64,000 bases of DNA from Runella rosea. Lineage in GTDB: Bacteria > Bacteroidota > Bacteroidia > Cytophagales > Spirosomataceae. The stretch lies in contig NZ_CP030850.1 in the NCBI RefSeq assembly GCF_003325355.1, forward strand, positions 1,736,001 through 1,800,000, written 5' to 3'. Position numbers and translations under genes: made by a program. The notes beneath the pieces are model-generated. The model made no database searches. It was given only the letters and a program-made list of their open reading frames with translations, and was not told the DNA's origin. Each line of letters begins with the position of its first letter. The stretch's first letter is position 1. Positions 1 to 64,000 of the stretch are shown piece after piece.

Positions 1-1190
1 GCACCGTCTACGTGCTCGGCAGCAAACTCACTAGGTTTACGAACGTCGATTATGGGCAAATTTTTATCTTTTTCAAGGCGACTCGCCAATTCATCGGCCG
101 AAATTGAGCTAATTTCATCCACCTCATTGCCGCTTTCTCGCCAAGCGTCAAAGCCGCCCTCCAAGAAGCCAATCACATTATCGTAGCCCACCCGTGCCAA
201 ACGCAGAATGGATTCCTGTGCTTTTCCTTTTTCAGTGACCAACAATAATTCTTGCTTTACGTCGGGAATCAACGCGCCTACCCACGGCGCAAATTGGCCG
301 CCCAGACCGATATTGATGGAATTAGGAATAAATCCTTTGCTGAAAAGCTGGGCGCCGCGTGTGTCCAATACCACCGCACCCGTTTCGTTGGCGGCGGCCT
401 CAAAAGCCGACGGCGACAAGGCCTGCGCCGCGCGTTTCATCACGGTATCCATGCTTTCATAGCCTTCTCTGTTCATCTGAACATTCTGCGGAAAGTACTG
501 CGGCGGCTTCGCCAAACCAGCGGTCACTTCCTTGATAAACTCCGCCTTCGTCATATCGGCACGGAGGGCGTAATTGAACATTTTCTGGTTACCGAGCGTG
601 TCAGTAGTTTCTTTACTCATGTTTTTGCCGCAGGCAGAGCCCGCTCCGTGGGCGGGATACACGATGACTTCGTTGGGCAAAGTCATGATTTTATTGCGGA
701 GAGAATCATACAAAAAACCCGCCAAATCGTCCATTGTCAGGTCTGATTTTTGGGCTAAATCGGGCCGCCCTACATCGCCAATAAAGAGCGTATCACCACT
801 AAAAAGGGCTTTTTCTTGTCCCTGTTCATCCAATAACAAGTAACAAGTTGATTCTAAGGTATGCCCCGGCGTATGAATGGCTTTCAAGGTGATTTTTCCT
901 ACCAAAAAAAGTTCTCCGTCATTGGCAATGTGCGCCTCAAAACCCGTTTTGGCATTGGGCCCATAGACAATCGGAGCGCCCGTTTTTTTGGATAAATCCA
1001 AGTGCCCCGACACAAAATCGGCGTGAAAGTGGGTTTCAAAAACATACTTGATTTTGGCCCCGTCGCGGGAGGCGCGTTCGATGTAGGGCGTTACTTCGCG
1101 GAGAGGATCAATGACCGCTACTTCACCTTCACTTTCAATATAATACGCCCCCTGCGCCAGACAACCAGTATAAATTTGTTCGATTTTCAT
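1..1190 (-). CDS. MBL-fold hydrolase with rhodanese domains (persulfide dioxygenase-like), partial
   Basis: The gene runs off the left edge, so the C-terminus is missing. The start ATG is at 1190 (MKIEQIYTGCLAQGAYY). An N-terminal metallo-beta-lactamase domain carries the metal motif THFHADFVSGH at residues 53-63, followed by HTPGHT and FSGDTLFIGDVGRPDL, as in the ETHE1/persulfide dioxygenase group that oxidises glutathione persulfide or related sulfane sulfur. A first rhodanese-like domain follows, but where the active-site cysteine loop is expected the sequence reads LLLVTEKGKA with no cysteine, so that domain is probably inactive. A second rhodanese begins (PIIDVRKPSEF) and is cut by the edge. 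Cytoplasmic by lack of a signal peptide. The family assignment is firm; the substrate is inferred. Confidence 0.88.
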   Translation of the reverse strand, partial: MKIEQIYTGCLAQGAYYIESEGEVAVIDPLREVTPYIERASRDGAKIKYVFETHFHADFVSGHLDLSKKTGAPIVYGPNAKTGFEAHIANDGELFLVGKITLKAIHTPGHTLESTCYLLLDEQGQEKALFSGDTLFIGDVGRPDLAQKSDLTMDDLAGFLYDSLRNKIMTLPNEVIVYPAHGAGSACGKNMSKETTDTLGNQKMFNYALRADMTKAEFIKEVTAGLAKPPQYFPQNVQMNREGYESMDTVMKRAAQALSPSAFEAAANETGAVVLDTRGAQLFSKGFIPNSINIGLGGQFAPWVGALIPDVKQELLLVTEKGKAQESILRLARVGYDNVIGFLEGGFDAWRESGNEVDEISSISADELASRLEKDKNLPIIDVRKPSEFAAEHVDG

Positions 1191-1285
1191 CTTCGTATGA
1201 ATTATATTCCATGAGGAGTCTTTTCTCCGTTTCACTACTCAATGAATCAAATTTAAAAGGGCTTAGTTCCGCACAATCCCCAAAC

Positions 1286-2950
1286 TCACATCGAAGCCTC
1301 TTTTACGTTAGCATCAAAAATCCCCGTCAACACCTGACCATTTCGTTTGATTTGCAGAAAAATCCGGTACTGCCCCGCTTTCGGGAACGCGTACGGGAAC
1401 ACAATTCGGTTTTCGTGTTTCATTCCTTCCATATCGTGCGTACTCATGCCGCTCATGCTTGCCATCAACAGCCTGTCACGCTCAGCAGGGGCCAGCAGTT
1501 TCAGGCCTGCAATGTAGCGGTCAATGCTATCACGAAACGCTTTGGCATCGGTGGTATACCGAAAAATTTTGGTGGTATCGGCAAGGCGGTTTTGCATGAT
1601 TTGCTGCGCCGCCATCGAATACGTACCTACTGGATGTAAATGAATGTAGACCGAGCCATCGGAGCGCACAATGGCCGCGTGGCCATTCATGCCCAGATAG
1701 GGTTCCAATACCGCTGGTTTTCCGTCGGGGCCGAAGACTTCAAAAGCCAGTTGGTAAGGTTTTCCTGCCTCAAACGAAACTTCTGGTTTGCCCTCCCACA
1801 CGATGGAGGTGCCATCTTTTAGTTTGGTTTTGGTGCCTGGTTTTCCGCAAATAACCACATTTTCATCAACGGGGATTTGCTTTGGATTGTTGAGCGGGTC
1901 GGTCACCACGTATGTATCTTCGGGGTCGGTTTTCAATGCTGCATTACCGTATATTTCTGGAATATCAATGGTATCCGTAATGGTTTCGGCAAAGCCAGAG
2001 CGCTGCACTACGTCGGCATAAACCAAGTATCTTCCAGCGGGCAATTTGGGCAAATACGCCTCAAAGGTGGTTGTATCACGGCGTTCGGGGTGAAGGTGTG
2101 CGAAGGCATCCAGCGTATTTTGGCGCACCAAAAACAAATGCATCAGTTTTCCGTGGTCAGGGATGAGAAAGCTCATCACCGTACGGCGTTGTGAACTTTT
2201 ATTGATGGAATTGGTATCTACTGTCAGTTGAAAAACGCGCTCATTGTTTTGGTTAACAATCTTGGCGCTTCCCAAAATAGGCTTATACATGTACCTTTTA
2301 TAATCATCCGCCCAGCTATTCCACCAACTACTGCCGATGTAGAGTATTCCGGTACAGGCCACTGCTGCCACCCCCATCGAAACCCAGCGCGAACGACGCT
2401 GTTTTGGGGTAAGGCTCACGCCTTTTCTAAGCAATCCATCGCTTGCACTTGCGCCGATGGCGGTAATTAAAATCACGACCAATAACAACCCCAAAATACT
2501 CAACAGTACGCCCAAACCCGCTGGCATGTCACGTTGGGCCGTCGAAACCGCCACAATCGGAACAATCAATTCCTTTTTCCCATCGTCACCATCTAGCGTA
2601 ATCTGCACACTAGAGGCTCCACCCGCCATGAGCCACACGATTCCCTGAAATTGTCCCGTTTGATTTGGCACTGGGCTGATGACATCAGAAGACGGAGCAC
2701 CTTTATCACCCGTACGAAAATAAATGGGTCGCGCCAATACACTGGTTACGTTTCCACTTTCCACATAGACCGTCACCTGCGCCGTGCCAGGAATAACATC
2801 GGGTGGTTGGAGGCTGACCAACACGCGATAAGCACCCGCTTGCCCCTGAAACAGCACACCTGCGCTACCAACGTGCGCCTCTGAGGCAATAGAATATAAA
2901 AGGCAAAAAGAAAAAAAAACAAAAAAGGAATAGGCTTTCAGAAGACGCAT
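1286..2950 (-). CDS. Secreted/membrane protein of unknown function with two His-rich beta-type domains
   Basis: 554 residues. A signal peptide (about 1-25) ends before EAHVGSAG, and two membrane segments lie at about 146-168 and 190-210, separated by a short Arg/Lys-rich loop. The region before the first membrane segment looks like a beta-sandwich of the FixH/YtkA kind. After the second, two related stretches follow, one with HGKLMHLFLV and FAHLHPE, the other with HAAIVRSDGSVYIHLHPVG and a C-terminal FPKAGQYRIFLQIKRNGQV. The histidines and a Met-rich segment (LLMASMSGMSTHDMEGMKHE) would suit metal, perhaps copper, binding, but that is inference. It lies 97 bases downstream of the multi-pass protein at 3048-4271 on the same strand, so the two probably form one unit. 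I do not recognise a named family. Confidence 0.8.
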   Translation of the reverse strand: MRLLKAYSFFVFFSFCLLYSIASEAHVGSAGVLFQGQAGAYRVLVSLQPPDVIPGTAQVTVYVESGNVTSVLARPIYFRTGDKGAPSSDVISPVPNQTGQFQGIVWLMAGGASSVQITLDGDDGKKELIVPIVAVSTAQRDMPAGLGVLLSILGLLLVVILITAIGASASDGLLRKGVSLTPKQRRSRWVSMGVAAVACTGILYIGSSWWNSWADDYKRYMYKPILGSAKIVNQNNERVFQLTVDTNSINKSSQRRTVMSFLIPDHGKLMHLFLVRQNTLDAFAHLHPERRDTTTFEAYLPKLPAGRYLVYADVVQRSGFAETITDTIDIPEIYGNAALKTDPEDTYVVTDPLNNPKQIPVDENVVICGKPGTKTKLKDGTSIVWEGKPEVSFEAGKPYQLAFEVFGPDGKPAVLEPYLGMNGHAAIVRSDGSVYIHLHPVGTYSMAAQQIMQNRLADTTKIFRYTTDAKAFRDSIDRYIAGLKLLAPAERDRLLMASMSGMSTHDMEGMKHENRIVFPYAFPKAGQYRIFLQIKRNGQVLTGIFDANVKEASM

Positions 2951-3047
2951 GGTCAGGAATTTTAGGAATAAAAAAGGGGAGCGTAGGAGTTACCTCGCCC
3001 TCTTCGGGTACATTAATAGTTTATTTGCAAGGTGATTTTGCGTGTTT

Positions 3048-4271
3048 TCATCGTTGAATTTTACGCATCCATTTGCCCCATGCCAATCCTATTCGGGAAG
3101 AAATGTAGCCAAACCCAAGCGCATAGGCGATTCCAATACTGAAATCAGTGGCATTTTGTAGCACCCAAGGCGCGTATTTATAGCGGTATTCCCAATCGGG
3201 ATCATTGCCGAAATAATAATAATGACTGCCAAAAAACCAGTTACGGGCATAAGGCGACTCCTGCAAAAATGAGCCAAAGGGCCATTGAACAACGAGCATT
3301 ATTACCACAAAAACCACGCTCATGATGGCCGCCATCACCCAATCGTTGATGTAAGTATAACGGTTCAGAATCCAGTCCATCGCCAAAGCGGGCACAATCA
3401 ATAACAATGGAAAAGCAAATCCCTGATAATGGTCAATGTGATTCCAGATGGGCCCCAACTTAGGTTCGGCAGGAAACAAAGGAATAATCCATAACGTAAG
3501 GCACATCAGGGCTGTATAAACGCCCGTTACCGAAGTGATGGTCCAGCGTCCGCCCGCTCCTCTTCCAAAAGCCAACAGCACCAACGGAAACGCCATCGCC
3601 GATACTTTATAAAAACTTGAATTGTGCATTTCCCACTTCCCTATTTCTTCCGAAAGCAGGGTATACCACATCGTAACCAAAAAACCCGCCGACAACGCAA
3701 AGAGTAGGTTTAGCCGGCGGAGACGTCGTTTTGTATAGTCAGCATTTTGAGCGCCTGTCGTTTGATTTTTTACGGCCAAAACGCTCACAATTGCTCCAAA
3801 CTGCACACCGATGATTCCCAACGCCAAAACGGTATGCGGCGGAGAAAGTATCTGCACATCAAGCCCGTACGTGCCATGCCACCAATCATCAAACGGAGCC
3901 GAGGTGAGCATCATCAACGCGCCCCAGATGCAGAATAAAGCCCCTAACGAGCTGTAAAAAAAGCCCCAAACCTTTACACTTTGTGCTTTCTCGACCACCG
4001 AACCTTTGAACGTTGTATAAAGCACTTGATAGCCCGAAAAAAGCCCAGAGACAATCGCACCCACGTATATAATGACGTGAGGCGGTGAAAAAAGGCCATC
4101 ACGACCAATACTAAGGTGCCAACAGATGTCCCAAATAAGACCTACAATAACGCAAAAGGATGAAAATACAACCGCGTACAAATACGGAGGAATACCTAAA
4201 AGAAAGTCAGACGATGAAACGCGCTGATAGTCAGATGATTTTTCAATAGCGGGCGAAAGCGGGCTTGCCAT
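3048..4271 (-). CDS. Multi-pass inner-membrane protein of unknown function
   Basis: 407 residues, starting MASPLSPAIEKSS. A cytoplasmic-looking N-terminus of about 30 residues is followed by roughly ten hydrophobic segments spread over the whole protein, with HVIIYVGAIVSGLFSGYQ and SPPHTVLALGIIGVQFGAIV as conserved-looking His-containing helices. The C-terminal soluble loop is rich in aromatic residues (WFFGSHYYYFGNDPDWEYRY). No transporter or enzyme motif is recognised. It precedes the secreted His-rich protein at 1286-2950 on the same strand with a 97-base gap, so the pair is likely co-transcribed and may work together at the cell envelope. Confidence 0.8.
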   Translation of the reverse strand: MASPLSPAIEKSSDYQRVSSSDFLLGIPPYLYAVVFSSFCVIVGLIWDICWHLSIGRDGLFSPPHVIIYVGAIVSGLFSGYQVLYTTFKGSVVEKAQSVKVWGFFYSSLGALFCIWGALMMLTSAPFDDWWHGTYGLDVQILSPPHTVLALGIIGVQFGAIVSVLAVKNQTTGAQNADYTKRRLRRLNLLFALSAGFLVTMWYTLLSEEIGKWEMHNSSFYKVSAMAFPLVLLAFGRGAGGRWTITSVTGVYTALMCLTLWIIPLFPAEPKLGPIWNHIDHYQGFAFPLLLIVPALAMDWILNRYTYINDWVMAAIMSVVFVVIMLVVQWPFGSFLQESPYARNWFFGSHYYYFGNDPDWEYRYKYAPWVLQNATDFSIGIAYALGFGYISSRIGLAWGKWMRKIQR

Positions 4272-4439
4272 AACGAATCCGAATTAAGGTTAATAGGTTG
4301 ATTGAGAAGTAACACAAGCGGCACAGAAATTCAAACCATTCTTTCTTTCCAAAAAGACAAAAATAGTCCTTATCCTCTACGCCAAAAAGTGCTGAATGGG
4401 CTATTAAAAGTACTAAAAACCAATGACAATCCAAAAGCC

Positions 4440-5222
4440 TTATTCCCCCATCCAATTTCGGAATTCTCCGGCTTTATCTCGGCTGATAAACACCTCTTCT
4501 TCAGTGCTCGGCCGTAAATCCAATTTGAGCCGACTGTTGAAGTGTAAATGGATTTTATCCACGGATTTCGGACAAAGAATAATCTGCCGATTGGCCCGAA
4601 AAAACTGCTTCGGATTCAGAATGCATTCAAGTTCGTCAAGGGTATAATCCACCACGTAAGAGCGTTCGTCCCAAGTCTTGACAAAACTCAATCGTTCCTG
4701 ACTGTAAAAATAGGCAATGTCATCGACCGAAACAGGCACCAGCCTTGAGCCCTGTTTCAACAAAAAACGCTCCCGGTAGTCCGAAGGCGATACTTTTGTT
4801 TGCTTAATAAGATGCACCAGTTCATTGACGTCCAAATGATTTTCGGCCGTTGTTCCGTACAATTTCTTCAGTTCTTGAAATTTATACAGGCTCCGTTTCA
4901 GGGCTTCTTCATCAATGGGTTTAAGTAGGTAATCTATGCTGTTGACCTTAAAAGCCTGAATGGCGTATTCATTGTAGGCGGTTGTGAAGATAACGGGGCT
5001 TTTCACTTCCACTTGACTAAATATTTCAAAACTTTGCCCGTCGCATAATTCAATGTCCATCAACAACAAATCAGGGCGCTCGTTTTCGCGCAGCCATTGA
5101 ATCGACGACTCTACGCTGTCGAGCATCGTGATTACCTCAATGTTTTCATCGCATTCCTGCACCATCGCTTTCAATTGCCGAGCAGCCAGCGCTTCATCTT
5201 CAATAATGACTACTTTCATCAT
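4440..5222 (-). CDS. LytTR-family response regulator
   Basis: 260 residues. An N-terminal receiver domain has the acidic pair ED near residue 8, the phospho-acceptor Asp at about 56 (LLLMDIEL), TT at 80-81 and Lys 101 (YLLKPID). A C-terminal LytTR DNA-binding domain covers about residues 150-255 (RFLLKQGSRLVPV, FFRANRQIILCPKSV). It is the partner of the sensor kinase gene just upstream at 5277-6347 on the same strand (54-base gap). Two ATGs stand in tandem at the start; either gives the same protein apart from one Met. The pair resembles LytS/LytT systems; the signal and targets are not visible. Confidence 0.93.
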   Translation of the reverse strand: MMKVVIIEDEALAARQLKAMVQECDENIEVITMLDSVESSIQWLRENERPDLLLMDIELCDGQSFEIFSQVEVKSPVIFTTAYNEYAIQAFKVNSIDYLLKPIDEEALKRSLYKFQELKKLYGTTAENHLDVNELVHLIKQTKVSPSDYRERFLLKQGSRLVPVSVDDIAYFYSQERLSFVKTWDERSYVVDYTLDELECILNPKQFFRANRQIILCPKSVDKIHLHFNSRLKLDLRPSTEEEVFISRDKAGEFRNWMGE

Positions 5223-5276
5223 CTATTGTCTTAAATCAATCCTTGATTTTTACTTTCCCGTTCCCGAAGGTCTCTA

Positions 5277-6347
5277 CTATGCTTTAACCATTTTTTCATT
5301 GGCGCTCAATTCGCCGATGAGCGGCACTCTCACCTCAAAAACCTCTTCTTTTTCATAAATCTGCACATGGGGCTGTCGGAGCAAGGCGTATTTTGAGGCA
5401 ATATTCATGAGCCCTTTTTTGCTCGACGGCATTCCATTATTGGGCTTACACTGAAGGTTATTTTGCACAATAAGTTCCCCCAAATTATTGGTAAATATCT
5501 TGATATGCAATGGTTTGGCAATAGATACCATATTGTGTTTAACGGCATTCTCGACCAACAATTGAAGCGTCAGAGGCGGGATTTGGGCGTGGCGGTACGC
5601 GGGGTCTACGTTTACTTCCAAGGCAATACCGTCTTCAAACCGGGTTTTCAACAACCCAAAATAGGCGTGGGTAAATTCTAGTTCTTTTTCGAGAGAAATC
5701 AGTTGTTGCTCGTTGCTTTGTAAGAGATACCGATACACCTGCGACAAATCGCCAATGAACCTCACCGCCGTTTTGTTTTCGTTGGATTTAACCAACGCCT
5801 GAAGCGTATTGAGGCTATTGAATAAAAAATGCGGCTGTACCTGATTTTTCAACGAATCCAACTGCATTTCAAGGTTGGCACGACTGAGTTCTTCCGTTTG
5901 ACGTTTGCTGATTAACCATTGACGAAAAAAATAACGGCTTTCATAAACGGCAAAAATGATGGCCAGATAAAATAAATTCAGCCCGACCATAAAGAGCGTT
6001 TCGGGATAAAACCAGTCAAATTTGGGCTTATCGCTGTAGACAAAATAATCGAAGAGAATCAACCGTTGGGCCACCAACACCACCACCACAGGAACACTGA
6101 GTACCCCCAACGCAATGAGCCGTTGGCGAACATTTTCAAGGCCCGGATTACGGCGACGCACCCCAATAATCATCCAACGCCCCACAATCCACGAAAAATA
6201 CACCGAGGCCAGTCCTGCAATGAGAAATTTGGCCGCCGTGAAGGTATCATTACAGAGGGTAGGTAAATTAAAGAAAACGGTCGCAACGGCCCAAAGAACA
6301 ATCGGGCCAAGGAAAAGCAATCGTTTATCGTTGAGGGAGACTTTCAT
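5277..6347 (-). CDS. LytS-like sensor histidine kinase (His_kinase family)
   Basis: 356 residues. About four membrane segments occupy residues 10-135, followed by a short coiled coil (RQTEELSRANLEMQLDSL) and the HATPase-type catalytic module. The phospho-accepting His is at 173 in QPHFLFNSLN, typical of the PF06580 class, and the N-box LVENAVKHN and glycine box KKGLMNIASKYALL follow. There is no extracellular sensor domain beyond short loops, so sensing is probably within the membrane. It is transcribed with the LytTR regulator downstream. A TAnnTTTG-type box lies 32 bases upstream at 6379-6386. Confidence 0.92.
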   Translation of the reverse strand: MKVSLNDKRLLFLGPIVLWAVATVFFNLPTLCNDTFTAAKFLIAGLASVYFSWIVGRWMIIGVRRRNPGLENVRQRLIALGVLSVPVVVVLVAQRLILFDYFVYSDKPKFDWFYPETLFMVGLNLFYLAIIFAVYESRYFFRQWLISKRQTEELSRANLEMQLDSLKNQVQPHFLFNSLNTLQALVKSNENKTAVRFIGDLSQVYRYLLQSNEQQLISLEKELEFTHAYFGLLKTRFEDGIALEVNVDPAYRHAQIPPLTLQLLVENAVKHNMVSIAKPLHIKIFTNNLGELIVQNNLQCKPNNGMPSSKKGLMNIASKYALLRQPHVQIYEKEEVFEVRVPLIGELSANEKMVKA

Positions 6348-6378
6348 CGCAGTGCCAAAAAATTCATTCAGTTAATTA

Positions 6379-6386
6379 CAAACTTA
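6379..6386 (-). promoter_or_regulatory. Candidate Bacteroidota -7 box for the kinase/regulator pair
   Basis: On the minus strand the sequence reads TAagTTTG, matching the Bacteroidota -7 consensus TAnnTTTG, 32 bases before the kinase ATG. No -33 TTG at the usual spacing was found. Confidence 0.45.
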
Positions 6387-6470
6387 AACCCATAATTAAC
6401 AAATCGGAGGTTGCTGGCGAACGAAAGCCCTAAAAAAGAGGCTGAACCGTCGTAATTTAAAATTCAAAGG

Positions 6471-6683
6471 TTAAATAACAGGCCGGGTTCTGCTGGTGCG
6501 CTCATTGATTTTTTTGCAGCAAACCAATTCCCCATCTTCACATTTCGTAGCCGACGATTTCACGGAAGGATGACTAAAAGCCGCTTTGAGCGACAGAGAT
6601 TCTGAACTCAGGCTACAACCGCCGATGGCAACCAAAACGCTGAAAAACAGGATGTTTTTTAAGTAAAGTCTATTTTTTAACAT
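6471..6683 (-). CDS. Small putative lipoprotein
   Basis: 70 residues from the internal ATG at 6683. This start puts a clean signal sequence first (MLKNRLYLKNILFFSVLVAI) and a lipobox-like GGC at about residues 22-24, so the mature protein would be a short lipid-anchored peptide. The longer reading frame from 6722 would add 13 residues before the signal and is less likely. The mature part has a CCKK motif and two further cysteines (CEDGELVCCKK). I recognise no family. It stands alone between the two-component pair and the divergent MFS gene. Confidence 0.5.
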   Translation of the reverse strand: MLKNRLYLKNILFFSVLVAIGGCSLSSESLSLKAAFSHPSVKSSATKCEDGELVCCKKINERTSRTRPVI

Positions 6684-6722
6684 GGCTATATTGTTTATGA
6701 GTTCAAGAATATGATGTATCAA

Positions 6723-7009
6723 CGCTCATAAAACGCTCAAAATTACATTATTACCCTGATTTATCAATAAATTAATTGATGTGGTACAAAATTTCTATAC
6801 TTCATTACCACACCAACTTCAACCCCTACAAACGTGTCCACACAGACAGGATAAACGCTGTGTTTTTTGGCGAGCCAATACCTGCTTTTTCAATTTCGTG
6901 ATTATCAGCACCCTTGCAAAACTTACAAAGCGATTTGCCTTTTTAGCCCCTAGAAAACAAATAGTAGAATTTTTATATAAAATTAGATATTTCAATAGTA
7001 CATATCTCC
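6723..7009. other. Intergenic region between small lipoprotein and MFS gene
   Basis: An AT-rich divergent intergenic stretch. It contains a small inverted repeat, TGTGGTA at 6780-6786 and TACCACA at 6806-6812, of unknown role. I see no RNA gene or supported ORF here. Confidence 0.4.
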
Positions 7010-7017
7010 TACTTTTG
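7010..7017 (+). promoter_or_regulatory. Candidate -7 box for the MFS gene
   Basis: TActTTTG matches the TAnnTTTG consensus and ends 26 bases before the ATG at 7044. No clear -33 element was seen. Confidence 0.5.
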
Positions 7018-7043
7018 ACTATACACCTTAAACCCTTTTCTTC

Positions 7044-8372
7044 ATGACTGCCCAAACTCCCTCTCTACGCTATGCATGGTACGTCGTAGCGGTGCTTATG
7101 CTTGCCTATATTTCTTCGTTTATTGACCGCCAGGTGCTCACTTTGCTGGTCAAACCACTCAAACGGGATTTTGGCGTTACTGACACGCAGGTAGGACTTC
7201 TGATTGGGTTCAGTTTTGCCATTTTTTATACGTTCCTCGGTATTCCGATTGGTCGCTTGGCCGACCGACGCAGCCGCAAAAGCATCATCTTGTGGGGAAT
7301 TGTTTTGTGGAGTTTGATGACCGCCATTTGCGGCGTTACAGACACCTACAGCCAACTTTTTCTGGCGCGTGTGGGGGTAGGAATCGGCGAAGCCGCCCTG
7401 TCGCCCGCCGCATATTCGATGATTACCGATTTGTTTCCGCGCCATAAACTCGGAACCGCCATGGGTATTTACAACCTAGGTGTGTACGTTGGCTCTGGGC
7501 TCTCGATTCTGTTGGTGGCCCTCATTCTCAAGCTTATCAGCGTGGAAGGGATGTGGCAAGTTCCCTTCTTCGGAGAAATATACCCGTGGCAGACGGTCTT
7601 TCTAATCGTAGGCGCTCCCGGGCTTCTGATTGTATTACTGATTGCCTTTACGGTCAAAGAACCCGTACGCCAGCAAACCTCGAAGGCAAAAGTTGAGATG
7701 TCAGAAATTCGAGCCTATTTCAGCGCCAATCGTTTTTCATTATTGTCTCTCTTTTTCGGAATTGCCTTCATGGCATTCAGTTCTTACGCTACTACCTCTT
7801 GGACCCCTACCCTTTTTGTCCGTAAATATGGCTTGGCCGAAGCGCAGGCAGGCTTATTGTTAGGAGGGATTATCACGATTTTTTCAACGGCGGGTGTCTA
7901 TTTTGGTGGTAGATACGCCGACAAATTGACCAAAGACGGCTACCCCGATGCCAAAATGCGCGTTGGCTACCAAGGAATGCTCATCGGCACTTTTCTGGCC
8001 TTCTCTGTTTTGGCGATGATGGTATTTACCTCGGCTCCTTTGCCCGTGTTTGTAGTTTTATTGGCACTGATTTGCTTTTTCACGGCTCTTCCTTACGGTG
8101 CCGCTACGGCAGCCCTTCAGGAAATGGTTCCCGCCCCGATGCGGGCCACTTTTTCTGCTTTTTTCCTGTTTGTGGTCAACATCGTCGGGCTCGGCGGCGG
8201 GCCTTTGGCGGTCGGCTTCATCAATGATAAAATATTTGGCGACCCCAATCAAGTTCACCTTTCATTGGCTTGTACGGTACTACTAGGATGCGGGGTTTCG
8301 TGCCTGCTCCTGTACCGAGGATTAAAGCCGTTTATTCGTAGCACCGAAAATGCGCGACTGGCCGTCAATTAA
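7044..8372 (+). CDS. MFS transporter (Spinster-like)
   Basis: 442 residues with about twelve membrane helices, a normal size for the major facilitator superfamily. The N-terminus YVVAVLMLAYISSFIDRQVL and the loop-2/3 motif GRLADRRSRKSI match Spinster-type MFS carriers, as do the helix-4/5 features ARVGVGIGEAALSPAAYSM and LFPRHKLGTAMGIYNLG. The substrate cannot be read from sequence; relatives carry lipids, sugars or organic acids. It is a single gene with its own -7 box. Its stop codon (8370-8372) overlaps the stop of the convergent CotH-like gene. Confidence 0.92.
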   Translation: MTAQTPSLRYAWYVVAVLMLAYISSFIDRQVLTLLVKPLKRDFGVTDTQVGLLIGFSFAIFYTFLGIPIGRLADRRSRKSIILWGIVLWSLMTAICGVTDTYSQLFLARVGVGIGEAALSPAAYSMITDLFPRHKLGTAMGIYNLGVYVGSGLSILLVALILKLISVEGMWQVPFFGEIYPWQTVFLIVGAPGLLIVLLIAFTVKEPVRQQTSKAKVEMSEIRAYFSANRFSLLSLFFGIAFMAFSSYATTSWTPTLFVRKYGLAEAQAGLLLGGIITIFSTAGVYFGGRYADKLTKDGYPDAKMRVGYQGMLIGTFLAFSVLAMMVFTSAPLPVFVVLLALICFFTALPYGAATAALQEMVPAPMRATFSAFFLFVVNIVGLGGGPLAVGFINDKIFGDPNQVHLSLACTVLLGCGVSCLLLYRGLKPFIRSTENARLAVN

Positions 8373-10039
8373 TTAGTCGGACAAGCCACTATTTTGGCCA
8401 CAAACGAAGCTTGTCCCTGCACACTAAATCCAGGGTTGAGCTGAATATACGCTGGCGCCTGATAAGTGGTGGGTTGATTGGTCGGCAAAGCACATTCTGA
8501 CAGTAGCGAATACACCGATGTAATTACCCCCGGAGTACAGTTTGCCGAAGTTAATGTCGGCTGAGTAAGAGGTCCTACGGCTTCTATATTGGCATCCATC
8601 CAAGCCAAATGGGCCGTTAACCACGTTTTAAGGTAATCCACTTCTTTATCAAACGTATTTCCAGGAAGTGGATAATATTCATTGTACATGATTGGGTCTT
8701 CCAGAATATCCCATTTCGTAAAATTACGCGTAATGGCATCTTTTGCTTTCAACAATGTACGTTGTGTATCAATGAAATGATGAATACTGTCGAGATGCCA
8801 CGGGCCTTTTCGTAGTTCACGATAACGAGTGACGAGTTTTTGGACAAAGTAGCAATCTTCCAGTACTTTTTTGGCCCAGAAAGGTGTGCTTGAAGTACGT
8901 CCGGGACAATAAATATTGAATTGCCAAGCCCATGAGCTATCGGGTTTGACCGACCTTGGGTAGCAAAATTGTTGATTTCCCATCGACTTATCAAAGTCCC
9001 ACGGCGGCCCCAGCGTGAAGCGTCCCCCTTCACTATCTCGGTCCTTGTACAAAAAGGTACTCACCCGCCACGCATCCGAGTTTTTGGTAAACTCCTGCAA
9101 CAGAAAAAAATCGACAAAGGAATCAACGTTTAAGTAGGGACGATAACCGAGCGTAGGACTTTTAAAATCAGGCCCATTGAGCGCGGTTTCAAAATTATAC
9201 ATGTACTGCTTGATGTAATTGAACTGCAAGTTTAGAGAAGTAGAATTGGTGTACTCATGCAATTTGGGGTACTCAACGTGGAATATGGGCGGTGCTTGCA
9301 ACGGCACATCGTTGGGGGGAATATGCGAACTCCATTTTTTCTCTTCATTTTCGCCAACTTGAAGAATGTACCCACCCGTTATTTTGGCGGCGTCGGTATC
9401 TACTTCTTCAAGCTTTTTAATTTTGACGCGGTTATCATTCCGTTTGATTTTTTCCATCAAAATATAGACACCCTGATACAAGGGTTGACCATCAACATTC
9501 AGATATAACTCCACATAACGCGTACGCGGTGCATACCGGTTGGTTTTTCGAAACATCTCTTGCGAAAGCACTTCTCTTAAGAATGATTTGTCTCCAAAAC
9601 ACGCATTTAGTACCCAATCAGCTTCTTTGGGCATCCCCAACAGTACGACGTTAGAATCGGCATCGGTGGCGGCTTCTCGCGTTTCAAAGCCATAGGATTT
9701 TTTGGGCCAATAGGTGGAGGTATTTCCCCTTATTTCGATTCCAATGTTTCCTGAATATTGATAAACGTTAGCATTTGAACTGGCACTGTAGTAATAAACG
9801 CTGTCGGGACTACCAGCTACCACTGATTTACCAACGATTTTCATCGTGGCTGCAATTTTGGGTTCATTCGGAATGGTCTGCCCGTTAGTATTGATAATTA
9901 CAATGGGTAAATTGGACGTAATCACTGGCTGTGACAGCCCAGATAAATACGTCAATATCAATGTAGCAAATACCAAAGCGAATCTAGAACTCTTTTGTCC
10001 CAAAAACAGAGATTGCTGTAGAAATGTAGATGTTTTCAT
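8369..10039 (-). CDS. Secreted CotH-kinase-family protein
   Basis: 556 residues with an N-terminal export signal (about 1-36, ending LSGLSQP). The CotH domain spans roughly residues 90-450: GIEIRGNTSTYWPKKSYGFE, DKSFLREVLSQEMF, QGVYILMEKIKRNDNRV and the metal/catalytic region GPPWDFDKSMGN. CotH-type proteins are atypical protein kinases in spore coats, but most secreted bacterial members have unknown substrates. The C-terminus (about 500-556; YQAPAYIQLNPGFSVQGQAS, two cysteines) resembles the short beta modules found at the ends of secreted Bacteroidota proteins. A -7 box lies at 10081-10088. The family is clear; the function in this cell is open. Confidence 0.85.
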   Translation of the reverse strand: MKTSTFLQQSLFLGQKSSRFALVFATLILTYLSGLSQPVITSNLPIVIINTNGQTIPNEPKIAATMKIVGKSVVAGSPDSVYYYSASSNANVYQYSGNIGIEIRGNTSTYWPKKSYGFETREAATDADSNVVLLGMPKEADWVLNACFGDKSFLREVLSQEMFRKTNRYAPRTRYVELYLNVDGQPLYQGVYILMEKIKRNDNRVKIKKLEEVDTDAAKITGGYILQVGENEEKKWSSHIPPNDVPLQAPPIFHVEYPKLHEYTNSTSLNLQFNYIKQYMYNFETALNGPDFKSPTLGYRPYLNVDSFVDFFLLQEFTKNSDAWRVSTFLYKDRDSEGGRFTLGPPWDFDKSMGNQQFCYPRSVKPDSSWAWQFNIYCPGRTSSTPFWAKKVLEDCYFVQKLVTRYRELRKGPWHLDSIHHFIDTQRTLLKAKDAITRNFTKWDILEDPIMYNEYYPLPGNTFDKEVDYLKTWLTAHLAWMDANIEAVGPLTQPTLTSANCTPGVITSVYSLLSECALPTNQPTTYQAPAYIQLNPGFSVQGQASFVAKIVACPTN

Positions 10040-10080
10040 AGAACTAATGGTTGGTTAAAAGGGAATAAGCTATTTTCAAT

Positions 10081-10088
10081 CAAACATA
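10081..10088 (-). promoter_or_regulatory. Candidate -7 box for the CotH-like gene
   Basis: On the minus strand this reads TAtgTTTG, 42 bases upstream of the ATG at 10039. No convincing -33 partner was found. Confidence 0.45.
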
Positions 10089-10359
10089 TCAATACCGACA
10101 TAGCACATCATCAGTACTGACCAAATTGATACAAAAAGCTATTTTAAACCCATTGGTATAATTATTAATAGACATATCTCTAAACTACTTATTCTATTAC
10201 TAATGACCTAAAAAAGTTATCAAGCGGTACATTTAAGGAAATTGAATTCGCCCCCTCAAAACAAAGCTATTCCCAAAAATCTCCTCGAATACTGATTGCG
10301 AACAATTAAAAAGTTGATTCTCCTCACTTTAGCTATTAATCAATAACTCCCCAGACCAA
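10089..10359. other. Divergent intergenic region
   Basis: AT-rich spacer between the CotH-like gene and the PQQ dehydrogenase gene. Apart from the -7 box next to it I see no coding or RNA signal. Confidence 0.4.
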
Positions 10360-11796
10360 ATGATAAAATACATAGCCATTGCTTCGGCGGCGACAATGCT
10401 CCTGCTCATTCGTCAAACCGCGACCGAACCTATGCCCGCTGCAGTCTCCAATTCACCCTTGCCCGCATTCGAAACCGCTCAGAACAATTACAAAAACTTC
10501 TGTTCGAGTTGTCATGGCGAAAAAGTGGAAATGTTTGTGGACCGCCAATGGAAATACGGCAAAACCAAGCCTGATTTGATAAAAAGCATCACAGGGGGGT
10601 ATCCCGACAACGGAATGCCATCGTGGGGCGCAGCGCTCAAACCCAAAGAAATTGAAGAATTGGCGGACTATATTCTGGAAGGCATTGAAAAGGGCAGCAA
10701 ATATAGTTTTGCTGCCAAACCTAAATCCAACGTGTTTGCTTCGGCTGAACTTACCGTAAAATTAGACACGGTGGCCAGCGGATTGAGCAGCCCTTGGGGA
10801 ATGGTATTTTTGCCCGACGGAGATTTGATTGTAACCGACCGCACGGGAGAGATTTATCGCGTTGGCAAAAACCAACAGAAAACCAAAGTGACAGGCGGCC
10901 CTACGGTATTGGCCGAAGGACAGGGCGGATTGCTCGACGTAGAGTTGCACCCCAAATTCGCCCAAAACGGCTTTATTTATTTTTCGTATTCTGCCTTCAA
11001 AACCGAAGGAAACGACAAACTTTCGACGACGGCCGTGATGCGGGCCAAGTTGGAAGGTACAACGCTGTTGGACCAGAAAATCATTTTTGAAGCACAACCT
11101 TATCTCAAAACCCGCCACCACTACGGCTCTCGGCTAGAATTTGACAGAAGTGGGTTTTTGTATGTTTCTGTCGGTGACCGCGGGCAGCACGTCCCGTTGT
11201 TGCCCCAATCGGTAGAAAATGACTGTGGAAAAATCCATCGCCTCAACGACGACGGGAACATTCCTGCCGATAATCCATTTGTCAAAAAAGACAAAGCCCA
11301 CGGCTCGGTGTTTTCGTACGGTCACCGCAACCCACAAGGCACCGCTCTCAACCCAGCAACGGGCGAATTGTGGGAGCACGAACACGGCCCACGCGGCGGC
11401 GATGAAGTCAACATCATCAAAAAAGAAACCAATTATGGTTGGCCAGTGATTTCCTACGGAATTAATTACGACGGAACCGTTCTGACCCCAAACACGGCCA
11501 AGCCAGGCATGGCACAACCCAATCACTACTGGATTCCTTCCATTGGCCCCAGCGGTATGACCTTCGTGACAGGCAACCGCTACCCCGCATGGAAAGGAGA
11601 TTTGCTCGTAGGTTCGTTGCGTTTTAAGTACCTGAATCGTTGTAAAGTACAAAACGGCAAAATCGTTAAAGAGGAGATTCTCCTCCAAAATCTGGGGCGT
11701 TTGCGAAACGTACAAATGGGCAATGATGGCTACATCTACGTGTCGGTCGAAGACCCTGGATACGTGTTTCGGTTGGTGCCCGTTCCAGTAAAATAA
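10360..11796 (+). CDS. Cytochrome c / PQQ-dependent sugar dehydrogenase fusion
   Basis: 478 residues with an export signal (about 1-22). A small class-I cytochrome c domain comes first: heme-binding CSSCH at about 48-52 and a likely axial Met in NGMPSWG near 87. From about residue 130 a six-bladed beta-propeller of the glucose/sorbosone dehydrogenase family follows (SPWGMVFLPDGDLIVTDRTG, GLLDVELHPKF, GSRLEFDRSGFLYVSVGDRG, SYGHRNPQGTALNP, HEHGPRGGDEVN). This family oxidises aldose sugars at PQQ; the attached cytochrome would take the electrons. It would act in the periplasm. Substrate and actual PQQ use are inferred. A hairpin terminator follows at 11821. Confidence 0.9.
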   Translation: MIKYIAIASAATMLLLIRQTATEPMPAAVSNSPLPAFETAQNNYKNFCSSCHGEKVEMFVDRQWKYGKTKPDLIKSITGGYPDNGMPSWGAALKPKEIEELADYILEGIEKGSKYSFAAKPKSNVFASAELTVKLDTVASGLSSPWGMVFLPDGDLIVTDRTGEIYRVGKNQQKTKVTGGPTVLAEGQGGLLDVELHPKFAQNGFIYFSYSAFKTEGNDKLSTTAVMRAKLEGTTLLDQKIIFEAQPYLKTRHHYGSRLEFDRSGFLYVSVGDRGQHVPLLPQSVENDCGKIHRLNDDGNIPADNPFVKKDKAHGSVFSYGHRNPQGTALNPATGELWEHEHGPRGGDEVNIIKKETNYGWPVISYGINYDGTVLTPNTAKPGMAQPNHYWIPSIGPSGMTFVTGNRYPAWKGDLLVGSLRFKYLNRCKVQNGKIVKEEILLQNLGRLRNVQMGNDGYIYVSVEDPGYVFRLVPVPVK

Positions 11797-11820
11797 GGAA
11801 ATTACGTAATCCAATCAAAG

Positions 11821-11844
11821 AGGTCGGGCCACCCCGGCCTTTTT
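11821..11844 (+). terminator. Rho-independent terminator after the PQQ dehydrogenase gene
   Basis: An 8-bp GC-rich stem (one G-T pair) with a 4-base loop at 11821-11840, followed by a run of T to 11844, 24 bases after the stop codon. Confidence 0.8.
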
Positions 11845-12000
11845 AATTGGTCACAAAACCGTCTTTTAAAGGTACAAATAGGATTTTGGCAAACTTTCCT
11901 TTTAATTTTACGGTTCTAATTACGTACAACGAAAAGCGTTAACTGAGTTTTTATTAATCAACCAGTAAACCATTTAACCAATAACGGATTACATTCCCCC

Positions 12001-13107
12001 ATGGGCGACCTAACTATTAATAAAGAAAAGATACTTCAGGCCCTCAGTACCGTTCAGGAACCTGACCTCAAGAAAGACCTCGTGACCCTTGGCATGATTC
12101 GCGATGTTGAAACTGGCATTGACCTCATCAGCTTTACTGTGGTGCTTACCACGCCCGCGTGCCCGCTTAAAGAACTCATTCGAAAAGAATGTACGGATGC
12201 CATCCACAAATTTTTTGGCGATCATATCCGGGTAAATATAAAACTTACCGCCGACGTTACAACGACGCGTACGGGCGGGCCAGTGGTGCCGCAGGTAAAA
12301 AACATCATTGCCGTAGCCTCGGGAAAAGGAGGCGTTGGAAAATCGACCGTTACGGCCAATTTGGCCATGGCACTCTCACGCTCAGGGGCCAAAGTCGGAA
12401 TTCTCGACGCTGATATTTACGGGCCATCCATGCCCGTTATGTTTGGAGCCGAAGATATGCAACCCCGTATCGTGCAGCGCGATGGTCGCAACATGATGGT
12501 TCCTATCCAACAATGGGGCATTAAATTGATTTCGATGGGCTTTTTGGTCCCCGCCGACAGTGCCACCGTATGGCGCGGCCCCATGGCTAGTACGGCATTA
12601 CGCCAATTGATTGGCGATGTAGAATGGGGCGAACTGGATTACCTGCTCATTGACTTGCCTCCTGGCACCAGCGATATTCATTTAACGCTCGTTCAGGCGT
12701 TGCCTGTTACGGGAGCGGTCATCGTGACTACGCCTCAAAAAGTTGCCTTAGCCGACGCCATCAAAGGATTGGCTATGTTTCGCCAGCCGCAAATCAACGT
12801 GCCCGTCTTGGGAATTGTGGAAAATATGTCCTACTTTACCCCTGCCGAATTACCCAACAATAAGTATTATCTTTTTGGGAAAGACGGTGGGCAGCAATTG
12901 GCCGACAAATTTGACGTTCAGGTATTAGGACACATTCCGTTGGTACAAGGAATACGGGAAGGCGGCGACGAAGGTCGTCCGGCGTATTTGAGCGATGACC
13001 TCATCACCAAAGAAGCTTTTCAGGAAGCGGCCGAAAATCTGGCGCAACAGGTAGCCATTCGCAATGCTACCTTGGCCAAAACCAAGCAAGTAGAGATTAG
13101 AGTATAG
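12001..13107 (+). CDS. mrp: Mrp/ApbC-family iron-sulfur carrier ATPase
   Basis: 368 residues. An N-terminal MIP18/DUF59-type domain (about 5-90; VQEPDLKKDLVTLGMI, TPACPLKELI) precedes the deviant Walker A P-loop ATPase (SGKGGVGKST at 107-116, LDADIYGPSMP, DYLLIDLPPGTSD). Family members assemble or transfer Fe-S clusters in the cytoplasm. The region where many relatives have a C-terminal CxxC after ENMSYF reads TPAELPNNKYY here, so those cysteines are absent. The NifU-domain gene follows 43 bases later on the same strand, which supports the Fe-S role. Confidence 0.95.
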   Translation: MGDLTINKEKILQALSTVQEPDLKKDLVTLGMIRDVETGIDLISFTVVLTTPACPLKELIRKECTDAIHKFFGDHIRVNIKLTADVTTTRTGGPVVPQVKNIIAVASGKGGVGKSTVTANLAMALSRSGAKVGILDADIYGPSMPVMFGAEDMQPRIVQRDGRNMMVPIQQWGIKLISMGFLVPADSATVWRGPMASTALRQLIGDVEWGELDYLLIDLPPGTSDIHLTLVQALPVTGAVIVTTPQKVALADAIKGLAMFRQPQINVPVLGIVENMSYFTPAELPNNKYYLFGKDGGQQLADKFDVQVLGHIPLVQGIREGGDEGRPAYLSDDLITKEAFQEAAENLAQQVAIRNATLAKTKQVEIRV

Positions 13108-13150
13108 TATCGACTGAAAAATAGCATCTTAGCGCATTATTTTATAAAAA

Positions 13151-13414
13151 ATGGAAACACTTCAAGCTGATTCACTTAAAGCTCGCGTCGAAACGGCGCT
13201 CAACAGCATCCGCCCTTATCTGGAAGCTGACGGCGGCAACGTAGCGGTGAAAGAGATTACCGACGACATGACGGTTCGACTCGAACTTGTTGGTTCATGC
13301 AGCTCATGTCCCATGTCAACCATGACTTTTAAGGCAGGACTGGAGGAAGCGATTTTAAAATCCGTTCCTGAAATCAAAAAAGTAGAGGCCATCAACCTCA
13401 CACCTGCCTATTGA
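13151..13414 (+). CDS. NifU-like C-terminal-domain protein (Fe-S scaffold/carrier)
   Basis: 87 residues, the full length of a stand-alone NifU domain. It has LEADGGNVAVKEI and the cluster-binding CxxC at Cys50-Cys53 (GSCSSCPMSTMTFKAGLE). Proteins of this type carry or deliver Fe-S clusters. It lies directly downstream of mrp and probably shares its transcript. Its TGA stop forms the first base of a long palindromic terminator. Confidence 0.94.
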   Translation: METLQADSLKARVETALNSIRPYLEADGGNVAVKEITDDMTVRLELVGSCSSCPMSTMTFKAGLEEAILKSVPEIKKVEAINLTPAY

Positions 13415-13461
13415 AATCTTTCAGGGGTCAAAAGTATATACTTTTGACCCCTGAAAGATTT
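13414..13461. terminator. Perfect 48-base palindrome, bidirectional terminator
   Basis: Two perfect 24-base arms meet at 13437/13438 with no spacer. The left end includes the last base of the NifU stop, and the right end overlaps the stop codon of the convergent MBL gene. Each arm begins with A-rich and ends with T-rich sequence on its outer side, so transcripts from either side could terminate here. Confidence 0.75.
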
Positions 13462-14572
13462 AGTAATTCCACCATTCTTTGACGGGATACTCACCGCCCC
13501 CAACTTCCACTTTTTCGCCAATCATGGGCGTTGTAATGGGTTGATTCAAGGCTTTTGCTTTTTTCGTCACGCGTTGAATGGATTCATTCCACGGGTGCAA
13601 TGCCAACGTAAATTTACTCCAATGGACGGGCAAAAGTAATTTAGCTCGCAGCTCAACCGCCGCTTGGGCCGTTTCTTCGGGCATCAGGTGAATGTACTTC
13701 CAATAGTCGTTGTATTGCCCACATTCCAAAATAGCCAAGTCGAACGGGCCGTATTTATCTCCAATTTCTTTAAAGTGCGTATCATATCCTGAATCCCCGC
13801 CAACATAAATGTTGTGCTGCGGTGTTTTTAGAATAAACGACGACCAAAACGTCTGCATCCGCTTAAAACCACGGCCCGAAAAATGTCGGGCTGGCGCGGC
13901 CGTGATGTCAAACGTACTGTCAAGTTTAGTCTTCTCCCACCAATCTAATTCCGTAATCTGAGACTCATCATAGCCCCAATGCGCCAAATGTGACCCAACT
14001 CCTAAAGACGTAACGACCCGCTTTACCTTGGGTTGTAGTTTTTTGACCGTTTCATAATCCAAATGATCGTAATGGTCGTGCGTAATAATCAGCAGGTCGA
14101 GTTCTGGAAAATCATCAATTGAATACACATTACTTCCGTTATAATTGGCCCCAAAAAAGGAAACTGGCGAGGCATTTCCACTGAAAACGGGATCTACCAG
14201 TATATTTTTCCCGTCGATATGCATGAAATAAGAAGAATGCCCAAACCAAACCACCACGGGTTTATCAGATGAGATGTTCTTTAAATCGGTCTTAACCGAA
14301 GGCAGTGCTTTGCTCGGCTCTTTGTTTTCCACCTTTGGAATATACAGTTTTAAAATGTCAAAATAAGTAACGCCTTCGGCCAAATCAGGGGTAAAGTGCT
14401 CATTTTGAAAGGCTCCGTTTTTGTAATGCGGCGAAGTACGAATGCGTTCGAAACGGAGTTCGGCGGGATTTTTTCCGAATTGTGGCTGCTGCATGTACAC
14501 ATACCCACTCAGGGCAATGACCGCAATGAAAATGAATAAAATCAACATTGTTTTTTTTAATTTGCTAATCAT
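13460..14572 (-). CDS. Membrane-anchored MBL-fold hydrolase (NAPE-PLD/UlaG-like)
   Basis: 370 residues. One N-terminal membrane anchor or uncleaved signal (about 8-27) is followed by a Lactamase_B_2-type metallo-hydrolase: VVWFGHSSYFMHIDGKNILV, metal motif THDHYDHLD at 164-172, AAPARHFSGRG, YVGGDSGYDTHFKEIG and LLPVHWSKFTLA. Relatives include N-acyl-phosphatidylethanolamine phospholipase D and ascorbate-6-phosphate lactonase. It follows the TetR gene on the same strand (82-base gap), and an operator-like palindrome lies 23 bases before its start, so TetR control is likely. Confidence 0.88.
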   Translation of the reverse strand: MISKLKKTMLILFIFIAVIALSGYVYMQQPQFGKNPAELRFERIRTSPHYKNGAFQNEHFTPDLAEGVTYFDILKLYIPKVENKEPSKALPSVKTDLKNISSDKPVVVWFGHSSYFMHIDGKNILVDPVFSGNASPVSFFGANYNGSNVYSIDDFPELDLLIITHDHYDHLDYETVKKLQPKVKRVVTSLGVGSHLAHWGYDESQITELDWWEKTKLDSTFDITAAPARHFSGRGFKRMQTFWSSFILKTPQHNIYVGGDSGYDTHFKEIGDKYGPFDLAILECGQYNDYWKYIHLMPEETAQAAVELRAKLLLPVHWSKFTLALHPWNESIQRVTKKAKALNQPITTPMIGEKVEVGGGEYPVKEWWNY

Positions 14573-14594
14573 GGGTTGCTACATTACCAATTAA

Positions 14595-14612
14595 TAAGTG
14601 AGTGCTTACTTA
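14595..14612. promoter_or_regulatory. Operator-like palindrome upstream of the MBL gene
   Basis: An 18-base inverted repeat, TAAGTGAGT facing GCTTACTTA, matches the palindrome upstream of the tetR gene at 15215-15232 and is a likely TetR binding site. Confidence 0.6.
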
Positions 14613-14654
14613 CTGTTTGACTACACAAATTGTGCGTTTAAAAAATTTAATTCC

Positions 14655-15209
14655 TTAACTTTTGAGTTTCTCCAGTTGATACTTAGATTTCAGAAATGAG
14701 AGCGTTTGCTCAATAAATGCCTCCGAAGGTTGCTGCATCAACTGATTACTCAAACCGTCGAGCAGCATGACTAACAACAAAACTTCTTTTTCGGGTTCGG
14801 CGTAGCCAAGTTGTCGAAATGCGTCGGTTACTACCTCCACCAACTCCAAATAATAGCCACTCGGACGGTATGATTGCCCTCGGTATTTTTTCTGCCATTT
14901 GAGCGAAAACTGTAGTTTCCAAAATTCACGTTCTTCGCTAAATAGCTTCACGGGCAGTTCAATCGTGGCGTGAATCTTGGCCAAAGGTTCGGCCAATGCA
15001 ACAATGGATTTGACGTGCCGAGCCATCCGTTCTTCACTCATGGCCAAGATGGCATCCATTAATCCTTCCTTATTGGTAAAATGACGAAAAATCAGTCCTT
15101 CCGAAACCCCCGCTTCTTTGGCAATCTGACTCGTGGGAGTCGTATCAAATCCATGTTCTGCAAAAAGTTTCAGCGCTGTTTCTAGAATCAGTTCCTGTTT
15201 TTCAGTCAT
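14655..15209 (-). CDS. TetR/AcrR-family transcriptional regulator
   Basis: 184 residues, normal for the family. The N-terminal helix-turn-helix is clear (ILETALKLFAEHGFDTTPTS, IAKEAGVSEGLIFRHFTNKE). The C-terminal ligand domain is divergent, as usual. An 18-base palindrome sits 6 bases upstream of its ATG, and a second copy precedes the downstream MBL gene, indicating autoregulation and control of that gene. The inducer is unknown. Confidence 0.93.
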   Translation of the reverse strand: MTEKQELILETALKLFAEHGFDTTPTSQIAKEAGVSEGLIFRHFTNKEGLMDAILAMSEERMARHVKSIVALAEPLAKIHATIELPVKLFSEEREFWKLQFSLKWQKKYRGQSYRPSGYYLELVEVVTDAFRQLGYAEPEKEVLLLVMLLDGLSNQLMQQPSEAFIEQTLSFLKSKYQLEKLKS

Positions 15210-15214
15210 AATTA

Positions 15215-15232
15215 AAAGTGAGTAATCACTTA
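15215..15232. promoter_or_regulatory. Operator-like palindrome upstream of tetR
   Basis: AAAGTGAGT facing AATCACTTA, 18 bases, matching the element at 14595-14612. It ends immediately before the TetR start. Confidence 0.6.
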
Positions 15233-15298
15233 CGAAACTAAAATCATCCTTCGAGGGTTCCCGAAGTTTAAAATTTAGTAAAGAATACCATGATTTAT

Positions 15299-15823
15299 TT
15301 ACGACACCCAGCCTTTCAATAGTCCCTGATGGTCATGTTGGAGAAGCAGTTCAAACAGGCGCGTTGTGGCGGCGGCATCGCCCATGGCGCGGTGGTGATT
15401 GGTGTGCTGGATTTGCAAGTCCCGGCAAATATTACCCAAGCTATACGATTTATAGCCCGGAAAAATCTTCCGACTTAACCGAACGGTACAAAGCGTATCA
15501 CGGTCAAAATATTCATCTAAACGACCAAATTCGCGCCTTACAAATCCGTAATCGAAGGTAACATTATGCGCTACAAAAGCGGCGTTTTGGGTCAATCGGC
15601 GCACATCATCCGCAACTTCTTCAAACGTTGGCGCGTCTTTAACCATCTGGTTATCAATCCCCGTGAGTTGGGTAATAAACCCAGGAATCCAACACTTTGG
15701 ATTGATGAGGCTTTGATAAGAGTCGATGACCTGCTGGCCATCGTGGCGCAAAATGGCAATTTCGGTAATCCGGCTCGTATCGTACGCGCCGCCCGTGGTT
15801 TCAATATCTACAATGGCAAACAT
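15299..15823 (-). CDS. DnaQ-like 3'-5' exonuclease (DEDDh)
   Basis: 174 residues from the ATG at 15823, which begins directly with the ExoI motif (MFAIVDIETTGG). A longer frame from 15928 would add 35 unrelated residues and overlap the upstream promoter of the divergent LytTR gene. ExoII is FVAHNVTFDYGFVRREF, and ExoIII reads NHHRAMGDAAATTRLF with the catalytic His and Asp. This is the proofreading-exonuclease fold of the Pol III epsilon family, without a GIY-YIG nuclease attached. It stands alone. The role may be repair or RNA/DNA end trimming. Confidence 0.92.
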   Translation of the reverse strand: MFAIVDIETTGGAYDTSRITEIAILRHDGQQVIDSYQSLINPKCWIPGFITQLTGIDNQMVKDAPTFEEVADDVRRLTQNAAFVAHNVTFDYGFVRREFGRLDEYFDRDTLCTVRLSRKIFPGYKSYSLGNICRDLQIQHTNHHRAMGDAAATTRLFELLLQHDHQGLLKGWVS

Positions 15824-15887
15824 AAAGGAGCTTATATGAGGCACAAAAATACGGGAAAAATACCGAAAGGATACGGGAAAACGCCCG

Positions 15888-15918
15888 TTGATTTCCCCCC
15901 TCTCAAACCGCACTTTTG
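15888..15918 (+). promoter_or_regulatory. Candidate promoter of the LytTR gene
   Basis: TTG at 15888-15890 and CActTTTG at 15911-15918 are 20 bases apart, close to the Bacteroidota -33/-7 arrangement (first base of the -7 box deviates). The ATG at 15944 follows 25 bases later. Confidence 0.45.
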
Positions 15919-15943
15919 TAGAGCACATTCAACCCTTAATGTT

Positions 15944-16294
15944 ATGACGGCTCTACACCTTGCACGAACGCCCAATGGCTTAGAAGGCCTCCGTTTACCA
16001 CTAAATTCCCACAAAGTCTTTGTTGCACTACGCGACATCATGCGCCTAGAAGGACAGCGAAATTACACCCTGTTTGTTCTCCGAAACGGTCAAAAAATAT
16101 TGGTTTCCAAAACCATTGGTTTTTATGAAGAGCTATTGCCGCCCAACTTTATCCGCGTCAATCGGGGGTGTATTATCAATACCGTCTACTTAGACTTTTC
16201 GTTGGGTGAACATTTCCGACTTAAAGACGGATATGAAATTCCAGTATCACGAAGAAAAATAAAACAACTCGAAGCCCTGCGAGACGATGCCTAA
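15944..16294 (+). CDS. Stand-alone LytTR DNA-binding protein
   Basis: 116 residues from the ATG at 15944. The LytTR domain covers about residues 25-115 (VALRDIMRLEGQRNYTLFVL, NFIRVNRGCIINTVYL, EIPVSRRKIKQL). There is no receiver domain, so it is not a classical response regulator. The open frame extends upstream to 15566 but only as antisense of the exonuclease gene; the promoter-like elements at 15888-15918 favour the shorter start. Its target genes are not evident. Confidence 0.85.
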   Translation: MTALHLARTPNGLEGLRLPLNSHKVFVALRDIMRLEGQRNYTLFVLRNGQKILVSKTIGFYEELLPPNFIRVNRGCIINTVYLDFSLGEHFRLKDGYEIPVSRRKIKQLEALRDDA

Positions 16295-16298
16295 AAAA

Positions 16299-16333
16299 AG
16301 AGGCAATGCCCTCTACGCGAAAGCATTGCCTCT
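16299..16333 (-). terminator. Rho-independent terminator of the sigma-factor operon
   Basis: An 11-bp stem (AGAGGCAATGC) with a 13-base loop. Read on the minus strand the hairpin is followed by a run of seven T, so it ends transcripts from the genes at 16372-17942. It may also serve the LytTR gene on the other strand. Confidence 0.75.
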
Positions 16334-16371
16334 GATAAAACCCTAAGTGAGGGCTATATCCAAAAATATTT

Positions 16372-16797
16372 CTACTGTTGCTTTTTGTTTAGGCGTTGGA
16401 TGAGCATTTGCGTAAACATCTGCTCGGCTTTGTATAGCTCCGCCAACTGCCTGACATTAATTACTTTAAGGAATTTATTCATGTATTCACGCTCCAAATC
16501 CACTTCCTTTTGCTGGAGATTGAGCGTTTCTTTGAGATTGGTCAGAATTTTTTCGTCGGGCGTTGTGAGCGTGTTGGTTTCAACGATGAGTTTTCTCATT
16601 TGCTTACGAATCTCTTTTTTTCTGTCGTCAAACTCGTTGTAGACGGGCCAAAACTGCTGCGACTGCTCTGGGGTAAGGTTCAAGCGGTTGGTAATCAGGC
16701 CAATTTTGGCATTTTCGATTTTCTGATGTCCTCCGTCCTGCGCGTAAGAGGCACTAACCAATAGGGTGCAAATAAATACAAATACGATTTTTTTCAT
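16372..16797 (-). CDS. Small periplasmic protein (Spy/CpxP-like helical)
   Basis: 141 residues from the ATG at 16797, which starts directly at the signal peptide (MKKIVFVFICTLLVSASYAQ). The mature part is almost wholly helical and charged, with LNLTPEQSQQFWPVYNEFDD, the pattern seen in Spy/CpxP-type and heavy-metal sensor proteins, and long Lys/Glu-rich helices after it. It is the last gene of a unit that begins with an ECF sigma factor. A chaperone or envelope-stress sensing role is inferred from this context. Confidence 0.75.
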   Translation of the reverse strand: MKKIVFVFICTLLVSASYAQDGGHQKIENAKIGLITNRLNLTPEQSQQFWPVYNEFDDRKKEIRKQMRKLIVETNTLTTPDEKILTNLKETLNLQQKEVDLEREYMNKFLKVINVRQLAELYKAEQMFTQMLIQRLNKKQQ

Positions 16798-16831
16798 CAC
16801 TAGAATAAGTTTCAAATAACGGATTGATACA

Positions 16832-17269
16832 CTAAATTGCTTCCTCTAAGTCTTCTTCCTGAATGGCTTTGCGGAGGTCTTCATCATTGACATTGAGTTG
16901 TTGCAACAAAACATCTTCTCCGGCATAAGTCTCATTTATCTGGGGTTCTTCCACCATTTCTTGCTGGGTAATGTGATTATCTTTTAAATACGTAATAATC
17001 TCATCGTCTGATACTTGGCTCAGGGTTTCTTCCCCCAGCGAAAGTTGTTTTTGCGGATACGTCACCCAAAGCAACACGCCAACCACACTCGCCGCCGCCC
17101 CGAGCAAAGCGGTTCGTTTCCACGACCAGCTGACCGTAAAAGAGGTTTCTTTCTCAGCTATTTGCTCGTAAATGCGGGTTTGTACCGTCGAAGGTAATTT
17201 CTCAAAATAGCCTTCTGGTTCCCGAAAAGGAAGCTTACGTTCGAGGTCGTCTAGTTTTATCCGTTTCAT
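16832..17269 (-). CDS. Single-pass membrane protein, probable anti-sigma component
   Basis: 145 residues. A soluble N-terminus of about 50 residues (LPFREPEGYFEKLPSTVQTR), one membrane helix at about 52-70 (TALLGAAASVVGVLLWVTY) and a very acidic C-terminal tail. It lies between the ECF sigma factor and the Spy-like gene. Size, topology and position fit an anti-sigma factor or accessory membrane protein, but no zinc-binding anti-sigma motif is visible, so the role is inferred. Confidence 0.65.
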   Translation of the reverse strand: MKRIKLDDLERKLPFREPEGYFEKLPSTVQTRIYEQIAEKETSFTVSWSWKRTALLGAAASVVGVLLWVTYPQKQLSLGEETLSQVSDDEIITYLKDNHITQQEMVEEPQINETYAGEDVLLQQLNVNDEDLRKAIQEEDLEEAI

Positions 17270-17381
17270 TTTTTCTCAGGTTCTGCAATGCTGTGGATGA
17301 AGTGGTGAGTCGTTTTCACCCGCGCAAAATGAGCCGTGGAGAAAACGTATTTATCTTTTGACAAAGCTTTTATACTAAAGT

Positions 17382-17942
17382 TTAATCTTCTCCGTTTAAA
17401 AACTTTTCAATTTTTGTCACTGCATGGTGATAGCTTGCCTTCAACGCCCCCACCGAAGTGCCGGTGATGTCGGCAATATCTTCGTATTTGAGGTCATCAA
17501 AATACTTCATGTTAAACACCAACCGCTGTTTGTCGGGCAAGGTCAGCAGCGCTTTTTGCAGCTTCAACTGAATTTCGTCTCCCGAAAGCGGAGAGTCTGT
17601 TTCGCCCGCCGCGGCTTCCAGTTTTTCTAGTAACTCGCCTTCTACATCGTGAATGGGAATAAAAAATCGGCGACGTTTTTTATTCAAAAAATTCAAACAT
17701 TCGTTGGTAGCAATGCGGTACAGCCACGTAAAAAGCTGCGCATCTCCTCGAAATGTTTCTAATGCTTGCCACGCTTTAATGAAAGTCTCTTGCGTCAAAT
17801 CATCGGCATCGTCGTGGTCAATGACCATCTTGCGAATGTGCCAATAAATTTTTTGCTGGTACTTTCGTACCAACTGATTGAAAGCAAAATTGCGGCTTTC
17901 GGGATTGGCAAATTTTTCAAGAATGGCTTGATCTGTCATCAT
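17382..17942 (-). CDS. ECF-type RNA polymerase sigma factor
   Basis: 186 residues, typical for the group. Region 2 is visible at about 20-85 (FNQLVRKYQQKIYWHIRKMV, DADDLTQETFIKAWQAL, FTWLYRIATNECLNFL) and region 4 at about 130-180 (LPDKQRLVFNMKYFDDLKYE, IADITGTSVGALKASYHHA). First gene of a three-gene unit with a membrane protein and a Spy-like periplasmic protein, a usual layout for envelope-stress control. Confidence 0.95.
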   Translation of the reverse strand: MMTDQAILEKFANPESRNFAFNQLVRKYQQKIYWHIRKMVIDHDDADDLTQETFIKAWQALETFRGDAQLFTWLYRIATNECLNFLNKKRRRFFIPIHDVEGELLEKLEAAAGETDSPLSGDEIQLKLQKALLTLPDKQRLVFNMKYFDDLKYEDIADITGTSVGALKASYHHAVTKIEKFLNGED

Positions 17943-17961
17943 TTAGGAGTGAGGAGTCAGT

Positions 17962-17994
17962 AGCGAGGAGTGAATTTTACCTTCACTCCTCGCT
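17962..17994. repeat. Intergenic hairpin repeat
   Basis: Perfect 13-base arms (AGCGAGGAGTGAA) with a 7-base loop, between the transketolase C-half stop and the sigma-factor start. Nearby GAGGAGTGA-type words make it look like a small dispersed palindrome. It lacks a T-tract. Confidence 0.6.
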
Positions 17995-17999
17995 GCCGG

Positions 18000-18956
18000 C
18001 TACTTTTTTCTTGCAATCGCCCGTTTGGCGGCTGCTACAATATCGTTGGCGGTGAGGCCGTATTTTTCCATGAGTTGCGCAGGCGTACCGCTTTCCCCGA
18101 AGCTGTCTTTCACGGCGATAAATTCTTGCGGATAAGGTGTACCCTGAATCAATAACTCAGCGATGGCACTTCCCAATCCTCCCGCTACTTGATGCTCTTC
18201 GGCCGACACCAAACAACCCGTTTTCTTCACCGATTTTAAGATGGCTTTTTCGTCCAAAGGTTTAATCGTGTGAATGTTGATGATTTCGGCGTTGATACCT
18301 TCGGCTTCGAGCATTTCGCCCGCTTGGATGGCTTCCCACACCAAATGGCCTGTGGCAAAGATACTTACATCGGTACCTTCATTGACCATCCACGCTTTTC
18401 CGATTTCAAATTTTTGGTCAGCATCCGTAAATACTGGAATCACTGGGCGACCAAAACGCAGATAAACGGGACCTTCGTATTCTGCCACGGCGATGGTAGC
18501 CGCTTTGGTTTGGTTATAATCACACGGATTGATAACGGTCATTCCGGGCAAGGCGCGCATCATGGCAAGGTCTTCCAAAATCTGGTGCGTGGCGCCATCT
18601 TCACCCAGCGTCAGGCCCGCGTGAGAAACGGCAATTTTGACATTTTTGTCAGAGTACGCTACGCTTTGACGGATTTGGTCATAGACCCGTCCCGAGCCAA
18701 AATTGGCGAACGTGGTCGCAAACGGAATCTTCCCGCCGATGGTCAGACCTGCGGCCATACCAATCATGTTGGCTTCCGAAATACCGCACTGGATAAAGCG
18801 CTCAGGGTTTTCTTTGATAAACGCGTCGAGTTTTAAAGAACCCACCAAGTCGGCGCACATCGCCACGACGTTGGGGTTGGTTTGACCTAAAACCTGCATT
18901 CCCGCGCCGAATCCGCTGCGGGTATCTTTCTTTTCGGTGAACGTATATTTTTTCAT
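18000..18956 (-). CDS. Transketolase C-terminal half
   Basis: 318 residues covering the pyrimidine-binding (PYR) and C-terminal domains of transketolase: TRSGFGAGMQVLGQTNPNVV, GISEANMIGMAAGLTIGGKI, AVSHAGLTLGEDGATHQILE and YLRFGRPVIPVF. The partner half is at 21234-22091. Together they would form a thiamine-diphosphate enzyme of the pentose phosphate pathway. Split transketolases are normal in many Bacteroidota and archaea, but the halves are usually adjacent; here three genes lie between them, all on the same strand. Confidence 0.94.
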   Translation of the reverse strand: MKKYTFTEKKDTRSGFGAGMQVLGQTNPNVVAMCADLVGSLKLDAFIKENPERFIQCGISEANMIGMAAGLTIGGKIPFATTFANFGSGRVYDQIRQSVAYSDKNVKIAVSHAGLTLGEDGATHQILEDLAMMRALPGMTVINPCDYNQTKAATIAVAEYEGPVYLRFGRPVIPVFTDADQKFEIGKAWMVNEGTDVSIFATGHLVWEAIQAGEMLEAEGINAEIINIHTIKPLDEKAILKSVKKTGCLVSAEEHQVAGGLGSAIAELLIQGTPYPQEFIAVKDSFGESGTPAQLMEKYGLTANDIVAAAKRAIARKK

Positions 18957-18977
18957 TCTTTGTGTTGTATTGCGTAA

Positions 18978-19577
18978 TTAGTTTTGGGTATTAAGTACTG
19001 AAAGTTTATTCAAAAAGTAAGCGGCACTGGGGCAATTTTGAGCAGAATGCTCTATTGAAAATCCATTCATAATCAATCTCTTAGCGAAGAGCAATTTATC
19101 TCCAATCCCCCTTCCATTTCTGGTTGCAACGGAAATTTCCTTTAACTTTTCTTCTGGCTTTGAAATAATTTCAGGAACTGCCACTTCCGGGAATATTGTG
19201 AGCAAATTGTCACCAAAGTATTTTTTCATCAGTGAGACGTCGGCCAAAAACCAAGTTTCAATCTGTTTGACAACAATCACTTTTTTTACTTTTTCATCGG
19301 TTGACTTTATTTCGTCTTTGGCCGATGTGATACAAGGTGAGTCCTCTAAATCTCGCATGCAAAAAACAAAATCTGCACCCATATCGTACAGTAGAGCGGT
19401 AAATGAAGCCAATTTTTCTTCATTTTTGAAGACATCTTTGCCACGCTCCTTTTTATTGGCTGGTAATACACCGCTAAGTACTTCGATTCCTTTGCTACGA
19501 CAGAAGGTTTTGAATGACTCAGACGATACAATCTGCTTTTCTGTATCACCTTCGACGATGAACCCCACTTTTACCAT
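18978..19577 (-). CDS. TOPRIM-like protein paired with an AAA ATPase (putative effector)
   Basis: 199 residues from the ATG at 19577, chosen because it begins at the core motif (MVKVGFIVEGDTEKQI) and gives an ATGGTAA overlap with the stop of the ATPase gene. Glu9 in VEGDTEK and the acidic pair Asp76/Asp79 (FCMRDLEDSP) match a TOPRIM-type metal site, and KQIETWFLAD recalls DUF4276/RloB-like proteins. The longer frame to 19610 would overlap the ATPase by 40 bases. Nuclease or other metal-dependent activity is inferred. TOPRIM partners of such ATPases are effectors in several anti-phage systems. Co-translated with the ATPase. Confidence 0.72.
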   Translation of the reverse strand: MVKVGFIVEGDTEKQIVSSESFKTFCRSKGIEVLSGVLPANKKERGKDVFKNEEKLASFTALLYDMGADFVFCMRDLEDSPCITSAKDEIKSTDEKVKKVIVVKQIETWFLADVSLMKKYFGDNLLTIFPEVAVPEIISKPEEKLKEISVATRNGRGIGDKLLFAKRLIMNGFSIEHSAQNCPSAAYFLNKLSVLNTQN

Positions 19578-20614
19578 GGCGTTCCTCCTCCCAATGCCCC
19601 CGAAAGCCATACTTCGGCCATGTTGAGGCCATGCAAATCCATACCTTTGATTTGTTTGATTTTGGTTTCACCGCCTATTTTATCCACCACAATCACTTCC
19701 TCGGGCGTCAGACATTCCACTAAGGCATTTGAGTGCGTATTGAGCCAAATATAATGCCCCTTTTCTTCGCAGGCAGCTCTAAAAAAATCAACTAGCTTCC
19801 TGATAACATACGGATTTAACCCATTCTCTGGCTCTTCAATGCACAAAAATTGCGGCTCGTCTGATTGATAGACGGCGGTTAAAAGCGCTAGGATGTTGTA
19901 GGTACCATCGGAAAGTAAATCTTTAGTAAAAGGTTTCTTAATACCTTTTTCGTACATCACCAACGTATCGGTACTGCTCAACTCACTAGAAACGATTTCA
20001 ATATTATCAAAGCCAGGAATGAATAAATCCAACCATTCTTTAATTTCTTCGCGTTTGACTTCGTCTTGGAGAATACGTTTGAGGACTTTTTCTAGATTAT
20101 CAGTAGATAAACTTAGTAAATAATCCCCAGTATAGTTAAGTTTTTGCCGGCTTTTCTGACCAATAAAAATATGGGTATACCAATAAAAGAATTGCTCAAA
20201 AGATACTTCTTCCATGTATCTTACATCCATGGACTTAGATAAAAACTCATTAGTGTCATTAGTATGTGGTATATCATCTTTATCAAAAAAAAGGGTAGAA
20301 TAAGCATCATATTTTCTATCGCCACTTCTAAAAGATAACTTCTCAGTTATTACTTTATAGTTTTGAAAGTCAATTTCTGCTGAAAATGTATTCTTATTGT
20401 TTCGATTTAAAAAACTTTCCTCACCACCAAATAAACTAATGGCAGACTCCCAATATGAACTTCTGTTACTTATATTAATAAACTCCAATGCCTCAAAAAT
20501 ATTCGACTTACCCGACCCGTTGGGGCCGACAAAGACCGTAAACGGGTTGGGTTCGACGATTTCCAAATCCACAATGGACTTGAAATTTTTGATATGGAGA
20601 CTTTGGAGTTTCAT
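19571..20614 (-). CDS. AAA/ABC-type ATPase (AAA_21, OLD/RecF-like)
   Basis: 347 residues. Walker A GPNGSGKS at 30-37, an ABC-like signature KDLLSDGTYNILALL, Walker B FLCIEEPENGLNP and a downstream switch histidine in LNTHSNALVECL. The N-terminus MKLQSLHIKNFKSIVDLEI is typical of SMC/RecF-like overcoming-lysogenisation-type ATPases. It has no TOPRIM of its own; the next gene supplies a TOPRIM-like protein and overlaps it by 7 bases. The middle of the gene (about 20.1-20.5 kb) is visibly more AT-rich than its neighbours, which suggests acquisition. Likely the sensor or energy partner of a two-gene module. Confidence 0.88.
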   Translation of the reverse strand: MKLQSLHIKNFKSIVDLEIVEPNPFTVFVGPNGSGKSNIFEALEFINISNRSSYWESAISLFGGEESFLNRNNKNTFSAEIDFQNYKVITEKLSFRSGDRKYDAYSTLFFDKDDIPHTNDTNEFLSKSMDVRYMEEVSFEQFFYWYTHIFIGQKSRQKLNYTGDYLLSLSTDNLEKVLKRILQDEVKREEIKEWLDLFIPGFDNIEIVSSELSSTDTLVMYEKGIKKPFTKDLLSDGTYNILALLTAVYQSDEPQFLCIEEPENGLNPYVIRKLVDFFRAACEEKGHYIWLNTHSNALVECLTPEEVIVVDKIGGETKIKQIKGMDLHGLNMAEVWLSGALGGGTPW

Positions 20615-20631
20615 TCAGTACCGGTGACCCG

Positions 20632-21222
20632 TCAATCTTTAAAGACTTCTAACAAATTGATTTTCAGTTCAGGAAAAATAAACGAGTGCATGATTTCGTC
20701 TTCAATGAAAGGCCGATGTCCGATAAAAACGCCCTGCTCGTTGAGGGTATAGACCAGTACATTCTTATCAGTCGATTGTACAATCCAATACTCGCGCACC
20801 CCAGCTTCTTCATACACCTCAAACTTATCCTTCATTTCCTTCTTACTATTGCCGGGTGAGAGAATTTCAATAATCAAATCAGGTGCACCAACACAGCCTC
20901 GCTTATCCAACTTCGATTTATCGCAAATCACGCAAAGGTCAGGCTGCACCACTGTATACACCTGTTTGTCGGTATTTTCAGATTTACGCGCCAAACGCAC
21001 ATCAAACGGCGCATGATACCATTCGCAAGGGTGTTCATCAAAATACTTTACCATTTGTGAGATAAAATACCTTGAAATAGTCTGATGTTTACGCGCAGGA
21101 GCAGGCGACATTTTAAAAATGCGCCCTTTTATCAGCTCTACCCGCTCTTCAAACTTCCATTTAAGATAGTCTGCGTAGCTGTATTGTTTTGATAAATCCA
21201 GTTGGTCAAGACTTGTTACCAT
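20632..21222 (-). CDS. Uma2-family PD-(D/E)XK nuclease-like protein
   Basis: 196 residues. The Uma2 pattern is visible: YADYLKWKFEERVELIKGRI, SPAPARKHQTISRYF, VQPDLCVICDKSKLD, and the catalytic-like PDLIIEILSPGNSKKEMKDK with YEEAGVREYWIV. Uma2 proteins are abundant in Cytophagales and cyanobacteria and have a restriction-endonuclease fold, but their biological role is largely unknown. It is 17 bases upstream of the ATPase gene and 11 bases downstream of the transketolase N-half, so it sits inside the same transcript. Whether it belongs to the ATPase module is open. Confidence 0.88.
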   Translation of the reverse strand: MVTSLDQLDLSKQYSYADYLKWKFEERVELIKGRIFKMSPAPARKHQTISRYFISQMVKYFDEHPCEWYHAPFDVRLARKSENTDKQVYTVVQPDLCVICDKSKLDKRGCVGAPDLIIEILSPGNSKKEMKDKFEVYEEAGVREYWIVQSTDKNVLVYTLNEQGVFIGHRPFIEDEIMHSFIFPELKINLLEVFKD

Positions 21223-21233
21223 CTCCTGATTGT

Positions 21234-22091
21234 TTAATAATCTCCCAGCGTCTCGGGCAATTGCGCCAAAGCTTGCTCCAATTGGGCGTCGTTAGGCGCT
21301 ACGCCGTGCCATTTGTGGCTGTGCATCATGAAGTCTACACCTTGGCCCATTTCGGTTTTCATCATCACGGCGATGGGCTGACCTTTACCCACAAGGCGCT
21401 TGATTTTGCGCAACAGGGTCGTCAGTTCGTCCATGTTGTTGCCGTCGACGGTCACTACACGCCAGCCGAAAGCTTTGTATTTTGCGCCTAAATCGCGGTT
21501 GTTATTTACTTTATTGGTCGAACCGTCGATCTGCTGACCGTTTACGTCCACAAACGCAACGAGGTTATCGACGTTGTTGTTGGGCGCAAACTGTACGGCT
21601 TCCCACACTTGGCCTTCCTGCTGCTCGCCATCGCCCATGAGGCAATACACAATATTTTTTTCGCCGTTGAGTTTTTTCGCCAACGCCGCCCCTATCGCTA
21701 CCGAAAGCCCTTGGCCCAAAGAGCCCGACGCAATACGAATGCCCGGCAGTCCTTCGTGGGTGGTGGGGTGACCTTGCAAACGGGTGTTTATCTTACGGAA
21801 GGTGGCCAATTCTTTGACGTCAAAGTACCCGCGACGCGCCAATACGCTATAAAACACGGGCGAAATATGGCCATTTGACAAAAAGAACAAATCTTCACCT
21901 TTGCCATCCAAATTGAATGACAAATAACCGCCTTTACCTTTGCGGTTGTTGATTTTCATTTGTTGAAAGTACAAGGCAACCAATAAATCGGTGCAACCTA
22001 GCGACCCGCCCGGGTGACCCGATTGACAGCCGTGGACCATGCGTAAAATATCGCGTCTTACCTGCGAAGCAATGCTTTGAAGTTCAGTCAT
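21234..22091 (-). CDS. Transketolase N-terminal half
   Basis: 285 residues with the thiamine-diphosphate (PP) domain: MVHGCQSGHPGGSLGCTDLL, GHISPVFYSVLARRGYF, IASGSLGQGLSVAIGAAL and the metal motif GDGEQQEGQVWEAVQFA. It pairs with the C-half at 18000-18956. First gene of a five-gene same-strand run. A TAtaTTTG box lies at 22129-22136, 37 bases upstream. Confidence 0.94.
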   Translation of the reverse strand: MTELQSIASQVRRDILRMVHGCQSGHPGGSLGCTDLLVALYFQQMKINNRKGKGGYLSFNLDGKGEDLFFLSNGHISPVFYSVLARRGYFDVKELATFRKINTRLQGHPTTHEGLPGIRIASGSLGQGLSVAIGAALAKKLNGEKNIVYCLMGDGEQQEGQVWEAVQFAPNNNVDNLVAFVDVNGQQIDGSTNKVNNNRDLGAKYKAFGWRVVTVDGNNMDELTTLLRKIKRLVGKGQPIAVMMKTEMGQGVDFMMHSHKWHGVAPNDAQLEQALAQLPETLGDY

Positions 22092-22128
22092 TTGGATAAT
22101 GGAAATATGCGTAGTTTTTAAATTGTTA

Positions 22129-22136
22129 CAAATATA
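22129..22136 (-). promoter_or_regulatory. Candidate -7 box for the transketolase operon
   Basis: On the minus strand this reads TAtaTTTG. A TTTG word lies 24 bases further upstream (22161-22164), slightly farther than usual for a -33 element. Confidence 0.5.
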
Positions 22137-22180
22137 AATGTCATAATGACACTTTTAGCACAAACTAACGAAAACTTAAT

Positions 22181-22630
22181 TTACGAAAGCACCTGCTCTG
22201 CGTGGTTTTTGGTGTCAATTTTAGAGATAATCTCCTGAATTACACCATTTTCGTCAATAATAAAAGTAGTACGTACTGTGCCCATATAAGTTTTGCCGTA
22301 CATGGATTTTTCGGCCCAAACACCATAGGCTTCTACGATTTGGTGCTCGGTATCGGCCAGTAAAGGAAAGGGAAGCTGATATTTTTCGGCAAATTTCTTA
22401 TGCGATTTTTCGTTATCGACGCTTGCGCCGAGCACTACGTAGCCTCTGGCTAGCATAGCATCGTAGCTATCGCGCAGACTGCACGCCTGGGCAGTACAGC
22501 CGGGTGTATCATCTTTGGGATAAAAATAGAGGACAATTTTTTTGCCCTGAAAATCAGTCAGTTTAACGACGTTTCCGTTTTGATCCTTTGCTTCGAACAG
22601 GGGAGCTTTTTCGCCTACTTGCAGTGCCAT
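22181..22630 (-). CDS. bcp: Thioredoxin-dependent thiol peroxidase (Bcp/PrxQ)
   Basis: 149 residues from the ATG at 22630 (MALQVGEKAPLFEAKDQNG). The peroxidatic cysteine is in YFYPKDDTPGCTAQACSLRD, with the resolving cysteine five residues later as in the PrxQ type. The enzyme reduces hydroperoxides using thioredoxin in the cytoplasm. The start lies 68 bases inside the end of the upstream M23 gene in another frame; the first methionine of the longer frame is at 22657. The overlap suggests coupled expression. Confidence 0.94.
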   Translation of the reverse strand: MALQVGEKAPLFEAKDQNGNVVKLTDFQGKKIVLYFYPKDDTPGCTAQACSLRDSYDAMLARGYVVLGASVDNEKSHKKFAEKYQLPFPLLADTEHQIVEAYGVWAEKSMYGKTYMGTVRTTFIIDENGVIQEIISKIDTKNHAEQVLS

Positions 22631-24569
22631 GTTTTTTACGGGTAGCGGGTTTGACAACAGGTTCTTTGATTTCGGCCTGCAAGATAGCGATATTTCCTGC
22701 GCGGTCGGTCACTTCGAGCCGTAATTCCCCCTCAAAATCAAGGGTGTCAACCAGTTTATCAGACCAAATATAGTTGCGTTTGTAGTCATAATTCATCAAA
22801 ACCCACTCTCCATTTACAAACGCATTGAACGAACTGATTCCCGACATTCCATCGGAAATACGCGCCGAAATACTTTTTTTGGAAGATTGAATCAACTTTA
22901 CAGACGGCGGCGTTTCATCGGTAGCGATGGAAAAATCCCCCAGTTCTCGGGTGGTAAAATCCAGCGTTTCGCCTTGCCATTTTCCGCCCACAAAACGCAG
23001 TCGCTCACCGTCAAAGCGGTAAGCGTGGGTCCGTTCAGGATTTGCGGGCATTAGATCGGGCCGAAAATTAACCCCGATGGCATCCCGAAGCGGGATATTT
23101 TCTTCATTGATGGCAAGCCCATTCGCGCGCGACTGCACGGCCAGATAAAGTGTATCAAAAATGCTTTGGTTGCCAAAGCGCAGCGTGTAACGGTCGCCGT
23201 TGTAGGTCTCAATGATATTGGGGCGAATCCGTTCCCGAAAGTTTGTTTTCAGTTGTTTGTTGCCAATTTGAATCGAATCGGGCAAGTAGTCGCGCAAATC
23301 AAGCAAATAGACCGTTTCACCGCTGCTCTGATACGCTGGCGCCAATTTTATACTTTTATTTTTTACGTAAATATCAGCCTGCGTCAACTGAGAAAGCCCA
23401 AATACAGTGATTTTAAGCACATTTTCTACCGCATCCGTTTTAATATAGGCCAGCGTCGGCAATGCCTCAGGCTCCTCCAAGAGAGGCAACAATTCCTCGG
23501 GTGCTTCGCCCTTTATTTTCAGTCTCAACACCGATGAATTTTCGTAAGAATCAAAGAGCGTCACCTCCACATCGTGCATGAGCGTGTCCTTTATTTGCAA
23601 TTTTCCGCGATAGCCGTCGGTTTTGTGCACATTAAATTGATTGCCGTCTGGATTATAGCATTTCAGGTAGCGAGCGCCCGTTTTTTGTTCGGTGGCGTAA
23701 TCGATAAGGTTATTATAATCGCGGGTAGACCACGACGGAAACGAAGTCATATTGTACGCAAATACTTCCTGTCCGTCGAGCTTAATTTCAACACAATTCA
23801 CGCCATTTCTGAAGTTCACCCCCGTCATGGCATCAAAAGCAATGAGTTCAAGACCGATTTCCCCCCACGCTTTGATGGGTTGCGCCACGGAATAAAAGCC
23901 TTCTTTTTGACGGACAGGCCGAAAAGTAATTCTTTCAAACTCCCCATTGATGCGACTCAGAAGCGACATGGGGCGGATGGCCATTGACGTAAAATAAGGC
24001 GGCGTACTGTCTTCAATTTCGGCAAAATCAAAGAACAAGGGATTGAGATAATTGTCCTTGGAGTCCCGAATTTCAAAATGCAAATGCGGCCCCGCCGAGC
24101 CGCCAGTGTTTCCCGAAAGTCCAATCAGTTGTCCTTTACTCACGGGAAACTGGTCGGGGGAAAGATTCAACTCTATTTCAAACGATGTACGTTCGTACTG
24201 TTTTTGGCGTAAATAACTCCCCATCGGCTCCGCAAACGAGAGCAAATGCCCGTACACCGTCGTCATGCCGTTGGGATGTTTGATAAAAATCACGTTTCCA
24301 TAACCCGACGTTTGCACTTTAATGCGCGAAATATACCCTTCTGCCGCCGCCAATACCTGCAATCCTTCCCGTTGTTGGGTGCGAATATCAATCCCCGCGT
24401 GAAAATGATTGGTGCGCAAATCTCCCAAAACCCCCGCCAAAGTGTTTTTCTGACCGGGATGAATCGGAAACTGAAAATACCCTTTCGGGAAGGATTCTCG
24501 TTGGGCAACAACCGATTGAAGAATGCCGAGAAAAAAGCAAAAAAAGTATATAAATCGTCCTTTAGTCAT
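22563..24569 (-). CDS. Secreted M23-family metallopeptidase
   Basis: 668 residues with a signal peptide (about 1-22, ending SVVAQ). The LytM/M23 domain is near the N-terminus (about 35-180): TNHFHAGIDIRTQ, YGNVIFIKHPNGMTTVYGHL and the metal motif GPHLHFEIRD. The rest is a long beta-rich region, likely Ig-like, ending in a strongly basic tail (KKHGTASRRKSSPVRSKGSK). Such enzymes cut peptidoglycan cross-links or act as M23 scaffolds; here the Zn ligands are present, so activity is plausible. It overlaps bcp at its 3' end. Confidence 0.9.
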   Translation of the reverse strand: MTKGRFIYFFCFFLGILQSVVAQRESFPKGYFQFPIHPGQKNTLAGVLGDLRTNHFHAGIDIRTQQREGLQVLAAAEGYISRIKVQTSGYGNVIFIKHPNGMTTVYGHLLSFAEPMGSYLRQKQYERTSFEIELNLSPDQFPVSKGQLIGLSGNTGGSAGPHLHFEIRDSKDNYLNPLFFDFAEIEDSTPPYFTSMAIRPMSLLSRINGEFERITFRPVRQKEGFYSVAQPIKAWGEIGLELIAFDAMTGVNFRNGVNCVEIKLDGQEVFAYNMTSFPSWSTRDYNNLIDYATEQKTGARYLKCYNPDGNQFNVHKTDGYRGKLQIKDTLMHDVEVTLFDSYENSSVLRLKIKGEAPEELLPLLEEPEALPTLAYIKTDAVENVLKITVFGLSQLTQADIYVKNKSIKLAPAYQSSGETVYLLDLRDYLPDSIQIGNKQLKTNFRERIRPNIIETYNGDRYTLRFGNQSIFDTLYLAVQSRANGLAINEENIPLRDAIGVNFRPDLMPANPERTHAYRFDGERLRFVGGKWQGETLDFTTRELGDFSIATDETPPSVKLIQSSKKSISARISDGMSGISSFNAFVNGEWVLMNYDYKRNYIWSDKLVDTLDFEGELRLEVTDRAGNIAILQAEIKEPVVKPATRKKHGTASRRKSSPVRSKGSKRKRR

Positions 24570-24655
24570 GCTGCAAGCATCATTTTTTTATCACAAAATC
24601 ACACACAAGGCTCGCAGATGCACAAATCAGTCCATTTCACGTCCTCTTGTGTTTT

Positions 24656-25267
24656 TTATTTTACCTCAAACTCAAGCATTTTAGTACCTTCAATATAAGC
24701 CGTTAGCGTATCACCTACTTTGACCGCACTAACGCCTTTGGGGGTGCCTGTAAAGAGTAAATCGCCCGTTTTTAGGGTAAAATAGCGAGAGATAAACGAT
24801 ATAATATAGTCAATTTTAAACAACATCAATGAGGTATTACCCTGTTGACGGGTTTCACCGTTGACGTCCAAATGAAAATTCAGGTTCTGTAAATCAGCGA
24901 ATTGCGATTTAGGAACAAACGACGAAACGGGTGCCGAACCATCAAACGCTTTGGCTAGTTCCCACGGCAAGCCTTTTGACTTCAGTTTTGATTGCAAATC
25001 ACGGGCGGTAAAATCAATGCCGATACCGACTTCTTCGTAGTATTTGTGGGCAAATTTTTCGTCAATATTTTTACCCATCTTACTGATTTTTACCACGATT
25101 TCTACTTCATGATGAAGATCTTGGGTAAAATCGGGATAATAAAACGGCGCATTGTCTTTGAGTAGGGCCGTGTCGGGCTTTTGAAAAATAACGGGGTCTT
25201 CGGGAACGGCGTTTTGAAGTTCGTGGATGTGATCAACGTAATTGCGGCCAATACAAATAATTTTCAT
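24656..25267 (-). CDS. Fumarylacetoacetate hydrolase-family protein
   Basis: 203 residues from the ATG at 25267, with MKIICIGRNYVDHIHEL as the usual beginning. Family motifs are FQKPDTALL, the metal-binding EVEIVVKISKMGK, and FTARDLQSKLKSKGLPWELA, DLLFTGTPKGV. A TAccTTTG box at 25289-25296 rules out the longer frame to 25309. Members hydrolyse or decarboxylate beta-keto acids or oxaloacetate; the substrate here is unknown. Confidence 0.9.
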   Translation of the reverse strand: MKIICIGRNYVDHIHELQNAVPEDPVIFQKPDTALLKDNAPFYYPDFTQDLHHEVEIVVKISKMGKNIDEKFAHKYYEEVGIGIDFTARDLQSKLKSKGLPWELAKAFDGSAPVSSFVPKSQFADLQNLNFHLDVNGETRQQGNTSLMLFKIDYIISFISRYFTLKTGDLLFTGTPKGVSAVKVGDTLTAYIEGTKMLEFEVK

Positions 25268-25288
25268 GATAAGGCATTTTTTAAGCCT

Positions 25289-25296
25289 CAAAGGTA
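25289..25296 (-). promoter_or_regulatory. Candidate -7 box for the FAH-family gene
   Basis: Reads TAccTTTG on the minus strand, 21 bases upstream of the ATG at 25267; it decides the start. Confidence 0.5.
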
Positions 25297-25329
25297 CAGA
25301 ATTTCTCAAAAATGCGCCTGCTTAGAGGT

Positions 25330-26523
25330 CTACATGGAAGTATAAAAGATTAAATTCTCTTGGTGAAGACGATTGTTAAGGCGCTGTACTACCTTTTCAA
25401 AAATTTCCTCGCTTCGTCGGGTGGGCGTTTGGTACGAGATCGTAATTTCGAGCCGCTCCCCATTCCAGTCCGTAATTTTAACATCGGGGGTAAGGGCAAG
25501 CTGCATCACCGTCTCAACGTCTGCCATCTGCTCTACGATTATTGATTTAAGATGCTCAGTATCCACATCGGACGCGGTATAAATTTTCAACCCCCTTTTT
25601 TCAAAACCAGCGCGGGTGTGGTTGATGATGGTGTTGTTGAGCAAAGGACCGTTGGGAATCATGACACGGCGGCCGTCGCCCGTGTCCAATACAGTATTAA
25701 ACATCAAAATATCCCGCACAACACCAGTATAATTTTGGGAAGTGATTTTTTCGCCTACTTTAAATTGTTTCATCAATAAAATGATAAAACCACCCGCGAA
25801 ATTGGACAAGCTGCCTTGCAGCGCAAAGCCAATGGCTAAGGTAGCCGCACTAAACAACGCCACAAAGCCTGTTACTTTAAGTCCTAAAAAGGCACCTGAA
25901 AACATGATAACACTAAGGCGCAAACCAATAGAAATCAGGCTTTTAATAAAACTTTTAACGGAAGGATCGACGCGACGACGATTATCAATAAATGATTTTA
26001 GTGGACGGTCAAACCAATTAATCAGCCCAAATCCCAACAATAAAATCGCCAACGCCGTCCCGAATTTTATCCCCCATTCAACGAGCGTTTCCGAATATTC
26101 AATGAATTGGGTTTTCAGCCTGACCAGAAATGTTTTGGCTTGGGAAGGGCACACCTGAATGTTCTGAAACAGCACAATTTCTTGGGCTACCACCTGGTCT
26201 TTTGTTTTATCGGCGTAATATCCGTCTATTTCTACATACACCCGGCTCAATTTCTCCCGACGGGCTTTTTTATAAATATCTTTAAGTTCCTGATACGCTC
26301 CTTTCGGCAATATTCGTACGATTTTCCCCGTCCGACAATCGCTCAACGTGGGATACCCTCCCAATTGCGTGTACATCCCCCGAAAAGACTCCGACGAGGT
26401 CGTATCACCAAACAATTGTGCGGGCGAAATTGTCGGAAAGGTTTGACTTTGAGCGTGAAAGACAAGAAAAAAAGTAAGAAGTAATCCTGAAAAGGTGGTG
26501 TATATAAGGCGAAAATTAGGCAT
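25330..26523 (-). CDS. MscS-family mechanosensitive channel
   Basis: 397 residues. A signal peptide and a periplasmic domain of about 110 residues precede three or four membrane helices. The pore-lining helix and beta domain are clear (ATLAIGFALQGSLSNFAGGF, IILLMKQFKVGEKITSQNYT, VVRDILMFNTVLDTGDGRRV, MIPNGPLLNNTIINHTRAG). It would release solutes upon osmotic downshock. The Cys-containing periplasmic extension is not part of E. coli MscS. A full promoter-like pair lies upstream at 26586-26617. Confidence 0.93.
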   Translation of the reverse strand: MPNFRLIYTTFSGLLLTFFLVFHAQSQTFPTISPAQLFGDTTSSESFRGMYTQLGGYPTLSDCRTGKIVRILPKGAYQELKDIYKKARREKLSRVYVEIDGYYADKTKDQVVAQEIVLFQNIQVCPSQAKTFLVRLKTQFIEYSETLVEWGIKFGTALAILLLGFGLINWFDRPLKSFIDNRRRVDPSVKSFIKSLISIGLRLSVIMFSGAFLGLKVTGFVALFSAATLAIGFALQGSLSNFAGGFIILLMKQFKVGEKITSQNYTGVVRDILMFNTVLDTGDGRRVMIPNGPLLNNTIINHTRAGFEKRGLKIYTASDVDTEHLKSIIVEQMADVETVMQLALTPDVKITDWNGERLEITISYQTPTRRSEEIFEKVVQRLNNRLHQENLIFYTSM

Positions 26524-26585
26524 GAAAGCTGACGTTGGTTATCTTGTAATAACGAATTTATCAGCCATTTTACATAAAAAAATAA

Positions 26586-26617
26586 CAAAATTACCGTTGT
26601 TGGCCTTTTTTCACCAA
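26586..26617 (-). promoter_or_regulatory. Candidate promoter of the MscS gene
   Basis: On the minus strand TTG (26615-26617) and TAatTTTG (26586-26593) are separated by 21 bases, matching the Bacteroidota -33/-7 layout. Confidence 0.55.
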
Positions 26618-26768
26618 CGACATACCAATTCTACAAAGGTGGTGCTTCTGCGCGGCAGACCGTTCCGAAGCTTTTCATACTACTAACTCGCTCTATGCAT
26701 ATATATCTATCACAATCAACTGATAACTAAGTATTTAATTAACTGAGAAAATGAATATTTTGATTCGT

Positions 26769-27914
26769 TTAGAAAATACCTAAAAACCGTTTTTTGTATA
26801 CCTTCGTCAAATCTTTTTCAAACAAAGTATAGGGGTCATTGTAGAAATTCAAGAAATCTGGTACGCTCGAATGCCCCTGATAAGGTGCATAATAATGCGT
26901 GGGACTGTGAATATCGTTGCGCCATACCAATACATACGATAAGTTTATTTTCTCGGTTTTGAGTGCTTTTAACAAGGTTTCGGTCCACCAAGTAGGATTG
27001 GGAATTGACTCTAATCCCGTTTCGGTAAATGCCGCTAACTTATTGGCTTTTTTGGCGTAGTCAGATACTATTTTTAACTTCTTCACACCTGCTTCCAGAT
27101 TATATTTTCCGTCGCGGCCAAAGTCGCCATAGTTGTCCATTCCGACCATGTCTACCCATTTATCGCTGGGGTAACGTTCCAAAAACTCCTCTTCGGTGTT
27201 GAACTTATTGTCGGGAGAAAAAGCGTAAATAAAATTATGAACGCCCAAGCTATCACGCAAATACGAAACCGTAAATTGCCAAACATCAACAAAATCCTCG
27301 CGGCTGCAATGCGGTTTCCCCCACCAAAACCACCCACCGTCAAACTCATGAAAGGGACGAAATATCATGGGTGCTAGCGTCCCGTTTTTTCCCCGTACTG
27401 AATTGGCAAAGTCGCCCACAGTACGCAATATTTCCTTGTATTTTTCGTGGTGCGAACCGCCCGGTTTAATGAGTGAAATGGCTGGTGCAGAGACTGTATC
27501 GACCCAATAAAAACCGCCTTTGGAAGCAGGATTAGAAAAATGCCACGCTACGGTTGTGACTCCGCCCCGGTTATAGGTATCTATCACGTTTTTTTTCAAT
27601 GCATTCACCGCCTGATCAATGGCAGCTTTCGGACGTCCCGAAAAACCGCTAAAATCTACCCCAATCACCGCAGGATGCGAGCCCGTGACCGATTTTACAT
27701 CTGAGCGGTCCCTCTCCCCAGACCAGCCATGTCCATATTCAGTGGCGTGTTGGTGCCCAAAAAGAATGTGTTTTTTTGACGTTTTTTTCAGATAACGATA
27801 TAAGGCTTTGGTCTCTTTAGTGGCATTTTTATCAATTTGTGCAGCGCTGATAAACGGCAAAAAAAAGAGACATATAGACACCGCAAAAATTAACTGTTTA
27901 TACGATTTTATCAT
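26769..27914 (-). CDS. GH26 beta-mannanase
   Basis: 381 residues with a signal peptide (about 1-25). GH26 hallmarks: HILFGHQHATEYGHGW, TVAWHFSNP, the acid/base glutamate in FRPFHEFDGGWFWWG, and the nucleophile in AAFTETGLES. It cleaves beta-1,4-mannosidic bonds (endo-mannanase or mannobiohydrolase) and would act outside the cytoplasm. Last gene of the mannan cluster, separated from the next gene by a 92-base palindromic spacer. Confidence 0.92.
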   Translation of the reverse strand: MIKSYKQLIFAVSICLFFLPFISAAQIDKNATKETKALYRYLKKTSKKHILFGHQHATEYGHGWSGERDRSDVKSVTGSHPAVIGVDFSGFSGRPKAAIDQAVNALKKNVIDTYNRGGVTTVAWHFSNPASKGGFYWVDTVSAPAISLIKPGGSHHEKYKEILRTVGDFANSVRGKNGTLAPMIFRPFHEFDGGWFWWGKPHCSREDFVDVWQFTVSYLRDSLGVHNFIYAFSPDNKFNTEEEFLERYPSDKWVDMVGMDNYGDFGRDGKYNLEAGVKKLKIVSDYAKKANKLAAFTETGLESIPNPTWWTETLLKALKTEKINLSYVLVWRNDIHSPTHYYAPYQGHSSVPDFLNFYNDPYTLFEKDLTKVYKKRFLGIF

Positions 27915-27931
27915 GGGTAAAATGGTGTTTT

Positions 27932-28010
27932 GTAGGGGCAGGCCTTGCGTCTGTCCAGTTTAGGTGGCGCCTGACCAGTTTAGATGGGCGGAGGTAAACC
28001 CCGCCCCTAC
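27932..28010. repeat. Intergenic inverted repeat
   Basis: GTAGGGGC at 27932-27939 and GCCCCTAC at 28003-28010 bracket a spacer that holds two related copies of a CCAGTTTAG-centred word. The right end overlaps the stop codon of the AKR gene. It is probably a small palindromic dispersed repeat. Confidence 0.5.
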
Positions 28011-29020
28011 AATAAAATTTTCTCAATTTTTGATAATTCTTCGGCACTGAAATGTTGATTTTCCAGACATTTTAGGGAATCTTTCAATTGAGACACACGA
28101 CTCGCCCCGATCAAAACCGAGGTAACGCGTGGGTCTTTTAGCAGCCACGCCAACGCCATTTGCGCCAAAGTTTGACCGCGTTCTAGTGCCAAGGCGTTGA
28201 GTTTTTCGATTTTTTGAAGCGTTTCAGGAGTGATTTGACTCGTTTTCAAAAAGCCATGTTCCTTCGCCGCCCGCGAATCTGACGGAATTCCTTTCAGGTA
28301 TTTGTCGGTTAAAAGCCCCTGCGCCAAGGGAGAGAACGGAATACATCCAACGCCTTTATCACCCAAAACATCCAACAAACCACCTTCTACCCAACGCTCA
28401 AACATTGAGTATTTGGGTTGGTGAATGAGGCAGGGCGTCCCCAAATCTTTCAAAATCTGAATGGCTTTGGCTGAATTTTCGGCCGTATAACTGGAGATTC
28501 CTACATACAATGCCTTTCCTTGACGAACAATGCTGTCTAGCGCGCCCATTGTTTCTTCAAGCGGGGTGTTGGGGTCAAAACGGTGCGAGTAGAAAATATC
28601 CACGTAATCCAAGCCCATACGTTTGAGACTTTGTTCGCAGCTCGCTATCAAGTATTTGCGTGAGCCCCATTCACCATACGGCCCAGGCCACATCAAGTGG
28701 CCCGCTTTCGACGAAATAATGAGTTCGTCGCGGTGACCAGCAAAGTCTTTTTTGAGCAATACCCCAAAATTTTCTTCGGCCGAGCCGGGCGGCGGACCGT
28801 AGTTGTTGGCTAAATCAAAATGGGTAATTCCCGCATCAAAAGCGGCACGAAGAATAGCACGATAGTTTTCAAACACATCGACTCCTCCAAAATTATGCCA
28901 CAAGCCCAACGAAATAGCGGGCAGTTTGAGGCCGCTTTTTCCGCAGCGGCGGTACGACATGTGTTCGTAACGGGCGTGATTAGGTACGTAAGTCATTGGA
29001 TCGATTTTAGTTTTTTGCAT
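28007..29020 (-). CDS. Aldo/keto reductase (YghZ-like)
   Basis: 337 residues, full length for the family. The TIM-barrel AKR signatures are present (ISLGLWHNFGG, AFDAGITHFDLANNYGPPPG, VDIFYSHRFDP, IPFSPLAQGLLTDKYL, VTSVLIGASRVSQLKDS). Relatives such as YghZ reduce L-glyceraldehyde-3-phosphate or other aldehydes with NADPH. Its ATG follows directly after the stop of the esterase gene (TAA then ATG), so translation is coupled. Its use in mannan breakdown is inferred from position only. Confidence 0.92.
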   Translation of the reverse strand: MQKTKIDPMTYVPNHARYEHMSYRRCGKSGLKLPAISLGLWHNFGGVDVFENYRAILRAAFDAGITHFDLANNYGPPPGSAEENFGVLLKKDFAGHRDELIISSKAGHLMWPGPYGEWGSRKYLIASCEQSLKRMGLDYVDIFYSHRFDPNTPLEETMGALDSIVRQGKALYVGISSYTAENSAKAIQILKDLGTPCLIHQPKYSMFERWVEGGLLDVLGDKGVGCIPFSPLAQGLLTDKYLKGIPSDSRAAKEHGFLKTSQITPETLQKIEKLNALALERGQTLAQMALAWLLKDPRVTSVLIGASRVSQLKDSLKCLENQHFSAEELSKIEKILL

Positions 29021-30973
29021 TTACTCAAACTTCTTACCTTCCGTTTTTCCTTTCCAATCATCAGTTCTGAAAGGACTGGCGGGCAAACCTTCACTGTTGA
29101 ACAAATTGGCATCTTCGGGCGCATTCGCCCAACCATAACGCACCGCAATAGGCTTTTGTCCTTTAGGGTGATACACTTCTACTTTATCGCCAATGATTTC
29201 GGCTTTGGCGTAGTAAAACACTTTATCCTCTCCTGCAATTTCAAAACCTTTGACGTAGCCAAATTTATCTTTTACCATTAAACCCTCTCCTGTATAATCA
29301 AAAGTAACAACGGCCCTATCCTCCTCAAAATGAACCGATTCATACATTGGTCCAGAATGCAAGACTTCCAATCCATAATTAGATTTAAGCGCATTCAGGG
29401 CTAGGCGGTGGCCCACATCTTGTTTGTTGGTGGGGTGAATATCTTTGGGATTGCCAACGTCGGTCGTCACGGCCATTCCCGTCTTGGGGAGGCTCAGGGT
29501 CATGGTTTGTGCTTCGCGAAGTTCGGCCCAATCGCTGCCGTCATTGCTGTTTTGATACGCCCCATAGCTCGAAAGCTGCACAAAATAAAATGAAAATTCG
29601 TCTTTCCATTTTTGCCGCCAATCGTTAATCATCAGCGGAAAAGTTTGGCGGTACTGATACGCCCGCCCTGCGTTGGACTCTCCCTGATACCACAATGCCC
29701 CCCGAATGGCAAACGGCACCAAAGGGGCAATCATTCCGTTATAAATCGTGGTCGCTACGTTGTTGCTGCTGTGATTGTAGGTGTGAGTTTCGGCAAAAGA
29801 AGGCATCAGATACCAGCCCGTAGCCAAGCTTACTTTGCTGTCTTTTGCGCTGACAAACAAGTCATCGGGGGTACCGTTGATACCCAGCCCATACCACGGA
29901 AACTGCACCATATTGCCAAATTTAATGACCAATTTGTTGTTACCACTTTTCCACGTGTTGGCTGGTAAAGTGATTTTGCGCATTCCTTCCATAATTCCCT
30001 GCGACACCAATTGTCCGTTGATGTAAATCTCGTTGAAACTATCCTGAATTCCCAAACCCAAGGTAGTGGCTTGCCCTACCATTTCTTCGGGAATATCGAC
30101 CGTCCGTGCCATGAATCCTTTGCCCCGAAACATCCAGATTCCTTTCCAATCCCACTGACCAATCGGGCTACCTGCGTTGTGCCATTTAGAAAAATCATAT
30201 CCTGCTTCGGTATATTTTTTCTCGTCGGCCACGGTAGGATTTACCTCCGTTTTCAACAATTGCTTCCGCGTTTTTAGGTCCAGAATCGCGTCGGCCTCTT
30301 CCCAGGTTTTCGGCAAATTTTGAGCAACGGGTTTTAATTCCTCATGGGTCAGCATGGCTTCTTTGCTTAACCAGCCTTCCAATTGCGAACCACCCCACGA
30401 CGAATGCAAAAGCCCAATGGGAATCTTGAGTTTTTGGTACAGCTCACGGGCGAAGAAAAAACCAATGGCCGTAAAATTCCCCACATTTTCTTCATTACTC
30501 ATTTTCCACTCCCCCGAAGTCAAATCAGTTTGCGGCTGCATAGTGACATCATGCGCCACAAAAAAGTGGCGTATCTGCGGAAAATCGGCATTTTTCTTCT
30601 CCACTTTAAAGTTATCAGCCTGTTTGACGGGCCATTCCATGTTTGACTGCCCAGAGCAGAGCCACACTTCTCCCATCAGAATATCGTTTACTTCTAGTTT
30701 TTCTGATTTAGCCGTAACGGTCATTTGGTGCGGGCCGCCCGCCTCTAGCGGCGTAAATTTTACCGACCATTTTCCAGAAGCATCGGCCGTAGCAATTTGT
30801 TTTTGCCCCGCCAACGTTACCGTTACCTTTTCCTTGGGCTTAGCCCAGCCCCATACGGGAATAGGCTTCTGACGTTGCAACACCACGTGGTCAGAAAACA
30901 GCCGGGCGAGTTTGAGTTGCGCAAAGCTTTGAATTTGAACGAGAAGAAAGGAAAGAAGTAGAAATCGTTTCAT
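29021..30973 (-). CDS. SGNH sialate O-acetylesterase-like esterase
   Basis: 650 residues with a signal peptide. The N-terminal Ig-like part (LFSDHVVLQRQKPIPVWGWA) leads to the SGNH core: nucleophile Ser in WLCSGQSNMEWPV, ALWYQGESNAGRAYQY, and a C-terminal catalytic His in KDIHPTNKQDVGHRLA. An inserted jelly-roll-like region (MFRGKGFMARTVDIPEEM, QDSFNEIYINGQLVSQG) is a family feature. Named for sialate deacetylation, but inside a mannan cluster the likely substrate is acetylated (gluco)mannan; that is inference. Confidence 0.9.
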   Translation of the reverse strand: MKRFLLLSFLLVQIQSFAQLKLARLFSDHVVLQRQKPIPVWGWAKPKEKVTVTLAGQKQIATADASGKWSVKFTPLEAGGPHQMTVTAKSEKLEVNDILMGEVWLCSGQSNMEWPVKQADNFKVEKKNADFPQIRHFFVAHDVTMQPQTDLTSGEWKMSNEENVGNFTAIGFFFARELYQKLKIPIGLLHSSWGGSQLEGWLSKEAMLTHEELKPVAQNLPKTWEEADAILDLKTRKQLLKTEVNPTVADEKKYTEAGYDFSKWHNAGSPIGQWDWKGIWMFRGKGFMARTVDIPEEMVGQATTLGLGIQDSFNEIYINGQLVSQGIMEGMRKITLPANTWKSGNNKLVIKFGNMVQFPWYGLGINGTPDDLFVSAKDSKVSLATGWYLMPSFAETHTYNHSSNNVATTIYNGMIAPLVPFAIRGALWYQGESNAGRAYQYRQTFPLMINDWRQKWKDEFSFYFVQLSSYGAYQNSNDGSDWAELREAQTMTLSLPKTGMAVTTDVGNPKDIHPTNKQDVGHRLALNALKSNYGLEVLHSGPMYESVHFEEDRAVVTFDYTGEGLMVKDKFGYVKGFEIAGEDKVFYYAKAEIIGDKVEVYHPKGQKPIAVRYGWANAPEDANLFNSEGLPASPFRTDDWKGKTEGKKFE

Positions 30974-31046
30974 TTTTAGGATTAGGATTTGTAACGCTAC
31001 TGAATTAAAATATCACTAAGCTTAAGTAAAGGTTTTTGTTCTGTCA

Positions 31047-31101
31047 GGGCTAAAGCCCAACATTCATACCCTTTTATCCCTCTCCAACCTAAAGGCTGGA
31101 G
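31047..31101. repeat. Two small hairpins between the esterase and GH5 genes
   Basis: GGGC-taaa-GCCC at 31047-31058 and CTCCAACC-taaa-GGCTGGAG at 31082-31101 share a TAAA loop. They could terminate or process the transcript inside the mannan cluster, but no T-tract follows. Confidence 0.45.
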
Positions 31102-31132
31102 TTAGAAAAGTCGCTCAACTTCAAATTAACTT

Positions 31133-32149
31133 TCATTTGTTGGAATTATATTCTAAAAGCGCTTTTTTAAAGTATTTTCCTTGCCTTGTGGGCGTAAAAT
31201 TCCAATCGGAAAACATACGGGGTGCCCAGCGGTCGTCAAAAACCCACCCCACCCAACTGATGCCCTGCTCAGCGGTATATTTGGTGATGGCATCACCGTA
31301 TGATTCGTCGCTGATGACCGGAACGTGCGCTCCTACTTCTTCGGCTCCTGAAAAACCGATTTCGGTCAATATCAACGGGTATTTTTTAGCCACAAATCCC
31401 CAGTCGGTCGGCCATTTGTTTTCCCAGGGTTTTCCCCCATTTTTCATAGGATACGGGTGACTTACGTAAGCAATTCCAGGCGCATTGATGGGATTTTCTT
31501 TGACGGGAGTCAAGTCATAGGCCCAATTGAAACCAGCGACCAACGGGATAGCGTCGTTGCCGTGGGCACGAATAATGCCAATCATTTCTTCATTCAAGGT
31601 TTTCCATTGTTCCCACGAACACGTTCCTAACTGCCCGCCCGCAACTGTTGGTTCGTTGAACAATTCAAAGAAAGCAACAGTGTTGTTCCCTTTAAAATGC
31701 TTGGCCATGGTCCGCCAAAACTCAAAAGTTTCTTTTTGGGTCGTTTCATAATTATCAGATTGGTACATTTCAGTCCGTAGATTACCAATCGAATGCCAGT
31801 CAATGACGACGTACAAGCCCAATTCCGTCGCCCATTTTACGCCGTCATCCAGTAATTTCAAATACTCAGTTTTCCCTCGTTTCCGCCACGCGGCAGGATG
31901 AACGGGAAACCGAATAATGTTAGCACCCCAGTTTTTGATTTCCTGAAAAAATGCTTTCTCCCAATGCCCTTTGGTATGCAGATTGTCAGGGTCGGCTACG
32001 TTTAGGCCTCTGAATATCATCACTTTGCCATCTTCGGCAACGAATTTATTCCCCTCAACTTTGATTTTTCTGAGGGCAGTTTGGGCAATGACCGAAGTAA
32101 ACAAAACGCTAAAAGTCAAAAGCAATAAAGGTGTTTTTAATTTCAACAT
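31133..32149 (-). CDS. GH5-family glycoside hydrolase (cellulase/mannanase fold)
   Basis: 338 residues from the ATG at 32149, which sits at the beginning of the signal peptide (MLKLKTPLLLLTFSVLFTSV). Conserved GH5 features: GLNVADPDNLHTKGHWE, IIRFPVHPAAWRK, VIDWHSIGNLRTEM, acid/base Glu in FFELFNEPT and nucleophile Glu in LTEIGFSG. With the GH26 enzyme it would depolymerise (gluco)mannan. Cellulase versus mannanase specificity is not decided by sequence. Confidence 0.9.
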   Translation of the reverse strand: MLKLKTPLLLLTFSVLFTSVIAQTALRKIKVEGNKFVAEDGKVMIFRGLNVADPDNLHTKGHWEKAFFQEIKNWGANIIRFPVHPAAWRKRGKTEYLKLLDDGVKWATELGLYVVIDWHSIGNLRTEMYQSDNYETTQKETFEFWRTMAKHFKGNNTVAFFELFNEPTVAGGQLGTCSWEQWKTLNEEMIGIIRAHGNDAIPLVAGFNWAYDLTPVKENPINAPGIAYVSHPYPMKNGGKPWENKWPTDWGFVAKKYPLILTEIGFSGAEEVGAHVPVISDESYGDAITKYTAEQGISWVGWVFDDRWAPRMFSDWNFTPTRQGKYFKKALLEYNSNK

Positions 32150-32162
32150 ACAGAAGTACACA

Positions 32163-33377
32163 TTAGATTCTTTTCAAAATTTCCATGCAGGCGCGGGCGT
32201 TATGATACGGGCATTTCCAAAATCCAATGCGGTCTTCGGTATGCATCAACGACATATCGTCGTACACGCCCCAATTCCATTCACCGATTTCTGCATTGAT
32301 AAGATGCTTTTTGGCAAATTGCCAAAGGCCTTCTACACACCGTAGATAACGCTCCTCACCACTCAACTGAAAAGCATTGAAATATCCAACCATACCCTCC
32401 GCCGACACCCACCATTCTCGGTGCGTGTCCCAATGATTGGTTTGAGGGTCAAATTCATGGTTTAGACTTCCATCTTCGTTAAACCCTTGGGCCGCTGCAT
32501 CGGCCATGCGGAGGGCGATGGATTTCCATTTTTTCAAAAGCGTTTCGTTGTGTAAAACTTCGGTGGCTTCGTACAACAACCACGACGCCTCAATGTCATG
32601 TCCAAAAGAGATAGTATCAGAAGTGGGTGTCCATTGAGCATCAAAAAACAACTGCATATGGCCACTTTTGGCTTCAATGATGTGTTTTTCAAACACATCC
32701 AACAAATGCCGAATCTTCGCTTCTACCTGGGCATTGGGCCATACACGGTACAAATTGACGTATGCCTCAATGATGTGAAGATGCGTATTCATCGTTTTGG
32801 GGTCATTACGGTCTTTCTCACTCAAACGTAAATCCTCCAAAAGTTCCCAATCCTGCGTAAACGCCTCCCAATAACCGCCATTTTGAGGGTCAAAACTATG
32901 GTTTTCTATTAATTCAAATAGTTCAATCGCGAAATTCAACGCCTGCTGATTGCGCGTTGCGCGGTAGTATTCCGTCAATCCATACATCGTAAAAGCCAAT
33001 CCATAAATCTGTTTGCGCGTACTCAATGGCTTTCCATGCGCATCAACCGACCAATAAACACCGCCGTGGACAGTGTCCCGAAAATGCTGATTGATGTAGT
33101 GAAAAGCGCGGTTGGCAATAGATAAAAATTCTTTTCCTTCTGTACTTTCTTTTCCAGAAGATAAAAAGGGTTGATTGAGTACCGCCGAAAAGGTCCATAA
33201 AATACGGGCATTGAGTACGCTACTCTTGTCAACTTCGGGGTGAACAATGCCATCAAAGTCCATTTTTCCGATAAAACCACCGTTCAAATCATCGAGGGAA
33301 TGAGTTGCCCAAAAGGCAAGGATATTAGACAATTCTACCTGAATTTCCTGTTTTAAATCAAATATAGAATGGTTCAT
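32163..33377 (-). CDS. Cellobiose/mannobiose 2-epimerase (AGE family)
   Basis: 404 residues from the ATG at 33377. It has the AGE-fold motifs seen in cellobiose 2-epimerases (DLNGGFIGKMDFDG, SSVLNARILWTFSAVL, GGVYWSVDAHGKPLSTRKQI, MNTHLHIIEAYVNLYRVW, SFGHDIEASWLLYEA). The enzyme converts the reducing-end mannose of mannobiose to glucose, giving mannosylglucose for the adjacent GH130 phosphorylase. Cytoplasmic. 13 bases separate its stop from the GH5 gene. The fold is firm and the specificity strongly supported by neighbours. Confidence 0.92.
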   Translation of the reverse strand: MNHSIFDLKQEIQVELSNILAFWATHSLDDLNGGFIGKMDFDGIVHPEVDKSSVLNARILWTFSAVLNQPFLSSGKESTEGKEFLSIANRAFHYINQHFRDTVHGGVYWSVDAHGKPLSTRKQIYGLAFTMYGLTEYYRATRNQQALNFAIELFELIENHSFDPQNGGYWEAFTQDWELLEDLRLSEKDRNDPKTMNTHLHIIEAYVNLYRVWPNAQVEAKIRHLLDVFEKHIIEAKSGHMQLFFDAQWTPTSDTISFGHDIEASWLLYEATEVLHNETLLKKWKSIALRMADAAAQGFNEDGSLNHEFDPQTNHWDTHREWWVSAEGMVGYFNAFQLSGEERYLRCVEGLWQFAKKHLINAEIGEWNWGVYDDMSLMHTEDRIGFWKCPYHNARACMEILKRI

Positions 33378-33417
33378 AAGGATGGGTAAAACCAAATAAA
33401 AAACACTAAGCAGAGCA

Positions 33418-33463
33418 CAAAGAACACAAAGAAAAACGGCAACTTATTTCTTTGTGTTCTTTG
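33418..33463. repeat. Hairpin between the epimerase and phosphorylase genes
   Basis: 17-base perfect arms (CAAAGAACACAAAGAAA) with a 12-base loop in the gap between the two genes. The arm itself holds repeated CACAAAG words. It may attenuate or stabilise the mannan transcript. Confidence 0.6.
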
Positions 33464-33502
33464 GGAAATCCAAGGTGATTTTTGGTAGGTATCGTTTGCC
33501 GT

Positions 33503-34702
33503 TTAGAAAGCTGTTGTGCGTTGTTTCTGCCCCAAAAACAGCCTATTTTTCTCAATCAACCCTTTCAATGTTTTTACAGAAGCTGCCGAACGAAGCCCGT
33601 CAGGAGGCGTATTGGTGCAGTAATCTACCAATTTATCAAGCGTACTGGTGGCCACGTGCATACGTGTATCCGACGAGGCGTAGTAGATAAAAACCGTACC
33701 GTCATCGTCCAAAATCCAGCCATTGGAAAATGTTACGTTCGACACGTCCCCCACTCTTTCTTCACCCTCTGGTGCAATAAAATACCCTCCTGGTTTATGA
33801 ATCACCTTGGTCAAATCCTGTAAGTCGGTCATAAACATATACAACACATAGCGCAGGCCAGCAGCCGTATTTCGCACGCCATGTGCCAGATGCAACCACC
33901 CTTTTGGGGTTTTAATGGGCGCAGGGCCTTGGCCGTTTTTAACTTCATAAACCGTGTGGTAGCTTTTTTCGTCCACAATAAATTCTTTTTCTACCACGGC
34001 ATTTTCCATTGAATCGGTAAAACCCAAGCCGATTCCTCCGCCCGTTCCTGCGTCAATAAATCCATCCTGCGGACGCGTATAAAGCGCGTATTTTCCATTT
34101 ATAAATTCGGGATGCAGCACCACGTTGCGCTGTTGAGGCGAGGGCGTTTTTAGGTCGGGTAAACGTTCCCAAATTTTCAGGTCTTTTGTACGAGCTATCC
34201 CGCACTGAGCCACGGCCGAGCTTTCATCCCCGATTTTGGCGGCAGGGTCTTTTCGCTCCGTACAAAACAACCCGTAAATCCAACCGTCTTGGTGCGCCAC
34301 CAAACGCATATCGTATACGTTTCCGTCGTGGACCTCGGTCTCGGGCATATCAATGGGTGCATCCCAAAAGCGAAAATTATCAATCCCGTTGGGGCTTTCG
34401 GCAATCGCAAAAAAGGATTTTCGGTCTACCCCTTCTACCCGTACCGCCAACAAGTAGCTGCCCTGCCATTTGATGGCTCCCGCGTTGAAGGTCGCATTGA
34501 TCCCAAACCGTTCCATCAAATACGGGTTGGTCTCGGGATTCAAATCATATCGCCAAAACAAAGGGACATGAGCCGCCGTCAACACAGGATTTTCGTAACG
34601 ATCGTATATGCCATTGCTGTGTTTCTGCCTGGCATTTATTCGTATAATCAACTCGTTATGAGCCGATTCTAAGGTCGACAAACGATTTTCAAAAGAATTC
34701 AT
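33503..34702 (-). CDS. GH130 mannosylglucose phosphorylase
   Basis: 399 residues from the ATG at 34702 ([16 protein letters not shown]); the longer frame to 34813 would run 52 bases into the end of the transporter gene. GH130 features: [60 protein letters not shown], and GLHL-type [19 protein letters not shown]. The likely activity is phosphorolysis of 4-O-beta-mannosyl-glucose to mannose-1-phosphate and glucose in the cytoplasm. Its partner epimerase lies just downstream. Confidence 0.92.
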
Positions 34703-34761
34703 TATGTGTAAGATAGATAATAGATTACAACAATACAGCACTGGAAAATGAAAGCATTGTG

Positions 34762-36591
34762 CTACGCTCGCGGCAGTTTTTGGTACCAGGTTTTCCACAA
34801 TATGAACACACAAACCGCCAATAAGGCCGCCGTAATGACACTATGTTGAGGCATCAAAAGCACCACAAAAACGGGCAGGGACGTTATTGCCGTTTGGGCA
34901 ATCGTGCCAATCACTACGTTGAACATGTCCAAACTAAAGTTATTGTTACGCTTAAACGAGGGCTCTTCTTTCTGTACTTCGACGAGGATAGGCCCCCAAA
35001 ACCCCCAAGGCCGAACGTTACGGTAGAACTTCTTCAGGACTTCGATGTCAGTCGGGGGAGTTAGTAAAGAGCCCACTACTGAGCCTACTGCCGACAGTAC
35101 CAAAATAAACGGAAAATAGAACAGCGGCAACGTATCGGGAAACACGTAGGGCAGCACCATAGACGAAATAATTCCCGCCGCCATTCCCCAGAAAAACCCC
35201 GACCCATTGAAACGCCACCAATGCCATTTGAGCACATTGGCTGCCACGTAGCCGCCGTACAAAGCTCCAACAATCCACTGCAAAACGCTGTTGACATCTT
35301 TGGCAAAAATGCCCAGTACAATACTGATGAGGACCACCACGATGCCGACAAGGTAATTGGCCCGACTGATTTCCTGATTGGTTGCTTTGGGTTTAATGGA
35401 TTTAAGGTAAATATCGTTTACAATATAAGCTTGGGCAGCGTTGAGCGTGCCAGCGAAGGTTCCCATAAAAGCGGCCATCAATTCGACCAAAAACAGCCCT
35501 AAAAGACCCGCTGGAGCAAATTTGAGAATAGCAGCGGGTAAGATTCGCTCAAAATCAACCCCTCCCGTAGCCGTCTGGATATTGAGGTCGTTGTAATACA
35601 AAAGCCCCAAAACCGTGAAGCCAATAATCATAAAATATCGGGTGGGCAACAGTACGATGTTGACAAACATACTCATCAGCGCCGCTTCGCGGGGCGACTT
35701 AGTCGAGAGCACTTTCTGCATGTCATAATTGGGGGCAGGACCCGCAATGCTTGCCAAAATACCCTTGGCCAACATCAACGCAAAAAACATCCCGAACGGA
35801 CTGTATTTATCGTCCCTAATTTTTTGGTTAACATCGGCAATGATGTTTGACCAATCCAAATCCAAGTTCCAGCCAAAGAAAATATTCGACCAATCGGGGG
35901 GTACATTAAGCGTTTGACCCGATAGTTCGCCCATCGCGATGACGCCGATGGAAACCGACCCCAAAGCCATCAATCCATACTGTATGACATCTGCCCACAC
36001 AATGCTCGACATTCCGCCCATCACGGAGTAAAATACGGCAAAAAGGGTAAAGATGATACCGTAAAAATGAGGAACAAACTCGGGCGAAACACTGAACGGG
36101 ACGTACGGTGAAATAGACGAAAAAGGAAGGAATATTTCGATAAATTTCCCCAGCCCAATAAAGCCGTACGCCATAAAGCCAAAGCAACTCAACAGCGCAA
36201 AAGCGATGATGATTTTATGCGCCATTTGCGCGTCTTTTTTGGTGCCAAAACGGGTAAGCATCCACTCCGCTCCTGTTGATGCCCCTGAGCGGCGAAGCCA
36301 AATGGCCAAATACACAAACAAGAATACCTGATTAAAAACGGGCCACAGCCACACCAACCATATACTTTTAAGGCCATACACAAACATAATCGACACCATC
36401 CAAATGGTACCCGAAATATCAAACATCCCCGAGGCGTTGGAAATCCCCAACATCCACCACGGTAAAGTATTCCCGCCCAACATATAATCGTTTTTACTGC
36501 GTTGGGCGCGTTTTTTCATGATAATTCCGATGGCCGAAATAACCACGAGATAAAGGGCAATAACTAGAAAATCAAGTCCTTGAATTTTCAT
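34762..36591 (-). CDS. Sodium:solute symporter (SSS family)
   Basis: 609 residues with about 14 hydrophobic segments. SSS hallmarks: [53 protein letters not shown] and [20 protein letters not shown]. First gene of the mannan cluster and 59 bases before the phosphorylase start. By position it would import manno-oligosaccharide, probably mannobiose, driven by sodium. The same gene types (mannanase, phosphorylase, symporter, epimerase) are grouped in B. fragilis. Confidence 0.92.
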
Positions 36592-36941
36592 AAAATAGTA
36601 AACTTTTCAGAAACAGCGTATGAGGTTTATTTCGGTTGATAAAGGCGTGGGCTGTCGGTTCTTTTTAAAATTTCAACCCTAATGCAATACTAAAAATAAA
36701 GGCCTCGTATCATCAAAAAAAGGGATGTTTTTTTCATAAAGTTACTATTTCGGGCATGTCATAAAGTTCGGGGTAAGTAGCTACTTACCCCGAATCTGTC
36801 ACAACAACAATCTATCTATGATGAAAAAACTACTATTTTTTTTATCCTACAAAGTACGTTTTTTGTCCAATAAAATATATAATACTATTTTACCCATTAC
36901 TTGTTCATTTTGGACAAATAGACAACTATTTTAAACATAAA
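36592..36941. other. Regulatory intergenic region upstream of the mannan operon
   Basis: AT-rich region upstream of the symporter gene. It contains direct repeats of CATAAAGTT near 36735 and 36760, a perfect 28-base palindrome at 36767-36794, and TTTGTCCA/TGGACAAA inverted words near 36868 and 36911. A tiny plus-strand frame at 36818-36934 begins like a signal peptide but has no other support. I see no clear TAnnTTTG box. Confidence 0.45.
36767..36794. promoter_or_regulatory. Perfect 28-base palindrome, possible operator
   Basis: TTCGGGGTAAGTAG and its exact complement meet at 36780/36781, about 176 bases upstream of the first mannan gene. It could be a regulator binding site for the operon or a hairpin. 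Confidence 0.5.
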
Positions 36942-36973
36942 ATGGGTTGGCTTATATCCTAAAGCCAACCCAT
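36942..36973 (-). terminator. Terminator of the FG-GAP lipoprotein gene
   Basis: 12-bp stem (ATGGGTTGGCTT and complement) with an 8-base loop, 32 bases after the minus-strand stop at 37005, followed by a short TTTT. Confidence 0.65.
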
Positions 36974-37004
36974 TCATGCTCTTTAATGAAAATATATAAC
37001 GGTT

Positions 37005-40000
37005 TTATTTTTTAATAAATGTATTTGTTAAACCGCTATTTTTAGCTACAACCAGCTGATTATTAACAAATACTAGACCTCTTACTTCCCCTTTTAGATA
37101 CAACCCAGATTGATGTTGGGGCAGGTATCGGAACCCTCCTTTTTTATCGTTAAAAAAGACTTGACCAAAATTAGCATCAATGTTGCCGATTCTAACCCGT
37201 CCATGCGTTTGATTTCCCGCCAAAAGCAGATCTTTGAAGCCATCACCGTTGAGGTCTTCGGTCAATATCGCGTACACTGGCGCAAACTGAGCCTCCATGG
37301 GCAGTGCTTTCATCTCGAAACTCCCCTTGTTGTTGACCAGATACATCGTCGAAAGGGTATTGATTTCCTGTTTTTGCGGTTTTTTATCCTTAAAAATCGC
37401 CAACACATCATCCGTCGTGGCCGAAGCATAACTTTCATGGCTCGTATAGGCTTTTTTGAGCGGTACGAGCTGATCCGAAAGTTCGTCTTTACTATACGCA
37501 GGGTAGCTTTTTCCTTGAATAAAATACGAGAGTATGGGGTCTAAACGGCCGTTCGAATCAAAATCATCGGTATGCAACGTCATAGGCTGTTCAAAAGAAG
37601 CCTTCCATTGCGTATTGAGGCCGTAATTACCGACAATCAAGTCCATATCGCCGTCGTTGTCAAAGTCATTGGCCGCGATACTTTGCCAAAAACCGATTGT
37701 TTTATCCAACCCATCGGTTACTTTTTTGAAAACGCCTTTCTCATTTTTCAGCCGAATAATAGGCGTCCACTCCCCTACAGCCACGATGTCGTCGTACCCA
37801 TCTTTGTCAAAATCCAAGACGCAAACATCAGTCAAAACCCCTAAATTTTCAAATGCAGGGTTGGCAACATTGGTAAATTTGCCGCCTTCATTTCGGTACA
37901 ACCGGGCAGGATTAAAGCGCGGATACTCTTGCGGAATAGCGCCTCCCGTCACAAACAAATCTAAGTCTCCATCACGGTCAAAATCAATCACTTCTACCGC
38001 GCTGTCGGCCAGCTTATCGGCGGGAATAGCATCGGCATTTTTGGTAAAATTTCCTTTTCCATCGTTTAAATAGAGACGGTTTTGAAGCATAAAATCATTG
38101 GGTAGATACTCATACCCGCCACTTGTGACGAACAAGTCCAAATCGCCGTCTTTATCGGCGTCAAAAAACACCGCGTCGGTGTCGGTGCAAAGTTCATCCT
38201 GCTTAAAGGCGGGCTGTTCTTTTCTGACAAACCGTGACGACGAACCACTCTCGCCTTTTTGTTGCAAAAACACAGCTCCAGGCTGCCCTTTACCACCCCC
38301 AATATAAATATCTTCCAATCCATCTTTATTCAAATCACCTTTGGCCATGCGCGGCCCCTGATAAGAATACATCTGGGGGAGCAGTAACTGTCGGCTAAAA
38401 TCATTGACGGGCATCTGCTGGTGCTCAAAATCAAGGTTTTTATTTTCAACAAACAACGGCGTTACAACAACCTCTCTGCTCCAGTTGGCATTGGGAGCAT
38501 ACGTGAGCTTAAGCACTTGATTGGCAGCCACGTTGGTTTGTTTCTGCATTTTCCCATCGGGCCAAATCACCACCAAACTGTCCACGGTTTTATGGGTTCC
38601 TAAGCCAAAATGTACGGGCGTCATCATACTACTTTCGTACCCGTGGGTAGGCGTAAATGCACGATATTGCTGTAAATCACCACAATACACATAAACTTTA
38701 GTACCATTTACGGCTCTTGACGAAGGCAACTGAACCGTTAGATAGTTCACTTTTCCCGACTCGCTGCTTTTGTTTTGGTACACATAAGCAGGCTCATTGA
38801 TATTGTTTGTCACAATTTCCAAATCCCCGTCATTGTCCAAATCCGCGTAAACGGCTCCGTTTGAAATCACAGGTGTATCAAATCCCCATTCGGTTTGTTT
38901 ATTGGAAAACGTCAGGTTTTGATTGTTTTTGAAAATGTAGTTAGGGGTTTTGGTCGAAGGCATTTTCTTGATGACTTCCAACACACTTTGGTTATTGTTC
39001 TCCCCGATTTCAGCGTAATATTTGATAAAGTCGTTGTTGGTATAATCTCGCAAATAGCCGTTGGTGACAAACAAATCCTGATACCCATCATTGTCATAAT
39101 CAGCCAACAGCGCCGACCACGACCAATCCGTATTGGAAATCCCCGCCACCTGACCAATTTCGGAGAACCTCACCCCATCTGGGCGCGACGAGATGTTTAA
39201 CTGCAACATATTTCGCATCGTTTGATTATGCAATCCATTGCGCAACATCGACAGATACGCCTCGTATTTATCGGGCCCAAAAAGTAATTTCTGGCGTTTG
39301 TTGTCTTCAGGCAACATGTCCATGGTGATAATGTCGGGCATTAAATCGTTGTTGACATCTCCAATGTCATTGCCCATCGAAAAATAACTGACGTGATTCG
39401 TCGCCTCCGTGATTTGGTCCGTAAAAGTGCCGTTTTGGTTATTGATGTAGAGATAATCGTTTTCGATATAATCGTTGGAAATATAAATATCCAGCCAGCC
39501 GTCACCGTTGACGTCGGCAGTGCTGATGCCAAGGCCAAAACCGATAGGATTCCCCTTGATGCCCGCTTCGCTACTGACATCTGTAAACTTGCCGCTGTCG
39601 TTGCGCATCAATCGGTCGCCCGCTAGTGAGTCACGCATGGCGTGAACGGCTTCTACGTCAAACCGTTTAAAATCTTTGACGTTGTGATTCAGCACATAAG
39701 CGTCTAAATCGCCGTCGTTGTCATAATCAAAAAAGGCGGTTTGGGTGGTAAAAGTGGCAAGGTCCAAGCCATATTCTTTGGCTTTTTCGGTGAAAGAAAC
39801 CTCGCTTTTGCCATTATTAACGTACAGTTTATTGCGGCGCAGTTCGGGATGGTCGACATTTCCTGACACCGAAACGTATACATCCTGCCAACCATCGTTG
39901 TTGATGTCCACCACCGTTACGCCCGTTTTCCATTCTCCGTTCCACGCAATACCTGCCGTTTGGGTAATATCTTCAAAGGCGAGTTTCCCTTTATTAAGGT

Positions 40001-40250
40001 ACAATTTATCTTCGCCTTGATTGGCCGTAAAATACAAATCTGTGAAGCCGTCGTTGTTAAAATCAGCCGCAGCTACGCCCCCACCGTTGTAGAAGTATTC
40101 GTAATTCAGTACGTTGTCTTGCTCTGTTTCTTCAATTTTGTTGACGAAGTCAATACCAGTGTGGCTCGCATCTAATTTTTCAAAAACAGAGTCCGATGGG
40201 GAGCAGGAATAAAAAACGAAAATGAGAATTAAAAAAGGAAATGATTTCAT
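37005..40250 (-). CDS. FG-GAP/VCBS-repeat, UnbV-domain lipoprotein
   Basis: 1081 residues with a lipobox near the N-terminus (FVFYSCSPSDS). I count about 14 DxDxDG-type repeats such as DFNNDGFTDLYFT, DYDNDGDLDAYVL, DVNGDGWLDIYIS and DFDRDGDLDLFVT, which form calcium-binding beta-propeller blades. In the middle is an ASPIC/UnbV domain (YVYCGDLQQYRAFTPTHGYE, PVHFGLGTHKTVDSLVVIWP). It would be a surface lipoprotein. It follows a SusC-SusD pair on the same strand and has a paralogue of the same layout at 54149-57520 next to another pair. Ligand is unknown, probably a glycan or protein. Confidence 0.9.
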   Translation of the reverse strand: MKSFPFLILIFVFYSCSPSDSVFEKLDASHTGIDFVNKIEETEQDNVLNYEYFYNGGGVAAADFNNDGFTDLYFTANQGEDKLYLNKGKLAFEDITQTAGIAWNGEWKTGVTVVDINNDGWQDVYVSVSGNVDHPELRRNKLYVNNGKSEVSFTEKAKEYGLDLATFTTQTAFFDYDNDGDLDAYVLNHNVKDFKRFDVEAVHAMRDSLAGDRLMRNDSGKFTDVSSEAGIKGNPIGFGLGISTADVNGDGWLDIYISNDYIENDYLYINNQNGTFTDQITEATNHVSYFSMGNDIGDVNNDLMPDIITMDMLPEDNKRQKLLFGPDKYEAYLSMLRNGLHNQTMRNMLQLNISSRPDGVRFSEIGQVAGISNTDWSWSALLADYDNDGYQDLFVTNGYLRDYTNNDFIKYYAEIGENNNQSVLEVIKKMPSTKTPNYIFKNNQNLTFSNKQTEWGFDTPVISNGAVYADLDNDGDLEIVTNNINEPAYVYQNKSSESGKVNYLTVQLPSSRAVNGTKVYVYCGDLQQYRAFTPTHGYESSMMTPVHFGLGTHKTVDSLVVIWPDGKMQKQTNVAANQVLKLTYAPNANWSREVVVTPLFVENKNLDFEHQQMPVNDFSRQLLLPQMYSYQGPRMAKGDLNKDGLEDIYIGGGKGQPGAVFLQQKGESGSSSRFVRKEQPAFKQDELCTDTDAVFFDADKDGDLDLFVTSGGYEYLPNDFMLQNRLYLNDGKGNFTKNADAIPADKLADSAVEVIDFDRDGDLDLFVTGGAIPQEYPRFNPARLYRNEGGKFTNVANPAFENLGVLTDVCVLDFDKDGYDDIVAVGEWTPIIRLKNEKGVFKKVTDGLDKTIGFWQSIAANDFDNDGDMDLIVGNYGLNTQWKASFEQPMTLHTDDFDSNGRLDPILSYFIQGKSYPAYSKDELSDQLVPLKKAYTSHESYASATTDDVLAIFKDKKPQKQEINTLSTMYLVNNKGSFEMKALPMEAQFAPVYAILTEDLNGDGFKDLLLAGNQTHGRVRIGNIDANFGQVFFNDKKGGFRYLPQHQSGLYLKGEVRGLVFVNNQLVVAKNSGLTNTFIKK

Positions 40251-40287
40251 TATAAAGCTTCATTAAAAGCACTAAAAATACGATAAA

Positions 40288-40318
40288 AAAAGGACACCTC
40301 ACGAAGAAATGTCCTTTT
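40288..40318 (-). terminator. Hairpin terminator between susD-like and FG-GAP genes
   Basis: 9-bp arms (AAAAGGACA) with a 13-base loop; on the minus strand a run of T follows the hairpin. It lies between the SusD stop and the FG-GAP start, so it may reduce read-through. Confidence 0.65.
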
Positions 40319-40348
40319 CTGACTTGAATGGTATTGGGGTATTTATGC

Positions 40349-41881
40349 TTATTTATCCCACCACATACGGGTTGTGAACAAATCGGCTCCCTGACGGGCA
40401 TTGGCCGCATCAATCCCCGGGTTTACGCCATATTCACCTTGCGAATAACGCAAGCGACGCGGAATCTGTCCGTTGGTTTCGTTGCCAGGGTAGTTAACAG
40501 GGGTCAATTTTGGATAACCCGTTCTGCGCCAGTTAGCCCATGATTCGATGTGCTGAAGCAAAGAAGCCGTCGACATCCAGAATTCAGTATGGATTGCGTC
40601 CATTTTGGCATCCAAGGTACCCGTAACAGGATACGGATTGGCCGCCAAATATGCCGCCGCATCGGCATCTGTCAGCGTGCCGCCGTACGAATTGATTTGC
40701 TTGATACCCGCTTTCAAAGCGTTATCATAGGCTGTTTTGGCAGTTCCAGTTACCCATCCGCGCTCAATAGCCTCTGCTTTCAGCAATTCTGATTCAGTGT
40801 AGGTCATTACAAATTGCGTATTTTCCAATGCATACATATTGGGGGCAGGGCGTGAGTAATTAGCCCGTGCATTCAATGGTGCAGGAAGAGCCGCCAACAT
40901 CGTCGCATCCGTTCCGATGGGCAGACCCACTTGTTTTTCAGGCGTTTTATCGCCTGATTTCAACGCCGAAACCACGCCCAAACGGGGGTCTTTACGGGTT
41001 TTCATGGCTTCAATATACGTTTTGCCCCACTGAATATTGTCTGCGGTTACGATGCCACGGCCGCCAGGGAACATATTCCAAGAGTTTGGATTGGAGTTGT
41101 TACCAGCACCAGTATTGGCAAATTTAACGCCGAAGCTATCTTCAATACCTGTCATCAAACCTCGGTCAGCCGCTTTCTTGGCCCACGCCTGTGCGCCAGC
41201 AGCGTCCACTTTCTGCATACGCATCGCAAAGCGAAGCATAAGTGAGTTGGCGGCGCGTTTCCATTTGTTGATGTCACCCGCAAAAACCAAATCAGCCGTT
41301 TTGGGAATGTAAGCAGAAGCACTCAAGGCGTTTCCAGCTTCTTCCAATTCTTTCAGCATATCGGCATAGATGTCTTTTTGTGCGTCATATTTAGGTGAAA
41401 ATACACCAGTAAGCGCACCATAACCAGCTTCCGAATACGGTACATCACCGTACACATCGGTCAAAACTCCCATCTCGATAACCCGCAAAATGCGCGCCAT
41501 TGACAAGACATTCACCTGCTTAGGGTCTTTCTTTGACAGTTCGATAAGATTGACCAAGTTTTTGATGGAGTTTGGATAAGCTCTTTCAAACCAAGCCGCG
41601 CTCAAATCTCCCTGAAACGTGTACACCGTTCCGCGGTAGAAGCCAACTTCTACCGACGACATGTGTTGCATCATCATGGCCGCGTAGATGAAGTTGGTCC
41701 GCCATGAGCGATAGCCCGGGTCACCGCCTTCACCCGTAATAAATAGGGTAGATTGCGCCAAAAGATAATCAAGAGGTACCGCCGACGGTGCGTTAGGATT
41801 GACATTGATGGTCTCAAAGTCTTTGGTACATGAACCCAGCGAAAATACAAGGGCCCATAAAATTATTAATTTACGTATCAT
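40349..41881 (-). CDS. SusD/RagB-family lipoprotein (SusD-like_2)
   Basis: 510 residues with a lipoprotein signal (LVFSLGSCTKDFE). SusD features are the N-terminal NVNPNAPSAVPLDYLLAQS, the TPR-like helices (GVLTDVYGDVPYSEAGYGAL) and C-terminal MWWDK. It sits on the outer-membrane surface and hands substrate to the SusC channel encoded just upstream (41935-45006). The length and N-terminus match the SusD-like_2 subgroup, often linked to peptides or other non-starch substrates. Confidence 0.92.
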   Translation of the reverse strand: MIRKLIILWALVFSLGSCTKDFETINVNPNAPSAVPLDYLLAQSTLFITGEGGDPGYRSWRTNFIYAAMMMQHMSSVEVGFYRGTVYTFQGDLSAAWFERAYPNSIKNLVNLIELSKKDPKQVNVLSMARILRVIEMGVLTDVYGDVPYSEAGYGALTGVFSPKYDAQKDIYADMLKELEEAGNALSASAYIPKTADLVFAGDINKWKRAANSLMLRFAMRMQKVDAAGAQAWAKKAADRGLMTGIEDSFGVKFANTGAGNNSNPNSWNMFPGGRGIVTADNIQWGKTYIEAMKTRKDPRLGVVSALKSGDKTPEKQVGLPIGTDATMLAALPAPLNARANYSRPAPNMYALENTQFVMTYTESELLKAEAIERGWVTGTAKTAYDNALKAGIKQINSYGGTLTDADAAAYLAANPYPVTGTLDAKMDAIHTEFWMSTASLLQHIESWANWRRTGYPKLTPVNYPGNETNGQIPRRLRYSQGEYGVNPGIDAANARQGADLFTTRMWWDK

Positions 41882-41934
41882 TGCTAAATGTCTTTTAATG
41901 GTTCAAAAAAGGTACTTCGGGGCATTCGCCTCCC

Positions 41935-44900
41935 TTAAAATTTCAAGTTAACGTTCAAACCAACCGTTCTTGTGACTGGTACACCCGCCAATTCAAGCCC
42001 TTGGGCGTTTGAGTTGTTATACGTCGACTCAGGGTCAATGTTAGGGGTATTCTTCATCAGAATCAACAAGTTACGGCCCACAATAGAAACCGAAGCACTC
42101 TTAAACGGAGAGCGTCCCAATACTTTTGAAGGAATGCTGTAATCAATAATGATTTGACGAAGTTTGAGGAAGTCTGAGCTGTATACAAAAGGTGTAGCGA
42201 TGTTGTTGGCTACACGAGATGCATAATCCTGAGCCGATACTTTAACCGAGTTAGGCTCCCCTTTTTCATTTACACCTTTTCCAACCAATCCACCTTCACG
42301 GCCTTCCAGCGTTTCAACGGTCAAACCTCTGCGGTAAGCATACGAGTTGGTTCCCGAGAATATGTACCCACCGAATTTACCATCTATCAAGAAGCTGAAT
42401 CCTACGCCTTTGTAACGGAATGAATTGTTAAACCCAAGCGTCAAAGGTGCTACCCCCGTTCCGAAGTTTTTGAGGTCGCCCTGAATCGGAAAACCCTGTG
42501 CATCGTGTACGACATTGCCAGCGGCATCTCTTTTGAAATCAAAGCCTTGTACTTGGCTATAAGGCAAACCTACTACGTGGTTGATGTAAGCCGTTCTGGT
42601 GCGGTTTTCGTCTACCCGAATGGTGCTCAGATCTTTGTAAAGACTTACCACTTTACTGTTATTATAGCCCATGTTGAATGAGGCATCCCAAGTAAAGTCT
42701 TTGCCGCTCAACACTTTGTAGTTAATGAGCAACTCAATTCCTTTGTTCTCAATTTCGCCCACATTAAACAACGCATTTCCGTAGCCCGAAGTAGCCGAAA
42801 TGGTCGCACCCACGATGTCGTTTGTGGTTTTACGGGTATAATATGCGAAGTCAATACCTACTTTGTTGTTGAAAAGACGGGTATCAAATCCAGCTTCAAA
42901 CGTGGTAGAAGTAAGCGGTTGAAGTGCTGCGTTTGGCACTTGCCCACCGTTGATTTGGGCCAGAGGGGCACCTAAGTGAGCACCCGACAATCCATAATAC
43001 AACGATAAATTATAAGGGTCAGTATCGCCACCCGCCTGTGCCCATGAAGAGCGCAATTTGAGGTAATTGATCACCGACGGCAATTTAACGGCTTCAGATA
43101 GTACAAAACTTGCACCTACTGACGGGTACAAAATGCTATTGTTGCCAGGTGCCAACGTTGAGAACCAATCGTTACGCGCAGTAGCCGTTAGGTATAAATA
43201 ACTATTGTAAGAAAATTCTGCCGAACCGTAGACCGAGTTGATGCGCTTACGGATAAGTTGTTCCCCAATTCCGCGGCCCGAAGGATCTCCGTTTGAAATA
43301 TCATAAAAGAATGGGATGTTTAGCGCACCGCTGCCGTAGTTTGAGTTCAGGTAAGTCTGTCTCATTTGGTTACCACCAACCAACACATTTACGCCGATTT
43401 TATCCGTTATTTTTTTATCAAAACCCAACATCAAATCCGCATTGGTTTCGGTAAAATTACGGTTGCTTACGTTGTAATTTCCACGGGTTGAGAAGGGAGT
43501 TCCGTAAGGCGTAATGTCTTGATAACGATAATTGAAGTTGTCAAATCCTAAACGACCTTTTACGTACAACCAATCGGTGATGTTGAAACGAGGCTCAAAT
43601 GCACCGATGATACGGTTTTTCTTATCCGAGTTTTTCCACTCAGCCGCCGCGTAGTACGGGTTTTGAATGTAGATGTTGTCCGACCAAGTCAATTCATAAT
43701 TTTGGTCCGTTACTTGGCTTTCTTCCAACGCTGCCACGCTCAGAGACGTCGGCATCGCGTTGATAGCGTAGGTAGCACTGCCGGGCGAGTCAGACAAACG
43801 CGGACGGTTAGTGGCTTTTTCAATGATGTATTTTACGTTAGAAACAAAAGAAAGTCTTTTGCCCAAGTTTCCGTTTACGTTCAAAGCAAAGTTGTTTCTC
43901 TTCAAACCTGCTCCCGGAATAACGCTCTTGTTGTTGAGGTCATTCATTGAAAAACGGTAAGTTACGCTTTCGGTTGCGCCCGTCAAAGCCACTGAATTGG
44001 TGAAGGTACTTCCCGTTTTATAAAAATTAGACATGTTGTCTTTCACTGCCGAGTAGGGACGTGACTTGCCGTCAAACTGAATCACGCTCGTTCCGTCCAA
44101 CTTGGCACCCCAGCTGTTGGAGGTCAAAGCTTCCTGTACCGTAGTTGGCTTCACGCCGTTGTTACCAGCACCGTATACGTACTGATAGTTCTCAAATTTA
44201 TTGATGAGCAAATCTTCTGCCACGATGTTACTGTTGATTTCGACACCAATGCCTTTGCCCGCTTTGCCACCTTTAGTGGTTACCAAAATAGCCCCGTTAG
44301 AAGCACGTGAGCCATAAAGAGCGGCGGCAGTTGCGCCTTTCAGTACGCTGATGTTCTCAATTTCATCGGGGTTAAGGCTAGAGATACCGTCGCCACGGTC
44401 GCCACCACCCCACATCCCCGCATTACCGAGGTTATCGTTATTGACTGGAATACCGTCTACCACGATAAGTGGTTGGTTATTGCCTGAAATAGAACCGTTT
44501 CCACGAATCACAATCCGGGTTGAACCTGCTGGCCCCGAAGCTGGTGCCGAGATATTTAAACCCGCCACTTTACCTTGCAAAGAATTGGCCATGTTGTTGG
44601 TACGGGCTTGGGTAAGGTCTTCACCTTTGATTTCCGAAACCGAATAGCCCAACGCTTTTTTCTCTTTTTTGATACCAAGGGCCGTCACTACAACCTCATT
44701 CAGCACATTGTCTTGTGTGGTAAGCGTAACGTTAATCACAGAGCTGTTGCCAACGGTTACCTCTTTGGCCGCAAAGCCGATATAACTGAATGTAAGCGTG
44801 GCTCCTTTTTTAACGTTAATACTGTAATCACCCTTATCATTGGTGACCGTACCTTGGTTAGATCCTTTGACTACGATGTTTACGCCGTAAATCGCCTCTC

Positions 44901-45006
44901 CGTTATTTCCCGAAACGCGCCCTTTCACATCTACATTCTGAGCATAACTCAGAAACGATGCAAAAGAAAACACGAACATCAAAAGATAATGTAGTTTTCT
45001 TTTCAT
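41935..45006 (-). CDS. SusC/RagA TonB-linked outer-membrane transporter
   Basis: 1023 residues. A signal peptide (ending SFLSYAQ) is followed by a carboxypeptidase-regulatory-like domain (about 25-105: VKGRVSGNNGEAIYGVNIVV, TLTFSYIGFAAKEVTV), the plug domain (SLQGKVAGLNISAPASGPAG, ISVLKGATAAALYGSRASNG) and the beta-barrel, ending in the aromatic VTRTVGLNVNLKF. It imports large oligomers with its SusD partner. The substrate is not identifiable from sequence. Confidence 0.95.
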   Translation of the reverse strand: MKRKLHYLLMFVFSFASFLSYAQNVDVKGRVSGNNGEAIYGVNIVVKGSNQGTVTNDKGDYSINVKKGATLTFSYIGFAAKEVTVGNSSVINVTLTTQDNVLNEVVVTALGIKKEKKALGYSVSEIKGEDLTQARTNNMANSLQGKVAGLNISAPASGPAGSTRIVIRGNGSISGNNQPLIVVDGIPVNNDNLGNAGMWGGGDRGDGISSLNPDEIENISVLKGATAAALYGSRASNGAILVTTKGGKAGKGIGVEINSNIVAEDLLINKFENYQYVYGAGNNGVKPTTVQEALTSNSWGAKLDGTSVIQFDGKSRPYSAVKDNMSNFYKTGSTFTNSVALTGATESVTYRFSMNDLNNKSVIPGAGLKRNNFALNVNGNLGKRLSFVSNVKYIIEKATNRPRLSDSPGSATYAINAMPTSLSVAALEESQVTDQNYELTWSDNIYIQNPYYAAAEWKNSDKKNRIIGAFEPRFNITDWLYVKGRLGFDNFNYRYQDITPYGTPFSTRGNYNVSNRNFTETNADLMLGFDKKITDKIGVNVLVGGNQMRQTYLNSNYGSGALNIPFFYDISNGDPSGRGIGEQLIRKRINSVYGSAEFSYNSYLYLTATARNDWFSTLAPGNNSILYPSVGASFVLSEAVKLPSVINYLKLRSSWAQAGGDTDPYNLSLYYGLSGAHLGAPLAQINGGQVPNAALQPLTSTTFEAGFDTRLFNNKVGIDFAYYTRKTTNDIVGATISATSGYGNALFNVGEIENKGIELLINYKVLSGKDFTWDASFNMGYNNSKVVSLYKDLSTIRVDENRTRTAYINHVVGLPYSQVQGFDFKRDAAGNVVHDAQGFPIQGDLKNFGTGVAPLTLGFNNSFRYKGVGFSFLIDGKFGGYIFSGTNSYAYRRGLTVETLEGREGGLVGKGVNEKGEPNSVKVSAQDYASRVANNIATPFVYSSDFLKLRQIIIDYSIPSKVLGRSPFKSASVSIVGRNLLILMKNTPNIDPESTYNNSNAQGLELAGVPVTRTVGLNVNLKF

Positions 45007-45568
45007 TGGTGATGGTTGTTTTAAGTAATAAAAATGAAGGAATTATTCTATTGCAAAGTAAATATTTATTTGCACAAAACGAATAGTACAATTTTGACCA
45101 TTTATAACACAATACCTTCACTAAACAGTATTTTTGAGTAAAAAAATGGTACAATTTAGATAAAGACCAAAAAAAATGAGAATGGCTGGCCTACTTTTAT
45201 GAACTTGCTTTTTTATGAATATAACTTTGTAAGGTAACCGTACAAAATATCCAATTGTGTCGACAAGTAGCTGATTTTTTCTCCTAAAATGGCTTTTTCG
45301 CGCTTAAATATCCCAACAATTACACATTAAACCCGCTCAATGTACACTCTTTGGTATAAACGTAGCTCTCCTTGCCGCAACCGCCAATTTTAAAGGTATA
45401 TTGGTGATGAAAAGGGTATCTAAAAACTAATTTATTGGATAGAAAAAACCATCCAAAAGCACCGATAAATTATGACAAATAATTAACAACCTTCAAAAGT
45501 CATACAATTTTAACATTCAATACGTAAAAAAGCAGCGTTTACTTTTAGACAAACACACCAATAAACAT
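45007..45568. other. Intergenic region upstream of the minus-strand susC-like gene
   Basis: About 560 bases of AT-rich sequence holding the promoter region of the SusC operon. No clean TAnnTTTG box was found, and no ORF or RNA structure stands out. Confidence 0.4.
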
Positions 45569-45611
45569 AAAAAAGGGGGAAACGCATCGATTTTGCGTTT
45601 CCCCCTTTTTT
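45569..45611. terminator. Strong bidirectional terminator
   Basis: Perfect 18-base arms (AAAAAAGGGGGAAACGCA) with a 7-base loop, flanked by A- and T-tracts, 26 bases after the NUDIX stop codon. It separates this gene from the SusC promoter region. Confidence 0.85.
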
Positions 45612-45636
45612 GCTAATAACCCAATTGGATACCACG

Positions 45637-46344
45637 CTAAAAATCAGGATTTGATACAAAATTCAGGAAAGAATTGCTGAATGAATTGTACTTCTCTTTG
45701 TTAACTTCATAAAGATAAGCGCCTTTCTTAGAGGATTTTTGCTTTTCTTTGAGTTTTACAAGTAGGTGCGTTGAGAGAATTTTACGGCTAAAATTTCGCT
45801 TGTCGAAAGTCGTCTGAAAAATAGCTTCGTACAGTTTTTGCAGCTGTGGAATCGTAAATTTTTCGGGCAAAAGTTCAAAGCCAAGCGGGTGCAGTGCCGC
45901 CTTATAACGAAGTTTTTGAATGGCTAAATCTATCATTTGACGGTGGTCAAACAGAAGTTCATCGGGCATTTCGCTGACAGGAAACCAATGGGCAAAGTGA
46001 GCCTGCGAAATTTTGGAATCGTAGTGCTCGATGTTTATCAAGGCAAAATAAGCCACCGAAACGGTTCGGTCGATGGGGTCGCGGTTGATGTCGCCAAATG
46101 TGTAAAGTTGCTCCAAATAGACCCCTTTCAGCCCCGTCAGCTCAAACAAAATGCGCTCCGCTGATTGTTCCAAATTTTCGTTGGGGTTCAGCCAACCGCC
46201 CATCAACGACCAGGTATCAGCGTGCAAATTCGGCCCACGTTTTACCAACAAAATTTTCAGGAGGTCACCGTCAAAACCGAAAATGATGGAATCCAACGCA
46301 ACAAGGCATTTCGGTTGGGTGTCATAAGATGCTTTATCCAGCAT
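45637..46344 (-). CDS. NUDIX-domain protein, probable NrtR/AraR-like regulator
   Basis: 235 residues. A NUDIX domain (about 10-145) is joined to a C-terminal winged-helix-like domain (about 155-230; FTIPQLQKLYEAIFQTTFDK, RNFSRKILSTHLLVKLKEKQ). The NUDIX box is degenerate: after GWLNPNENLEQSAERIL the canonical REUxEE glutamates are partly lost (ERILFELTGL), as in regulators that bind but do not hydrolyse nucleotide sugars. In Bacteroidota such proteins regulate sugar use or NAD metabolism. Placed beside the two SusCD loci it may control one of them; that is inference. Confidence 0.85.
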   Translation of the reverse strand: MLDKASYDTQPKCLVALDSIIFGFDGDLLKILLVKRGPNLHADTWSLMGGWLNPNENLEQSAERILFELTGLKGVYLEQLYTFGDINRDPIDRTVSVAYFALINIEHYDSKISQAHFAHWFPVSEMPDELLFDHRQMIDLAIQKLRYKAALHPLGFELLPEKFTIPQLQKLYEAIFQTTFDKRNFSRKILSTHLLVKLKEKQKSSKKGAYLYEVNKEKYNSFSNSFLNFVSNPDF

Positions 46345-46457
46345 ACAGGAAGATAATTAATCAAAGGTTAAGTGCTAGAATACGGTAAACAAGAAAAAGG
46401 GACAAAATCATTCCCTGTTTAATGTTACGATAAAGATAAAAGCCCCTCATTTTTACC

Positions 46458-47360
46458 CTATACGCCGATGGTATCGTTTTCGTCGGCGGGTATTTTCTCT
46501 TCAATAAACGACACAATCAAGTCGGCAACATTGACGCCCGTACAATTTTCGATTCCTTCCAAACCAGGCGACGAATTGACTTCCATAATCATCGGCCCGC
46601 GATTCGACAGAATCATGTCTACCCCTGCCACGCGCACCCCCAAGGCTTTTGCGGCCTGAAGAGCGGCTTTTTCTTCCTGTTGCGTCAATAAAATCGGGGT
46701 TGCTTTGCCACCCCGGTGGAGGTTGGAACGAAAATCCCCTGCTTTGCCTTGACGCTTCATGGCAGCAACAATTTTGTTGCCAACCACAAACGCTCTGATG
46801 TCAGCCCCCTTGGACTCTTTGATGTATTCCTGAATCAAAACGTTGGTTTTAAGCCCATAAAAAGCTTCAATTGTTGATTTTGCGGCGCTTTCCGACTCCG
46901 CCAAAACCACTCCTACTCCCTGAGTTCCTTCCAATAATTTAATAATAACGGGCGGCCCGCCCACCAAGTGAATGAGGCTGTCAATGTCTTTTGTCTGATT
47001 AGCAAAAACAGTTTTAGGAATTTGAACGCCCGCTTTTGAAAGGATTTGCAAGCTTCTCAACTTGTTGCGCGAGCGCATGATGGCCTGAGATTTGACGGTA
47101 GTAAATACTTTCATCATTTCGAATTGCCGCACTACCGCGCACCCATAGTCGGTGACCGAAGCTCCAATTCGTGGAATAATCGCGTCGATGCCTTCAACCG
47201 CTTTGTTTTTGTATAAAATGACGGGTTTTTCTTCTTCAATCATCACATGGCACAACGCGTGATTGATTACGAGCGCTTCGTGCCCATGCGTACGAATGGC
47301 CTCTACCAAACGTTTGGTAGAGTATAATTTGGGGTTGGTAGAAAGAACAGCAATTTTCAT
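46458..47360 (-). CDS. rimK: RimK-family ATP-grasp ligase
   Basis: 300 residues, full length for RimK. ATP-grasp features: PPVIIKLLEGTQGVGVVLAE, IQEYIKESKGADIRAFVVGN, and the metal-binding MIMEVNSSPGLEGIE. RimK adds glutamates to the C-terminus of ribosomal protein S6 or makes poly-glutamate. The aspartic protease gene of the RimK-associated family lies 109 bases upstream on the same strand, which supports a linked modification role. Confidence 0.93.
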   Translation of the reverse strand: MKIAVLSTNPKLYSTKRLVEAIRTHGHEALVINHALCHVMIEEEKPVILYKNKAVEGIDAIIPRIGASVTDYGCAVVRQFEMMKVFTTVKSQAIMRSRNKLRSLQILSKAGVQIPKTVFANQTKDIDSLIHLVGGPPVIIKLLEGTQGVGVVLAESESAAKSTIEAFYGLKTNVLIQEYIKESKGADIRAFVVGNKIVAAMKRQGKAGDFRSNLHRGGKATPILLTQQEEKAALQAAKALGVRVAGVDMILSNRGPMIMEVNSSPGLEGIENCTGVNVADLIVSFIEEKIPADENDTIGV

Positions 47361-47469
47361 TATAATAGTTACATAATCAACCGATTAGCATTGCTACTTG
47401 TAGCATAACAGAGCCATAGCGGTGGGGTAAAATTAATGGGAAGTTGATTGAATCAAGGTTATCTTTTTG

Positions 47470-47952
47470 TTAATGCAATACCGACTCAGCAGCGGTTCTT
47501 TTTTGGGAGAGAGAAAGGTCTTCTAATGAGACATCCACTAAAAAACGATTTCGTAGAAGTTTTCGCCCCAGCAATACAGGGTAGCGCATTTTTTCACGGT
47601 CTGCCAAGGAAAATTCTGCTTGAAAAGCTTTGCCAAAAATCACAATCCGCGTTTTGATTACATAACGCATTTCAGTTTGTCCAAATGAATTTTTGATGGA
47701 TTTCAGCTCAAATGTTTTAGCCACAAACCGTTTTCGTTTTTCTCCCTTATGCGCTGGCAAATAGAAGACAAGTTTCTCTTTCGTCAATTTTATATTATAA
47801 CAGTGGATGGAAGAAGTATAAGCCCCCGTATCTATTTTGGCGCGAACATCCGCCAAGCCCAAATCGGGAAAATCTACACTGTCGGTACGACCTATCACCC
47901 GTATTTCTCCCTTGATGGAGATATTCCTATTGACTATTCTCGCAGGTTTCAT
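47470..47952 (-). CDS. RimK-associated retropepsin-like aspartic protease
   Basis: 160 residues, cytoplasmic. It has the aspartyl-protease signature AKIDTGAYTSSIHC and the second strand MRYPVLLGRKLL, as in the RimB/PF05618 family (formerly annotated as a zinc protease). RimB trims the glutamate tails made by RimK, and the rimK gene follows on the same strand. Start at 47952 gives MKPARIVNRNISIKGEIRVI. Confidence 0.88.
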   Translation of the reverse strand: MKPARIVNRNISIKGEIRVIGRTDSVDFPDLGLADVRAKIDTGAYTSSIHCYNIKLTKEKLVFYLPAHKGEKRKRFVAKTFELKSIKNSFGQTEMRYVIKTRIVIFGKAFQAEFSLADREKMRYPVLLGRKLLRNRFLVDVSLEDLSLSQKRTAAESVLH

Positions 47953-48034
47953 TTATCCCAAAAAAACAACATTTTCTGTTAAAATAGTATGATTTTATGC
48001 AAAAAGAGAGTCAATCAGACAACATTTTGCATAG

Positions 48035-48042
48035 TACCTTTG
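48035..48042 (+). promoter_or_regulatory. Candidate -7 box for the plus-strand susC-like gene
   Basis: TAccTTTG, about 118 bases before the ATG at 48161, leaving a long 5' leader. A good -33 partner was not found. Confidence 0.45.
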
Positions 48043-48160
48043 TTGATGGAAAAAAATATCAATATTTATTCGATATAAAATGATATTCTATTCCTTATTT
48101 TGAAGTTCATTTGTACGTTTTTAAAGTTCATTTATCTATTTTACACTAAACAATTACTCT

Positions 48161-51100
48161 ATGAAGCAGAAATTACTACTGCTATTCGTCTGTCTCTGGG
48201 CGAATTTGAGCTTGTTCGCTCAAGAACGAACAGTGTCGGGTCAGATCAAAGACCCTACCGGTGCACCACTACCCGGGGTAAGTATTTTGGTCAAAGGTAC
48301 GACCAAAGGTACCAACTCTGACGCAGATGGGAACTTTAAAATTGGGATGGCTCCTGGAAGTACGCTGGTTCTCAGTGCCATCGGCTTTGCCAAACAGGAA
48401 ATTACACCTTCGGGCGTTACCGTAAATGTTACCATGCAGCAAGATGTTGCCGCACTGAGTGAGGTAGTTGTGGTAGGTTATGGTACCCAAAAGAAAGAAA
48501 CCGTTACGGGTTCTGTGGTATCGGTCAAAGGAACCGACTTGGTAAAATCACCAGCGGCCAACCTTTCCAACTCTCTTGCTGGACGCTTACCAGGGGTAAC
48601 TGCCGTAAACCGCAGCGGTTTGCCAGGTGGTGACGGCTCTGCCATCAGAATCCGGGGTTCAAATACATTGAACAACAACGGTGCACTTATCGTAATCGAC
48701 GGTATCCCTAACCGTGCTGGTGGTCTTGACCGTATCAACCCTGCCGACATCGAGAGCATCTCTGTATTGAAAGATGCAGCAGCAGCTATCTATGGTTCAC
48801 GGGCGGCCAACGGGGTTATTCTGATTACGACCAAGCGTGGTAAGACAGGTAAGCCTGAGTTGTCGTACTCGCTCAACCAAGGTTGGTCAAACCCGACTGT
48901 TATTCCTAAGTTGACAAATGCTGCACAATATACAAGTATGCTCAACGACTTGGACATTTATCAACTTCCAGTATCTGAATGGGCTGCTGCCAACCAAGCT
49001 TACAAAACAACGGGCTCATTTACCCGCCCCAACGGTACCGTACGTAACGCTCCGTTTTCTCCCCAAGCTATTCAGAAATACGCTGACGGCTCCGACCCAT
49101 GGAACTACCCCAACACTGACTGGTACGGTTCTACCCTCAAAAACTGGTCGCCACAGGTACGTCACAACCTCCAACTTAACGGAGGAACCGAAAACTTCTC
49201 TTATTTGGCTTCATTGGGTTACCAAAACCAAGATGCTAACTACATCCAGTCGTCTACGGGTTACAAGCAGTACGATATGCGTTTGAACTTTGACGCAAAA
49301 ATCAACAAGTACGTAACCATGACTTTAGGCGTAGTAGGTCGTCAGGAAGCGCGTCGTTATTCTACACAATCTCCTGGTGCTATCTTCCGGATGTTGATGC
49401 GCGGAAAACCCCAAGAGCCTGCTTTCTGGCCTGATGGCCGTCCTGGTCCAGACATCGAAAACGGACAAAACCCTGTGGTAATCACGACTGACTTGGCTGG
49501 TTATGACCGCGACACCCGCAATTATTTCCAATCAAACGGTCAGCTTGACATCAAAATTCCAGGCGTAGAAGGCTTGAAATTGAGCATGAATGCCGCTGTT
49601 GACAACTTAGCCCAAAATAACAAAACGTGGTTGATTCCATGGACGCTTTACCAAAAAGGTTCGGGAGTAGATGCCAATGGCAATCCAAATCTTGTTCCTG
49701 CCCGTAGAGGTCCTGCTGATCCAAGCTTGAACCAAGTGAATATCAATCAGCTTAACATCTTGTTGGGTACGGTGCTTTCTTATGATAAAACCATTGGTAA
49801 TCACACCTTCAACTTGTTGGCTGGTACAAACCGCGAAACCATCAAAGGCGATAACTTCTCGGCCTTCCGTCGTTTCTTCCTTTCGACTGCCCTCGACCAG
49901 ATGTTTGCGGGTGGTGACTTGCAACGTAACAACAACGGTGGTGCGTTTGAAACAGCTCGTATTAACTACTTCGGTCGTGTAGGTTATAACTTCAAAGAGA
50001 AGTACCTCGCCGAGTTCTTGTGGCGTTATGATGGTTCAGACATATTCCCTGAAGAAACCCGTTACGGCTTCTTCCCAGGAATTATGGCAGGTTGGGTTGT
50101 ATCAGAAGAAGAATTCTTTAAAAAAGCACTCCCTGCGGTTAATTTCTTAAAATTGCGCGGTTCAATCGGCCAATTGGGTAATGACCAAATTCCTTCGTAT
50201 CAGTACCTTTCAACTTACGGATTCAGAAGCTATATCTTAGGAAATGCTGAAACAAAAACGTTGTTTGAAGCACGTATCCCAAACACCCAAATTACTTGGG
50301 AAGTAGCTACCAACTCTAACTTAGGTTTGGAAGGACAGATGTTTAACGGTAACGTTTTCTTTGAATTTGACGTATTCTCAAACAAGCGTACCAACATTCT
50401 TTGGACCAAAAACGCTTCAGTACCTCAAAGTACAGGTTTGACTCTTCCACGTCAAAACTTGGGAGAAGTGCTAAACAAGGGATGGGAATTTAACATCGGT
50501 TACCGTAACCAAAAAGATGGCTTTAAGTATAATGTAAGCGTGAACGGTGGATATGCTCAAAACAAAATTTTGTTCTGGGATGAAGCTCCGGGAGCACCTG
50601 CATGGCAGCAAACAACGGGCAAGCCGATGTTTACATACCAAACTTACCTCTACGACGGGGTGTTTAAAGATCAAGCCGCCATCGATGCCAACACCATCGA
50701 TTACAAGGCAATCGTAAACACGCTCCGCCCTGGCGACATGAAGTACAAAGATTACAACGGTGACGGAAAAATTACTCCTGATGACCAAGTACGTAACAAC
50801 TTCACCAACATTCCTTTGTTTACGGGTGGAGTTAACCTCTCGGCTAGCTACCGCAACTTTGACTTGACCGTCCTTATCCAAGGAGCAGCCGGAGCAAAGC
50901 AATTTGTAAGTGCCGCAGAGATGGGTAATATCGGTAACTACTTGTTGGATATGTACGAAAATCGTTGGACAATCGACAATCCAAGCGACAAGCACCCACG
51001 CATTGCCAACCGTAACGACCAGTATTTTTCTGGTGGCAACGACTACTGGCTCAGAGATGCTGACTATCTCCGCTTGAAAAACTTGGAAGTTGGATACAAT

Positions 51101-51277
51101 ATTCCTTCTACTTTGGTGAAGAAAATCGGAATGAACACGCTTCGCGTATATTTCAATGGTTTAAACCTTTTTACGGTTGATAAGTTAAAGGTATTTGACC
51201 CCGAAACAGATAACTCTACTGGACAGTATTATCCTCAGCAAAAAATCCTGAACGTAGGTCTTGTTGCGGCATTCTAA
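48161..51277 (+). CDS. SusC/RagA TonB-linked outer-membrane transporter
   Basis: 1038 residues. Signal peptide ending SLFAQERT, carboxypeptidase-regulatory-like domain (about 22-100: VSGQIKDPTGAPLPGVSILV, GSTLVLSAIGFAKQEITPSG), TonB-related plug (SEVVVVGYGTQKKETVTGSV, SLAGRLPGVTAVNRSGLPGG, ISVLKDAAAAIYGSRAANGV) and a barrel ending KILNVGLVAAF. Partner SusD starts 18 bases after its stop. The VGYGTQKK motif is the common type, unlike the ALGIKKEKK start of the other SusC in this window. Substrate unknown. Confidence 0.96.
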   Translation: MKQKLLLLFVCLWANLSLFAQERTVSGQIKDPTGAPLPGVSILVKGTTKGTNSDADGNFKIGMAPGSTLVLSAIGFAKQEITPSGVTVNVTMQQDVAALSEVVVVGYGTQKKETVTGSVVSVKGTDLVKSPAANLSNSLAGRLPGVTAVNRSGLPGGDGSAIRIRGSNTLNNNGALIVIDGIPNRAGGLDRINPADIESISVLKDAAAAIYGSRAANGVILITTKRGKTGKPELSYSLNQGWSNPTVIPKLTNAAQYTSMLNDLDIYQLPVSEWAAANQAYKTTGSFTRPNGTVRNAPFSPQAIQKYADGSDPWNYPNTDWYGSTLKNWSPQVRHNLQLNGGTENFSYLASLGYQNQDANYIQSSTGYKQYDMRLNFDAKINKYVTMTLGVVGRQEARRYSTQSPGAIFRMLMRGKPQEPAFWPDGRPGPDIENGQNPVVITTDLAGYDRDTRNYFQSNGQLDIKIPGVEGLKLSMNAAVDNLAQNNKTWLIPWTLYQKGSGVDANGNPNLVPARRGPADPSLNQVNINQLNILLGTVLSYDKTIGNHTFNLLAGTNRETIKGDNFSAFRRFFLSTALDQMFAGGDLQRNNNGGAFETARINYFGRVGYNFKEKYLAEFLWRYDGSDIFPEETRYGFFPGIMAGWVVSEEEFFKKALPAVNFLKLRGSIGQLGNDQIPSYQYLSTYGFRSYILGNAETKTLFEARIPNTQITWEVATNSNLGLEGQMFNGNVFFEFDVFSNKRTNILWTKNASVPQSTGLTLPRQNLGEVLNKGWEFNIGYRNQKDGFKYNVSVNGGYAQNKILFWDEAPGAPAWQQTTGKPMFTYQTYLYDGVFKDQAAIDANTIDYKAIVNTLRPGDMKYKDYNGDGKITPDDQVRNNFTNIPLFTGGVNLSASYRNFDLTVLIQGAAGAKQFVSAAEMGNIGNYLLDMYENRWTIDNPSDKHPRIANRNDQYFSGGNDYWLRDADYLRLKNLEVGYNIPSTLVKKIGMNTLRVYFNGLNLFTVDKLKVFDPETDNSTGQYYPQQKILNVGLVAAF

Positions 51278-51295
51278 CCATTTAACCAGAAAAAA

Positions 51296-53155
51296 ATGAA
51301 ACAGTACAAACTCTTAGTCGCTTCCCTTATTGCTGCGACGGTAGTTGTTACCAGTTGTAACGACGATTTTGTTAACACACAACCCCTAAACGAACTTTCA
51401 GAAAATGCCGTTTGGACGGATGCCGCGCTTGCCGAAGCATTTGTTTCTGAAATTTATGCAGGCTTCGGAAACGGTGGTTTTGACGAACAAATGTTGGCTT
51501 CATTAACCGACGAAACCATCTTTACTCACCCAGGTCGCGGTATTACGACCATCACTGAGGGCCGTTCAAACCCCGCCGACATCGGTTGGGTAAACAACAC
51601 CATCAGCTGGCAGCAAATGTACCTGCGTATTCGCTCGTGTAACCTTGCCCTCAAAAATCTCGCCAGCCCTAAGTTTACAAACACGGGTAACATCGTAGAG
51701 CGTTTGACGGGTGAGACCAAATTTATGCGTGCTTATTTTTACCATCAGTTGGCCCGCTACTACGGCGGCGTACCTTTGGTAGATCGTCCGTATGATTTGG
51801 GTGAAGCCGATTACATGGCTACTCGTAATACTTGGGCTGAGACAGTCGCTTTTATTGTCAAAGATTTGGACGAAGCCGCTGCGCTCTTAAAGGGTAAAAG
51901 CATGGCTGCTGGCCGTGCCACTGAAGCCGCTGCTTTGGCGCTTAAAGCACGTATGTTAACGTACGATGCCAGCGATTTGCACGATGCTACCAAGATGAAA
52001 GCAAAATCTACAGTACTTTCTTCTTTCACAAAACCTGAATTAGTAGCAAACGTGACAGGCTCGCAGGCCGACCGTTGGCAAAAAGCAAAAGCTGCCGCTA
52101 AAGCAGTTTTGGATTTGCCAGGCTACGGTAACTTGTTGAATTTGACTGCACCCGTCTCTGCTCAACAGGGAACAACCAACTACATGAACAACTCATTGTC
52201 GCGCAATGGCGGTCAAAACGAGTTGCTGATGGCGCGTTATTTTATCAACGCAAAACAAGAAAACGGCGGACGTCAAGGACTTTTCAATGGTCCTAACGGC
52301 TACAACAACTGGGCAGGTAATACCCCTATCCAAGTAATGGTTGATGATTACGAAATGATGGACGGAACCAAGTTTGACTGGAAAAACCCTGCACAAGCTT
52401 CTGATCCATACGCAAATCGTGACCCTCGTTTCTATGCGTCTATCTTGACCGAAGGTTCACCTTGGAAAGTGCGTAGCAATGCCAACTTACCCCGTGACCC
52501 TGCAAGCCAAATCCAAACGGGTCGTTACGAAATCGTAAACGCTTCTGGTGCTAAAGTAACCCACTTTGGTTTGGATACTCGCCAAAGCCCAATCGAAGAC
52601 TGGAACGGAAGCTATACTGGTTATTATATCCGTAAATTTACCGATCCAAACCCTGCCATCGTTGACCAAAATACGTGGCAAGAGGTACCTTGGCCTATCT
52701 TGCGCTACACTGAGATGGTTTTCAACTACGCCGAAGCTTGTATTGAGCTAGGTCAGGACGAAGAAGCCCGTAATTGGTTGAACAAGATTCGTTTCCGTGC
52801 TGGTATGCCCGCTATTACTGAGTCAGGAGATGCGCTGAGACAACGTTTCCGCAACGAAAAACGCATTGAAATGTACTTGGAAGAGCAGCGTTTCCATGAT
52901 GCTCGCCGCTGGATGATTGCTCCTACTACCTTAGGACGCAAAGCCAACGGTATCAGCATCGTAGGTACACTCAAACCTGGCAAAACAGTTAGTCTTTATA
53001 AATACGATAAAGAAAACTACAACTACACTTACACAGTATTTGAAATTGACCCAGGTAAGGAAAACCGCAGCTGGGCTGATAAACTGTACTATTTACCAAT
53101 TGACCGGAACGAAATGAACCGGAACACTAAATTGGTTCAAAATCCAGGTTATTAA
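51296..53155 (+). CDS. SusD/RagB-family lipoprotein
   Basis: 619 residues with a lipoprotein signal (TVVVTSCNDDF). Typical SusD/RagB features: VNTQPLNELSENAVWTDAAL at the N-terminus, RAYFYHQLARYYGGVPLVDR, EMVFNYAEACIELGQDEEAR, and FRNEKRIEMYLEEQRFHDAR near the C-terminus. It follows SusC on the same transcript and would form the surface lid of that transporter. A hairpin follows its stop. Confidence 0.95.
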   Translation: MKQYKLLVASLIAATVVVTSCNDDFVNTQPLNELSENAVWTDAALAEAFVSEIYAGFGNGGFDEQMLASLTDETIFTHPGRGITTITEGRSNPADIGWVNNTISWQQMYLRIRSCNLALKNLASPKFTNTGNIVERLTGETKFMRAYFYHQLARYYGGVPLVDRPYDLGEADYMATRNTWAETVAFIVKDLDEAAALLKGKSMAAGRATEAAALALKARMLTYDASDLHDATKMKAKSTVLSSFTKPELVANVTGSQADRWQKAKAAAKAVLDLPGYGNLLNLTAPVSAQQGTTNYMNNSLSRNGGQNELLMARYFINAKQENGGRQGLFNGPNGYNNWAGNTPIQVMVDDYEMMDGTKFDWKNPAQASDPYANRDPRFYASILTEGSPWKVRSNANLPRDPASQIQTGRYEIVNASGAKVTHFGLDTRQSPIEDWNGSYTGYYIRKFTDPNPAIVDQNTWQEVPWPILRYTEMVFNYAEACIELGQDEEARNWLNKIRFRAGMPAITESGDALRQRFRNEKRIEMYLEEQRFHDARRWMIAPTTLGRKANGISIVGTLKPGKTVSLYKYDKENYNYTYTVFEIDPGKENRSWADKLYYLPIDRNEMNRNTKLVQNPGY

Positions 53156-53170
53156 TTAGAATCACAAGCA

Positions 53171-53198
53171 CTTGGAGAGCTTTAGAGAGCTCTCCAAG
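53171..53198 (+). terminator. Hairpin after the plus-strand SusCD genes
   Basis: 11-base arms (CTTGGAGAGCT) with a 6-base loop, 15 bases after the SusD stop, followed by ACTTTTATAA. A weak rho-independent terminator. Confidence 0.55.
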
Positions 53199-53276
53199 AC
53201 TTTTATAAATCTATGCTCTCAAAAATTGTAGGGCATAGATTTTTTTAATTTATAACCTCATACAGAGAAGTTTGTG

Positions 53277-53284
53277 TAGATTTG
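53277..53284 (+). promoter_or_regulatory. Candidate -7 box
   Basis: TAgaTTTG ends 36 bases before the ATG at 53321. Its position argues against the earlier in-frame ATG at 53282. Confidence 0.5.
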
Positions 53285-53320
53285 TTTATTAAGAAATATT
53301 ATTCCCAAAAAACAGAAACC

Positions 53321-54031
53321 ATGAAAACAGGCATCATTTTATCGTTCATTTTTGGAGTTTTTTCATTGGCGTTACAGGCACAAGACACCAAAGCAATCAG
53401 GGTAAAAGCCGATACCGACCTCAAATACGCAATTCCTGTAGCTGAGCGTTATCGCTATCCACAATTCAAAGAGGGGACGGTATCTTTTTTCAACGCTGCT
53501 CCCGCAACGGCAAAACTCAATTACAATTTTCAATTAGGAGAAGTACAGTTTCTTAGCCTAACCAAAGACACCTTGTCCTTGGCTAATGAGAAAACCATTA
53601 AACAGATTCAAATTGGCGAGAATATCTTTTACTATGACGTGGCCCACGGGTATGTAGAACGCATCGCCACGTATCCTAAAGCGTACTTGGTGGTCAAGAC
53701 GATGTTTAAAGTAGCCGCTGTTGAAAAAATGGCCGCGATGGGCAAATCCTCCGCCACGTCGTCTATTAGAGAAGTTAATATGCTTTCTACGGGCAATAGT
53801 TCAGTCCAAAAACTTGCATCAAAAGGAGACATCGTTTTTTCAAAAGATAAATTGTATTTCCTAATGGACTTAAACCATCGTTTTTACAAAACTACCAAAG
53901 GAGGGTTCTTAAAACTTTTCCCAACCCATAAAAAGGCCATTGAAGACTATTTCAAAGCCGAAAATCTTGATTTAGAGAATGAAGATCATCTCAAAAAAAT
54001 CCTTCAATTTTGTAGTGAATTACCCCAATAA
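53321..54031 (+). CDS. Secreted protein of unknown function
   Basis: 236 residues from the ATG at 53321, directly at the signal peptide (MKTGIILSFIFGVFSLALQA, then QDTK). The mature protein has no motif I recognise. It contains a region rich in Lys and Ala in the middle (KVAAVEKMAAMGKSSATS), a KLYFLMDLNHRFYK stretch and a helical acidic C-terminus. It lies between the SusD and FG-GAP genes on the same strand and has its own promoter-like box, so it may work with this cell-surface locus. Confidence 0.7.
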   Translation: MKTGIILSFIFGVFSLALQAQDTKAIRVKADTDLKYAIPVAERYRYPQFKEGTVSFFNAAPATAKLNYNFQLGEVQFLSLTKDTLSLANEKTIKQIQIGENIFYYDVAHGYVERIATYPKAYLVVKTMFKVAAVEKMAAMGKSSATSSIREVNMLSTGNSSVQKLASKGDIVFSKDKLYFLMDLNHRFYKTTKGGFLKLFPTHKKAIEDYFKAENLDLENEDHLKKILQFCSELPQ

Positions 54032-54088
54032 ATGAATAAATGCCATTTGCTATAACCATTCATTTTTACTCAATTTGTAGCTGCTTTG

Positions 54089-54104
54089 AGCACCCAAAGG
54101 TGCT
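54089..54104 (+). repeat. Small hairpin upstream of the FG-GAP gene
   Basis: AGCACC-caaa-GGTGCT, 45 bases before the start codon. It may be a weak terminator or leader structure. The longer reading frame from 54086 would include it, which is another reason to prefer the start at 54149. Confidence 0.4.
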
Positions 54105-54148
54105 TTGAGGCCTCATTAAATTTTTTAGCATTACTTTATCTTCTATTG

Positions 54149-57100
54149 ATGAAACATCTTACACTGCTCGCAGGGTGCATCATTGTACTATTCCTATCGA
54201 CAAGTTGCCAAGAACAAAAAGATACCCAAACGGAAGTAACCGAACCTACGCTATTTACCCTCCTTACTCCTGAAAAAACCAACGTCGATTTTCAGAATAT
54301 CATCAATGAAGGCCTTAATACTAACGTGTTGATGTATGAGTATTTCTACAACGGCGGCGGCGTTGCGGTGGGTGATTTGAACGGCGATAAACTGGAAGAC
54401 CTCTATTTTACTGCCAATCTCAGCGCCAACAAACTCTACCTCAACAAAGGAAAAATGCAGTTTGAAGACATTACCGCCGCCTCGGGAGCTGCCGGACGCG
54501 AAGGACCGTGGAAGACTGGAGTGACCATGGCAGATGTCAATGGTGACGGGAAATTGGATATTTTCATTTGTCATTCGGGCAATCTCCCCCCCGAGAAGAA
54601 AGCCAACGAATTGTTTATCAATCAAGGCAACAACGCCCAAGGCATCCCAACATTTCTGGATCAATCCGCTGAGTATGGCTTAAACGGCCCTTCATCGAGC
54701 ACAAATGCCTACTTTTTCGATTATGACCGTGACGGTGACTTGGACTTGTTTTTACTTAATCACAACATAAAGTCCTTGCCCGTTCTGAATGAATCAAACA
54801 GTGCAGAATTCAACAAACAAGACGACCCTGTAAGCGGTTCTCGGCTTTTTCGGAATGAGGGCAAACGTTTTGTTGACATTACTACCAAAGCAGGTATCAA
54901 CAGCTCTCCCCTCTCCTACGGTCTGGGGGCGGGCATCGCCGATTTTAACCAAGATGGCTGGCCGGATATTTACGTCAGCAATGACTATACCATCCCCGAC
55001 CATCTTTATATCAATAACAAAAAAGGTGGTTTTGTGGACCAACTTACTACCTCGATAGGACATACCTCTCATTTCTCCATGGGCAACGACGTGGCTGACG
55101 TGAACAACGACGCCACGCCCGATATTTTCACGCTTGATATGTTGCCAGAAGAAAATCGACGTCAAAAACTCCTCATGGCCCCCGACAACTACGAGAAATT
55201 TGACATGGTGGTCCGGTCGGGTTTTCATAAGCAGTACATGAGGAATATGTTGCAGTTGAATACCCTCTCTCTCCAGAAAGGAGATAGCAGGGTAAGGTTT
55301 TCTGAAATAGGTCAACTTGCAGGCATCTCCAACACCGATTGGAGTTGGGCAGCGCTTTTTGCCGATTATGACAACGACGGATGGAAAGACCTTTATATTA
55401 CAAATGGCTACCTGCGCGACTACACCAACCTCGATTTTCTGAAATACATGAACGATTTTCAGCAGAATCAACCCAACATCGGGCGGCAGGATGTGCTCAA
55501 TCTCGTGCAGCAGATGCCCGCTTCCAACGTGGTGAATTACCTCTATAAAAACAACAAAGACTTGACCTTCAAAAATGTTGGAATGCAATGGGGTTTGGGG
55601 CAAAACTCTAACAGCAACGGAGCCGTTTATGCCGATTTAGACAACGACGGAGACTTGGATTTGGTGGTCAACAACGTAAATCAGCCCGCATTTATCTACC
55701 AAAATGAAGCCCAACAATTGCTCAAAAATCACTACCTGAAAGTTACATTGGTGGGCAATGAACTCAACCGTTCGGGCATAGGGGCGAAGGTCATTCTGTA
55801 CCAAAAAGGCCAAACCCAGTACCTAGAGCAAATGCCCATGCGTGGGTATCAGTCGAGTGTTTCCAATATACTGCATTTTGGATTGGGAAACGCCACAACG
55901 ATTGATTCGCTAAAAGTACAATGGCCTAACGGCAAACAACAGCGCCTTTCCAACGTTAAAGGAGATCAATGGCTAACCCTGAACGAAAAGGACGCCAATG
56001 AAACCATCGGTACGCCTGCTTCGAAAGAACCGCTGTTTAAAGAAATGCCGTCGGGGATTCCATCGGGGATAAATTATGCCCAGCCTGCTTTAGCCTACAA
56101 TGATTTTAAAAGGCAGATTCTGATGGTTAATCCACAATCGTACGTGGGTCCGGCACTAGCCAAGGCCGATGTCAATGGCGATGGCTTGGAAGATGTATTT
56201 GTGGGCGGCGGCAATGGACAGGCTGGAGCGCTGTTTTTGCAGCAAAACGGCCCGTCGCCACGGTTCGTCAAAAAACCACAAGCAGCTTTTGAAATCGACG
56301 CCAAAAGCGATGCTTCCGACGCGGTATTTTTCGACGCCAATGGTGATGGCTCCCTCGATTTGTACGTTTGTCACGGAGGTTACGCCAATTTCGAGCCCAA
56401 TGATGCTTTGTTACAAGATGCGCTGTATTTCAATGACGGAAAAGGAAATTTTGCCAAAAATACGACCGCTCTTCCGTCCATGCTTGTCAGCACAAGTTGC
56501 GTCCGGGTTACTGACCTAAACGGCGACCAGAAACCCGATTTATTTATAGGCGGACGCGTTGTGCCGGGTAGTTACCCCGAAATTCCCTCTAGTTTTATTT
56601 TGCTCAACGACGGCAAAGGGAACTTCAAAGATGCCACTGCTTCTGTGGCTCCTGAGCTTCAAAAAATCGGCATGGTGACCGATGCCGCTTGGCTCGACCT
56701 CAACGGAGATAAAAAATCCGAGTTGATTGTGGTGGGAGAATGGATGCCTTTGATGGTTTTTGAAAACAGTAATGGTAAACTGGAGAATAAAACTGATAAA
56801 TACTTTGACCGAAACTATAGCGGTTGGTGGAATAAACTGCTGGTGGACGACTTCAACGGCGATGGAAAAATGGACTTAATCGTCGGAAATTTGGGGCTCA
56901 ATAGCCAAGTGAAAGCTTCTCCCGAACAACCCGCCGAACTCTATTTCAAGGATTTTGACCAAAATGGTCGTATTGACCCCATTTTGTGTACGTATATCCA
57001 AGGGAAAAGTTACCCTTACATCACCCGCGACGAATTGATCGGGCAATTACCCATTATGGGAAAGCGGTATCCTGATTACAAAACCTATGCTGACGCTACC

Positions 57101-57520
57101 CTCAAAGATGTATTTACGGCATCGGAGCTTGAAGGCGCCACACGGCTCGAAGCCAATCATTTGGCTACAACTTGGTTTGAGCAAGGCCCTGCTGGAAAAT
57201 TTACGGTCAAAAAATTACCCATCGAAGTGCAGACCTCTCCCATTCACGCCCTGATTTCATTGGATTATGACAAAGACGGAAAAAAGGATTTGCTCCTTTG
57301 CGGCAATCAACTCCGCACCCGTCTCCGTCTCGGGCAGTACGACGCCAATTTCGGTACGCTGCTCCATAACAACGGCAACGGAACGTTTAGCTATGTTCCA
57401 CAGCATAGCTCTGGTTTTTACATCAATGGCGAAGTAAGAAGCATTTTATCCATAAACAACGAATTGTTGTTTGGAATAAATCAAGGCGTGCTTAAAACAT
57501 ACCGAAAAGTAGAGAGATAA
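54149..57520 (+). CDS. FG-GAP/VCBS-repeat, UnbV-domain lipoprotein
   Basis: 1123 residues from the ATG at 54149, which starts a lipoprotein signal with lipobox LSTSC. About 14 DxDxDG-type blades (DLNGDKLEDLYFT, DYDRDGDLDLFLL, DYDNDGWKDLYIT, DFNGDGKMDLIVG) flank a central UnbV domain (VILYQKGQTQYLEQMPMRGY, LHFGLGNATTIDSLKVQWPN). It is a clear paralogue of the protein at 37005-40250 with repeats in the same order. It would be lipid-anchored and surface-exposed, probably binding calcium. It is downstream of the second SusCD pair. Confidence 0.9.
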   Translation: MKHLTLLAGCIIVLFLSTSCQEQKDTQTEVTEPTLFTLLTPEKTNVDFQNIINEGLNTNVLMYEYFYNGGGVAVGDLNGDKLEDLYFTANLSANKLYLNKGKMQFEDITAASGAAGREGPWKTGVTMADVNGDGKLDIFICHSGNLPPEKKANELFINQGNNAQGIPTFLDQSAEYGLNGPSSSTNAYFFDYDRDGDLDLFLLNHNIKSLPVLNESNSAEFNKQDDPVSGSRLFRNEGKRFVDITTKAGINSSPLSYGLGAGIADFNQDGWPDIYVSNDYTIPDHLYINNKKGGFVDQLTTSIGHTSHFSMGNDVADVNNDATPDIFTLDMLPEENRRQKLLMAPDNYEKFDMVVRSGFHKQYMRNMLQLNTLSLQKGDSRVRFSEIGQLAGISNTDWSWAALFADYDNDGWKDLYITNGYLRDYTNLDFLKYMNDFQQNQPNIGRQDVLNLVQQMPASNVVNYLYKNNKDLTFKNVGMQWGLGQNSNSNGAVYADLDNDGDLDLVVNNVNQPAFIYQNEAQQLLKNHYLKVTLVGNELNRSGIGAKVILYQKGQTQYLEQMPMRGYQSSVSNILHFGLGNATTIDSLKVQWPNGKQQRLSNVKGDQWLTLNEKDANETIGTPASKEPLFKEMPSGIPSGINYAQPALAYNDFKRQILMVNPQSYVGPALAKADVNGDGLEDVFVGGGNGQAGALFLQQNGPSPRFVKKPQAAFEIDAKSDASDAVFFDANGDGSLDLYVCHGGYANFEPNDALLQDALYFNDGKGNFAKNTTALPSMLVSTSCVRVTDLNGDQKPDLFIGGRVVPGSYPEIPSSFILLNDGKGNFKDATASVAPELQKIGMVTDAAWLDLNGDKKSELIVVGEWMPLMVFENSNGKLENKTDKYFDRNYSGWWNKLLVDDFNGDGKMDLIVGNLGLNSQVKASPEQPAELYFKDFDQNGRIDPILCTYIQGKSYPYITRDELIGQLPIMGKRYPDYKTYADATLKDVFTASELEGATRLEANHLATTWFEQGPAGKFTVKKLPIEVQTSPIHALISLDYDKDGKKDLLLCGNQLRTRLRLGQYDANFGTLLHNNGNGTFSYVPQHSSGFYINGEVRSILSINNELLFGINQGVLKTYRKVER

Positions 57521-57521
57521 A

Positions 57522-57563
57522 ATAAAAGTCATCGGTCAATCTTAGTTGACCGATGACTTTTAT
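57522..57563. terminator. Strong bidirectional terminator
   Basis: 18-base perfect arms (ATAAAAGTCATCGGTCAA) with a 6-base loop starting directly after the FG-GAP stop codon. It ends in TTTTAT on both strands and also serves the convergent GlsB-type gene. Confidence 0.85.
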
Positions 57564-57593
57564 TGGTAATTGTCCAAATAAAGTGATTTAAAC

Positions 57594-57857
57594 TTATTTT
57601 TTGGCAGTAAGGCTTCGGTATAAAATAATTGCTAATAAAATAATGGCGGCCCCACTAAAAGCTTCCAAAACCCAACTTATAAAGTCTGGCAATCCAAGCA
57701 TGGTGTGAAATTCTCCGTCAAAGAGATACCCTCCTACAAAAGCCCCTGCAATACCCAATAAGATTTGATAAAGGGTCGAAAATGAAAAACGTTTGAAGGC
57801 TAAATCTGCCAACCACCCAGCAATGGCCCCAACGACGATCGTGATGATGATATTCAT
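57594..57857 (-). CDS. GlsB/YeaQ/YmgE-family membrane protein
   Basis: 87 residues with three hydrophobic segments and the family pattern VVGAIAGWLADLAFKRF, ILLGIAGAFVGGYLF, AAIILLAIILYRSL. It belongs to the transglycosylase-associated small membrane proteins linked to stress response. The biochemical role is not established. Confidence 0.9.
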   Translation of the reverse strand: MNIIITIVVGAIAGWLADLAFKRFSFSTLYQILLGIAGAFVGGYLFDGEFHTMLGLPDFISWVLEAFSGAAIILLAIILYRSLTAKK

Positions 57858-57949
57858 TGTGATTAAAAGTTTAAAAGTGCTTCTCCTTCAAGACCGTTTA
57901 ATTGCCTAAAAGTCACCTTTAAGTGTCTTTCTCTCAAAAAAACAGTTGA

Positions 57950-59068
57950 TTAAGCGCGCATCGTTCGGGCCGCCGTCAATGAAATATCCAAAAACAACAC
58001 TTTGGCGCGGGCGTTTCGTTCGAGGTGATAATAACCATCGGTGATTTCCTGAATCAATAACTCAATGGCTCCTGGGTTGACTGCCTTGCCAAATTTTTGC
58101 ACAAAACTCAGCTCTTCATCCTGCAACCGTAGCAATTCTTCCACACCGTTTTGCCACAAAAACAAATCCCGAAACAGATTGAGGGTATAGTCGAAAATCC
58201 CTTTTTGTTTCTCTTTGCCCAACGTATCAAATTCATCCGCAAGTTTGACCAAGGACACAAAGTCGCGCGAGTAGCATTTACGCATCCATTGCGCAAACCA
58301 CGCGTGGCGGTCGTCTTCCGTCTCATTGGTCAGGCGCATGGCCTCAGCAAGATTCCCTTCACAGAGGTACGCAATCTGCCGCGCCTGGCGCTCATCAATG
58401 CCCTTTTGGGCCAAAAACTGCGTCACTTCCTCATCTGTAAAGGCACGAATAGCTACCCGTTGCGTGCGGGAGATGATGGTGGTCAATAACTTATCCGACT
58501 GACTAGAAACAATCAAAAACAGGGTCTTTTCAGGCGGTTCTTCCAGAATCTTCAACAGGGCATTGGCCGCCTGTACGTTGAGCAACTCAGGTTGCCAAAA
58601 CAACATGATTTTAAATTCCCCCTCAAACGCCTTGAGTGACAGCTTACTAACGATACTCCTTGATTCTTTGATGGGAATAATTCCTTGCTGATTGCCCGTG
58701 GCATTGATGCACGCCAACCATTCGGGGAGCGTTCGAAAAGGATGCTCTTCCAAAAAAGCGCGCCATTTAGGCGTTAGTTCGCCCAATAAATCTTCTCCTT
58801 CTTTGGGGGTGCGAGGCAACGGAAAAATATGATACACGTCGGGGTGGACCAACTTATGCATCTTAGAGCAGGAAGCACAGCGCCCACAGGCATCATCGGG
58901 CTGACGGTCTTCGCAATTGACAAACGTAGCAAACGCCCACGCCAACGCAATGCCCGCCCCACCCACTGGCCCGTCAAAAAGCTGGGCGTGCGCAACGTGG
59001 TTATTCTGTACGGAGCGAATCAGCGCGCGCTTGGTATCGTCGTGACCGAGTATATTCTTAAAAAGCAA
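57950..59068 (-). CDS. holB: DNA polymerase III delta' subunit
   Basis: 372 residues. Clamp-loader features: LFDGPVGGAGIALAWAFATF at the P-loop position, zinc cysteines in NCEDRQPDDACGRCASCSKM, KIMLFWQPELLNVQAANALL and LKILEEPPEKTLFLIVSSQ (sensor region). The Walker A is degenerate (no Lys), as expected for delta', which does not hydrolyse ATP. The start codon at 59068 is TTG: there is no ATG in frame at the expected N-terminus (MLFKNILGHDD), which aligns with usual delta' starts. Part of the replicative clamp loader. Confidence 0.92.
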   Translation of the reverse strand: MLFKNILGHDDTKRALIRSVQNNHVAHAQLFDGPVGGAGIALAWAFATFVNCEDRQPDDACGRCASCSKMHKLVHPDVYHIFPLPRTPKEGEDLLGELTPKWRAFLEEHPFRTLPEWLACINATGNQQGIIPIKESRSIVSKLSLKAFEGEFKIMLFWQPELLNVQAANALLKILEEPPEKTLFLIVSSQSDKLLTTIISRTQRVAIRAFTDEEVTQFLAQKGIDERQARQIAYLCEGNLAEAMRLTNETEDDRHAWFAQWMRKCYSRDFVSLVKLADEFDTLGKEKQKGIFDYTLNLFRDLFLWQNGVEELLRLQDEELSFVQKFGKAVNPGAIELLIQEITDGYYHLERNARAKVLFLDISLTAARTMRA

Positions 59069-59204
59069 AATGGAAGCGATTGGATGTTGGCTGCAAAATT
59101 AAAGAATGTCGGCTTGCTTTGGGCGGATTTGGCGGGAAATTATAATTCAAACGCGTAAGGGCACACGTAAAACCTGCCCTTACTTCAAACCTTAGATTAC
59201 AAAT

Positions 59205-59741
59205 TTACGGTATCACCATCACATACCCCTTCGATTGCAAGGTAGTCATCAGCAGCATGGCCGAGAGCGTCACTTTGATGTTTGGATTACGGGGCTCTTT
59301 CTCCATTTTACGCATGTAGAGAGATTGTCCACAAATGTATATTTTGACACCGTTGGCGGTCAACTCGTTGATAAGGGTGGTATTGGGATTTGGCATTCCA
59401 AACTTCTTTTGGTAGGCTTCGTCGCTCAAAATCAGGGGTGTACCCAAAAAATGAACCACCGCCACCACGTCTAAATTTTCTCTGGGAATGCCCGCCGATA
59501 GATGCAGATTGACCAAGCGAGCCAATTTGTCTAGCGTAGCATTGACAGAATCTGGCTTATCGGCACCTTTAGAAATTTCATACAATACCTTGTATTTCAT
59601 CTTTTTATCGGCAATAGGCTCGGCCTCTGGCACCTCAAACATGCTACCACCGCTCTTGATGAAAGGAAATTTTTTCTGCGCCTGACTGGCCAAACTAATG
59701 AAAAAGAAAAGGGCTAACAAAGAGTAAAAGCTGGTACGCAT
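59205..59741 (-). CDS. Secreted DsrE-family protein
   Basis: 178 residues with a signal peptide (about 1-21, ending LASQAQ). The DsrE/DsrF-like fold is suggested by KVLYEISKGADKPDSVNATL, VVAVVHFLGTPLILSD and the cysteine-containing GVKIYICGQSLYMRKM. Exported members may bind or relay sulfur, but function is unproven. Single gene. Confidence 0.82.
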   Translation of the reverse strand: MRTSFYSLLALFFFISLASQAQKKFPFIKSGGSMFEVPEAEPIADKKMKYKVLYEISKGADKPDSVNATLDKLARLVNLHLSAGIPRENLDVVAVVHFLGTPLILSDEAYQKKFGMPNPNTTLINELTANGVKIYICGQSLYMRKMEKEPRNPNIKVTLSAMLLMTTLQSKGYVMVIP

Positions 59742-59843
59742 GGGGTAGAAAGGTTTGTAAATGAATGTAATTTTTCAATAAATATAAGGGTATTTTGGGA
59801 AAGTGGATGGCAACTTGCGCATAAAACAATCTACAATTCTCCC

Positions 59844-59851
59844 TATTTTTG
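59844..59851 (+). promoter_or_regulatory. Candidate -7 box of the agmatine deiminase gene
   Basis: TAttTTTG, 32 bases before the ATG at 59884 and only 11 before the earlier ATG at 59863, so it favours 59884 as the start. An upstream TTG at 59815-59817 is a little too far for a standard -33. Confidence 0.5.
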
Positions 59852-59883
59852 CGCCACAAAACATGAAACAGCATATCAGCAAT

Positions 59884-60933
59884 ATGTCAAATCAATCCAC
59901 GCCCAAACAACGGGGCTTTTTCTTTCCCGCCGAATGGCACCCACACCGCGCTACTTGGCTGAGTTTTCCGCATACTGAAGCCTCTTGGACGTACGAGCGT
60001 CAGCCGAAAATGCTTCCTGCGTACCTTGAATTTATCAAAACCATCAGCGAAGGCGAAAAAGTGTGCATCAATGCCCACAACGAAATCGTCAGACAAACCA
60101 TACAGCTCCAGCTGCTCAACGCAGGGGTAGACATGAATCAAATTGAATTGCCGCTACACGCCACCAACGACTCATGGTGCCGCGATCACGGGCCAGGAAT
60201 TCTCATCAACCCTGACACTAAGGAGCGTTTGGTGTTGAATTGGGGCTATAATGCATGGGGTGGAAAGTATCCTCCTTTCGACAACGATGACCTCATTCCC
60301 GTGGCTATTGCGCATTATTTAGGGTTGGAATACGTTACGCCGGGCATCATTATGGAAGGTGGCTCGGTAGAGTTCAACGGTAAAGGAACTGTGATGACGA
60401 GCCGGGCGTGTTTGTTGAACGAAAACCGCAATCCACACCTCAATCAAGGCCAAATTGAGCAATATCTGTGCGATTATTACGGGGTAGAGCAGGTTCTTTG
60501 GGTGGGCGACGGCATCGTGGGCGACGATACCGACGGACACATTGATGATACTGTTCGGTTTGTGAACGAAGACACCGTGGTGACGATTATTGAAGAAAAT
60601 AAATCGGATGCCAATTACGAAATCTTGCAAGACAATCTGCACGAATTGAAGCAAATGCGGTTGCTCAACGGCAAACAACTCAATATCGTAGAGTTGCCAA
60701 TGCCCACGCCTGTATACAGTGATGAGTTAAGACTACCCGCCTCTTACGCCAACTTTTACATCAGCAATGCCGCCGTGATTGTGCCCACGTTTCGCTGCGA
60801 TAATGACCAACGCGCGTTAGACATTCTGAGTCAGTGTTTTACCGACCGAAAGGTGGTGGGAATTGATTCGACCGAAATCGTGTGGGGATTGGGAAGTTTT
60901 CACTGCCTGAGTCAGCAGGAACCTATTGTATAA
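59884..60933 (+). CDS. aguA: Agmatine deiminase (peptidylarginine deiminase family)
   Basis: 349 residues from the ATG at 59884 (MSNQSTPKQRGFFFPAEWHP), which the promoter position supports; the in-frame starts at 59803 and 59863 are unlikely. Active-site regions: DSWCRDHGPGILINP, IIMEGGSVEFNGKGTV, VGDDTDGHIDDTVRFV and the catalytic Cys in GLGSFHCLSQQEP. The enzyme converts agmatine to N-carbamoylputrescine and ammonia, toward putrescine. A secreted citrullinating peptidylarginine deiminase is less likely, since there is no signal peptide. Confidence 0.92.
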   Translation: MSNQSTPKQRGFFFPAEWHPHRATWLSFPHTEASWTYERQPKMLPAYLEFIKTISEGEKVCINAHNEIVRQTIQLQLLNAGVDMNQIELPLHATNDSWCRDHGPGILINPDTKERLVLNWGYNAWGGKYPPFDNDDLIPVAIAHYLGLEYVTPGIIMEGGSVEFNGKGTVMTSRACLLNENRNPHLNQGQIEQYLCDYYGVEQVLWVGDGIVGDDTDGHIDDTVRFVNEDTVVTIIEENKSDANYEILQDNLHELKQMRLLNGKQLNIVELPMPTPVYSDELRLPASYANFYISNAAVIVPTFRCDNDQRALDILSQCFTDRKVVGIDSTEIVWGLGSFHCLSQQEPIV

Positions 60934-61026
60934 ACAACGTCTTCAAGGTTTAAATAATAACGTCGGCGAGGTTTGAATAATAACCTACAAAACAACGTCG
61001 GCGAGGTTTGAAACCTCGCCGACGTT
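60934..61026. repeat. Intergenic repeat cluster (GTCGGCGAGGTTT family)
   Basis: A 19-base word AACGTCGGCGAGGTTTGAA occurs at 60959-60977 and 60994-61012, with a degenerate third copy at about 60937-60955. The last copy forms a near-perfect palindrome with 61011-61026 (16-base arms, one-base centre), likely a terminator between the convergent aguA and slyD-like genes. Confidence 0.75.
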
Positions 61027-61049
61027 AAGTTAACACCGACATTAGCTTC

Positions 61050-61562
61050 TTAGTGATGCACTCCACCGTCGCCGTGGACGTGGCCATGCTCCAGTTCTTC
61101 TGCGGTAGCAGCACGTACTTTGTGTACTTTTCCAACAAAATGCATTTCACGTCCTGCCAATGGATGGTTAAAATCCATCAAGACAAACTCTTCGTCAATT
61201 TCAACGATTTGGCCCATCAAACGATGTCCTTCTTCATTGGTCATCGGAACCATATTGCCTACTTGGAGGATGTCTTCCTGAAGTTTGCCATCCACTTTGA
61301 ATACCTCCAACGGAATCTCCGCAACGGCTTCGGTGTCATAATCTCCGTAACCCTGTTCTGGGTCTAATTTAAAGTCAAAAGTATCGCCTTCGGCAAGACC
61401 ATTCAATCGGTCTTCAAATGCTTCGGGAAGGCCACTCATGCCTTGAATAAAATACATAGGTTGGTCATCACCAACGGTTTCGACCATTTGCCATTCGTCG
61501 CCGTCGTTTAAAAGACTCAGTTCGTAGGTTACAGCTACGACTTGATTGGGTGCTATTTTCAT
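61050..61562 (-). CDS. SlyD-like FKBP-type peptidyl-prolyl isomerase
   Basis: 170 residues. It has the FKBP N-part (VVAVTYELSLLNDGDEWQMV), GLPEAFEDRLNGLAEGD, DPEQGYGDYDTEAVAEI, and the insert-in-flap segment FNHPLAGREMHFVGKVHKVR, ending in a His-rich tail (HGHVHGDGGVHH) that may bind metal ions. SlyD proteins fold proteins and can handle nickel. A -7 box is at 61579-61586. Confidence 0.93.
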   Translation of the reverse strand: MKIAPNQVVAVTYELSLLNDGDEWQMVETVGDDQPMYFIQGMSGLPEAFEDRLNGLAEGDTFDFKLDPEQGYGDYDTEAVAEIPLEVFKVDGKLQEDILQVGNMVPMTNEEGHRLMGQIVEIDEEFVLMDFNHPLAGREMHFVGKVHKVRAATAEELEHGHVHGDGGVHH

Positions 61563-61578
61563 TGATACAAATTTTTAG

Positions 61579-61586
61579 CAAACCTA
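61579..61586 (-). promoter_or_regulatory. Candidate -7 box of the SlyD-like gene
   Basis: Reads TAggTTTG on the minus strand, 16 bases before the ATG at 61562. Confidence 0.45.
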
Positions 61587-61606
61587 CGGTTTTTCGGGAG
61601 TGATAC

Positions 61607-62134
61607 CTAATTTGCGTTTAATTTTCGCCACAAAATAAGCCCTTCATTTTCACTTATTTGCTCAAAACCGGCTTTCATCAAAACCCGTTGTGAATTGACC
61701 AGCGCCACAGGAGTATGCGCAATCAACGCCTTCAAAGCACGGTGTTTAAACGCCCATTCTGCCAGACATTCCAGCGCTTCGGTAGCAACTCCCTGCCCCC
61801 GAAAATTTTGGTCGATTCCGTAGCCAATTTCCGTTTCGCCTTGGTCATTGGGCAAGCCTGCCACGCCGATTCCGCCAGCTACGCAATTCTCCGCTTTGTT
61901 CACGATGAGCCAATTGGTAAACCATTCATACCGCGAGGCGTTGGCGGCGGTTTCGGGTAGCCAATAATTGGCCAATGCATCCTCAAATTCATTCTGAAAA
62001 TATTCTTCCATCTGCATTGGGCGCGGAACCAGCCCCAACGAGCGTTGAAGCGCGTCGTAGTCAGCCGCGTGTAGTTGCAATTGGGTAGTATTGAGCGGAA
62101 TTAACCGCAAACGAGTTGATTCTAACTGAAACAT
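61607..62134 (-). CDS. GNAT-family N-acetyltransferase
   Basis: 175 residues of the RimJ/RimL-like type: LESTRLRLIPLNTTQLQLHA at the N-terminus, NDQGETEIGYGIDQNFRGQG and VATEALECLAEWAFKH for acetyl-CoA binding, and VALVNSQRVLMKAGFEQ at the C-terminus. The acceptor cannot be inferred. It lies upstream of the SlyD-like gene (44-base gap), though that gene has its own -7 box. Confidence 0.9.
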   Translation of the reverse strand: MFQLESTRLRLIPLNTTQLQLHAADYDALQRSLGLVPRPMQMEEYFQNEFEDALANYWLPETAANASRYEWFTNWLIVNKAENCVAGGIGVAGLPNDQGETEIGYGIDQNFRGQGVATEALECLAEWAFKHRALKALIAHTPVALVNSQRVLMKAGFEQISENEGLILWRKLNAN

Positions 62135-62303
62135 GGGAAAAGATTAGTTGGACGTAAACAATACAGTTATGCTTTGTGAAATGTATCCACAAAGTAATCA
62201 ATACGGCTCAGCGCCGTTACGCCACCCTATCAGGCAATGAGATGAAAGTTGTGAGTTGCAGAGGCAATAAAGTTAGATTGCGTAACAAAGGTAAAAAAAT
62301 GTC

Positions 62304-62311
62304 TACTTTTG
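62304..62311 (+). promoter_or_regulatory. Candidate -7 box of the 2OG oxygenase gene
   Basis: TActTTTG, 80 bases before the ATG at 62391. Confidence 0.4.
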
Positions 62312-62390
62312 AGCAAGGATAGCAACAAAGCTTCTCCCCTAACCGTTGAGAGTCATTTGTTGGAAGACAACTTGGTTATCAATACAAACT

Positions 62391-62984
62391 ATGGAATTGT
62401 TTGATAATCTGATGGATAGTCTTTCTGGGCAGAGCTACGGAGTGATTGATTCTTTTCTGACCTCCGAAGAAATAAATGGCTTGGTCATTAATCTTAGAAA
62501 ACGCCACGCCGCGGGCAGTTTTAAGGAAGCGGGCATTGGGCAGGGCAGTGGCCAGCATATCCAAGTCCTAGTGCGAGGCGACCAAATTTTGTGGTTAGAG
62601 GAATTTTCGGTCGTTGAAATAGAGCAGGTTTACTACAAAAAAATCAACGCGCTGATTCAAAGCCTCAATCAAAGCTGTTATTTGGGCCTGAAAGATTTTG
62701 AGTTTCACTACGCATTGTACCCCATCGGGGCTTTTTATAAACGCCACCTCGACCGTTTCAAAACCGATTCGCACCGCAAAATATCAGTCGTCTGTTATTT
62801 GAATGAGGATTGGCAGGCCACTGATGGCGGCGAGTTGGTGATTTATTTGCCTAATAAACCACCCGTCAAAATCTCCCCCGTTGGCGGCAGATTGGTTTGC
62901 TTTGAAGCCGATATATTGGAGCATGAAGTTCTTCCCGCTACGCACGAGCGCCTCAGTTTGACGGGCTGGCTCAAAACCTATTAA
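62391..62984 (+). CDS. 2OG-Fe(II) oxygenase (prolyl 4-hydroxylase-like)
   Basis: 197 residues from the ATG at 62391 (MELFDNLMDSLSGQSYGVID); the longer frame from 62346 adds 15 unrelated residues. The double-stranded beta-helix metal ligands are visible as HLD in GAFYKRHLDRFKTD and the distal His in ADILEHEVLPATHERLSLTG, with the Arg for 2-oxoglutarate just after. It resembles prolyl 4-hydroxylase-type oxygenases; the target protein or metabolite is unknown. Confidence 0.9.
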   Translation: MELFDNLMDSLSGQSYGVIDSFLTSEEINGLVINLRKRHAAGSFKEAGIGQGSGQHIQVLVRGDQILWLEEFSVVEIEQVYYKKINALIQSLNQSCYLGLKDFEFHYALYPIGAFYKRHLDRFKTDSHRKISVVCYLNEDWQATDGGELVIYLPNKPPVKISPVGGRLVCFEADILEHEVLPATHERLSLTGWLKTY

Positions 62985-63180
62985 TAAAAATGAAAATTCA
63001 AAAACACCCCCATAAACAATTGATCATCAAAGGCAACAAGTGTTTTTCTGATAAATTTTCAATCTCTATTTTTCCAAAATCAATGAACCAATATTTACAA
63101 AATAGGTTAGCTTTTGTGAATTAAGTGCTTTTTAAGAAATACAAAAATAAATTCCTTTATTTTTCAACTTCCTAACCGTT

Positions 63181-64000
63181 ATGCCGCGCTGTTATCGTTT
63201 AGTTTTCGTTTTACCATTATTATTTTTTAGCCTGCATTCCACCATGTCGCGTTCCCAAACCGTCATTTCTCTTTGGTCCAATGGACAGATGCCCAATGAT
63301 TTACAAAATCGCTCAGTTCAAGAAAAAATCGAAGTAGGCAACGACGGTATTTTACGAATCAGCAATATTGTTTTTCCAACGCTTTCGGTCTATGTTCCTA
63401 CCACTCCCAATGGTGCGGCGGTGATGATATGCCCAGGCGGCGGCTACGCTATCGAAGCATCGGGCCATGAGGGTGTAGATGTGGCAAAGTGGTTCAATAG
63501 CATCGGTGTGACGGCATTTGTATTGAAATATCGATTACCCGACGATAAACTTTGGTCTAACAAACACGAAGTGGCCCTTCAGGATGCCCTTCAGGGTATT
63601 AAAATAATTCGGGAAAGCGCCGATAAATACAAGATTGACCCCAATCGTATTGGCATTATGGGCTTTTCGGCAGGGGGACATTTGGCCGCCACAGTCAGCA
63701 CGCTTTGGCATCAGGCCAAAGAATTAAAAGGCTTCGAAAATCTGTCTGACGCGCAAGCGTGCAAGCCTAATTTCTCCATTTTGATGTATCCCGTGATTAC
63801 TTCGGGCCCATTTAAGCACGCGGGGTCATTTGAAAGATTATTTGGAAAAACGCCTTCACCTGAACAATTAGAGCATTATTCGGCCGAAAAACAGGTATCC
63901 GCCCAAACGCCTCCTACCCTACTCGTCCACGCCACCGACGATAAAGGAGTACCCGTAGAGAACAGTATGTTGTATTATGACGCCCTTCGCAAACTTCGCA
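63181..64000 (+). CDS. Secreted alpha/beta-hydrolase (acetyl-esterase-like), partial at right edge
   Basis: The gene continues past the window. The ATG at 63181 begins a signal peptide (MPRCYRLVFVLPLLFFSLHS). The alpha/beta-hydrolase features are the oxyanion-hole GGGYAIEASGHEG, nucleophile Ser in GIMGFSAGGHLAATV and an acidic residue in LLVHATDDKGVPVENS. It fits secreted (hemi)cellulose acetyl esterases or BD-FAE-like enzymes. The catalytic His would lie beyond 64000. Confidence 0.88.
   Translation, partial: MPRCYRLVFVLPLLFFSLHSTMSRSQTVISLWSNGQMPNDLQNRSVQEKIEVGNDGILRISNIVFPTLSVYVPTTPNGAAVMICPGGGYAIEASGHEGVDVAKWFNSIGVTAFVLKYRLPDDKLWSNKHEVALQDALQGIKIIRESADKYKIDPNRIGIMGFSAGGHLAATVSTLWHQAKELKGFENLSDAQACKPNFSILMYPVITSGPFKHAGSFERLFGKTPSPEQLEHYSAEKQVSAQTPPTLLVHATDDKGVPVENSMLYYDALRKLR

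Follow-up and report, generated by a model that had tools for sequence, protein, structure and literature searches.

A double-propeller FG-GAP/UnbV lipoprotein as a candidate portable subunit of two SusCD importer types in Runella rosea

Introduction

SusCD loci are usually viewed as substrate-specific units in which the transporter and its accessory proteins co-evolve. Two loci of Runella rosea, each combining SusC and SusD with an FG-GAP/UnbV lipoprotein (FG protein), raise the question of what this third protein does beside SusCD pairs of different type, and whether it is inherited along with them. A preliminary description had considered the two loci paralogous and had proposed a conserved surface complex with different cargo. 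All coordinates below are positions within the window, i.e., the analysed 64,000-nt stretch of R. rosea DNA (NZ_CP030850.1, 1,736,001-1,800,000). In the open-access literature searched, no study treating the UnbV family together with SusC/SusD was found, nor one combining VCBS with SusD. In the available text of PMC2668756, FG-GAP and SusD both occur, apart from one another, and a horse study is also listed under FG-GAP plus SusD.

Gene content of the two loci

All six genes are intact where they had been placed, and the SusD and FG-GAP/UnbV assignments of each locus were confirmed by Pfam families over cut-off. Locus A lies on the minus strand and consists of SusC_A (41935..45006, 1023 aa, type A, with the motif ALGIKKEKK), SusD_A (40349..41881, SusD-like_2 subgroup, PF12771 at E 2e-74) and FG_A (37005..40250, 1081 aa), in which a lipobox-type Cys16 is followed by a propeller, a Pfam UnbV_ASPIC domain (38511..38705; contig 1774511-1774705) and a second propeller. 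Locus B lies on the plus strand and consists of SusC_B (48161..51277, 1038 aa, type B, VGYGTQKK), SusD_B (51296..53155, SusD_RagB subgroup, PF07980 at E 1e-56), a small ORF with no assigned function (53282..54031, likely start 53321) and FG_B (54086..57520, FG-GAP_3 plus UnbV_ASPIC, the latter a Pfam match at 55775..55975; contig 1791775-1791975), for which the ATG at 54149 is the likelier start. By sequence comparison, the small ORF also occurs in a congener (locus L104, 95%).

Both SusCs exceed the TIGR04056 cut-off of 368 bits (632 for SusC_A, 900 for SusC_B) with a SusD-family gene adjacent, which places both loci in the SusCD-type importer class (RagA/SusC + SusD). As the preliminary description held, the SusC types and the SusD subgroups differ: the two SusCs match at 32% over 436 N-terminal alignment columns and at 25% over another 421, and the SusDs belong to separate Pfam families (PF12771/PF12741 for SusD_A, PF07980/PF14322 for SusD_B) with no significant BLAST match between them (best E 0.54). 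Since the SusCs are only distantly alike and the SusDs share no BLAST similarity, A and B are not copies of one locus. The term paralogous thus holds for the FG genes, which are 47% identical (519/1114) over nearly their full length, but not for the loci as wholes. Among solved structures, SusC_A comes closest to BT_2264 (5fq6 chain B, E 6e-124), and locus A thereby resembles the BT_2264 SusCD complex of 5fq6-5fq8, which we take to be the two-lipoprotein B. theta complex BT2261-2264. A plasmid search with the SusCD_A DNA gave no match.

Domains and predicted fold of the FG protein

FG_A and FG_B match FG-GAP_3 in Pfam at E 3e-73 and 7e-77, respectively, with one UnbV_ASPIC domain each, and the succession of a PF13517 propeller and PF07593, both over cut-off, assigns them to the CRTAC1/UnbV family. 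A motif scan found 13 DxDxDG-type calcium sites per protein and a 14th was read by eye (DFDSNGRLDP near residue 896 of FG_A, DFDQNGRIDP in FG_B), in agreement with the earlier estimate of about 14 repeats; in each protein seven motifs precede UnbV and seven follow it. The structure prediction of FG_A (pLDDT 93, pTM 0.93) shows a CRTAC1-like propeller with UnbV and then a second propeller. Residues 20-586 of the model align with CRTAC1 (9etn) at Z 37.8 over 460 residues, and CRTAC1 was also the only match of the FG query (P0001) among solved sequences at E 0.01, with a sequence E of 2e-14. The second half resembles the LGI1 EPTP propeller (Z 31-32). On the strength of this model, the FG protein is predicted to be a lipoprotein with two seven-bladed calcium-binding propellers around UnbV. 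It shares the FG-GAP propeller and UnbV with CRTAC1 (ASPIC); human CRTAC1, as far as the available text of PMC10477339 describes it, combines a single stretch of FG-GAP repeats with UnbV and an EGF-like domain, and lacks the second propeller of the FG protein.

In an alignment of 64 rows, at least 90% retain Cys16, and the same alignment has 67 invariant columns, 46 in propeller 1, 5 in UnbV and 16 in propeller 2. The export-signal test does not support surface exposure, because no consistent acidic signal was found after the lipid cysteine and the lipobox pattern matched only 70 of 97 proteins.

Linkage of FG genes to SusCD

An order-wide census covered 45 places with 56 full-length FG genes, 20 FG hits shorter than 900 aa in named loci being left out; five of these places are included in the linkage census and absent from the trees, hairpin counts and PAP2 counts below. 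Same-strand linkage to SusC-SusD was found for 40 of the 56 genes; for two more, SusD is adjacent and the contig then ends, and the remaining 14 are unlinked. The association therefore recurs, and relatives do not carry their FG genes mostly apart from SusCD (40 + 2 of 56 linked). In the R. rosea genome itself, the order SusC-SusD-FG holds for six of eight FG genes by a strict walk, or seven of eight if L012 is counted, in which a DUF5107/TPR gene and a stray ORF on the opposite strand intervene; the strict walk ends at any opposite-strand ORF and undercounts this locus. The UnbV family occurs in 53 of the 98 genomes of the order sample. Among close kin of FG_A, 5 of 20 have no SusCD upstream and, together with the 14 of 56 order-wide, these indicate that the FG protein can be retained without SusCD.

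Such unlinked copies are compatible with a function in adhesion or in the surface layer, the protein being co-regulated with SusCD but having no role in uptake, as are a distant sequence similarity of the FG protein to integrin alpha propellers and the listing, in the available text of PMC2668756, of FG-GAP repeats of marine flavobacteria among calcium-binding adhesion repeats. However, linkage to SusC-SusD in the R. rosea genome is far above chance (p about 5e-8, for an assumed 6000 genes with 4 places per SusCD pair), and FG genes are found directly behind susD in distant families as well, so we regard a pure adhesin as improbable.

Neighbouring genes and possible cargo

Locus A is followed by a mannan-type gene cluster (26769-36591), beyond the interval 37005-57520 of the preliminary description. 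The cluster, all on the minus strand, begins with a sodium:solute symporter (SSF, 34762..36591) and continues with a GH130 mannoside-phosphorylase family gene (33503..34813, PF04041, with NCBIfam mannobiose phosphorylase models matched below cut-off), an AGE-family 2-epimerase (32163..33395, PF07221), GH5 (31133..32161, PF00150), a SASA-type carbohydrate esterase (29021..30973, PF03629), an aldo/keto reductase (28007..29020, PF00248) and GH26 of the beta-mannanase family (26769..27914, PF02156). By gene content, i.e., SusCD with GH26/GH5, GH130 and 2-epimerase, locus A has the make-up of a beta-mannan PUL, and its substrate is probably beta-mannan; a hairpin lies between FG_A and the GH genes. 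The cluster is kept beside locus A in one of four congeners, and the full set was found in one of the 20 FG_A kin regions fetched (L180), several others ending at contig edges; single similar mannan genes occur in L181, L185 and L196. A mannan link beyond the genus was not seen among these 20 regions. An uncultured Aquimarina has GH26, GH130 and AGE-like genes upstream of one of its type-B loci (L087). No CAZyme was found among the immediate neighbours of locus B, which is flanked by Zn_protease, RimK and NrtR at one end and by HolB, DsrE and PAD_porph at the other. Judged from these neighbourhoods, it is plausible that A and B import different cargo, as had been proposed.

The recurrent company of glycosidase genes suggests another reading, in which the FG protein is itself a surface or secreted glycan-active enzyme (a propeller lyase, dehydratase or hydrolase) that travels with importers as a CAZyme does, a role that may overlap with that of a subunit. 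Among 71 proteins downstream of FG-type SusCD, the CAZymes include melibiase, GH31, fucosidase, GH127, GH20, GH130 and GH88; six of ten hand-picked neighbours are GH3, GH10, GH67, GH26 and GH31, some on the opposite strand, and the other four fall outside the glycoside hydrolases (one symporter, one thioredoxin-like protein, one FtsX/MacB permease and, at L059, one bestrophin). A PAP2/vanadium-haloperoxidase-like gene is present in 28 of 91 FG-bearing SusCD loci. In addition, the invariant non-calcium residues (T374-W378, N397-G398, G853/W855 and N875-N879) suggest a fixed rather than a substrate-variable site, and the second propeller matches that of fungal aldos-2-ulose dehydratase at Z about 29. 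However, no enzyme or CAZyme family exceeds its cut-off for FG_A or FG_B in Pfam or NCBIfam, the fold matches of FG_A are mostly generic propellers, with non-enzyme propellers also matching (Z 26-32), and the CAZyme sets beside FG genes vary, which makes a single glycan-specific activity unlikely. We rate an enzymatic role as a less likely candidate.

Hairpins after susD

Terminator-like hairpins lie between SusD_A and FG_A (40286..40320, minus strand, 15 pairs), after FG_A and before the mannan genes (36940..36975, minus strand), and between SusD_B and the next gene (53171..53198, plus strand, 12 pairs). A hairpin after susD as a special mark of FG loci was ruled out, the hairpin being a general SusCD trait in the R. 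rosea genome, where it is found in 14 of 42 cases with another same-strand gene next. It is commoner with FG next (52/89, four sets) than with other genes next (21/62); if the following gene is distant or on the opposite strand the count is 6/13, and for other gene pairs 21/273 (all counts deduplicated within each set). The hairpin probably reduces FG expression relative to SusCD.

Exchange of SusCD partners

On FastTree trees of 85 rows (84 different), the SusCD type must change four times on the FG tree versus once on the SusC tree and once on the SusD tree. A single clade for type-A FG genes was rejected by the AU test, and the rejection persists without L059 (p-AU 9e-5) and, modestly, without L059 and L070 (0.023); these tests were run under LG+G4 on selections of 35, 34 and 33 rows, the grouping having been seen before testing. 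Strict co-inheritance of FG with SusCD is thereby ruled out. In the R. rosea genome, the six FG-linked SusCs are as scattered over a 53-SusC tree as shuffled labels. Within genomes, FG and SusC distances show rho 0.08 (p 0.66; 25 pairs, 10 genomes), whereas SusC and SusD distances correlate (rho 0.82, p 0.018). Between genomes, the FG-SusC rho is 0.30 overall, 0.67 among type-B loci and 0.65 among type-A loci; we prefer the within-genome test because between-genome correlations include shared species history. In 24 of 31 close pairs, FG has diverged more rapidly than SusC, as would be expected of a subunit but equally of a loosely attached partner or of a protein under surface pressure.

The identical gene order, the FG similarity and the neighbouring positions of A and B could suggest duplicates of one SusC-SusD-FG locus whose SusC and SusD then diverged beyond recognition. 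This is very improbable: the midpoint root of the 53-SusC tree separates SusC_A from SusC_B, the five nearest SusC rows to each are without FG, and FG_A clusters with Larkinella sequences but FG_B with those from other genera. The two loci also occur independently of each other. One congener (G166) has locus A (L180) behind a different upstream gene, and another (G010) keeps B with its flanks (L104), but its best FG_A match reaches only 49%. Local duplication of the whole locus is contradicted by the 53-SusC tree and by the four type changes versus one.

A recent-looking exchange is suggested by comparison of two Aquimarina loci, L050 and L059. Sigma (83%), FecR (77%), the first 120 columns of SusC (77-78%) and FG (78%) are alike, whereas later SusC windows mostly match at 17-34% and the SusDs come from different Pfam families. 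We read this pair as a putative natural exchange of SusC plug/barrel and SusD between a conserved sigma/FecR/STN module and the FG gene. The phylogenetic comparison recommended in the preliminary description thus finds the association common but the FG tree discordant with SusC/SusD type, and of the proposed conserved complex the recurrent SusCD-FG linkage stands, whereas constancy of partners does not.

Proposed role of the FG protein

We favour, with moderate confidence, a portable accessory lipoprotein subunit of SusCD importers, portable because members of one FG family are found next to unrelated SusCD types, with SusCD cores exchanged beside them. This builds on gene order, family, fold model, partner changes and the hairpin, and the CAZyme families near FG-type SusCD also favour it; against it count the FG genes that lack SusCD upstream, the within-genome FG distances that do not track those of SusC, the negative export-signal result and the four hand-picked neighbours other than glycoside hydrolases. 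Surface exposure, contact with SusC, ligand and stoichiometry are what we infer. The FG gene would occupy the place where other PULs have glycan-binding lipoproteins. SusD and SusC would capture an oligomer and import it by the pedal-bin route, and the FG lipoprotein would stand at the SusC rim and gather or orient substrate, with the CRTAC1-like half and UnbV as the conserved generic part and the more variable second propeller possibly facing the environment.

Known systems offer partial parallels. In utilisomes, accessory lipoproteins sit on the SusC lip, and in one uncharacterised PUL of B. theta two lipoproteins of unknown function are bound by the SusCD pair (both from the accessible text of PMC7618045). 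The loci studied here are similar in that SusC-SusD are followed by a further lipoprotein gene, with CAZymes near many loci and A beside a mannan cluster; however, in place of an Ig-domain SGBP or a GH they encode a UnbV-containing double propeller of 1080-1140 aa as third protein. In BtuB-BtuG, according to the available text of PMC10404256, a propeller lipoprotein forms the lid on a TonB transporter, so that in both systems a beta-propeller lipoprotein (surface-located in BtuG) is paired with a TonB-dependent transporter. However, BtuG as described there consists of just one seven-bladed propeller, which itself serves as the lid, whereas FG has two propellers and is additional to a SusD lid gene.

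More tentatively, as a possibility we rate somewhat below even, the FG double-propeller lipoproteins may be a general-purpose exchangeable subunit, with SusC plug/barrel and SusD swapped between a fixed ECF sigma/FecR/STN module and the lipoprotein, and with a subset forming four-gene cassettes with a vanadium-haloperoxidase-like enzyme. Several times, members of a widespread accessory family have moved from one of two SusCD types to the other, one exchange (L050/L059) being recent-looking, and these partner changes allow a direct test of where in a PUL specificity resides and of which lipoproteins generally dock on SusC.

Gene content of the two loci

Locus A (minus strand: SusC_A, SusD_A and the large FG-GAP/UnbV lipoprotein FG_A) and locus B (plus strand: SusC_B, SusD_B, a small ORF and FG_B) were found to carry all six SusC, SusD and FG genes intact where the preliminary description placed them. 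Its count of about 14 calcium motifs per FG protein also held, in that a motif scan gave 13 in each and a 14th was recognized by eye near residue 896 of FG_A, i.e., seven on each side of UnbV (13 by scan plus 1 by eye). Both FG proteins match FG-GAP_3 and UnbV_ASPIC in Pfam and align at 47% identity almost end to end. In the N-terminal part, SusC_A is 32% identical to SusC_B, and a pairwise comparison of SusD_A (PF12771/PF12741; SusD-like_2) with SusD_B (PF07980/PF14322; SusD_RagB) gave no significant match; the two SusCD types are called A and B after their loci. The ORF between SusD_B and FG_B (53282–54031) is without a Pfam match, and one congener (L104) carries a counterpart. Between the loci lie NrtR, RimK and Zn_protease genes, and a NUDIX/NrtR-type regulator gene with an AraR_C match (45637–46344), upstream of locus A, possibly regulates that locus.

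Linkage of FG genes to SusC-SusD

In the Runella rosea genome, which has 8 UnbV genes and 53 SusC genes above the NCBIfam cut-off, SusC-SusD precedes 6 of 8 FG genes on a strict walk, and a seventh (region L012) is linked, i.e., follows SusC-SusD on the same strand, if a single stray ORF on the opposite strand and a DUF5107/TPR gene are allowed in between. A solitary FG-GAP/UnbV gene (L011:8439–11807) has a beta-lactamase-family gene nearby, and no SusCD was found within the 19.5 kb region around it.

The family is present in 53 of 98 genomes drawn across the order. The order-wide sample comprised the first 45 distinct places of a score-ranked list, own genome excluded, namely 40 regions and 5 further places that lie at an edge or on contigs that are small or fragmentary. 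The 40 regions hold 53 full-length FG genes, of which 38 are linked, another 2 have a linked SusD at the edge and 13 are unlinked; the remaining five places, read from gene strings, add two linked genes and one unlinked. Regions L200 and L203 hold a truncated FG frame after SusC-SusD, and L201 is a fragment. The total of 40 linked genes plus 2 with SusD at the edge, out of 56, runs against the possibility raised in the preliminary description that FG genes lie mostly apart from SusCD in relatives. Among 80 named loci, a biased set because it was picked by similarity, the 110 FG genes divide into 80 linked, 2 with SusD at the edge, 16 unlinked and 12 lying at edges. The 20 FG_A kin comprise 12 adjacent SusC-SusD-FG triads, one with one gene between, one with SusD at the edge, one at an edge and 5 unlinked.

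Triads also occur on a Gemmatimonadaceae MAG contig (L044), where a binning error is possible, and in Fodinibius (Balneolota; L093). One FG_A relative (69%; G125:C427:6206–9457) has a single in-frame TGA, reflecting either a pseudogene or a sequence error.

Partner changes

Among 15 type-A and 70 type-B triads (85 in all), SusCD type requires one change each on the SusC and SusD trees and four, forced by starred branches, on the FG tree, against 14 in shuffles; the distribution of type over the FG tree is thus strongly non-random, yet type is not strictly inherited. Monophyly of the type-A FG genes was rejected (p-AU 0.0002; 35 rows), also after removal of L059 (9e-5) or of L059 and L070 (0.023). 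The Spearman correlation of tree distances was 0.30 for FG-SusC and 0.91 for SusC-SusD over all pairs between genomes, and 0.08 and 0.82, respectively, within genomes (25 pairs). Of 31 independent close pairs, 24 showed faster divergence in FG than in SusC. On the tree of the 53 own-genome SusC proteins, the six FG-linked ones need 6 changes, like the shuffled-label mean of 5.8, and the five nearest rows to SusC_A and the five nearest to SusC_B are all without FG.

A natural exchange can be delimited by comparing Aquimarina megaterium (L050) with A. sediminis (L059), in which the sigma factor (83%), FecR (77%) and FG (78%) are similar. SusC identity is 77–78% in the first 120 alignment columns, 47% in the next window and mostly 17–34% later. 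The main DNA match ends at L050 base 5216, about 178 codons into susC, and restarts at 10013 within the FG gene. SusC plug/barrel and SusD of differing type (L050:4681–10012, SusD_RagB; L059:3954–9991, SusD-like_2) are flanked by similar sigma/FecR/STN and FG sequences. Since the FG clade around L059 is otherwise type B (7/8 rows), L059 is probably the recipient. L059 also encodes an additional protein, whose Calx-beta match is weak (26.7 bits vs. a cut-off of 27).

Hairpins after susD

Terminator-like hairpins directly follow susD in both loci (40286–40320 in A, 53171–53198 in B). Across 87 triads, such a hairpin follows susD in 53, susC in none and FG in 6. After deduplication it is present in 52/89 cases with FG next, 21/62 with another same-strand gene next and 21/273 control pairs. 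In the own genome it occurs at 14 of 42 loci where another same-strand gene comes next (L134–L179), and it is a general SusCD trait there. An account of clostridial ABC importers describes subunit ratios set by internal terminators (PMC9045158), and we infer that the post-susD hairpins may act in much the same manner.

Neighbouring genes

After locus A, the minus strand carries SSF, GH130, AGE, GH5, SASA, AKR and GH26 genes, read from gene content as a putative beta-mannan cluster. A strong hairpin (36940–36975) separates FG_A from these genes, which may therefore form a separate transcript. An FG_A ortholog was found in one of four congeners searched (G166, 77%), the best matches in the other three (G010, G141, G154) being 49–50%. 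The G166 region (L180) retains the entire order of locus and cluster, with identities of 91% (SusC), 92% (SusD), 75% (FG), 82% (SSF), 82% (GH130), 61% (AGE), 80% (GH5), 82% (SASA), 88% (AKR) and 78% (GH26). The gene directly upstream of its locus A counterpart differs from the NUDIX/NrtR-type gene. The full mannan-type set was found in none of 19 other FG_A kin regions (FG 52–71%; several end at contig ends), and no CAZyme genes were found among the immediate neighbours of locus B.

Of 91 FG-bearing SusCD loci, 28 have a PAP2/vanadium-haloperoxidase-like gene of about 440 aa after FG (L014–L093 and others, e.g., L014:13282–14604). None of 63 SusCD loci lacking FG has such a gene; 48 of these 63 come from one genome, and kinship is uncorrected in both sets. 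Neither window locus adjoins a gene of this kind. Of 71 downstream proteins, Pfam assigns PAP2 to 21 and VCPO_2nd to 3, and loose vanadium-haloperoxidase-type motif patterns match 36 of 52 PAP2 proteins. PAP2 is absent from the 25 families shown for 63 own-genome control proteins, some single-member families being unlisted.

Fold and proposed role of FG

An AlphaFold2 model of FG_A (64 sequences; pLDDT 93, pTM 0.93) has murine CRTAC1 as its best Foldseek match, and VIA-align superposes CRTAC1 on residues 20–586 (Z 37.8, rmsd 2.5, 460 residues aligned). Residues ~595–1081 match the LGI1 EPTP propeller (Z 31.6) and fungal aldos-2-ulose dehydratase (Z 29.5); many unrelated propellers reach Z ~26 against this half, so these matches indicate a propeller and little beyond. 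The 67 invariant FG columns fall into propeller 1 (46), UnbV (5) and propeller 2 (16).

We propose that FG may be an accessory lipoprotein of SusCD import, with one half generic and the other variable. It would be docked at or near the SusC rim, following the accessory-lipoprotein model described for utilisomes (PMC7618045), and its contact, exposure and ligand are likewise conjectural. FG beside SusC recalls BtuG, described as a propeller lid on BtuB (PMC10404256). Because CAZyme neighbours vary, the evidence argues that the FG family is not tied to a single glycan.
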